Shown: in pieces, positions 1 through 64,000 of the stretch | Layout of the letters: each line of letters begins with the position of its first letter | Position numbering within the stretch: position 1 is the stretch's first letter | DNA from: Phorcus lineatus | Lineage: Eukaryota; Mollusca; Gastropoda; Trochida; Trochidae | Direction: 5' to 3' | Length of the DNA: 64,000 nt | Assembly: GCA_921293015.1 (NCBI GenBank) | Contig: OV121090.1 | Span: 248,001-312,000 of the forward strand | Notes under the pieces: generated by a model | The model's database searches: none | Told to the model about the DNA's origin: nothing | The model's input: the letters and a program-made list of their open reading frames with translations, nothing else | Position numbers and translations under genes: made by a program

Positions 1-1010
1 CCTGAGGGGTCGACTAAAGCATAGGAACACTTACCTGAGGGATATGGGAAAGCATAGGAAGATATACCTGGGGGTTCAGGGAAAGCTTAGGAAAAATTAC
101 CTGAGGGGGTTGGGAAAGCAAAAGAGGTCGTACCTGAAGGGCCAGGAAAACCATAGGAAGACATACCTACGAGTTCACAGAAAGCATAGGAAGCTGTACA
201 TGAAGGGGCGGTAAAAGACATAATATACTGAGGGGTTGGGGAAAGCATAGGAAGACGTACCTGAGGGGTTGGGGAAAGCATAGGAAGACGTACCTGAGGG
301 GTTGGGGAAAGCATAGGAAGACGTATCTGAGGGGTTGGGGAAAGCATAGGAAGACGTACCTGAGGGGTTGGGGAAAGCTTAGGAAGACGTACCTGAGGTG
401 TTGGGGAAAGCATAGGAAGACGTACCTGAGGGGTTGGGGAAAGCATAGGAAGACGTACCTGAGGGGTTGGGGAAAGCATAGGAAGACGTACCTGAGGGGT
501 TGGGGAAAGCATAGGAAGACGTACCTGAGGGGTTGGGGAAAGCATAGGAAGACGTACCTGAGGGGTTGGGGAAAGCATAGGAAGACGTACCTGAGGGGTT
601 GGGGAAAGCATAGGAAGACGTACCTGAGGGGTTGGGGAAAGCATAGGAAGACGTATCTGAGGGGTTGGGGAAAGCATAGGAAGACGTACCTGAGGGGTTG
701 GGGAAAGCATAGGAAGACGTACCTGAGGGGTTGGGGAAATCATAGGAAGACGTACGTGAGGGGTTGGGGAAAGCATAGGAAGACGTATCTGAGGGGTTGG
801 GGAAAGCATAGGAAGATGTACCTGAGGGGTTGGGGAAAACATAGGAAGTCGTACCTGAGGGGTTGGGGAAAGCATAAGAAGACGTACCTGAGGGGTTGGG
901 GAAAGCATAAGAAGAGGGAACCATAAAAGCATAGGAAGATGTACCTAAGGGGACCGTAAAATTATAGGAGGACGTACCTGAGGGGGCGGGGAAAGCATAA
1001 GAAGACGTAC
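1..1010. repeat. 33-bp minisatellite carrying the 5' splice site of DHX38 exon 18
   Basis: About 30 head-to-tail copies of a 33-bp unit run from the window edge to the exon 18 donor. They are most regular from 236 to 900. On the minus strand each unit contains CCCCTCAG|GTACGTC, the same junction found at the true exon end (1011/1010), followed by TTCCTATGCTTTCCCC. A few copies read CAG|ATACGT (for example near 325, 655 and 786), so the donor GT is lost there. Because 33 is divisible by 3 the minus strand stays open as a repeated SPTPQVRLPML peptide. Direct read-through from exon 18 meets TAG after about 21 codons. Confidence 0.95.
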
Positions 1011-15836
<14,826 letters not shown>

Positions 15837-16366
15837 TTTCTTGAGCTCCTTTAATAATATCCCTCGAACTAAATTACCTCCGTGTTGTATGCAACATTTT
15901 GAATTTTAAAAAAAGAGCGATCTGCTACCTAGCTTTCATAGAACTATAAATCAAATCATTTCTTTATTCGATGTTTGTTTAAGTACAGTTTGTAACACTT
16001 TTCTTCCAACAACACACTAACTCATTGGTGGTTTGTTTGGTTATAGTTGTAAATCATTGGGGAAAATATTACGTAGTCATTCAATATGAATATGATATGA
16101 AGTACGTAAAGCGTGCGAAAACCAAAACAGGAACTCTTCAGTGAGGAGTTAAAAAACAAACAAAATGTAGAGTTGTACTTCCGGATTCATGTTTCGTATA
16201 AATATTTACAGTAATAGATAAGAAAAAAGTACAATTAAAATAAATCAAGGTGATCGATTCAAGTCAGAAAAAACCCAGATGCTATATAAGTACAAACAGT
16301 TGACTATTTTCTTCTGAATACGGAATGAAATAGTGTACGTTTACTTAATCGTCTAGCAACAACAAC
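15837..16366. promoter_or_regulatory. Shared head-to-head promoter of DHX38 and LRRC69
   Basis: Only 530 bp separate the two start codons, which point away from each other. This is the usual layout of a bidirectional promoter. On the LRRC69 side TATATAAG lies at 16283-16290, about 80 bp before the ATG, and is a plausible TATA box. The ATG context ACAACATGG is favourable. No CpG-rich block is evident. Function is inferred from geometry only. Confidence 0.6.
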
Positions 16367-19300
16367 ATGGCGGACACGCTTTTGCTGAGAGCTTTGAAGG
16401 GAAAGCCAAAGCACTTGACTTTATGCAACAAGAAACTTGACAGGGTCCCAAAGATAATTGGAAAGCTAGATTGCATCACGCAGCTCCATTTGAAGAATAA
16501 TAAACTTAAAACATTGCCTCAGGAGTTTGAAAATTTATATCAGGTATGCGCTTTCCACAGTCACATCGTTCCATTCTCGTCACTCGTTCGTTCAGATAAT
16601 CTAAACTTCGGTTCATGTGCGATGATTGCGCACCAGAAGTTTAGAGTCCAAAGCCTATTTTATCAGTAGCAACTTCCCGACGATTTTGATCAGGAAGGTT
16701 TTGCCTTCTAACTCCGTAAAACAAAATCTAACTTCAAACAAAACATGGATAAAAAGATAAATCTTTGTGCCCAATATATCCAACCAATTTTTCTTCTTAG
16801 AAAATTTTCTTTTTATTGAGTGGCAACAAATCACTACCCCGTACCCAAGATGGCATCTGACAATGTTGTCAAACACGAGGTGGGTAGTGGTATATTCAGT
16901 GTTGCTAAATAAGATAGAACATTTCTAAGAGGTGACAGCAGTTGGATCAAACAGTCAAAGGGTTTATCTTTCCATCCATGTGTCAAATGAAGTTTGATTC
17001 ATTAACTTAAGTCCTTTTTATTGACTTAGACTTCAAAATCCTTCCCGATCAAATTCGTAGGGAAGCTGCTACTGATAAAAAAGGCTTCAGATTCTAGACG
17101 TCGACGTAGCAAGACGTCTAGGAAGCTGGACTAGTCACTCATAAGGTACTGTAGGTTCTAAAAATTTGACCATATAAATTTTTCTGAGGTCAAAGACTTA
17201 AATCACCTCTAATAATTCCAAATGTGCAAAAGGTTAATTGTTGATGTTCAAATTATTCCTCCATGGTCTTATCATAATTCTTTATTTTACCCAAAATGAT
17301 GTAATAACAGAATTGTGTAGTCAAATTAAATTTGATCCAGGGTTTGGGAAAAAAACCTTTGACAATGTTCAATTTTTCAGAATTTTTAATTTTAGTAGCA
17401 ATGGTAAATTTCTTGTTTTTATTGGCTATTTTTTCATCCAATTTGCAAAATGTCCCATGGCCCCTACCTTTTTCAATCCCTATTGATCTTTAAAACATCA
17501 TTCCAAGGTTGACTTTTCCTACCACGTGCAGGAAAAATAAAGCAATTCTATCTTTATTGTACCAAAGTCATTAGGCTGTGCTATTGTTAAGTAGTGTTTA
17601 CAATGTGTCATGAAACGTGTGTGTGACTGTAAAACAGCGTCTTTCTTATCAAAACCAAGAAGAATTTATGCAGGTAATCAAACACGTGGTCTATATATTT
17701 TCCTACATTATTTTTACTTTAGTTGCATGATTTCGGTTTATTATTTATTTAGTGCATGCTCGTTCTGTTCTTTGTTTGTTGATGAGTAGACCACAAATTT
17801 AACTTTTTATATTTTAAATATTATGTTGTGTGCGACAGATAAAGCAAACACTAAACTTTAATTCCATTTGTTGTCAAGCAAATATATTTTGACATTCAGC
17901 AATTTCCATTTTTCACTAATATCGTGTATATGTTGAGTTTATCAACACATGCGATGTCATGCTCACCTCCGTTCTCATTTCCATTAAAGCAAAAAACTAA
18001 GGGATTTATTGTGTTTAAATTGAAACTTGATCTGCCTCAAATTTCTACCAAAATAAAGATGAATATGATATTTAGACGTAAAAGAAAACATGAGATACAA
18101 AAACGTGCCTGTCTGATAGAGCTTGACACAAAACTGATTTCATGAAGCTTGAACAGATCCCCTGTTCATGATGCTGAAGCATTTTAAGAAGATTAAATAT
18201 GATTTAAAACATATTCAACAGTTACGGAAATACTGAACAGAATTTCATATGATTTTTTCTTGTATTTTGTCATATTTTCGAATAAAAAGATGTCAAGTCA
18301 ACAGTTTACCATACTTTACTCAATCCCGTGAAATTTAAGTCTTTGAAAACATCATCTGATGATATGTCATTATTTAATTTTAAATATTTCTATCAAGTGT
18401 ACTTTTCTTGACAAATTATAGATAAAATATTTACATTTTGCAGCCTAAAAAAATTAATAACAAATATTTAAATGTTCAGGTGAAAATTTAATGCTTGCAG
18501 TAGGGTCATGAAGTTTATTTTGCCACAATGAAGAATGTTGGTTGTTGTCTTATCCCAACAAAAATGATCAAGAACAGAATAATTTTATTTTTCGTGTAAA
18601 CATTATTGACAATATGTATGGCTATCAATTACAGTTTATATCACAGCATTGAAATCTTACAGCTCCTCGCGAAAGTTACCATTTAGTTAGACCACAGTGT
18701 CTTGCAAAGTTTTGAAAGTAAAAGATAGTTCAAACATGGGCTTTTCTGTAAGTCTTTTTAAAATTTGAGGGTCACATTAACAGAAAAGTTAAGGTAGTCC
18801 TGGGTTTTTTTCAATAGCAAAGAATGATTTAAGGGCTTTGGATCTCGTTTTAATTTCAGTAACATCTGCCTTCCTTGGTTGAGGTCCAGAACATTGAACA
18901 TTACCTAAATTGTCTTTAATCCACTAATAGACCCAAATGTCTTGACCTTTTTTGTTTCTTTTTTTCAGCTTGAAATACTTAATATTGGAAATAATGAATT
19001 TGAAATCTTCCCTGAAGTTTTAAAATCTTTGGTACATTTAGAAAGGCTTCATTTCTTTGGGAACAAGTTAAGAGTTCTTACACCTATAGCATTGGGTAAG
19101 TTTTGTTTCTGACTCTATTATCTGTTTTACTCAAATCTGGTCAATGAAATGTTAAGATCTTTTTAAAACAAAATTACAATGCAACTTTCTCAGAATTTAT
19201 GTTTATGAAAAATAATTAAACTTATTCCATATCATTGTAAGATTAATTTAATGTCTGTAAAGTAAATATATAACTTTCTGTCAATTTTACATATACCCTG

Positions 19301-22300
19301 CAAATGCAATCACATGAATGATACAAAGAAATGCTAAATCCTGATAGTACCATTTCATGTTATGACTCGGTTTTTCACTTATCTTACTATTAAACAGTAC
19401 AACAATTGAATTTAAACATTCAGAAATAATATTTTCCTATGTATGAATGTATTTTCAGTAGAAAATGTAAACCTCAAATGGTAATTGTAGTACACTAAAA
19501 AACAATTCATGTTTATCTTGCAGGAGGATTACAAAGCCTTACATTTCTAAATCTAAATGGAAACAACTTAGTAACATTTCCACCAGAAATATGCCAGTAA
19601 GTATGCCCATACTAAAAACCTTAAAATTCTCATGTTTCATTTATACCTCATGCTCCTATGCATGATAATATTAAAACAGTCAATTATTTGTATTGAGTAA
19701 CAACAAAGATGTTAGAAGTTGGCATTTTGAAATGTTTTGTGTATAATTTTTGCATAAAGATGTGTATGACTTTATTTAACTATTTACTGTTTATAATGGT
19801 AATTGTTATTTATCTGTAATGTTTCACATCAACATTGTGTTCAGATGTTGTGAATTTATGTGACAGCATAAACTGTTCTAAATAGTAGCACCGTAGCTAA
19901 AACCTACCAAGACAAGCAATTATTTTGCCAAAATTAGCAAATGCTTTTTCTAGAGCTCATTCAATATAAATACAATCTAATCATGCAATAAGTAGAAAAC
20001 TTGTGTTGTCTATGACATGTTTATATCATTTTGTGAGGTAAAAATCACTCAGAACTACGCATCTCAAGTTTCATTAGATGAGATGAAAATCCAAATGTAA
20101 AGTACAAAATCTCTAGAATGACTACATCTTTAAAGTATAATCATCATTATAACACCAGGTTGTCGAGTCTGCAGCACCTGAGTGTAGACAACAATCAGCT
20201 GACAGAGTTACCCATCGAATTCTGTGCACTTACCAAACTGGAGGAGCTTCACATGGCCGGCAACCAGCTCTCGTCTCTACCCCTCGAGTTTGGTTTCCTA
20301 ACCACCCTTGAGAAGTTATACTTACAGAAGAACAAGATAAGAGAATTACCTGAGGTAATAAGTAAAAAAAATATATTCTTTCATCAATGTGTAAATGAAC
20401 AAAGTATAAGAAGGATCTGAGGTTACTGATTATTTTATGTATATGATTTTAAATTCAAATTTCCTTTCAGAGCCTGAGTAAATGCTACAGATTGAGAGTG
20501 ATTGACATTGCTGCAAATGAGCTGAGAATCTTCCCAACAGAGGTGAGGGGGGAATAAATATGTGGAATTTGTTCTCTAAAATCGACTCTGAAAATAATGT
20601 TCATTCCCTGGGGACATTGAATAGGGCAAACTGACCGAGGTTCGGACACAACCCGAGGTCGCCCGAACTTTGGACACTTTTGACTAGTAGCTGACGCAAT
20701 AAAACGTGCAATGTCGGCAATATATTTGTTTTAAAATATGAATTTCCCGAATGTCAATTGGTTCATTTCATTAAATAGACAATTGATCGAAGGTAGTATA
20801 TCTAATCGACTTTTTGCTATAATGTACAAATAATAGATCCATGTAAGGAATTGGCAAAATATTTGTTTCGACGTAAATGTTGACTATCAGATTAGGAGGA
20901 AGATTACAGGAGATTATAGGAAGCGCCAAAACATTTAAAACTGTATCCATAAACAAAGATAAACAACCAAACAGTTATATTGTGCTGAACATTGGAACAT
21001 ATAAAGGGGATATTTAAGTAAATGTTGAAATATTGATAACATGTCAAAATGACCTTGCTTCGGACAGTTTTGACCATGGTTCGGACACTTTTTATATTTG
21101 ACTTATACGGACTTGTAGTGCTGTAATTCAACCAATAAAAGTTCTTGAAACATGCAATAACATACGACTAACATATTTCACTAAGTGATAAATTTTTAAA
21201 AGCTACCGTTTAGCGAGTACAGCGTTTTTGCATCAAATGCCTACGAAACTGATTGTGACGTCATAATTTTGTAACGACACATGTGGCAGTTTCGGGGAAA
21301 TTTAACATCGGCAAGCATGCTCTGTACAGATGACATATTAATTCATGTTTCCGAAAAACCTAGATATTATTGTACATGAACTACTCAAAGCGTATTTTGG
21401 AATGTATGAGATCATTTTGATAAATATTTTAAGCTAGGGGTGTATGCGAGAAGATCATGTGCAACTGTCCGAGGTTAGGTCAGAACTGTCTGAACCTCGG
21501 GCGATTTCATATTGGAAATAAAAACCGTTATTTTCAGATAATTTACGAACAATTCTGCATTTTAAGATAACAATCCAAAATAAATATTACGTTTTGATTA
21601 TTAGGTTTGGTCATATTTACATTATTCAATTATCTTTTATAATGCAGAGTTTCAAACATTTGAATCGATACACTGTCCGAACCTCGGTCAGTTTGCCCTA
21701 TACAATATGAAGAGTAATAATATTTGGACAAGAGAAAGCTTCACTTAAACACTCATTTTCATACAATTTATAACTGTTTCAATTTAAATAATTTAATCAG
21801 TCAGTGGTAGCCCATGAGGTACAAGGCTCAGTTAGACCCCTTAGTGTAGTTCAGCAACAATAGGTTTGGTTTACTGATCGAGTGATGGGTGACTTTATTG
21901 TTCATTAGACGGAGAGTTTTTAATGTTGATTCCCTCACTGAGACAAGACTTGTGGTGTCACCGTGGGTAGTGACTTTATTCAAAATATGTCCTGTTTCAC
22001 CCAGCAGTAAAATGGATACCTGTTGTATGTTGTATTGGAGGTGACCACCATTGAAAGAATATGTGTCAGATTATGGCATAGAGTTTAGAATGCTATTATT
22101 AACAAGTAGAGATTTAGTGAAATACAAGAACATTGTATGAAATAAACCCATCTTACCGCCAGTTGTCTGGTAACTTTGGCTTTTCTGAAACTTTGCCTTT
22201 TAATTCACTAAAATAACCCCTTTTCGGCGACTTTTTTAATAATATTATTTCATACACAATATAAGAAGCATCCATCATTTTGATTGATCAAATATGAAAT

Positions 22301-25300
22301 TATAATGAGAGATTTGTCTCGTCCCGCCCCAGTTTGCGTCCCTGCCCCTGAAGGAGATGCACTGTGAGGAGAACCCGCTGCTGCAACACATCCCCGTACA
22401 CTCGGTCCAGGAAGAGGAGGTCCTCTCTCTCAAGGTCTGTCACTCGTACACACATTACATCCACTGTAACACATCCCCGTACACTCGGTCCAGGAAGAGG
22501 AGGTCCTCTCTCTCAAGGTCTGTCACTCGTACACACATTACATCCACTGTAACACATCCCCGTACACTCGGTCCAGGAAGAGGAGGTCCTCTCTCTCAAG
22601 GTCCGTCACTCGTACACACATTACATCCACTGTAACACATCCCCGTACACTCGGTCCAGGAAGAGGAGGTCCTCTCTCTCAAGGTCTGTCACTCGTACAC
22701 ACATTACATCCACTGTAACACATCCCCGTACACTCGGTCCAGGAAGAGGAGGTCCTCTCTCTCAAGGTCCGTCACTCGTACACACATTACATCCACTGTA
22801 ACACATCCCCGTACACTCGGTCCAGGAAGAGGAGGTCCTCTCTCTCAAGGTCCGTCACTCGTACACACATTACATCCACTGTAACACATCCCCGTACACT
22901 CGGTCCAGGAAGAGGAGGTCCTCTCTCTCAAGGTCCGTCACTCGTACACACATTACATCCACTGTAACACATCCCCGTACACTCGGTCCAGGAAGAGGAG
23001 GTCCTCTCTCTCAAGGTCCGTCACTCGTACACACATTACATCCACTGTAACACATCCCCGTACACTCGGTCCAGGAAGAGGAGGTCCTCTCTCTCAAGGT
23101 CTGTCACTCGTACACACATTACATCCACTGTAACACATCCCCGTACACTCGGTCCAGGAAGAGGAGGTCCTCTCTCTCAAGGTCTGTCACTCGTACACAC
23201 ATTACATCCACTGTAACACATCCCCGTACACTCGGTCCAGGAAGAGGAGGTCCTCTCTCTCAAGGTCTGTCACTCGTATACACATTACATCCACTGTAAC
23301 ACATCCCCGTACACTCGGTCCAGGAAGAGGAGGTCCTCTCTCTCAAGGTCTGTCACTCGTACACACATTACATCCACTGTAACACATCCCCGTACACTCG
23401 GTCCAGGAAGAGGAGGTCCTCTCTCTCAAGGTCTGTCACTCGTACACACATTACATCCACTGTAACACATCCCCGTACACTCGGTCCAGGAAGAGGAGGT
23501 CCTCTCTCTCAAGGTCCGTCACTCGTACACACATTACATCCACTGTAACACATCCCCGTACACTCGGTCCAGGAAGAGGAGGTCCTCTCTCTCAAGGTCC
23601 GTCACTCGTACACACATTACATCCACTGTAACACATCCCCGTACTCTCGGTCCAGGAAGAGGAGGTCCTCTCTCTCAAGGTCTGTCACTCGTACACACAT
23701 TACATCCACTGTAACACCTTGTTTTATGTTTTATTTGTTAGAATTTTCCTCTTACAATAACAAATCTTTCAAATGTAGTTCAGAGGGTAAAAATTCTCAT
23801 TACTCAACCTATTTTCTGTAGTTGTAGAAAAAAATGTTTAAGTTAAAACTTTATGTAGCCATTTAAGTGTGAACATCTTGAAATATACTGAGTTAGCGAA
23901 ATAGAGATTATCATGGGAGTATGTTTTGGGATGGTAAATATCCTGCATTAGGAATAAACATTGTATTTTGAGAGCCTTGGCGAGCTAAATACATAGTGTT
24001 TATTCCTAATGCAGGATATTTACCATCCCAAAACATACGAGAATGATAACTTCTTTATCATACAATGTCATTCTGCATCCATTTTGCCAAAACAGGTCTG
24101 CTGTCAATACTGAAGCTGTAGAAGTTATCTTCAAATGTGCGCAGTGATATATGCAAATGAACAGCGTAATGATATCCACGGTAAATTGACATTAAATTAA
24201 TCCTCCCATCTTTGACTATGAGGCAACAGAACTGTAGTGTTGACATGTTCTAGTTGGTCTAAGAATTTGTTTCTAAATAAAGAAGATAGAAACGAAAATA
24301 AATAAGCGTTTCGATGGTACGTGTAGATTCGAACCCGAATGCCTTCGCCTTTGCATTCACACATACTCAGGCGTCGAGCGTATCTCACTTAAAACAAGAG
24401 TTCCTTCCCTTTTCCAAATGCAAATGGCAGCTTGTGTAAACGCAGCGTTATGGATGCATTAGATTATGAATTAAATTTGCTGAAGCCATCCGTTTTTGCA
24501 GACATTCCAAATGATAAAGCGTGTGACGTCATAGTAATTTTCAGAAAAAGTTCCAGCACTTTACCTCTGTAATTTGCATCGGTTTCCGCATATGACCCCA
24601 ACAGATATTGAAAATATTCGTTGACTTTATTATGCCGAGAACGCTATTCATTGTATGATAAATGGATTTACGTAGCTTGATCAAACTTTATATGGTTGTA
24701 TAAAATTCCTTATATTTATTGTTTTATTACTGGTAACAGTTGTTGTCCTTTTGTGAAATCTCTTTATTTTCATAAGAATCTGTCTGCATTGCCTTTTAAA
24801 GGAATAGTTACATAAATATTTCTTTCATTAAGACATGTGAAAATTTATAAGATATATATACTAGATAATGTTGATAATGGCTGAAATATTGCCCAAGCTC
24901 CATCATTATACTAGATAAATATAATTTTATTACATTTTCACATAAAGAATGATATAAATATTTTTTACATAGCACAATAAAGTGTTATTTAACCTGCAAT
25001 ATTTTGTTTCTCAAGGAAATATGTGCCAGGTACATCATGAAGGAACTGAAAGATAGGTGAGTGAAAGTATTTATAGAAATAAAGACAAACTGATAGAATC
25101 ATAATAACAAGGAATCAATTATGTGTAAGTTTTTATTTGTCTCTAGAAGGACGAACAACAAATCCAGATTCCTCCACAGCAAAGTTCCTGAGATCTGTTG
25201 GAATTCCTATGCCATCCAGATTCCTTAATCCTTACAGAACTCCTATGGCAAAGAATCTTGCCCATGGAAGATTTTGGCATTGAGTTTCAAAAATTGTTTT

Positions 25301-27824
25301 GGAATTCCAATGGCATCAAAACTCTTGAGATATGAAGTAATTCGTGACACCAATACTTGGGAGTTTCATAAAGTCTCCATAAGGGGGAATTCCTAACTCA
25401 CTAGGCTCTCAAGTGTTGCATTTTATCTATGACTTTTATGAAGAATGTTATGAATACCTAGGTAATATGTAATCATTTTTAAAAGAAAAGTGTTTACCTT
25501 TTCTTTAAGGAAAAGAAACTCAAAGGTTCAAAAATCATTTCAGGTGCAATCATCAAGCGTAAGTACTTCCAGACAAATGGAGAGTTTAGGTTGGAGCTAA
25601 AAAGCATTTTAGTAGATTAGATTCAAATATAGACTGACAGAGCTGCTTTTCTATGATGTTTAGCCCAGTCATTTGATTACTAACCTGTCTAACTTAAAGC
25701 ATAGTTGCCCTCATTTTTTTATTTTGTGCAAATTATTTTCCTTTGTGTTTTCCATTCATTGTAAAAATGTTGAGAAATAAACAAAAATAAAAAATAATAA
25801 TAATTATAGCCAAATAAGTTGTATGATGATAGGTTTCTTTGATTTGAGGATTCGATTGATTCAGTCAATTATTGTAAATAGATCTACAATTGTGTAGGTT
25901 TTATGGCTAATACGTTGTTTGTTTTGGTATCAGAATTGACAAGTAACATGACAAATTATTAATTGTCTTATCGTTAGGATGGGGAGGTTAATTTGCTGCA
26001 ATATTTTCACATCCTATGAGAAGTTTGGCAATTTCATAATTTCTCCATCGTTCCAAGATTGACTTCCTTCATTTACCAGCATAAATCCAGTAATATGCCG
26101 AGACAAAACCTTTTTCAAAGAGACTGACTTATAAAAAGCTTTCTTAGTTAGGTTTGTAATCTAATAAAGTAATCATTAGTAAATATGTAAACGTAACAGT
26201 AAATATGTTAAATCAGGGAATATGGATAATTACTTCAACCCTAAAATTTTGCAAATGTTTTTAGAAAATTCCCAATGTCGATTTATTTTTAACTTTCATA
26301 GTATTAGAAAAAGGTAACTTTCCCAAGAAGTCTAGTAATTCAACTGCATAGATATAAACTGCAATAGATAGCCATTGATATTGTTCATATTGTTTTGTTA
26401 CAAGAAATATTGTTATTCTGCTTCTTTTTTTTTGCAAGAACCTTAACTTAAGATCGTTACCCGGTGCATTAAAGTCTTCATGACCCTACTGCCATTATGA
26501 AACTTTTCTCCTGAACATTTAAATACTTGTTCTTCATTCTTTTAAAATTTTAATGTCCTCCCGCACTCTGTTGTAAAAACAAAAATTTAAAATGTCATTA
26601 GATGTGAAATCCATGGATGTGTCTATGACTTTTGCAAGTTGGTACAACCAAATGTTTGTGGTGAATCCTTGAAACAAATCTGTATGTTCAGTTCAGACAG
26701 TTATGTATTACATGCAGCATGCGATGAAGAACATGAGTGTCGATGTTGATGGTATCTAAATTTTATCATTCAATGGAATATGTATCATATTTGAGGACTA
26801 TTTTCAGGGATTATGTATACTCCTTAAAAAGTTCAGGGAATATAAATACTCCCCGAGTGATTCAGCGAACAGACATAGTCACTGAAAATTTGAGTCATTG
26901 ACCATGTTTGCTGATTATACATGTTAACTGTAACGCATATGTGACCTCTCTCAGATACTCGTACCTGCGGCGAGCGGTGCGACACTACCCCGATATCCGC
27001 GACATGTTGAGTCAGGCCAGCAGGTGCGCTGTGTGCGGAGAGTCCTTCCTCAACACCTGGCTTGAGTGTGTCAAGTTTGTCGACGCAAGCAAAGTGAGTA
27101 GATTGAACCTAAACTTATTATGAATTCAAGCTACAAACTTCTGCACTGCTTGGTATCTGTCTGTTGTTTTGTCATTTGAATAGTAATGAGTAACCGAGGT
27201 AACCTGGAACATATTTTGTTTAATTTTACTTTTTTATTTACACAACAACTAATTCAGACAGACTAATTTTCCATCTTATTTCATGTCCTTGTTTTTTGGT
27301 CTCTTGTTGAGCATTTATAATGATGACATACTCACATAGTAATTCACCTCTAGATGAGCCAGAGAGATACTTGTGGTGAGATTACTACCAAGAAAATCAA
27401 TGTTGGATCAAAAAGATTAATTTGTTTCAAGTTGTCAATGTTCCAACAAGGCATAACCATACCTGTCTTAATCACTGGCTAATTTATCAATGTCTTGTTA
27501 ACAATTCATCACAGCTGTTTAGCCTGAATTTAATGGTCCAATCAGAAATCTCCTAGTTGATGTTATAACCAATGAGGATGCTGCCTTCACACATCACTGG
27601 CGGTGGCCAATTGCAGCTAGACCTAATACAGCCAGTGATGGAGACGCACAAGCTCTGTGCCTTGTGGGGAAGTTGTACAATTGCTAAATTTGCAGAGTGT
27701 TACACATTTGCAGGACCTGAAGACAGCAAACCTTCGAGGGATGCTTCCAGTCAGAGCACTGCTGTGCTCTTACAAGTGTTTCAATGCAAAGGGACATGAG
27801 TTCTACGGAGTTGCCTTCCCTTGA
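16367..27824 (+). CDS. LRRC69: Leucine-rich repeat-containing protein 69-like (complete, 9 exons, 345 aa)
   Basis: Exons: 16367-16543, 18969-19095, 19524-19596, 20159-20354, 20471-20542, 22333-22434, 25016-25056, 26955-27093, 27714-27824 (TGA 27822-27824). Phases chain to 1,038 nt. The start MADTLLLRALKGKPKHLTLC parallels the LRRC69 N-terminus. Eight or so LRRs follow (LTLCNKKLDRVP, LHLKNNKLKTLP, LNIGNNEFEIFP, LNLNGNNLVTFP, LSVDNNQLTELP, LHMAGNQLSSLP, LYLQKNKIRELP, IDIAANELRIFP). A conserved non-LRR tail comes next. Human LRRC69 is about 347 residues. Cellular function is not established; the LRR solenoid suggests a protein scaffold. No signal peptide or membrane segment. Exon 6 ends inside a splice-site minisatellite. 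Confidence 0.92.
16651..17087. mobile_element. MITE-like element with about 52-bp terminal inverted repeats
   Basis: The left end AAGCCTATTTTATCAGTAGC (16651) and the right end, read on the minus strand as AAGCCTTTTTTATCAGTAGC (from 17087), are inverted copies. Similarity continues through AACTTCCCGACGATTTTGAT versus AGCTTCCCTACGAATTTGAT. At 437 bp with no ORF it is a non-autonomous DNA element in LRRC69 intron 1. The target-site duplication could not be defined. Confidence 0.8.
17088..18968. other. Remainder of LRRC69 intron 1, no gene seen
   Basis: AT-rich unique-looking sequence ending in a strong polypyrimidine tract (TTTTTTGTTTCTTTTTTTCAG) before exon 2. Short ORFs here have no recognisable family features. 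Confidence 0.5.
20624..21698. mobile_element. About 1.1-kb TA-flanked inverted-repeat element in LRRC69 intron 5
   Basis: The left terminus GGGCAAACTGACCGAGGTTC (20624) is matched perfectly by the right terminus read on the minus strand (from 21698), and similarity continues through GGACA. TA lies just outside both ends. Variants of the motif GGTTCGGACA recur inside (about 21059-21080 and 21468-21500), as subterminal repeats do in some DNA transposons. There is no transposase ORF, so it is a non-autonomous copy. Confidence 0.88.
21699..22332. other. Distal part of LRRC69 intron 5
   Basis: Unique-looking sequence without a gene. It ends in GTCCCGCCCCAG, the acceptor of exon 6. Confidence 0.5.
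22385..23717 (+). repeat. 83-bp minisatellite, 16 copies, each containing the end of LRRC69 exon 6 and its donor
   Basis: The period is 83 bp (AACACATCCCCGTACACTCG at 22385, 22468 and so on). The first 50 bp of each unit equal exon 6 bases 22385-22434, ending CTCTCTCTCAAG. The remaining 33 bp are intronic and begin GTCTGT or GTCCGT. All copies keep the GT donor and are nearly identical, differing mainly at that C/T position, so the array is young or homogenised. 83 is not divisible by 3, so use of a later donor shifts the frame. Read-through stops after about three units. Confidence 0.96.
23905..24665. mobile_element. Hairpin-ended element, same plan as the one at 4928
   Basis: A long inverted repeat (about 23907-23964 versus 23990-24049, core ATGTTTTGGGATGGTAAATA) forms a hairpin with a loop containing GAGAGCCTTGGCGAGC. 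Just after it lies TTTATCATACAATG (24054-24067), whose inverted copy CATTGTATGATAAA is at 24649-24662. There is no ORF of note. The outer limits are less certain than for the 4928-5957 copy because the flanks are unique. It lies in LRRC69 intron 6. Confidence 0.65.
25057..26954. other. LRRC69 intron 7, no gene seen
   Basis: 1.9 kb of AT-rich sequence. A loosely repeated segment around 25150-25330 uses variants of CCAGATTCC and GGAATTCCTATG. No inverted-repeat element or ORF with recognisable features was found. Confidence 0.45.
26955..27824 (+). CDS. LRRC69: LRRC69 exons 8-9: cysteine-rich C-terminal module
   Basis: This part of the protein is not LRR. HYPDIRDMLSQASRCAVCGE is followed by WLECVKFVD, then after the intron LPVRALLCSYKCFNAKG and the end FYGVAFP. 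Two Cys pairs, CAVC and CSYKC, are spaced like a four-cysteine zinc site, and the same blocks occur at the end of LRRC69 and related LRRC28-type proteins. Metal binding is inferred, not shown. AATAAA hexamers follow at about 28037 and 28741 and could serve as poly(A) signals. Confidence 0.85.
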
Positions 27825-30800
27825 GTTGAGCTTACCTTACCGACTTGTCATGAAGTGAATAACATGAAGTGCAATTTAGTGGCATCAACCCCGAGCCGAC
27901 TTGACGTTGAATTTATTTCTTAAAGACAATACAACAGGAGTGTTTGTTATGAAGAAAACATGGTATGTTTTTGAACAGTTGTAAACTGTCTGTTTGAAAT
28001 ATATTGCTGAGACGATTTGAATAGCTTTTAATTTTAAAAAATAAAGAATTTGGCTCTTATATTCTCGGAGCAGAGAACTGTTAATCTAAGTTACAAGTGT
28101 AAAAAGCCTGTCACTGGGTGACACGACACAGTTTATCAGGACAAAGTATTGTGACATGGAAGAGATTCATATAAAAAAGTTAAAGAATTGGTAAAATAAT
28201 CAAGTAACTCTCTACTTCAGCAAAAATCATGTGTTTATAGAGAGTGCATCTTCTCAGAAGTAGAGCTGATTTCAAAACCAAAGTATCCAATTTTTTTGTA
28301 CTTTCCTCTATATATCAGCATTGTCAATATTTACTATGGAGGTTTCCTCTAAAAACAATTTGAACATTTGAATGTGAATTTATTCTTACACATTAAATTT
28401 CCATGTACTTTGTATAGAATGCGTCATACATGAAACATTTAACACTTTAAATCCATCCATTTATTTATAATGAGTGTTTGTTTATCTGTTTACATACCGC
28501 TGATTATTATGATAACAGTTATTATGTATTATGTTAGATGTTTTGTAAAATCGATATAAATATTGTCTTAACGAGTATTTCTCCAACCATTTTCTTTCAG
28601 AGGTTGTTGTTGTTTGTTTATGAAGTTGGCTCATTAGGACTGTGATACATATATTGAATATATTTGATTTTGTTATTTTTCATTTATTTTCAATTCCTTA
28701 TGACTATTATTATCCTTAATGTATGGAGTGACATTCCTTTAAATAAAGAACTGAGGATGTATTCAGAGGATACTTGAGAAAGTTTGTCGATTTTCTTTTC
28801 TTATTTCATAAAGTGAAATTCCTGGTATATATACTGACTCCAAATATTATATTTATTATATAATTTCAATAATAATATATGAATAAAGTACTTCCATCCA
28901 ACAAAGTAAACCTTTTTTGTCTGGCACTTATTCACTGGCAGTGACACTTAACTTAATAAGTCTGTGATAGCAGAAAGTATTATCAGACAGTTTATTGAGT
29001 TTATTTGAGGTTGAGAAGCACCAATGTTTTCACCAGCTTCAGACATGACGTGCTGCTGTGTGTAGCAACAGTGCCAGGCCTACTGGACGAGGAAGTCAAG
29101 AGTAATTCTCTCTGTGATATGATGGGCTTCATTGAAGTGTTCCATACTCAGAGAGAAAGCTGTTGCCGGAATTTTCAGATTTTACTGTGGATCATGAATT
29201 CAATAAGCTGACCATCGTTTATATTCAAAACCGTTGGGAAACTATGAAATATAGATCTCAGAGTATGATTAATCCATATTATTCTCTCCTTTTTTTTCTT
29301 CTTTGAAAATAATGATTACCATACAAATCACTGGTAATCAATGCAACATTCACAAAATGATTGCTTCACATTATTACTTTCAATGGTCATTACTTTTCAA
29401 TGGATCCACTGCGGTGAACAATGTATAACTGACAACAGTTGAGGTTGTGAGTGAAACCATGGATTCATGGATGTTGTAACTAATTTTAAAAACCTCTGTA
29501 CACACCTTATTGTACAAATAAGGGTTAGCTCATAAACTTTATGCATTGGAAAAGAGGAAGTCCATTCAAATAAGGTAATGAATATGTTTTATAAATCCAG
29601 TGCCTGTTGATATAGCACAGATAAGATGTTTTCGATCATTTTCTTCTGATTCTTTGATGATAAACAATGGGGAATAAAATTCTTGGAGCAACTTCTCTGA
29701 TGATAAACAATGGGGAATAAAATTCTTGGAGCATATAAAGACAAGAGTTCCACAAATCTTTTGACTTTCTTTCTTCTGAAGCAAATGCGTTTTTTTAAGT
29801 TGGCTGTTTCAAGATCTCTTGCCAAACAATGATGACCCCCGGAATTTATGGATTTATGGCTTAAGATTGATTTGGACACGAAGGTTAATGTCAGGAATCA
29901 CTCATCAATCAAAATTATGAACATGGTGGAAGTTTTGTATACAAATATGTCAAGTAAAATGTAAGACCTCGAATCTTAAAATTTTGACAAAGAAAACATG
30001 ACAAAGGTTCTCTAAGAAAAGTTTATTCCAATTTCATAGTAAAACAATTGCATATTTTTTTCTATATAAAATATTCAGAATATGCTCTTTATAAACCAGC
30101 TCAAAACCATCATAAAAATTCTCAGAAGTTTTAAGATTTGTTTCATTACAAATTCTTTATCAAAAGTTGTAAAATTTCAGGGATTTCTTCTAAAACCTGT
30201 ACCATAGTTGCAAGCAACTGTAGCCCTTTTTTATAGAATTGTAAGTATAAAATCGAAAGCTATAATCAATCATAAGTGTTTTGTGGAAAGGCACCCTTGT
30301 TAACACAAAATTCTAAAAAATAGATTAGTCAAGAACTAGAAACCCGAAACATCGAAAGCAACAACAAGATGTATCACCACATTGTCTTGGCTGGATTGAC
30401 TACCCTTTTGATCCAAAGTGTTTAACTTTTGAATGAATAATTTTTCTAATAAACAGTATTTGTTCAAATTAATTTAATGAGCAGTGCATTCACTGATTGA
30501 AAACTATATATATATACTAACCTGGCAAAAGTAAATTTGTTATTTTTAAAAAAATTGCTTTTGTAACTTTACTTGACTAAACTTCATTGAAAAGAAACTC
30601 AATTTTCCTTCAAAATCCAAAGAAGGGTTGTAAGTAATTCTTTAAGGCTTGGTCCCATTATACATAACAAATAACCTAAACAAAATCAACAGTTATTTCT
30701 TAACACTTATGTCTTCTTTATCTGATATTTTGCTTCACAAATTGGTTTCCAATTTCAATAGTTTTATATCAAAAAGTAAAAGATATTTGATGATGAATGA

Positions 30801-31760
30801 CTGGAATTTAATTTCAACGTTTCAAGAAGACATATTTTAGAAACTAAGAATATGAAAGAAAAGTATGAAATTTTAGTAGTATAAAAACTACTAATATAAT
30901 TTGAAAATTTACAAAATAAAATTTTCAAAAGATGAATGCATATTTATCATGCTTGATTTGGGATTTCAAATTTGTTGCAAGATAATGAAAAAAAAACCGG
31001 AATATTTTGGTGAGATCTCAAAATAAGATAGATATCATCAGGTCTAACAGCATACCCTAGCTTATCTTTTTATCAAAGCAAACATCAAACATGGTGAAAA
31101 TTGTGGAAAAAATCAAAATGATCGAAAATATTTTTAAACAAGTTCATAAGAGAGGTTAATGTTCATCAGTTGTAATGTAATTTTAAGCTTTCGGCAAAGT
31201 GTTATGGATTAAAGCCTGGTGTTTATTGATAAATCATACATAGACAAATTATGTAAAGATAAGATAAAACTGAAAAAATGGTTTATAATTGGTAACTAAA
31301 CACTTTATGAATGGTCGGTAATTTGCATTAATTTGATAAACAAAATCATAAAAATGCACACAAATTTTCTGATTACATCTATAATGGATCAAATCATAGT
31401 TTAGCCTCCATGACGAGTACAGCAAGAAAAATGTCATCATATCACAATATGAAGCTAAAATGAAAGGGGGGAATTGTCATCCTCATCCTCAAAAACAAAA
31501 TCCCCCCCTTCCCCACCCAAATCCACCACTGACACAACAACAGTTTATATATCACATCCAAAAGAAATCTATATCATGGATCTGTTTGCCTCTGTGTTCC
31601 AAGGACAAAAACATAAAATTTCACATACTATTATGACAAGACTCGTATTATCATTCCCTCATTTCTGAATCCTGCATCAGGAAAGGAAAGTGTTCCCGAC
31701 AAACTCAAACAGCATAATTCGATGGACTCTGCCCATATGAAACAATACTTTATGCAATGT
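27825..31760. other. Convergent intergenic region between LRRC69 and the NO VEIN-like gene
   Basis: LRRC69 (plus) and the NOV-like gene (minus) end facing each other 3.9 kb apart. I see no exon with conserved residues. Candidate poly(A) hexamers are AATAAA at about 28037 and 28741 for LRRC69, and on the minus strand the AATAAA complementary to TTTATT near 31222 for the other gene. A 41-bp direct duplication occurs at about 29657-29734 (GATGATAAACAATGGGGAAT twice). The short ORF at 29005-29211 has no support. Confidence 0.55.
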
Positions 31761-32260
31761 TTAAATATACATAAACAATTTCAGCTTCCCTTGGTCCATT
31801 TTTAATGCTACATTGTCAATTCTAAGTAGTTTAACATTTTCAGGATCCCCAACATTGAAGATCCGATAGATCTGGAACATCTGTCCATGCTCTCGAGCGA
31901 ACATCACCTCCCGTGAGGATATCTCAAATTGTTTCTTCTCGTCCCGCAGCGTACTTTTCACCTCAATGTACAACGTCTTCGGTTCCTGACCTTCACCTTC
32001 TTTACAGAGAACTTCAAAATCATATGGCAGCCCTGATTCTTTTGCCTCATTTACCCAGCGGACTTCCAATATGTCTGCATGAAGTCCGTGGTGACGGAGG
32101 AAGTAGTCTCGAACCAGTAGCTCTCCCCACCGCCCCACCTCGGTCATGTCGGCTGTGTTGTCACCCACCACCAGAGGCTCAGGAACCTGGAGGTCAAGTC
32201 CATGCCCCAGATCTTCGTACACCAGTTCGCTAGCAGATTCAGTCCATGTTGGGTCTCCCG
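31761..32260 (-). CDS. NO VEIN-like last exon: NOV/DUF3883 domain with PD-(D/E)XK residues
   Basis: The exon ends the protein with EVGRWGELLVRDYF, LEVRWVNEAKESGLPYDFEV, LYIEVKST and SSREVMFAREHGQMFQIYRI. DUF3883 belongs to the restriction-endonuclease-like fold. The helix-1 Glu (WGE), the Asp of YDFEV and the Glu and Lys of IEVKST are all present at the expected spacing, so the nuclease-type active site is not visibly degraded. Whether it cuts nucleic acid is unknown. The TAA stop is 31763-31761. Confidence 0.92.
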
Positions 32261-34162
32261 CTGTAAAAGTTATTTATGTTTAAAAGTGCTTTTATTAAAA
32301 AACAAACAAAAAAACTAACACAACAGTTTCAAGGCTTAGCTGAACCCTTCTCATGCACAGGTAAGATTTTAATAAGTTATTGACTGATAGAAATACAGTT
32401 TATGTTAAGACTCGCACCTACAATGTCACATTCACTGCAAGAAGTTGGCTATCAAACATTTGATTCATTTAAAAAAACTCTACTAAACCAAAATCCTTAA
32501 AATGTTTGAATGGTGAACAATTTTGAAATAGCCAATTAATTTCAAGTTCTTGTTTGTGTGTAACCTCATGTTTATAGCTCATTAGATTGCTAAAATTGTT
32601 CTGTCAATGCTTACGTTTGAAGAATACCGGTTTCTTAGCACTTGGGGTCACTTCACTTTCACTTGCTATGTGACGTCGCTTGGCACCAGGAGTAACCTGC
32701 CCTTGGTCAGAGGTAGCACTTGACACGCTGCCGGAAGGAGTTGTCTCCCTTTGACTGCTGTCCGATTCACTCTGAGACACAGACCTACCATGCCCTGAAG
32801 GGCTGTCCTCATGGCTTCTGAAATACAACGGACATTGTGACATACTTTGTTCTGTGCATAATTGTGTGCCACGTGTTTGATTATTGATGCAAGTTTAAGA
32901 AATGAAGAAAGTATTTTTCAGACCATAACACTTACAAGTTAGTACCATAAATGTCATGCTAAAGGCATCCCCTGTTGATTGGTTGAAAGCTTACTTCAAG
33001 TCTCTCTTTCATTGTTGGGTTGAAGGTCAGCTTAATATTACCGCAATCAGAGAAACAAAACCATTGGTCATACACTTTCTTCCAGTGGAAGATTTGTACT
33101 TTTAGATGTGAGGTGATATAGGGATTTAGGCCGTTTGTAAAGAGTATTTCACTTATATCGCGGCAGCTAGTATTATTGCAGGGAGAAAGCCTTGAACACC
33201 ATTGTTGCTATGAATTGCAGTGAAACCTGCGAGCTTCGGCTGGAATTAGCACACCATGTGTGTGCTGAATTTAGCAGTGCAGCATTGCACCCAAACCTGA
33301 CTGCGTGTAGAACAGTTCTCTACTGCAGACAAAGTTGCCTGGTGGAATTTCGAATGAGTTAACCACTGTGCTACCCCGCCCCCTTCACTTTTAGTGGGGT
33401 AGGAATGAAAGGACTGACAATCTTGTCAAAGAGGAAAATGAAAAAATGATTTAAAAAATAAAAAGGAAAGTTTATTTGAGAAATGCCCTAAAATTTATCT
33501 CAATGCTTTCTATAAAGGAACGTTTCAAAGAGAACCGTCAAGTCAAGGTGAAAGTAAGAAATGAAGATATCAGATAGTAGCTTCTTACAATATTGTCACA
33601 TAGTGATGGAGAGGCAACATAGTCTTAAACATGTCCGTTTTTAATAAAATCTTTCACATTTCACAAAAACATTTTTTAACATTTCACCTATTACTGACCC
33701 TGTTTGAGGAGTTGGTCTCTTGGCTTCTGAAGTGTCGCCTTCTGACAACTTGCGCTTGATTGTACCAGCTGAAAGATATCCAAATAATCAAATTGCATTG
33801 TATCATTTTGTCATTATGGTCATATAAGTACATAACAAAATCATAAATAGATTATTGTTGTGTTGATGGCCCTATCTCAATATTGAGTAAAAGAAAAATC
33901 ACATCACTCAAAATTTTATCATTTTAGCTTTTTTATAATGTTTCATGCAAGAAACAAATGAGACATGATTAAATGCAAAATAATAGAGTAAAATAAATTA
34001 GAATAAAGATAGAAATAAAGGTAGCTAATCTATGAAATCCTCACAAAGATAAAAACAATTCAAACAAAACAACGGTGATAAATTCAATTTATCAAAAAAC
34101 ACATCTAGTTTCCAAAAAAGTGATAATAAATTAGAATTATATTTTTGTAAACTATATAACTG

Positions 34163-34206
<44 letters not shown>

Positions 34207-37200
34207 CTTTTATTTAAAGAAACAATATCAAAATGCTGTGTGAAATATTTCAATTCAAAGAGAAGCAAAAAAAAGCAGCAAAAGAAATATGCATGTAGGA
34301 TCAGTGCACGTACAGCTGAAGAAGTGGAATATATTGAACAAGGTGCTCTAATTAAACATCAATGCCACCGGATACGAGCATAGGTAAGTTGTGAGACAAA
34401 AAAAACTAAACGAAATAAGAATAAAAAAAGTCTCTAAAAAAAACTTTGCCTCATGGTATTATAAAAAAGAGAAACATAACTGTTTGACTTATCTGGATAC
34501 ATGAATAAAAAGCCAAAATCGTCTGATCCATGAATCACGAACAACAAATAGCAATATTTTCAGAAGGTGTCCGACATGTGTTGACAATTCTCACAAAGGG
34601 AGAAATAGTTCAACTAGGATAGAATTATGATTGTCTTGCACTGCAACAAATCAAAGAGTAAAGAAGATTGTTGAAATATAATTTGAACGCCTGGGTTTGA
34701 CTTGCCATCAATTATTATCCATCGTGTATGATTCTAGAGAGACGATTTAGGCCATGCAAAGGAACAGGAAGCTAAAGCTAGGACGTACATGACTGAATAA
34801 CGTGAATACCTCCGTCTTCACCCTCTAACTGACCCTCAGCTGTTGTTGATTGAGGTCGGTCACCGGTTTTGATGATGATTATGTCCCCTGTTCTACCACC
34901 AGTTGCCTCCCTTTGTTCACTCTTGACACTAGAGGTCTCTGATTGTACACTCTCAGAGCGGTGAATCACGCGAATGTTTGCAGGTAGATCACGAACCTGC
35001 TTGTGATACTCTGGGGGCTTCGGGGGCGGCCATATCTTACTTTCTGATGGTCGATCAACATTCTCTGGTGGGGAGTAAAGCAAAGTATCAAATAGAAATT
35101 GTAGAATTCACAGTTGGGTTCTTGCCTGCATTTAAGCACGTGTCGCTCTGACAAGCTTTCAAAGGACGACACAACATTCAAAACTGCCACTCTTCTAGTC
35201 GAGTCTCAGATACAAACTACTGCGCATGTGTGACGCAGGGATTCTCATAAATTGAGGATTCAAATGCGAAATGGGGATCGCGATATTTTCTTCGAATAAT
35301 AGTATAAACACTACAGAAATGAAAGAACAGCCCACATTAGATTATGCTTATGGCGTCTTATTTCAAGTTTGGATCAAAGGCAACCACAAATCAGTCCGAA
35401 CTATAGGCACATTATAATATTTTTAGCCAGAAGATGGAAGGAGGGTATTTGTACTTACTTGTTTTTCTTCCAGTCATGTTCTCGGGATCAAGACCGAGAT
35501 CAGACGACTTTGGCGGCCATGATTTCATTGTTCCATCTCCTTCAACAGGAGCAGTTGCCTCCCCTGAATCGGGCACTGAAACTATAGCCAATCAAAGATG
35601 GAGCTTTAATAGAAGTCTTTTCCACTTGATTATCAAGATAACTCTATGATGAAGTTAAGGCTGATGACTTACGGGTGTCTTCAATGACCTTTTGAGTTAC
35701 GTCCGATAATAATGTGAACAACAGGACAATCAGATTTTATTTTATTACAAGTATTGAATAAGGGAAAGATGTTTTGAAGACGTTTGTAATCTTCATCATT
35801 TGGTTAAAGTTTTTAGTTTCAATTTCAGTTGAAGAGGCCAGCCTTTTGAGTAGACATTGAAGCTTGCAAAAAAAGAAATAGGGGTTGAGCATCATTGCAA
35901 TTAAGTTGCAGATTTAACAAGAACAGGGGTTATCCAATATGGCTTGTGAAATTGTTGATTCTGTGGATACTCAAATTCTGTTGATCCTTTTGCACAATTG
36001 CAAATGTAACTTTGAAATATTTTATAAATATATATATATTTTTTTTTAAAGTACGCCGCTGACAGAAATTTGTATAAAATCATTTACCTTGATGACTAGG
36101 AGGTCTGACTGGTTCAGGGATGATTGGTGGAGGCACTTCCCACAATTCCTCCTCTTCAGGAAGTGGCTCCATCGCATTCCTGTCCAGCAAATCCTCATAC
36201 GATTCATCGCTAGTCATTGCTGTCTTCAATTCTCCAAGGAATGTCCTGCAGACAAATTTTATAAAGTTTTCATCTACAGATGGGAGTTAAAAAACCTGTG
36301 AGATATTATGCTTGATTTTCAGATATCTCTCATGAAAATTTTTATTAGGTGGTGTTGTTTCACTTATGACAGTTGTGCATTTTGACAGTTTTGCATGGCT
36401 TTTTTAATATTGTGACTTTTGCCAATTTTGACTATTTGAGCCACATTTTAACTGCTTACTGTGGTCATGAATGAAGCCTTTTGCCTCTGTCTTGCCATTT
36501 TGACTTTCAGGTGCTTGTCAGAGTCACGGGGTAACTTACTTGAGAAACTTCAAGCACTCCTCGTCACCACAACTGAAGTACTTGGCAATCTCACGGTTGA
36601 TGTCGGAGTAGGACTCAATGTGATTCTTGTGGAAGTAGAAGGTTGTTCCGTTCTGCATACACTTCTCGGAGCGGATCACACGCGGCTCGGGGTTGTTGGT
36701 GAGTGTGTAGATGACCTCCAGCTTACTCACCTGGGAAATATAGGAGCTGTTTTAATGGCCTTCTAGTGGTTGCCAACCGTGACCACAAGGTTTAACTGAC
36801 ACAGGTCTCATCACGAATGCATATGTCACCTGAACTTGTCTAAACAGAAAGCTCCTTCAGGTTACCCATAATTGCTGTTGACAACATATTTTGACAAATT
36901 TCAGCCAGTGAGATGAAATTGAGATTTCTGCAAGTCTAGTACAATTTGAGAAAGTGGTATGATCATTCTAATGTCATGTATGACGTGGCATTACACAAGT
37001 TTGATATTGAAATATCAATATAACAATACAATTTCTACACAGGCAAGTATTAATGTTTTTCGAGCCATAGCAAAGGAACTGATTATCAGCAAAGATATAT
37101 ACAATGATGTGGTTACAAACTTATCATTGGCATCATTTTGTGTAATTGCATATACAGTCTCTAATGGTTTGTCTCTTTGTCAGTATTGATAGAACTTGAT

Positions 37201-40200
37201 TTAAGGCTGCCACATTTGGTATGCTTTTACAAGTTATAATATGTTAACTTTTGCATAAGAATTCTGGATAAAGATAAGTATTTGGACTAAGGGATGATAT
37301 CTGCATTCCTTGCGACACTTATTAACTTTGTTAAAAGAATTCTTGATGAATATTTTTTTGTTGGGTCAGAGTGGACAATCCTGGCACCATGGTTCATTCA
37401 GTTACCAAATCCTCATCAAGTATCATACATTACAAGCTCAAGTTGGAAGTTTAACAAACCTGCTGGAAGAGGAAGCATTTGAGATTGGCCACAATGTTCT
37501 TCTCTGATACTTGTTTCTGGTAGATATCTGGGTAGTTGTTGTACAAGTAGCACTGGATAAAGGGCACCACCTGGTGGGCGTAACCTTGGAGACTCGGACA
37601 CAGTGCTGTCATTTCAGTCATATCCTCCGTGTGCACACAGTCAGATAAATTTGGGATTTTGAACAACCGAATAAATGATTCAATAGCATCAGGATTCAAT
37701 CTGGACTGTTCTGAACCTAAAGACAAACGACACAATCAACAATGATAAATATGAATATACCAGTAATTCTTTGCATCAAAATACTTTATATTATGCAATT
37801 ACATAAATCTTCATAGTAAAGATAGTAAAAATAAACCATTGGTTCTGTAGCTCATCAGACTTCATATCACATAAGGGGTCAAAGAGAAACTAAATCTAAA
37901 AAATATAACCCCAAGTAGCCAAGGATTTCAGTTTTGTAGGCCTTTCACTCCTAGGAGAGGACAAAAGTAGTTTTTTAGGGCTATGTCTTTCTCACAAACC
38001 TATTAATCATAATCTTCATTATTCAAAGAGTCTACACACAAGATTTAAGCTTTTTGTGGCCTTTTCCCCATCAACACCAAATTAAAGGGCACCTACCTCT
38101 TGCTCCCCTCCGCTGCTGTCTCCCCCTCCTCCCAGTCCCCCCAGCGCCAGGTTCCTCCAGCTGCAGGATGTGCACATTCTTCTCTCCACTGAACATCTTC
38201 TCCAGCTCTCGGTTGTCTGCAACCATTGGGTTTTCATCCAATCCCACCCACTCGTCTTTCTTTGTTGGGAAGATCTTCTGCTTTTTTAGTTTCTTGACAG
38301 CTGCACTCACCTCTGTTGATTTTATATGCAGGTCTGTTTGATTTCCCTGGCTTTGTTCTAATGCCAGAGCATCCTGGCCAATTATTGTGAATATGGCAAG
38401 AACATCAGACAGCACTAACGGGTCTGCAGGAGAGTGAACAGACACTATCAAACATAACAGATCGGCAAGATCTGAAAGTCTTGGTCCAATGTCAATGCGA
38501 GCACATCGGATGAAACAGTCCACAAGGTCATTATAAAGATGCACGACAGAATGCTTGTTGGCAAGTTCAGAGTGGAGGTCCGCAATGAGCCCCTTGTACT
38601 TATGGAAAAGTCGACTGGGATCATTCCACCATACATCCTCTCGTCCCAGCATCTTCCCCTGCACGAGGATCTGATCGTTGCTGTCCTGGAGGCGAGTGTC
38701 GGGGACAAAGATGACCTTGTGCTGGTGGAAGAGGTCCTGCAAGTCCTTGTTGGTCAGATTCTCAAACAGGTGCTTGTACACATTCTTCAGGTGGCCAAGA
38801 CACGAGCGGAACATCCGAGGTGTGGTCGAACCTTCATCTCTTTTTCCCCATTCGATCAATAGTTCCTTGACAACCTTTGTTTCTACCGTGGTCTTGATGC
38901 GGAGATATTGGGAGAAGGAGCTCTGAGGGTTGGAGTTGACTCCAAGATAATAGACAGCATGAGCCAGCAGGTTCTCTATCCTCGGATCCCTCTTGTACAA
39001 CAATGATGGCTGCATGATTGCAAACTCTTCCTGCATCTGCAACCCTCCTTCCGCATAATCAACAAGACTCAGCTGCACCGTGGGAACCCATTTTGACGAT
39101 GTGAGCGCGATACTGAAAGATGACTCAGCTTCCCTCAGGACTTGTCCATTCCCGTCCTTGACCTGCACCAGCTGGTACTTGCAGTATTTGGAGTCCCAAT
39201 CTCGATCCAAGATCTCAAACACAAGCTTCAGTTGCTGGATCAAAGTTCCCGGCTGGCTATTGTTAGTAACAAGGGCAGTGAACTCTTCACACACGTAGTC
39301 GGTGATGTGGTACCCAGTTGATGATGCTGGCCACATGTCTCGGAGCGGTTCCCATGGCGTGCCTGTCTGTAATTAGAAGTAATGATGAAGGTTAATGTAA
39401 TGGTTTCAAACTCTGATTCTGATTCAGATTCTCCAAGATCAAAGTTCAGCTGTATAAGAATATTTAGTCTACATGTTCCAGTTCAAAGTTTATCATGTTT
39501 CTCTTAAACACATCTCAACCAATTGCCTTTCCAAAGATTCTCTTAAATTTATATCTGAGATTTTTAACCTTGGTCTACCAATTAAATACGGTACTCTAAA
39601 AAAATTTTTTTAATTAGTAAATATTGTGAATAGCCAAATGCGTATCTAAACTTGCATTTTGAAACACAAATGGCTCCATTTACAGGCCTGATATGTATAT
39701 CTCTGGCCAACTCATATGACCAGATGAAAAAAAAAGATAAAAAAAACATTTGTCAGGTGGGGCCCAATGGTGTAGTGATTATACATGGTTTTGGCCTATC
39801 AGCCCAATGGCCTGAGTAAGAATACTGGTGGAGGCACCAAACATTTATAGAAATAACCTGGGCCTTGTACTATGTTGTGTTCCTGGGCAAGAAACTTCAT
39901 CCACATTGCACTCAGTCTACCCAGCTGTACAAATGGGTACCTGAACACAGGAGACAATGGACCTGTATCCCGCCAACAGGGCTTACCAAGCTGCATTAAA
40001 GTACTATTTCTTCAGGGTTACAACACAAATTTTTGTGCTGTGTGCATACTCTGCCACGGATATATGGGCAGTGAACTAAAGCTTATTTTATAATTATTAT
40101 CATTATTATTATTGTTGTTGCTGCTATAGCAGAAATACACTCATTACTTCCTCATTAACCTACATTAAAAAAATAAATTTGCAGATTTTCTAAATGTATC

Positions 40201-43200
40201 ATTGTGAAAATTATTTCCTTAATCCTTGTTCTTATCCATGACATGTGTCTTTAACAGACATGTGCCTGTCACATGGGTGAATTTAGGAAAAGATGCACTA
40301 ATCAGTGGATTAATAATTCTCAGACACAAATGAGAAAAGAAACATCTGACAAAGGAAAAGGTAAAGAAGATGCATGTGACATGCCATGCATGTGTGGCAG
40401 GGTGAGATACAAGAATTACCACTGGTTATGTCCAGAGGTTTACGTCTTAGGCTGAATTGGAAGAGTATCTGAATCTCATCCACAGGTAGAGGGTTTGAAT
40501 GGAGATCTAACAATCACTCCTTTTCAACAAGCATAACAGCAATGAAGGTTGAACAAATTATAAGTTTGCAATTTGAAACATTTCAGGTAGATTCCAATCA
40601 GGTTAAAGGTGCTTGTACAGTCAAGAAACAAATTTTGTTTGAAAGATATAGTCAAAGTCACAAGTTCACTAATGTAGTGAGGAAAGTTTTACAAAAGTGT
40701 TAATCGATTGCATGGGTAAGTAAAGTTAATTTTCATGTAAATACTCTAATTAGTTTCTGAAGTTACATTTTGTTTCTTCTCTTGATAAATGTCCGGGTTG
40801 AAATTTTTTTTACTTTTTCAAAGACCAACCTTTATGAATAGTTAATTTGTACAAAATGATTCAAGCTTGTCAAACTTGTCATGTTTATATTTTAACATGA
40901 GATAACCTTAAAAGTTACTAGCAGTATGTAAATCATGCAAGCATCATTTACTAGCCATTGGTCAGCCAACTAGAGCTAACTTCAAACCCTGAACAGACAA
41001 TCATTAGAGTTGAAACAAGGTTTTGTTAATAGCAATGATTTCATTCAAAAAAAACAGTTTAATTAAACTGTAAGCTAATCAAAAGCAAATTACCACAGCA
41101 AATCAACTTTTACCTTCTTCCCATCAACCTGGATAATACACAGAGTAAGAAAAGTCAGATAGAGCTTGAGGGTGAGAAATGAAGAGAAATTATCATACGT
41201 CTCAGAATTGAATGTTTTGAGGACAAAAGTTTGATCTATAAATTATTAATTTTTTAAAAGTGAACCTCTTTATAACCACAATTGGAAAATATGATTAAAT
41301 GACTGATGGACTTGATGGGTTGATCAGGGTGGTTTTGATAAGGATGTTTACAACCTTGATGAGGAAGTATAACAATAACACAAAGATGCCCCGAGACTAC
41401 TGTGCATTTTAAATTGTGCAGCTAGAGAAACAGTCAGGGATATTTCAACAATGATACATGGGAGGCAATAATGCAGATGATGTTGATGCAGTTAGAAAAT
41501 GATGCAAAGAAACTTGATGCAGTTCAACAATATCATGTTGAATAATGCTCTGAGACAATAATGTATTGAGAAAAAGTTAAAGAAAACAATACATGTTGAT
41601 ACTGTCAGAAAATGATGCAATGAGACACTGAAGCCATGATGCAATGAGACAATGATACAATGAGACAATGAAGCCATGATGCAATGAAGCCATGATGCAA
41701 TAAGAAAATGATTCAATTAGACAATGATTCAATGAGACAATGATGCAATGAAGCCATGATGAAATGAGACAATGATCCAATAAGGCATAATGCAATAAGA
41801 AAATGATTCAATTAGACAATGATTCAATGAGGCCATGATGCAATGAGACACTGAAGCCATTATTCAATGAGGCCATGATGCAATGAGACACTGAAGCCAT
41901 GATTCAATGAAGCCATGGTGCAATGAGACAATGATCCAATGAAGCCATGATGCAATGAGACAATGATACAATGAAGCCATGATGCAATGATGCAATGAAG
42001 CCATGATGCAACAAGACAATGATCCAATAAGGCATAATGCAATGAAGCCATGATGCAACAAGACAATGATCCAATAAGGCATAATGCAATGAAGCCATGA
42101 TGCAATGAGACAATGATTCAATGAGACAATGAAGCCATGATGCAATGAAGCCATGATGCAATAAGAAAATGATTCAATTAGACAATGATTCAATGAGACA
42201 ATGATGCAATGAAGCCATGATGAAATGAGACAATGATCCAATAAGGCATAATGCAATAAGAAAATGATGCAATGAGACACTGAAGCCATGATTCAATGAA
42301 GCCATGATGCAATGAGACAATGATCCAATGAAGCCATGATGCAATGAGACAATGATACAATGAAGCCATGATGCAATGATGCAATGATGCAATGAAGCCA
42401 TGATGCAACAAGACAATGATCCAATAAGGCATAATGCAATGAAGCCATGATGCAATGAGACAATGATCCAATAAGGCATAATCCAATAAGAAAATGATGC
42501 AATGAGACACTGAAGCCATGATTCAATGAGGCCATGATGCAATGAGACACTGAAGCCATGATTCAATGAAGCCATGATGCAATGAGACAATGATCCAATG
42601 AAGCCATGATGCAATGAGACAATGATACAATGAAGCCATGATGCAATGATGCAATGAGACAATGAAGCCATGATGCAATGAGACAATGATACAATGAAGC
42701 CATGATGCAATGATGCAATGATGCAATGAGACAATGATGCAACAAGACAATGATCCAATAAGGCATAATGCAATGAAGCCATGATGCAATGAGACAATGA
42801 TCCAATAAGGCATAATCCAATAAGAAAATGATGCAATGAGACACTGAAGCCATGATTCAATGAGGCCATGATGCAATGAGACACTGAAGCCATGATTCAA
42901 TGAAGCCATGATGCAATGAGACAATGATACAATGAAGCCATGATGCAATGATGCAATGATGCAATGAAGCCATGATGCAACAAGACAATGATCCAATAAG
43001 GCATAATGCAATGAAGCCATGATGCAATGAGACAATGATGCAACAAGACAATGATCCAATAAGGCATAATGCAATGAGACAATGATTCAATGAGACAATG
43101 AAGCCACGATGCAATGAAGCCATGATGCAATAAGAAAATGATTCAATGAGACAATGATCCAATAAGGCATAATGCAATAAGAAAATGATGCAATGAGACA

Positions 43201-46200
43201 CTGAAGCCATGATTCAATGAGGCCATGATGCAATGAGACACTGAAGCCATGATTCAATGAGGCCATGATGCAATGAGACAATGATCCAATGAAGCCATGA
43301 TGCAATGAGACAATGATGCAATGAAGCCATGACACTGTGAGACAGTGATGCAGTGAGGACTAGCAAATTTAAGCTGTCAGCTTTTAACTAAATTTGCTGT
43401 TGTTGGATAACAATAAATCCCGGAAATTTTACAAATGCAACTATTATCTTCTAATTAAAGATACTACAAGAAGACAACTAAGAAAATGTCAACTGACCAT
43501 GGATTCCTTGGTGAGTTGCACATCTCGACTGGTGACACTGAGGAAGTCCGTCACACCAAGGGTGAGGAAGAAGTCGTGCCACAGCTGTACGTCACGCGGC
43601 GTGGGGGCTTGGTTCAGGTACACGGCATCCAGCAGGATCCAGTCATGCCCTGCAGATGGGATGTTGTGAGGAAATTAATGCTGTTCAGCAATTACAAATG
43701 CTTTTTCATGCAGTATTCATGAGGGAAGATTACAGAAAACATTGATATCAAATAATTTGTATTACCTATTTGGTGTAAGATAAGGGATGCATAGGAACAA
43801 TTTAAACTCAGGAGAAAGTCATATGGGTACACTTCTTATCATTAGCTCTATACATTGGTCACACTGTCATCCTTAATCATACTCATCACACAAAGGGCTA
43901 ACAACACATTGTCAACTTGGTTAGTCTCGTTGATGAACCTATTTAGCAAATGCTCAAACTTGAGTCAGAAATACACATTATTATGTAAGCTTATTCTTCC
44001 GGCGATCCAATTGGTCGAGAAGCGGTCATGTGTCAGTCGACAGAAAAGCATATTGACTTCACTTCGAATCATAATAAAACAATTATGGACTGGTTAATTC
44101 GGTCAATAGCTGTTTTTATAGACCTTCGTCATCTGTCAATATTGCTTTCCTCGGGTCTATAAAACCAGGTATTGACTTCATCACCAGTCTATAATTGTAT
44201 ATTATATCTTAATGGACCAGGAATGCTTCATGAAAGAGCCGAACACATCACTAACAGTATGGAAATGTGACTAACCTAGATTCAATTCACATAAAACATG
44301 ATTCTTAAATGCATCAGGAATTATCAGTGAAACATAAAGCACATCTTTAACAGTGTCTCAGAATCGTGACTAACCAGGAAGATGACGCTGAAGATCAATC
44401 TTGTTGCCATAAGCTGTCGTGAAGTGAACCGCAACATGGCTTGGTTTCTGAACTCCATGGTTGGTCATCACAACAGCGAGAGACTTGAGTTCGGCCATGT
44501 TGATGAGCGAGGGTTGTCTCTCCGCCTGGGTCTTAATGAACACCATGTAGCTGATCAGGATCTCTCGGGGCTTGCTCTGGGAAACAAATTTGATTCCTTT
44601 CTTTCAAGTTCTTCATGAACAAGAGCAACACACTCCTTAGGTAGAGACTGCTTATGATGTTGAGGTTTATCAAAGTATGAAGAGGCACTCCCTACAGAAC
44701 ACTCAACTTCTATAATTCCATTGACTATGTAACAACTCGGCCATGCTTCTTGTTTCATCATATTATCTTAATTGATGCATTTTCTCCAGTGAATATGCTT
44801 GCAATTAAGAAAACATGAATGTGCTAAAAAGTTATTGTTAAATGGCCTTTTGATCACGTATATATCTCAATTAAAGCACACTTTTTCTTTTTTAAAGATT
44901 TAGTCATGAAAGACTTATCTCCCTTTTGATTTCAACTGCTGAGTATTGACAACACCAAGTCAGTAATATAAAGCAGCAAATGCTTAACAAAGCATACAAA
45001 ATCACTTAATTACTTGATCTTACTTAACTTAATCACTTAAACGTACAAATTTCAAAATAAGAAGCTTGCATCAAGATAAGTTCATCAATGACAGCTGTCT
45101 GATAACGGCTTGCTAAGGCCTGAATGCATGTTGATTTTGTCAGCGTCAATTTTAGTATATAGTGCCTGCAATGTTTTTGTAAGGGTAAACTTTCCAAACA
45201 AAGCATATGAAACAAGTAAAGAAGTGAGCACAGCTCACATACCCCCGCTTCAAACTATAGTCTGGCTTTCTTTGTTGGTCTAACCCTCAAAAAGCTCACT
45301 TAGGGATCATGGTTGATAATTGTATGAAGTTTGGTGAAGCTAGCATTTATAGTTTAGGAGATATGCTCCGGACAAAGGACTTGGTCATAGAGTCGCTGTT
45401 ATAGTCATGTTTCCATGGAAACCACAAAAAATAAAAATCTTTTGGTGGTCTAACCCTCAAAAGGCACATCTAGGGATCATGGTTGATAAGTGTATGAATT
45501 TTTGTGAAGCTAGCATTTATAGTTTAGGAGATATGCTCCGGACAAAGGACTTGGTCATAGAGTCGCTGTTTTAGTCATGTTTCCATAGAAACCGCAAAAA
45601 AATAAAATTCTTTTGGTGGTCTAACCCTCAAAAGGCACATATAGGGATCATGGTTGATAAGTGTATGAAGTTTGGTGAAGCTAGCATGTATAGTTTAGGA
45701 GATATGCTCCAGACAAAGGACTTGGTCATAGAGTCGCTGTTTTAGTCATGTTTCCATGGAAACTGCAAAAAATAAAAATCTTTTGGTGGTCTAACCCTCA
45801 AAAGGCACATCTAGGCATTATGGTTGATAATTGTATGAATTTTTGTGAAGCTAGCATATATAGTTTAGGAGATATGCTCCGGACAAAGGACTTGGTCATA
45901 GAGTCGCTGTTTTAGTCATGTTTCCATGGAAACCGCAAAAAATAATTTTTTTTTGTTGGTCTAACCCTCAAAAGGCACATCTATGGATCATGGTTGATAA
46001 GTGTATGAAGTTTGGTGAAGCCAGCATGTATAGTTTAGGAGATATGCTCCGGACAAAGGACTTGGTCATAGAGTCGCTGTTTTAGTCATGTTTCCATGGA
46101 AACCGCAAAAAATAAAAATCTTTTGTTGGTCTAACCCTCAAAAGGCACATCTAGGGATCATGGTTGATAAGTGTATGAATTTTTGTGAAGCTAGCATTTA

Positions 46201-49200
46201 TAGTTTAGGAGATATGCTCCGGACAAAGATTTGTGACGGACGGACAGACGGACAGACGGACAGACAGACAGACGGACAGACGGACAGACAGACAGACGGA
46301 CAGACGGACAGACGGACAGACGGACGGACAGAATGAATGCTATATACCCCCGCTTACGCTGTAAGGCGGGGGTATAATTATTGCTTAAAAGTGTATTTTA
46401 CGTAAAAGTAATCAGGAAAACAGGACTGCATAGGCCAACAGTTAAAATGTGGCTCAGCAGAATATTATTGTGCCGTCTGCTTGTGTCACTCACAGAATAA
46501 TGGTGGACACTTTCCTATGTAATAAACAGATCACATAACTCCCAAGTGTTGAATATCTAAAATGTTTGATCGAATTCAATATTTCAAGTTTTCTTCATTC
46601 ACTCGCTGTCCCTTGTGAATAAATCAAAAGTTAAAATTATTGAGTTGGAATAATTTGTATATTCAACAATCACTCCAAATATTCCTCATTATGTGATCTC
46701 TATATATTCCTCATTATGTAATCTGTATATATTCCACCCACCATACACGTGTCCGACTTAAGTGTGGGCAGGATGTGGTGATGGATGATGTCGTAAGGAG
46801 ACATCTGTTTGACGCCTACACGCTGTAGAAGCTTCTGAACCTGAGAGTTGACCTCGTTGTCCGGTGTCGTCAGGAGTCCCGAGTGAACCATACTCAGGTC
46901 CCGATGCAGCGCCCAGATCAGGTCTGGAGGAGGGACATGGAACAGTTAACAGAAGCCATCATAATTACTACAATAGTCAAGATACACTCTGATTACCACA
47001 GGATTAGTATATCCAAACCAAAAGCGAGGGATACACTGATAATCAGACAAGAGTAAAGTAAACACTGTCTGAACAAAATTACTTTAATGTTCTATTTATC
47101 ACTGAACACATGAGTCAAGGAAATTACATAAAACCATCTTCTATATATAAGCCAGGCTACTCATAGCAATATCATCACTAGGACATCATATGTCAGATAA
47201 AACCCGACATATTTGTGAGTTTACTGACCGTTCCCCTTCTGCTGGTTGGGCTGTGAGTCAACTGGTGGGAGGAAAACGGTCTGCTCCTGTAGACTGACCA
47301 GCTGACCGGTGGAGAGCGGGATGATCCGTGTCGTCTTGAGGCGCTCAAACACAGCCTCATTCTCGTGGAACTCGTCGAGTGCCCGGTACACACATGCCAA
47401 CCACTTGGCTATCGTTAGCACCCGCTTAGCAGCTGGAAGTCATATACAGTGAATGTATGATTGTTTTATACCATGGTGACTTGAATGATCACTAGAATAA
47501 TCACTATCTTGATTGGAAGACCTCATTAATTTGCAAACTATAACTAATAGCATTTATGTTAGTCCTATAAGTGGATATTCTAAATTTGTGTTTATGGTTG
47601 CGATATACTTGATATCGGGGGAGACTTGGAAGAGATTCTCTATGTCGTCATCATTTAGTCTCTTAACAAGACGATAAAGTAACTGAAATGAGGTCAAAGA
47701 GACTCACTGTCAACAGAATCTGTCTCGAATGAGAGAGTGAGTGACTTCCCGATCTGCAGCAGATGGTCCACTGTGATGCTCTCCACACCGAGGCTCTGCG
47801 CCAAGGTCGTGCTCAAGTTCAAGGTCAAGTCTTGGTGAAGGTAGTACAAGTTCAAGTTCTTCTGAAGGACGTCAGGAGGGATAACCTCTTTCACCAGTGG
47901 ATCTTTGACAATCACAGTCTGTGATGGTATCTTCAGCTGAACTGTCCCTTTGAAGTAGGATCAGAAAATGTGTTCTGAATAATTTTCAATTCTTTGAATA
48001 TTTTTATGATAAAAAAAAGACTAATCAAGAAATAATCAAATGTAATATTTAGCCATTCACTTTTCAAGTGTATATAAACATATCCTTATAAATAACACAA
48101 TCAATGTTAGTTTATAAAGCATTCAAACTATGAGGAATGCCCGGACACTCGTATAGGATAATCAACAGGTTTTTTTTAACTTGTTTGTGTTCTCAGCTTT
48201 TAAAGTGTCTCTCAATTTTTATAACATTTAATTATAACATAACTCTTCAGATTACACTTTTCAATAGAATGTTTAAGTTGCTCTATAAAGAAACAAGACT
48301 TACCCTTCTTTGATGTCTGCACTGGCAAACACTCCTTGGCGCGGAGTTTACCTAGTATCTGAGAGGCAACAGGACGGAAGAAGTCGAGAATTTCGTCCTC
48401 CATCGGTACAAACTGCAGATAGGCTGACAGGGCTTGCATGTCCCTGAACTCAGAGTGTGACTGTAACGCAAATTTCATCAAAGTTAGATATTGTCGAAAT
48501 GGGGACTCCTATAACTTGCAAAATTTGAATAAAACAGCCATTTGTTGAAGTTAAAAATAGATTATTAAGTCGGAAATAACAATTCCTGAATGTAATTGAA
48601 ATTTGTCATGCAAAAAGACGAATGAACCCTCATTGAAAGCTAGGGCTCTAAGATCTCAGGACAGCAGCTTGACTCACCTTAAAGATGTCCAGTGTCTCTA
48701 TGAACAGGGTATGGATCTCGTTCCGCAGCCACTGGTTCCATGGGCTGTCTCGGTCTACATCCTCTCGACTCGACGGCACGTCAAAGTCACCTGTCAGTGG
48801 GAATTGGTTTACTTCAATTTCAAAGTAACTCAAAAACATCAATTGTAAAAAATATATTTTAACCTGGTCTACTTAACCATTTCATTATACAGAAGCTGGA
48901 CATTGACAACCACTCGGTACACATGCTCGCTGTCCTTGTTGTCTGCTAAATGTAGGAGGGATAATCAAAGGCTAGACATCACATCACATCTGTCTGCCTC
49001 CCTGAAAAGTGCTAGGTAATTTCATATGAGGGCACATTAAGATATCAAGCACTCCTGCTTGACTCCTTGAATTTTGAATAAGCTGATGACACTTTGAAAA
49101 GGCATGTCAAAGTCTGAGACGGGAGTGATGGCTTGTCAAGACCATTCTGACCATTAGCATCACTGTAACTGATCATATTGATGACTATGGCTGAAAGACC

Positions 49201-52200
49201 CACCTTGGATGATAAATCTGAACCCGTAGCTGCGGAGAGGCAGGAAGGCAAACACCGGTTGTTTGGTAGGCAGAACTTGCATCTGTAGCTTCTGGTCCCT
49301 AGCTTGTAGAGGGAAGGCAAGTGCAATCTCAGTCGACTCTACGTCAACACCCGACTTTGCCTTGAATAAATGGAAGTAAGTCAAGATGATCATGAAATAT
49401 ATAAAAGGGATCTGTTTCCAGTTAACCCTACATCCACACCTGAATAAGCCTCGAACACGCAGAGGTAAACTAAATTTAAAACTAAAATTTAAACTAATTT
49501 GGCACCTTATATTTCTATTTTGGTCTTTAAAAAAAGTGGAAAAGATTTTCATTCTAAGCCAGGTATACAAACCAGGTCCTCCTCATTGCAAATTCTGATG
49601 TTTTCATATCTGAATTTGTTTCTCATTCTTTGGGTACATCTTGTGAGCATTTAGTATTCAATGTTTTATAGCTCATAATTTGATACAGTAATGTGTATCT
49701 GAATTTTGTGTGAAATAAAGGATTCATGACATGGAGTTATACTTTTAAATAGCCAAGAGTGAGAGAGTTGAATGAAAAACAGTAACATCATAAACTAGAT
49801 TCATAAGGTATATATATTGAATTTCATAAGGTATAAATATTGTATTTCATAAGGTGTATATTATTATGTTGTATTCAATAAAGTATATATATTGTATTTT
49901 ATAAGGTATATATATATTGTTCACTTGTGTGGTTTTCTTGTGACATAATCTATTGCTATCAGAACATCAATATAATGTCATGGAACACATAACATCACAT
50001 ATTCCAATAAAACTACCAATCACATCTTACGAAAATCTGCACACAGAGACTTGTGCCATTACCTGAATGGATATCTTAGAAGCGTCAAGGAGTTTCTTGA
50101 CGACCAGCCAGCGGTCAACCTTGGTACCGTGGTCGATTTCAACAATTCCATCGCCAAGGTCTCTGCGTCTCATCGTAACAACGCTGCACTCAATCTGCAG
50201 CAGATATTGGTTCATTCTTTTGAATAATGCTAGTTTTTGTTGGGAAAAGACAAGCCAGAATCATTCCTATACCATGACATTGGAAATGTCAAATATTCTC
50301 AATATCAACAGTAACATTCTTACTACTGACATAATACATCCTTAATACATCTAATATTTATTGATAAAATTCAACATTTCAGCTGAATTCTTCCTTGCTC
50401 AAAATAGGAGTAGGAGTCAAAAAATTTCTAAATAAATGAAATTTTTTTTAAAATTCTAAAAAATTTATATTTAAAATGCCGACTCATCACATGTTCACAT
50501 TTTCATATACTGAACATAATAAACAACCAACTTAACCAACCAGATTCTCGACAGTGATCTCCCTCAGCCGATGAAGGAAGAGAAGGAGGGACGGATGGAT
50601 GTCATTGAAGCGAGCGGCCAGGGATCTCGTCTGTAGACTCATCTCATCCTTCAGGGGGAGGTAGATTCTTGTTGTCCATCTGATAGAACCAGTAAAATCT
50701 AGGACTTATGAAATAGCTTAATGTTTTTAAAGATAACCCTTATATATATAGTAAGTGTATATAAAAGTTTTCTCATTTGAAAAAACCTTAAACAAATCTT
50801 AGTGTCAGGATATTGCTTTCTCCTGCGGATACACAGCTCAATTTTCCTTACAGTAACTTACACTGTTCTCATCTAATGGCTTACTTAAGTGATGAAATAT
50901 TTGGTTTGGTTGCAGCGCCCTAATCAGGATGTTTAGGAGAAAATTTATTATTTGACTTAAAAAAGTCAGTCCCTTGATGAGCTGGCACAGAAAAGATGCC
51001 ACAATACAAACGTTAAAAGATCACAACCTACACTGTTTAACCCTTAACCTACCCTTCCTGCTCTGCTTCAGATGCCTCCAGCCAGTGCGGGAGGATGTAT
51101 CCGGTGGGTCCGCTCTTCACATCAAACTTCATGTGGAATCCGTTTGAGTGAACCTCAGGACTGTCCGTCACTCGGAACACAGACTTGAACCCAATACCCT
51201 TCTGACCTATGGTGAGGGAAAGAGCATTGAAATTTATCAAAATATTTTGAGGACACATTTTAGCTTAAAAGGTTACAATAAAGTGCTTTGCTTAATGATT
51301 TTATTAGTTATGATTACATAAAAAGGGGTTTTACTATGGTATCTTACTAGAAATTGTCTTTAACACAGTGTCATGATAATTCCATCATTTACCAATGTAT
51401 CCGAACTTGTGTTTTCCCTTCGTACTACGGCCCACGTCGCACAAGGCTCGGATATCCTTCTCCCGGAACCCGTTCTCATTGTTGAGTACTGTTACCCCGT
51501 CAGAGTCCATGCGGAATTTGACAGAGGGGCAGAGATCCTTCTCGTTCTTCAAGATAGCGTCTGGGTACGAGTTATCATCAGCATTCTGCACCAGCTCCAG
51601 GACAAAGTGGGTGTCCTTGCTGTAGAGATCCTTCGAGAGGCGGTCAAGACTCCGCCCCAGCCTCTCCTGCTGGACTCTCATCAGCCGCTGACCGTCCTCG
51701 TTCAGCTCGACACCAATCCCAAACTCTTCACGTCGTATCTCCTCGATAACAATCTGACATTGACTCATCTTCGGTTCATCTGGATCAACTGTCTCCTTCT
51801 CTGGGTTTTCCTCATCTGCTTCTTCTCTGGTGGCTTCATCTGTGGTGTCAGACGACTTGGCTTCACCTTTCGCTGGAGATCCTAACAATGGATAAGGAAA
51901 AAACTGAGATAAACATTATTATCAAATAAACCAGCAGGATAAACATTTATCTTCTAATGCTGTGACAAGATACATTGTTAAGATGTTAAGATTTTACATG
52001 ATCACTTTGTTCTTTTTTCTTTGTTCAACATCACGATTCAAAATTTTATTGTGTCAAAAACTTAATGACATCACAGCACTTTTATATTACAATGCTGAAT
52101 ACAGTGTTGAGTTAATATTCTGATTTCTTTCAATCAAAACTGATTAAAAAATGATTGGAAAATAAATAGAATCTCATCCTTGTGATACACTATTTCACAA

Positions 52201-55200
52201 TTCATAGAATTACTTCAAAATATCCTAGGCAGGCTAATGACATTTGTAACATTTACCTACTTTCCTTTGTAATATTCTCATTATGATATACTTGAGTACA
52301 AGCCTTGCCAACAGGTGCTTGTGTATGAGTTCAAATCTATACAAATTAGGTAAACAAAATTGAAAGAATTTGCTTATCACTATAATACTTGCTTTTAATG
52401 TGCCTCTGGACTGAAACACGTCTTAACAAAGTTGTCTAGTAACAAAAGTAAAATAACCTACCTTCTTCAGAAAGCAAACTCTCGGCAGTCATGTTAGCTT
52501 CTTGCTCCTCCTCCTCTTCCTCCCCCTCCTCCTCTCTCGGAGCCTCTCCTTCTCCTTCCCCCTCCTCCTTCTCTTCCTTGGCCTTTTCTGCCGGAGTTAT
52601 CTGCTCCTCGTCTGACAAGGGGTCAAGGTCATCCGAATCCTCTGATTCAGACTCGGATTCTGATTCCTCCTCACTGTCCGAGTCTTGCTGTGATGGTCGA
52701 CAAAGTTCATGATAGTGATAAAACATTCTCTCCAACAGGGGTAGATCTGTCATAAAACTCTATGCGAACCTCTGTTCTAATACAAGCATTTCTCAGTCTA
52801 GAAATGTAGAAGCATGATTGGTTGCAATCAACTAGTTGTGCAATCAGCGACTTTCATAAGTGATAATTTGAGAAGCTTCAGTTATTTCTGTATACTTTGG
52901 GTGACACTTTACCTTTGAATATTTTATTTGCAGGCCACAGTTGCCTTCTTTAGCATCATTATATAAGCATCATGACCATAAATAGATTACTTATATATTG
53001 CAAGGAAATTCATGTTGCAGTATTTTGACAGAAGGGGAACCTAGGAAAATAGCTCTAATTACAACTGAAGTTCATATAGATATTTATGACAGAGAGAGAG
53101 TGGTAATAAACAGGTAAATGAGATATATTGTGAAGTGTAGATATTACAAAATATCTACATAATTTTTATTTGATATCATAGTGTCACATAAGCCTGATTT
53201 TCATCTTGATTTACGATGGTTTTTATCTCAAATTATAACCATGCACACTGAACCAATACCAGACAGTATTCAAGATTTACAAGGGCACAACATTTTTACC
53301 TCATTTGAAATCCATCTTCAAAAAGGATAAAAGCGTTAAGTATCAAAGGTCAATCCAAGACTGATAAAAGAAAGATTGAGAGTAAATCCCTCACCACAAT
53401 CTCCTCCCCCTGTTGCCGGAGTTCCTTCACCTCCGCCTGGGAATAGATTTCGGTCACACAACCCGGAGCAGGCTGACACTTCCCCACCAGGCTACCTTTA
53501 AGGATTCATGGGTACATCAAGAATTGATAACATTTCCCTAGAGATCAAATGCACAAGAAAACAGAGACAATCAACTTGTCACTTAATCTAGTCACTTTTG
53601 CTTACGAGTCGACCATATCAATGTCATTTCATAATGCTGTCAAGCAAACAAATTTTACTTCAAAACACACAAGTGTTTGCCACTAACTAGGCAAAATCCC
53701 CCGCCTAAGCTTTATTATATATTGCGTTTATAATATATTACAAATTTTCAAAGTGTAATGGTGACCTTGACCTTATTTTCAATGTCTCTGAGTTATTGAA
53801 AATGAGGTCCAGGTCATCAATGTCGACTGGCATCTGAGTCTTCCTCCATTGAAGGCTGTCACCATATATGAACACTCTAGGTGTTAAGCTTTACAAGATA
53901 TCGTGTTAACAATGTATTACAAGGTTAGGACAGTGTCATGGTGACCTTCAAAATAAGGTCAGGGTCACCAAAGTTCACTGGTGCCTGAGTCATCCACCGT
54001 TGTAGGCTGTCGTCAAATATGAAAACTCTAGGTGCTAAGCTTTACGAGATACCGCTTTAACAATGTATTACACAGTGGTCAAAGTGTCGTGGTGACCTAG
54101 AAAATGAGGTCAAGGTCACCAATGTCGACTGGCGTCTGAGTCTTCCTCCATTGAAGGCTGTCACCAAATATGAACAACACAGGTGCTAAGCTTCATGAGT
54201 TATCATATTAACAAAAATAGAGCCATGGGCTCTGTAGCTCATCAGACTTTTGATAGATATAGGTGTTTGGGTTTAGACCATTGGGTCATGGGCAGTGTAG
54301 GAAAGGTAGCCTGTCCCAACGTCCGAGTTATTCACAATAAAATAAAGAAGGACCATTGCCCATTTGGGGTCAAGGGGTCACCGAACCTACAATTCAGAAT
54401 CCCCATTGTCCAAGGAGTCTACACACAACTATTAAGCTATCAAGACCTTTTGGAACTGGAGAAGAAGATGAAAGTAGGATTTTAAGGTTTTGACCCCTGT
54501 GACCCCATTTGGGGTCAAGTGGTCACCAAACCTACAATTTAGAATCCCCAGTGTCCAAGGAGTCTACACACACCTTTTCAGCTCTCTAGACCTTTGGAAC
54601 TGGAGAAGAAGATGAAAATAGGTTTTTCAGGTTTTGACCCCTGTGACCCCATTTGGGGTCAAGTGGTCACCAAACCTATAATTTAGAATCCCCGTTGGCC
54701 AAGGAGTCTACACACACCTTTTCAGCTCTCTAGACCTTTTGGAACTGGAGAAGAAGATGAAAATAGGTTTTTCAGGTTTTGACCCCTGTGACCCCATTTG
54801 GGGTCATTGGGTCACCAAACCTACAATTTAGAATCTCCAGTGCCCAAGGAGTCTACACACAACTATTCAGCTCTCTGGACCTTTTGGAACTGGAGAAGAA
54901 GATTAAAATAGATTTTTAAGGTTTTGACCCTTGTGACCCCATTTGGGGTCATGGGGTCACGAAATCTACAATCTAGAATCCTCATTTGCCAAGGAGTATG
55001 CACATAAAATTTCAGCTCTCTAGAGTCATTGGTTCTGGAGAAGAAGTCGAAAAAGTAAAAAGTTTACAGATGGACGGACGGAAGCCGGACGCCTTGCCAT
55101 GCCATAAGCCCATCGGGTCTTTCAGACCTGATGAGCTAAAAATCTGGATGTACGGAGAGATGCCGCAGAATTCAAAGTCCAACAGATCAGACAGACAGGT

Positions 55201-58200
55201 ACAAATAAAGACATGGAATACTTTTAAAAGAAGTTAACTAAATTGAAAACTTAAAGAGGCATTTTAGCAGCTGGTTACATAAAAACAGAACAAGATATAT
55301 AGAAAGCCAACTTATTTATCATTTATGTTTGATTGTTGTAGATTTTGGAGTGAACAAAATGTCGGTATCCACAACAAAATGTCACATTCATGCAATTAAG
55401 AAGTTGACTATCCACAGAAGGGTGTCTCTAAACTGAGGTCCCACCTGTCCACTCTGGGATGCCGAGCTGACAGCCGAGAGTCTCTAGCTGTTGTAGGTAC
55501 CGCACGTCACCGGTCTGTTTACTGGACGTGAGCAGCAGAGACTTGGACTTGGTTGCCCCGACGACCTGACCCAGCGGCTCAAGAAGGATCTGGTTGGAGG
55601 AGATTATAAACAGGTGCTTTCAGTGATTTTACGGGAGTTTAATATGACTTTCATAAGTTCCATATAACCATTTGTGTTGATTAGACAGATAAATCTTCCC
55701 ATCCCTAAATGTCTAATATTTGACTATTTATATTGTCTTATCATAATTGACCTATACATTAAAGAGGCTGAAATAACGTACCATGTTAATATCTATACTA
55801 CTGAATTCACTTGTTGAAGAATACCTACCAAATAAACTTGTATACAAGTACAATCATTACTTATCTGGGTGTATACAAGTACAAATACAATCATTACTCA
55901 TATGGGTGTATACAAGTACAAGTACAATCATTACTCATCTGGGTGTATACATGTACAAATACAATCATTACTCATCTGGGTGTATACAAGTACAAATACA
56001 ATCATTACTCATCTGGGTGTATGCATGTACAAATACAATCATTACTCATCTGGGTGTATACATGTACAAATACAATCATTACTCATCTGGGTGTATACAA
56101 GTACAAATACAATCATTACTCTTCTCTTGGTGTATACAGACCTGGTTGGCGAGGGCAACACAGATACGCAGAGGAAGCTTGACGAGACATTCCAGGACGA
56201 ACAGGACGGCCGGGTCAGACATCACGACATCAGGGGGTGCTCCTGTAGACATTACCAATGTCACATTACTTTTACTAATAGAAATGATAATAATATTCTC
56301 ATTTATTACCCTTCATTTCACTTTATGTCTATTCACTATCTATTGAAGGGAAATCTACAATCTATTTAAACCATGTACTTTTTCATGACATCCACTGCTA
56401 GACAAATATATACATGTGAAATGTACAAGTCTAAAGACAAGTCAGGACATCATAACATTTATTGATGTGTCATTATCTTTTTCTAGTCCTGTTTTACCTT
56501 TTCTCATGAAAATTGAAATCAATGATCCCATTTATGTTCCGTACGTGTTCATTTTATCATTCTTAATTGAACCTATTTGTCTTCTTACAAGACAAGCCCA
56601 CTGACCGGGTGTCTGGCTGGAGGCGTGCATGGTGAAGAGAGCGGTTTTCATCAGGTTGGCTAACAGAGCAGTCGGTGTATTCTCCAGACCCTTATTCATG
56701 ATCACCATGGAAACAAGATGGCCGCACGCTAGTCCAACATCCATGGCTGCCAAAGCTTGCTGAAATATCTCTGGAGATGTTTGACTCACAAGTCGTACAA
56801 GTTTTCCTGGACATGTTTCCATAACAACAATATCAGTCGTCACTTTCTTGGTTCCACCTGCAAATATTACATTGAAGGTATTTGCTCAAAGCTTTCCATT
56901 AACAACAAATCCAAAGACAGCTGAAATTTCCATCTGAATATAAATAATAGACATGACAGCAACTTTGAACAGAAATTCTTTCAATTTTTGCTAGAATCAC
57001 AAGTTTCAAACTCACACTACCAAACAGACTGCCATACCGTTACATATAGTCAAAGTTAAATGAAGAAATGAATAAATTAAGGAATAAATGAACTTTCAAT
57101 AAAAGTAAGCTGAAGGCAAAAGGACCGTGCACAATGTTCACCTTCTATGTTAAAAGTGTAGACACCGCCATATTTCAACAAGAACTCCTTTAGTTTGCCA
57201 AACTGAGGCTCAAAGACCATAGACCAATGACTCCACTCGCTCAGATCCTCCAGTAGGGGGCAGTTTTGCAGACAGACAAGGGCCTGGTCACGTGACTGAC
57301 CTCCCATAATTCCAACCTTTCCCTCGCGAACATGTCTGTAGAGAAGACAGAAGTTGACAATACTGAATAGACAGTACAACTGGACATTTGAAGCAGTTTC
57401 AAGTTATTTCTTGGTGACCTTTGTGAACACAAAGCCTGATTTGTCTTCTCATCATTTTAGCAGCCAATGGATCGAAGAAGAACATTTTATGTTAACAGTG
57501 CATAGGATAGATGTCCAATCATTGAACATGTATGAATTACCATCAACGTTCAAACATGGAAATGGAGGAACATGGCAAAACTGAATGTGTTTCTTTTTTA
57601 TTTCAGCTTATATTTCGAAAGAAAGACACAAATGTTGCAACTCAATGAATTTTACAAACTGACAATCTTTGGTATAGGCGAGGACGTGTATAGACCAGGA
57701 TTAGAAGCGGCAGTGGTAAGTCATTAGCAATGAGCGGCGCAGATGGCTAGATGTGTAATTAATTCCATCTTTTATCGGCGCCCACCTGTTGGCATCAGGC
57801 ACATATGTACCCGCTCTTCGAAGGAACTTCCTTATTGACATAAGGGTTTTCATGAGGTCTTTAATGCGTGTTTATCGTTCAAAACACATGTTCAAGCATA
57901 TGTCTGCCATCAAAAAGTAATATGTATGCTTATGTTAATTTCATTGCGCAATTAAGCCAAATCACATGGGTTTTCATTGTTAGAGATATAGAGATGAACT
58001 TTCAAAAAGATCATTACTGTCCAATATGTCAGAGTTTTTGAATTGGGACGATGTTTATTTGCCTGAATCATTACATGAATAGACTGAATATGAGGTAGAT
58101 GTAGGTTCCGAATCGTTATTCGAGGGAAGTGTTCGTGAGGAAACAAACCCAAACGTTCCAAGGCTGAATGTACCAGAAATCCGTTGCCCTGTATGCCAGA

Positions 58201-61200
58201 AAACCTACTCATCCGCGTCAGATAGGTTTCATTACATAATGTTTACTTGTAAATAAAGAAATCAAAAGAGAAAATTAATCATCAAATTAACAAATGTCAG
58301 TTTGATGTTATGACTTCATAGTTTGCAAATCCTAAATAGTGAGCAATTTCATTTGTTAATCGGGAACGAAGAGTTTTGTTGTTTTTCGGCATGAGTAATT
58401 ATAGCTATTTTAGAAGTAAACTCTGCATGATTGAAATTATGTAGACAAAATCAAAATATCCAACATCCAAAAATACACATTTCATTTCTCAGATATATTC
58501 TGTACACAGAGAGTTTTGGGTAATCCTTTTTACATAATTGGTTTGTCATGAATATGTCAAGGAATTATGATAACATAACAAGAATAAATACACAAATCCA
58601 CAAATATCACATATCACTTATCATTAATCCTTATTTCACTTCCAACATAACAAGAGTCACACATAATTATTTCAGTTTCAGAATATCAGTGTTACACAAA
58701 TTTCACAATCAACAGAGCAGTCATATAATATATGGGACGGACAGGCATATGAAAGAAACAATGTGAATTTTTAAATAATAAATTAAAATATACAAATATA
58801 TGATATTTTTATTTCAAATCCATTAAATCACTACTACTCGCTCATTTTTAAATACAGTTCAACTGTATTTGCTAAGAAATATCATTGTCTAGGAATAGGT
58901 TCAAATAAACAAATTATAGTCCCAATTTAAATGCGTTTTATATCAAAATGTGTTTCAAACACGACTCTAAAAATAGTGTGATTGCATTGACTAGACATAA
59001 CAGTATGCATTACTATAATTAATATTGCTAAAAAAACGTTACCAAGCGAGTTATTGGGTCAAAATGTAAGGCTAGTTTTGTAAATGTTTCGCTGTAAAAC
59101 CCTAAATCCTAGCTGAAATAACCAATTTTCAATCACACGTCTCTTTGATAAACTTGATTTATTTTCAACACTAAAGGCGTTGATGCAACCCTTTGTTATA
59201 AATCTTTCATCTGACCTTTGTAACTAAGAAGTTTCACATAGAGAATAGCCGCAAAAGGGCGCAACAAAAACATACTTTTCACTGTTTTCAACTCATGAAA
59301 CTCGCGCTCATGTTCGCGACTGGAGGGCGTAGCAAAAGAGTTTGTAACAACTAATTCTTACTATTAAACCCCAAAACAACAACATATTATATTTTTTTAT
59401 TGTTCACATGGAAATATAGCTTAAATATATAACTTGACATATTATAGAAACCCGTCAATTTGCCATAGAATGTTCACCGATTGTCACGAAAAAGTGATCA
59501 GTGGTTTCCCAGCATGCCAAGCCAGTTTACACTGAAGGCCCCATGCAGCATAGAAAAATATGAGGCACGCATCGCTAATGACTTTCCACTGTCGCTTCCT
59601 ATCCTGGCCTATATAAATCCTTGGTATAGGCATAGAGACAAAGTTTCTCTGTGCCATAATGTATTTTTTTCATGTTTTAAAAACAATTTCGAAACAATTT
59701 CTTCAAAAGGCAAACAATAATCTAAAAAATGATTTATCAATATGCTAACTAAAAGACTGATGTGAAGATGTCAAATTCCATGTGACTCATCAAGTTATTC
59801 CCTGACATCTTTTGAAACAAAGCTTTTGATTGGTTAGTTGATCAGCTCACCCAGTGTTTCCAGCAACAGCTGCCTCATATACAATGATTTGTTCAGTCGA
59901 TTTGTGTTTGCCAGGTCTCTCGGCAGCCAATTTGAGACGTGAAATGTTTCCGTATCCGAGTTGCTTCACATCCGTCACCCGGAACTGATCACGAAGGGCA
60001 CTCTCAATAGCTTCAGCCTAGTGAGGGGTAAATGTGATGAATTAAATTTCTTGTAATGTGGCCATTTACATGGATTTACAAATCATTTTTTTTGGAAAGG
60101 TGATGTTTCTACAAAAATGCTCAGAGGTTTTTAAGTAAGTGATATAAGAGAGATGGAGAAAATAAATATACGTACCAGTAGAAATTCTTAAAATGCATTT
60201 AGAAGTTGGTAGGGTCCATAAGACAAATCAATGGATGGCAACTATCTTATTTTATTTTCTTACAATATTTTGGGGTTATATCTTGGCAATAAATAAGTAT
60301 ACAATAGATGATACTTACTCAATCATGCTATCTACATCAACCTAATGATTCAAAACACTGCTTCCATACACTGACCTGCTTAAGCCCACTTCAGAGCACT
60401 GACCTTTTTAAGCCCTACCTCCAAGCACTGACCTGTTTAACTCCACTTCAAAGCACTGACCTGTTTAACTCCACTTCAAAGCACTGACCTGTTTAACTCC
60501 ACTTCAAAGCACGGTCCTGTTTAAGCCCCCCTCTCAATAATGACAGCTAAGCCCCACCTCCCAGCACTAACCTGTTTCAGTCTGGCTGAAAGCATTGACC
60601 TGTTTATTAGCCCCGCCTCCAAGCACTGACCTGTTTACGCCTGCCCTTCCAACACTAATTTTACCTGTTAAAGCCCCCCTCACAATAATGACTTGATCAA
60701 GCCCAGCATTCCATTACTGACCTGTTTAAGGCCAAACTCCCAGCACTGACCTGTTTAAGCCCTGCCTCCACGCACTGACCTGTTTAAGCCCAACCTCCAA
60801 GCACTGACCTGTTTAAGCCCTGCCTCCAAGCACTGACCTGTTTAAGCCCTGCCTCCGTGCACTGACCTGTTTAAGCCCTGCCTCCAAGCACTGACCTGTT
60901 TAAGCCCCACCGCCAAGCACTAATCTGTTTAAGCCCTACATCCTTGCACTGACCTGTTTAAGCCCTGCCTCCAAGCACTGACCTGTTTAAGCCCAACCTC
61001 CAAGCACTGACCTGTTTAAGCCCTGCCTCCAAGCACTGACCTGTTTAAGCCCTGCCTCCAAGCACTGACCTGTTTAAGTCCTGCCTCCAAGCACTGACCT
61101 GTTTAAGCCCCACCGCCAAGCACTAATCTGTTTAAGCCCTACATCCTTGCACTGACCTGTTTAAGCCCTGCCTCCAAGCACTGACCTGTTTAAGCCCAAC

Positions 61201-64000
61201 CTCCAAGCACTGACCTGTTTAAGCCCTGCCTCCAAGCACTGACCTGTTTAAGCCCTGCCTCCAAGCACTGACCTGTTTAAGCCCTGCCTCCAAGCACTGA
61301 CCTGTTTAAGCCCTGCCTCCAAGCACTGACCTGTTTAAGTCCTGCCTCCAAGCACTGACCTGTTTAAGCCCTGCCTCCAAGCACTGACCTGTTTAAGCCA
61401 AGTCTCCAAGCACTGACCTGTTTAAGCCCTGCCTCCAAGCACTGACCTGTTTAAGCCCTGCCTCCCAGCATTGACAAATCATCATCAAGACGTCCGTCAT
61501 CTGTGGTCGGAACACTGATTCTGTCTCTCGACCACCAGTGGAACCACTGTTCATCGTGACTCCACACTCGTCCAGCAGCTGAGGTCAAGGAGAAAAGTAA
61601 AGACACCATTATCCAACAGTGTAACAAAACTTAAATATTACACAAACTTGTCCATAGTCTATTTATTTACAACATTGAAATATTGTCTTATTCGAAAATA
61701 TTCAACTTACAGTTTTGACGGCAGGGTCTGTGGTGATGTAGTGAAGAAAACGTCCAAAGCCCATGAGGGGGAAGTTAGTGTACCCAAAGTCTTCAAGCAG
61801 CTTCTCCTCAATACGGTCGAGATTGTGAAGTGTGAGGGCCCCATGAGCCAGACAGCGCTCTATATAGGTCTTCAGCTTCTCCATTACACTTCCTGTACAC
61901 AGAAATAACTACATAACACATCCTGTACACAGAAATAACTACATATCACTTCCTGTACACAGAAATAACTACATAACACATCCTGTACAAAAAAATAACT
62001 ACATTTCACTTCCTGTACACAGAGATAACTATATAACACATCCTGTACACAGAAATAACTACATTTCACTTCCTGTACACAGAGATAACTACATAACACA
62101 TCCTGTACACAGAAATAACTACATAACACATCCTGTACAAAAAAATAACTACATAACACATCCTTGACACAGAAATAACTACATAACACATCCTTGACAC
62201 AGAAATAACTACATTTCACTTCCTGTACACAGAAATAACTACATAACACATCCTTGACACAGAAATAACTACATTTCACTTCCTGTACACAGAAATAACT
62301 ACATAACACATCCTTGACACAGGAATAACTACATAACACATCCTTGACACAGAAATAACTACATTTCACTTCCTGTACACAGAAAACAACTACTAATCAC
62401 TTCTTGTACACAGGAATATACTCAACACTTCCTGTACACAAGAAAAAACTTCATATTACTTCCTGGAAATAGACAACAACTGCATAACGCTTTATAATGG
62501 AACATTTACATGAACTCCGGTGATGGAGACAATTCTTCAAATGTGGAGATTATCAAGCCACTAGTAACACATGGACACAAGGAACCATGTGCCACCACAT
62601 TTCAATTCAAAAAGTCTCACTTTAAGATACATTGGTATATGCTTACCTTTTGATGGGGGTTGTCTTGCGGCAGAGTTGTCTTCTCTTGTGGAAGTCTCCT
62701 GACTGGGAGGTGAAGGAGGAGCAAGGAGTTCCATGGCTGACTCCTCAAGGGTCGTGTTTCCAACACAAATGGCCAAATGAAAGAGCAGTGCAGCAATCTG
62801 ATCACCCTGAATGGTCAACAGGAAGCTGTTGATTGACCCCTCCATCTGTTTATGACGTTTCATCTGAGCTCTCGTGTCCGGGGCATCGATCGACATTAGC
62901 AGCTGAAACTTCTGGAATATTTCCATGATGGCAACCTCAGGTTTGAGTTGAAGATAATGACCTCTGACCTCAGATTCTCCATCCTCACCTTGCTGTAGGA
63001 CGACTGCGCGGAACTTCTTGAACGCTACGTGTAAATCCTTCTTGAACTCCTCTTTGAAACCTTCTGTGATTCCTCTCCGAGTAGCGGCGGCATCTCGCTG
63101 CGACTTTTTCAACATCTGAATAAAAGTTATTTCAAACAGAAGCAAAAATGAAAGTCTTCTTACAAAAATACACATTTCTTGATAATGTATTTCAGTTTGT
63201 GTTAGATTTAACATTATATCTATTAATTTATCATGTATTAAAAGGCGCATGTTTCCATACATACATACATACATACACTCCAGTCCAACATTTAATCTCA
63301 CAAGTTCTACTGAGCTTGTTGATCAAAATTCTATTCATACATTCTAATTTTCTTAAATCAAAATGTTTAAACCATTCATCATATTGCAATGATAATTTCT
63401 TTATTATACAATGTTTAGGCCATATTTTAATTCCAATTCAAAAAAACTTGCAATTGCAATAGACAAATTTAGTTATCTACTGTATGATAAGACCAACCTG
63501 CACACTGAGTGGGAGACTGCGGATACGAAGTCCAAGCTGGTAGGCATTATCAAAGTTGTACACCTCCACCAAGTAGTTCATAAATGGCTCAAACTCAATC
63601 TTTTCTGCCCACTTGTTGTACTTTGAGAGGTAGTCGCGCAAATGTTCCAGCAGATCCATTGTTGTGATCTCCGGGATTTCCTCGTCACAAGGGAACTTGA
63701 ACATGTCGTACACCATGGGCAGTCTCTGGAGAGGACCGAGCTTCAGCGACTCAAAGTTGTCTGCCTTGTCCTTGGTGAACTCTCTCATGCATTCCGAGAG
63801 TTCGTAAAGCGTGCAGACAGATCTCGACTTGACAAAGGCCTGCACATACATGTTTACTTTGCAGAGGAGTCTGTTATGTTCATTGACGGAGGGAAGTTGA
63901 TCAACGTGCCGAATATTGATATCATACAGACCCCGTATATTGTAACGCTGACATAAGAGTTTCTCTATTCTTGGAATAGACACATGCTCGTTAGCATCAG
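31761..64000 (-). CDS. Protein NO VEIN-like giant protein: GHKL-type ATPase plus C-terminal NOV/DUF3883 domain (32 exons in view, 5' end outside window)
   Basis: Exons high to low: 64000-63498 (frame from 63998), 63115-62647, 61892-61711, 61578-61447, 60017-59851, 57335-57142, 56857-56606, 56242-56142, 55589-55445, 53495-53395, 52759-52462, 51881-51393, 51206-51053, 50679-50541, 50194-50063, 49360-49204, 48790-48678, 48460-48304, 47947-47708, 47432-47229, 46923-46742, 44576-44375, 43649-43498, 39366-38097, 37716-37460, 36730-36540, 36245-36088, 35581-35459, 35064-34789, 33768-33699, 32817-32615, 32260-31761. Phases chain to 2,636 codons plus TAA. A helical N-terminal part leads to an acidic linker, a sacsin/NOV-type HATPase domain (about residues 900-1240), a long helical middle, and a NOV domain at the end. 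The family is named after plant NO VEIN; animal members are uncharacterised. No signal peptide or membrane segment was seen. Confidence 0.9.
33100..33385 (-). mobile_element. tRNA-related SINE-like sequence
   Basis: Read on the minus strand it begins GGGCGGGGTAGCACAGTGG. TAGCACAGTGG fits the pol III A-box consensus, and about 15 bp on CATTCGAAATTCC resembles a B-box. The body (GCACACACATGGTGTGCTAA etc.) has no ORF. It lies in a NOV-like intron. The exact 3' end is not clear. Confidence 0.65.
34165..34202. repeat. (TA)n microsatellite
   Basis: About 19 uninterrupted TA dinucleotides in the NOV-like intron 32616-33698/33769-34788 region. No associated feature. Confidence 0.95.
34789..36245 (-). 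CDS. NO VEIN-like exons 27-29: proline/tryptophan-rich linker exons
   Basis: Exons 36245-36088, 35581-35459 and 35064-34789 encode a disordered linker with a repeated W-P-P theme: ELWEVPPPIIPEPVRPP, MKSWPPKSSDLGLDPEN and SKIWPPPKPPEYHKQ. The last two exons both begin and end in phase 1 (123 and 276 nt), so either can be skipped or duplicated without breaking the frame. Exon duplication is a reasonable inference. The following exons (33768-33699, 32817-32615) are Ser-rich and basic. Confidence 0.78.
37838..38060. mobile_element. Truncated copy of the tandem-core element family seen at 54214
   Basis: The segment starts AACCATTGGTTCTGTAGCTC and continues ATCAGAC, matching the left end of the 54214-55140 element (AGCCATGGGCTCTGTAGCTC). 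It also has GAGTCTACACACAAGA, matching GAGTCTACACACAACT in that element's core. Only about one core survives and no right end is visible. It borders NOV-like exon 24. Confidence 0.65.
38097..39366 (-). CDS. NO VEIN-like exon 24: single 1,270-bp exon of the middle region
   Basis: It encodes about 423 residues, from TGTPWEPLRDMWPASSTGYH to GAR. Stretches such as YVCEEFTALVTNNSQPGTLI, FHQHKVIFVPDTRLQDSNDQ, DVWWNDPSRLFHKYKGLIAD and KKDEWVGLDENPMVADNREL are typical of the NOV-family middle part. It is by far the largest exon in the window; the others are mostly 100-300 bp. The end (GTGRRGRQQRRGARG) is basic and low-complexity. Confidence 0.88.
39757..40085 (+). mobile_element. SINE-like element with a conserved central domain
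   Basis: The head GGGGCCCAATGGTGTAGTGA resembles a tRNA-derived A-box region. The middle contains CTGGGCAAGAAACTTCATCC and CACTCAGTCTACCCAGCTGT and then ACAAATGGGTACCTG, a block strongly reminiscent of the conserved core shared by many invertebrate SINEs. It ends in TTATTTTATAATTATTATCA followed by a TTA/TTG-type simple repeat, which fits a retroposed tail. The family name is not certain. Confidence 0.7.
41585..43360. repeat. Large higher-order minisatellite in a NO VEIN-like intron
   Basis: About 1.8 kb is built from short modules such as GAAGCCATGATGCAATGA, GACAATGATCCAATAAGGCA and GACAATGATTCAATGA, rearranged in blocks of several hundred bp that repeat as units (the block ending GACACTGAAGCCATGATTCA recurs). 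Many overlapping minus-strand ORFs (HCIMASLHHGF type) are artefacts of module lengths without stops. It lies about 120 bp from the donor of exon 43649-43498 but does not contain that junction. Confidence 0.93.
45225..46379. mobile_element. Pearl/Helitron-like non-autonomous element with 170-bp tandem cores
   Basis: Six copies of a 170-bp core begin TAACCCTCAAAA (45281, 45451, 45622, 45792, 45962, 46132). They share GGAGATATGCTCCGGACAAA and GGTCATAGAGTCGCTGTT. The last core runs into a GACGGACAGACA microsatellite (about 46226-46333). The right end has a hairpin, ACCCCCGC-ttacgctgtaa-GGCGGGGGT, and the left end also carries ATACCCCCGCTT. Tandem cores, a tetranucleotide tract and a 3' hairpin are the hallmarks of the bivalve pearl-type elements. 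No protein is encoded. Confidence 0.82.
48678..51881 (-). CDS. NO VEIN-like exons 12-17: histidine-kinase-like (GHKL) ATPase domain
   Basis: Exon 51881-51393 holds LYSKDTHFVLELVQNADDNS, whose ELVQNADD is the sacsin/NOV N-box that binds Mg-ATP, then VLNNENGFREKDIRALCDVG (G1 box). Across the intron KFGYIG|QKGIGFKSVFRVTD gives the glycine lid (G2). Later exons give GWTTRIYLPLKDEMSLQTRS, LLLFLHRLREITVENL, FAFLPLRSYGFRFIIQG and the conserved closing motif GDFDVPSSREDVDRDSPWNQ (48790-48678). All nucleotide-binding residues appear intact, so ATP binding is likely. The order matches plant NO VEIN and sacsin-type modules. Confidence 0.92.
49795..49920. repeat. Degenerate about 28-bp AT-rich tandem repeat
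   Basis: Four to five units of the form ATTTCATAAGGTATATATATTG in a NOV-like intron. No relation to a splice site was seen. Confidence 0.75.
52462..52759 (-). CDS. NO VEIN-like exon 11: acidic low-complexity linker
   Basis: It encodes LPLLERMFYHYHELCRPSQQ followed by long Ser/Glu/Asp runs (DSEEESESESESEDSDDLD, then EEKEEGEGEGEAPREEEGEE) before the ATPase domain. The acceptor is the least certain in the gene. The obvious TGACAG at about 52746 puts exon 10 out of phase. The CATAG at 52760 restores the frame and adds SFMT at the start, so 52759 was chosen. A missed micro-exon is the alternative. Confidence 0.7.
53690..54200. mobile_element. Tandem-core repeat element, about 150-bp unit, three copies
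   Basis: Three diverged copies of a 150-bp core are recognisable by GGCTGTCACCAAATATGAA, CTAGGTGCTAAGCTTTACGA and AATGTCGACTGGC (about 53818, 53969 and 54119). The left flank begins AAATCCCCCGCCTAAGCTTT. It lies directly next to the following tandem-core element, in the NOV-like intron 53496-55444. No ORF. Confidence 0.75.
54214..55140. mobile_element. Tandem-core element with inverted termini, about 145-bp unit, five copies
   Basis: Cores of about 145 bp start CATTTGGGGTCA at 54361, 54506, 54650, 54795 and 54940, each with GGAGTCTACACACA and GAACTGGAGAAGAAGATGAA. The left end GGGCTCTGTAGCTCATCAGA and the right end TTTCAGACCTGATGAGCTAA are partial inverted repeats. A short GGACGGACGG tract precedes the right end, as in the element at 45225. 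It is non-coding; the translated ORFs here are by-products. Confidence 0.82.
55445..64000 (-). CDS. NO VEIN-like exons 1-9 in view: helical N-terminal region
   Basis: About 715 residues with no motif I can name, but clean coding sequence and consistent phases. Conserved-looking stretches are IPRIEKLLCQRYNIRGLYD, FPCDEEIPEITTMDLLEHLR, MLKKSQRDAAATRRGITEGF, DRIEEKLLEDFGYTNFPLMG, KVGIMGGQSRDQALVCLQNC and ALAAMDVGLACGHLV. The region reads as a helical-repeat scaffold. Three of its junctions adjoin minisatellites: exon 3 acceptor, exon 4 donor, exon 8 donor. The true start lies beyond 64000. Confidence 0.85.
55850..56130. repeat. 37-bp minisatellite next to the NO VEIN-like exon 8 donor
   Basis: About seven copies of a 37-bp unit (CATCTGGGTGTATACAAGTA plus CAAATACAATCATTACT). 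The edge is about 10 bp from the exon 8 donor (56142/56141, minus CAG|GTCTGTATACACC). The intron bases GTATACACC are part of the unit, so the array starts inside the donor's downstream context but does not duplicate exon bases. Confidence 0.93.
57691..59611. mobile_element. 1.9-kb TA-flanked inverted-repeat element with a coding remnant
   Basis: Left TIR TAGACCAGGATTAGAAGCGG (57691) matches the right TIR read on the minus strand, TAGGCCAGGATAGGAAGCGA (from 59611). Similarity extends about 43 bp (CAGTGGTAAGTCATTAGC versus CAGTGGAAAGTCATTAGC). TA borders both ends. An alternative reading uses the direct repeat TTGGTATAGGC found at 57669 and 59622. It fills most of the 2.5-kb NOV-like intron between exons 5 and 6. 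Confidence 0.85.
58036..58254 (+). pseudogene. Coding remnant with a Cys/His motif inside the inverted-repeat element
   Basis: Plus-strand reading gives WDDVYLPESLHE, a stop, then TEYEVDVGSESLFEGSVREE and a segment ending RCPVCQKTYSSASDRFHYIM with FTCK before TAA. The spacing C-x2-C-x11-H-x4-C resembles a small zinc-binding motif. This may be a fragment of the protein once encoded by the element. No family could be assigned, and the internal stop argues against current function. Confidence 0.4.
60365..61446. repeat. 29-bp minisatellite carrying the 5' splice site of NO VEIN-like exon 4
   Basis: About 35 copies of a 29-bp unit. On the minus strand each reads TTGGAGGCAGGGCTTAAACAG|GTCAGTGC-type sequence. 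The exon itself ends TGGGAGGCAGGGCTTAAACAG-|GTCAGTGC (61447/61446). Nearly every copy keeps CAG|GTCAGT; two read CAG|ATTAGT. Copies become irregular toward 60365. The unit contains a complete AG|GT junction, so each copy is both donor-like and, given the upstream bases, weakly acceptor-like. Confidence 0.95.
61893..62400. repeat. 30-bp minisatellite carrying the 3' splice site of NO VEIN-like exon 3
   Basis: About 16 copies of a 30-bp unit. The minus strand of each contains TATTTCTGTGTACAG|GAAGTG or the variant GTCAAG|GATGTG, the same acceptor that precedes exon 61892-61711. In the reading phase required by the upstream exon, GGA TGT GTT ATG TAG appears in the common unit type, so use of an upstream copy would usually add a stop codon. 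A different minus-strand frame stays open (CSYFCVQDVL type peptide) and is an artefact. Confidence 0.94.

Follow-up and report, generated by a model that had tools for sequence, protein, structure and literature searches.

Minisatellites on exon-intron junctions in an animal genome: arrays of the mirage kind with a probable founding bias towards 5' splice sites

Results

Genes and exon model

The window, i.e. the whole stretch of 64,000 nucleotides analysed here, corresponds to bases 248001-312000 of a 49.6-Mb contig (C16) in an assembly of 958 Mb and 74 contigs, at least 18 of them large. It is situated some 250-310 kb from a contig end. For exon prediction we used a model of codons and splice sites that had been trained on window sequence; curated by hand, its output comprised 56 exons and 110 junctions. 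The training set of the exon finder was drawn from this same window (DHX38 plus four fragments of the NOV-like gene), so that exon calls in the window lack independence. Among the curated donors, 55439 does not read GT and is placed at 55444 by the exon finder. Gene content and a structure rich in introns led us to regard the host as an animal.

Three genes of clear identity were recognized. The first (1011-15836, minus strand) codes for a DHX38/PRP16-like helicase; of its 19 exons, as judged by protein alignment, 18 fall within the window and one in the neighbouring stretch L037. The protein spliced from these 19 exons matched PRP16 of entry 5yzg with E=0, and the alignment displayed no gap at any of the three donors that carry an array, so that these junctions are well supported. 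The second is a leucine-rich-repeat (LRR) gene (20159-27093, plus strand), for which a partial model of four curated exons is available together with a further predicted exon at 25016-25056; its Pfam LRR_4 match improved from 7.4e-13 with one exon to 8.6e-17 with the four exons joined. The third, a NO VEIN-like gene taken as one unit (31761-63839, minus strand), has 34 exons predicted by the codon and splice-site model, the last of which matches Pfam NOV_C at 8.6e-17. A sacsin match in this gene (0.0022) was below its cut-off. For junctions in the LRR and NO VEIN-like genes, support comes from the exon model, from Pfam matches to some of the exons and from reading phase, which was consistent across the neighbouring exons checked by hand. 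The first-pass annotation had assigned its arrays to three unrelated genes, and these identifications agree with it.

Arrays on splice junctions

Analysis of the window with TRF returned 30 rows. Seven arrays with units of 29-83 bp were located on junctions: six contained one and the seventh adjoined one (3 bp), and the junctions concerned were six donors and a single acceptor.

Three of them belong to DHX38 and are read on the minus strand. The first (1-1018) is composed of 31 units of 33 bp and runs about 60 bp beyond the window start. It covers donor 1010 of exon 1173-1011 (FMDPPPQ|), whose final 8 bases lie inside the array; the following exon (DNILNSMYQ) is in L037, its acceptor being 1.2 kb beyond the start of the window. 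The second (7681-7794, 3.8 copies of 30 bp) contains donor 7792 of exon 7939-7793 (FGLLRE|VV). The third (9186-9964, 15 units of 51 bp) covers donor 9936 of exon 10083-9937 (YAIRNE|LL), and its first unit holds 28 exon bases. This donor pairs with a predicted acceptor at 8803, outside the array.

The LRR gene contributes one array (22381-23717, plus strand), with 16 units of 83 bp that are 99% alike. It covers donor 22435 of an exon ending in ..HSVQEEEVLSLK|, and 54 exon bases fall within its first unit.

The remaining three are found in the NO VEIN-like gene, again on the minus strand. A 37-bp array (55843-56138, 7.9 copies) starts 3 bp inside donor 56141 of exon 56242-56142 (..ICVALANQ|ILLEPLGQ), and a 29-bp array (60358-61475, 38 units) covers donor 61446 of exon 61578-61447 (..CWEAGLKQ|AEAIES); both exons come from the exon model and gave no Pfam match. 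The former was also considered as an acceptor array of the plus strand, which was rejected since the minus-strand exon fits its neighbours in phase. The last array (61882-62488, 20 units of 30 bp) covers acceptor 61893 of exon 61892-61711 (..SVMEKLKTYIE..) and is the sole acceptor case counted in the window.

Five of these arrays had previously been described as including exon ends with their splice sites, and all five were recovered by TRF (donors 1010, 9936, 22435 and 61446, acceptor 61893). Three more had been placed within 15 bp of splice sites. This holds for 7681-7794, which actually contains its donor, and for 55843-56138, but not for an array of 52-bp units (12911-13312, minus strand, 7.7 copies) that precedes DHX38 exon 12890-12682. 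The latter ends 20 bp from acceptor 12891, the one with the best protein fit, and was not counted as a junction array; it would lie on a junction only if an alternative 'ctcag' acceptor at about 12915 were used.

Other repeats and elements were observed in the window. Two separate arrays of one 80-bp unit (4730-4931 and 5954-6294) lie 1 kb apart in the same DHX38 intron. Open frames in a DHX38 intron (10991-12318) putatively represent a decayed mariner-type transposase. A degenerate 16/40-bp array of 1.75 kb (41607-43358) occupies an intron of the NOV-like gene. At 53798-55053, arrays with units of 151 and 145 bp precede a GACGGACGG stretch, an arrangement suggestive of a mobile element that contains tandem units.

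Internal anatomy of the arrays

Units were aligned in five arrays. Core units were identical in the 33-bp array, the 29-bp array displayed repeated blocks, and the distal edges had diverged in both. The 83-bp array was uniform throughout.

The splice site had been reported to occur in every unit, a claim that the alignments contradict: 9 of the 15 units of array 9186-9964 lack the donor GT, which is also missing in at least 3 of the 31 units of the first array (1-1018). No sparing of the GT in inner units was detected in these alignments. Inner donors thus seem to be free of selection, and the exon-proximal donor is presumably the one used. In three of the seven junction arrays the period (83, 37 and 29 bp) is not divisible by three, and use of an inner site would consequently shift the frame; this would not be the case for the other four (33, 51, 30 and 30 bp).

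Donors at arrays were not weaker than other donors (on average 4.5 versus 4.3 consensus matches, P=0.59). Two details of donor sequence were recorded, both on small numbers. All three GTCTGT donors among the 54 curated GT donors carry arrays (7792, 22435 and 56141), and C is found at intron position +3 in 4 of 6 array donors versus 6 of 48 others (P=0.008).

In the gene models, the other splice site was outside the array in all seven array-bearing introns. The next acceptor lies beyond the array for each of the six donor arrays (e.g. in L037 for donor 1010, at 8803 for donor 9936), and the donor lies outside the acceptor array. In none of the seven modelled introns were both splice sites derived from duplicated units. 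The arrays therefore extend a longer intron at one of its ends instead of giving rise to an intron of their own. The first copy is entirely exonic in array 60358-61475, and wholly or almost wholly so in an array found elsewhere in the genome (L048, see below), so that the beginning of the intron is similar to the exon sequence located one unit upstream.

Excess over chance in the window

Junction placement was compared with a null model in which each array was shrunk to one unit and placed randomly outside purely exonic sequence; a match was scored when the unit contained a junction or adjoined one within 3 bp. The comparison is post hoc, the window having been noticed for its pattern, and rests on 13 or 14 arrays. 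Among arrays with a period of at least 20 bp and at least three copies, 7 of 13 were on junctions versus 1.80 expected (P=5e-4), or 2.17 expected when placement was restricted to gene space (P=1.7e-3). Taking degenerate array 41607 at the 40-bp period given by TRF instead of 16 resulted in 7 of 14 versus 1.90 (P=8e-4), and inclusion of all arrays outside coding sequence with a period of at least 15 bp gave 7 of 20 versus 2.61 (P=0.008).

The excess resided in donors, with 6 observed versus 0.89 expected (P=8e-5); no excess of acceptors was found in the window (1 versus 0.97 expected). This amounts to 4-fold overall and 6.7-fold at donors. The earlier proposal that junctions attract arrays beyond chance is thus upheld for the window, post hoc. 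It had also been proposed that selection tolerates arrays where they can be spliced away. This remains part of our preferred reading, but tolerance alone leaves the 4-fold excess unexplained, since purely exonic positions were already barred in the null model.

Arrays at other loci

Tiles of 10 kb were sampled from twelve contigs, always at the same coordinate (20 contigs were intended, 8 of which were too short). These twelve tiles had a GC content of 0.33-0.37 and contained 16 predicted exons and, under the criteria used for the window, 9 arrays. By these same criteria (period of at least 20 bp, at least three copies), array density was 13 in 64 kb in the window and 9 in 120 kb in the tiles. 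At a distance of up to 3 bp from a predicted junction, one of the 9 tile arrays was found, for about 0.13 expected by hand arithmetic; at up to 10 bp, the count was 2 of 9. Both are acceptor cases, and no array lay on a predicted donor among the 9 arrays of the 12 tiles. The closer one (L012), with an A+T-rich unit, adjoins a galectin exon (Pfam 4.8e-9), whose acceptor it covers or approaches to within 2 bp; for the other (L006), 8 bp separate the array end from a predicted exon's acceptor.

Twenty helicase loci were also considered as a sample of conserved exons. TRF gave five rows for these loci and L037 together, in L017, L027 and L035. The sample was dropped, many best matches being in long open frames taken for mobile elements.

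Genome-wide motif test

Motif arrays were defined as three copies of CAGGTAAGT spaced 20-50 bp, with the reversed motif as control. CAGGTAAGT gave 131 matches in the genome, distributed over 16 listed places and one unlisted match, which may represent an additional place or the edge of one already listed; single copies amounted to 8437. The reversed motif gave 24 matches at 6 places (7384 single copies). CAGGTGAGT gave 87 matches at 18 places (6204 single copies) and its reverse 4 matches (3588 single copies). Neither motif was significant alone: P=0.059 for CAGGTAAGT, or 0.086 with 16 places, and P=0.079 for CAGGTGAGT, or 0.23 if five 48-bp arrays are considered as one family. Jointly, 34 places (one shared) compared with at most 10 for the reversed motifs, with an odds ratio of 2.55 and P=0.009. 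We also reduced these counts ourselves. Merging the five 48-bp CAGGTGAGT places and two CAGGTAAGT places with the same unit left 29 places (P=0.03), and the strictest count, also without the unlisted match, was 28 versus 10 (P=0.048). These results provide moderate genome-wide support, about 2.5-fold per motif, for junction-seeded arrays.

Flanking sequences were fetched for 11 of the 16 listed CAGGTAAGT places, low-complexity and dispersed arrays being left out by choice (two of one dispersed 25-bp unit, one G-rich, one 14-bp and one 48-bp). Ten were informative, the eleventh (L043) being array throughout. In this non-random choice, 7 of the 10 arrays start at the apparent donor closing an open frame that itself has an acceptor-like beginning, and the array units measure 28-50 bp. 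Two of these exons were identified by Pfam. One codes for an Alg9-like mannosyltransferase (L040, 6e-22), with an array at an apparent donor and a stretch too short to judge the exon start; the other, also ending at an apparent donor, codes for a Ricin_B lectin (L048, 1.1e-8). Arrays at apparent donors with fair coding scores were seen in L039 and L044, and L038, L041 and L045 have likely donors, based on open frame and splice sites. Pfam searches of the L038, L041 and L044 exons gave no match. At the CAGGTAAGT arrays of L042, L046 and L047, no exon was found.

By a Markov estimate, about 0.28 of all CAGGTAAGT sites are real donors, and at this share 7 of 10 has a probability of 0.008. As the Markov model over-predicts the control motif, the share was scaled to 0.42-0.48, giving P of about 0.05-0.13. 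If the five places left out were all off exons, the score would be 7 of 15, which is not significant at the scaled share. Given this scaling and the non-random choice, the flanks show that exon-starting arrays recur elsewhere in the genome, not that they are in excess.

Junctions with arrays in homology-supported exons thus include the three DHX38 donors and those of the galectin (L012), Alg9-like mannosyltransferase (L040) and Ricin_B lectin (L048) exons.

Discussion

Origin of the junction arrays

Our preferred explanation, to which we assign a probability of roughly 0.7, is that these are minisatellites of the type called mirages in amphioxus, i.e. junction-spanning duplications that are tolerated and expanded, with a founding step probably biased to donors. 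A short tandem duplication would happen to span an exon-intron boundary, in this window mostly a 5' splice site. As judged from gene structure, the exon-proximal copy would keep the authentic exon end and splice site, allowing the same mRNA to be made, and all further copies would then fall into the intron. Freed of constraint, they would multiply and homogenise as an ordinary minisatellite. Such behaviour is apparent in near-identical core units, repeated blocks, diverged edges and mutated inner splice sites. Use of the exon-proximal splice site is predicted from the sequence, and in DHX38 the exon-proximal junctions would give the conserved protein.

Several other origins were weighed. The same anatomy would be expected if arrays arose uniformly in an intron-dense region and founders spanned junctions by chance, the window being an extreme draw without any bias. 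Such a coincidence is possible, if rather doubtful. Without bias, 1.8 matches are expected in the window and 2.17 in its gene space; the window is richer in arrays than the tiles and was chosen for a noticed pattern; the single-motif tests are borderline, and the exon share of the arrays is unremarkable on the less favourable estimates. Against it stand the probabilities obtained in the window (5e-4 to 1.7e-3, and 8e-5 for donors) and those of the combined motifs (0.009 to 0.048). Composition might also favour junctions indirectly, exon ends being G+C-richer than introns and units of this kind expanding more readily. We hold this to be unlikely: unit G+C is 0.45-0.55 in four of the seven window junction arrays, for a window mean of 0.374, but 0.33, 0.32 and 0.23 in the other three, and the L012 unit is A+T-rich. 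Moreover, acceptors also border exons, yet they are not in excess in the window.

Selection might instead retain donor arrays because repeated donors aid or regulate splicing. Every intact unit does supply a donor, and a human minisatellite with multiple splice donors is reportedly on record. Nevertheless, GT loss in two arrays (9 of 15 units in 9186-9964, at least 3 of 31 in 1-1018), together with the ordinary strength of array donors (P=0.59), makes this improbable. Less probable still is the suggestion, already made in the first-pass annotation, which sees the arrays as intermediate steps towards new introns by way of duplicated AG|GT proto-splice sites. AG|GT is indeed present in the units, array 60358-61475 has an exonic first copy with a donor context resembling the exon one unit upstream, and such a route has been proposed for amphioxus mirages (PMC3087553) and described in a potato gene (PMC4974935). 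It is the predicted partner splice sites, all outside the arrays, that speak against this link.

Returning to mirage-type duplication, the occurrence of arrays at donors beyond uniform placement indicates that founding duplications are probably biased to donors. A donor bias is likely, its window part being post hoc; junction seeding above chance probably extends, to a lesser degree, to the genome. The first-pass annotation had invoked a genome-wide process that amplifies junctions; such a process, favouring donors, is possible, with an excess outside the window of about 2.5-fold per motif. Among candidate causes of the bias, the one judged most likely is a hazard acting co-transcriptionally at 5' splice sites, such as polymerase pausing or R-loops. 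A bolder version, which we regard as tentative, makes the 5' splice site a hot spot of tandem duplication. Germ-line pausing, U1/R-loops or collision with replication would there found minisatellites several-fold more often than elsewhere, and at acceptors little or not at all, perhaps in amphioxus too; the arrays would testify to DNA damage suffered by donors during transcription.

If the donor excess holds genome-wide, 5' splice sites would be mutational hot spots for tandem duplication, perhaps in two distant animal lineages. Minisatellite birth would then be tied to transcription or splicing, and part of intron growth would be explained. In practice, gene predictors may face dozens of equivalent donors at one exon.

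Relationship to known systems

A search of the open-licence literature revealed no such arrays outside amphioxus except a human multiple-donor minisatellite, although others may exist. This human element, of the IFI6 type, is said to give multiple splice donors, several of which are reportedly used. It likewise carries donors in its units; in the present arrays, use of the exon-proximal donor alone is suggested by gene structure.

In a potato RdRp gene, a short tandem duplication at or near an exon-intron boundary yields a new intron (PMC4974935). The potato duplication thus creates an intron, whereas the arrays described here lengthen one end of an intron that has its other splice site elsewhere.

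The closest relationship is with the mirages of amphioxus, which are minisatellite-like tandem duplications of exon-intron boundaries. They are described in Adh3, globins BflGb6 and BflGb9, PGBD5 and troponin C, with units of 10-160 bp and at 5' or 3' splice sites (PMC3087553, PMC3902484). They are said to leave splicing undisturbed and to vary in length, somatically at Adh3; RT-PCR data are reported. The window arrays agree with this description in spanning authentic boundaries with units within that size range and at both types of site, acceptors being represented by one window array, next to six at donors, and by L012. Both sets of arrays have boundary-spanning units in which AG/GT is kept in many but not all copies, and the concerted evolution within amphioxus clusters, which leaves out the boundary units, has its counterpart in the 33-bp and 29-bp arrays. 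They differ in their basis, amphioxus mirages being backed by RT-PCR and length variation and the present arrays being known from the sequence of one assembly. What is added to the amphioxus work is a placement null, a genome-wide motif control and the donor-side excess in the window. A little-known amphioxus oddity is hereby extended to another genome, with first numbers: the window arrays belong to the mirage kind known from amphioxus, and the donor bias is the new, testable part.
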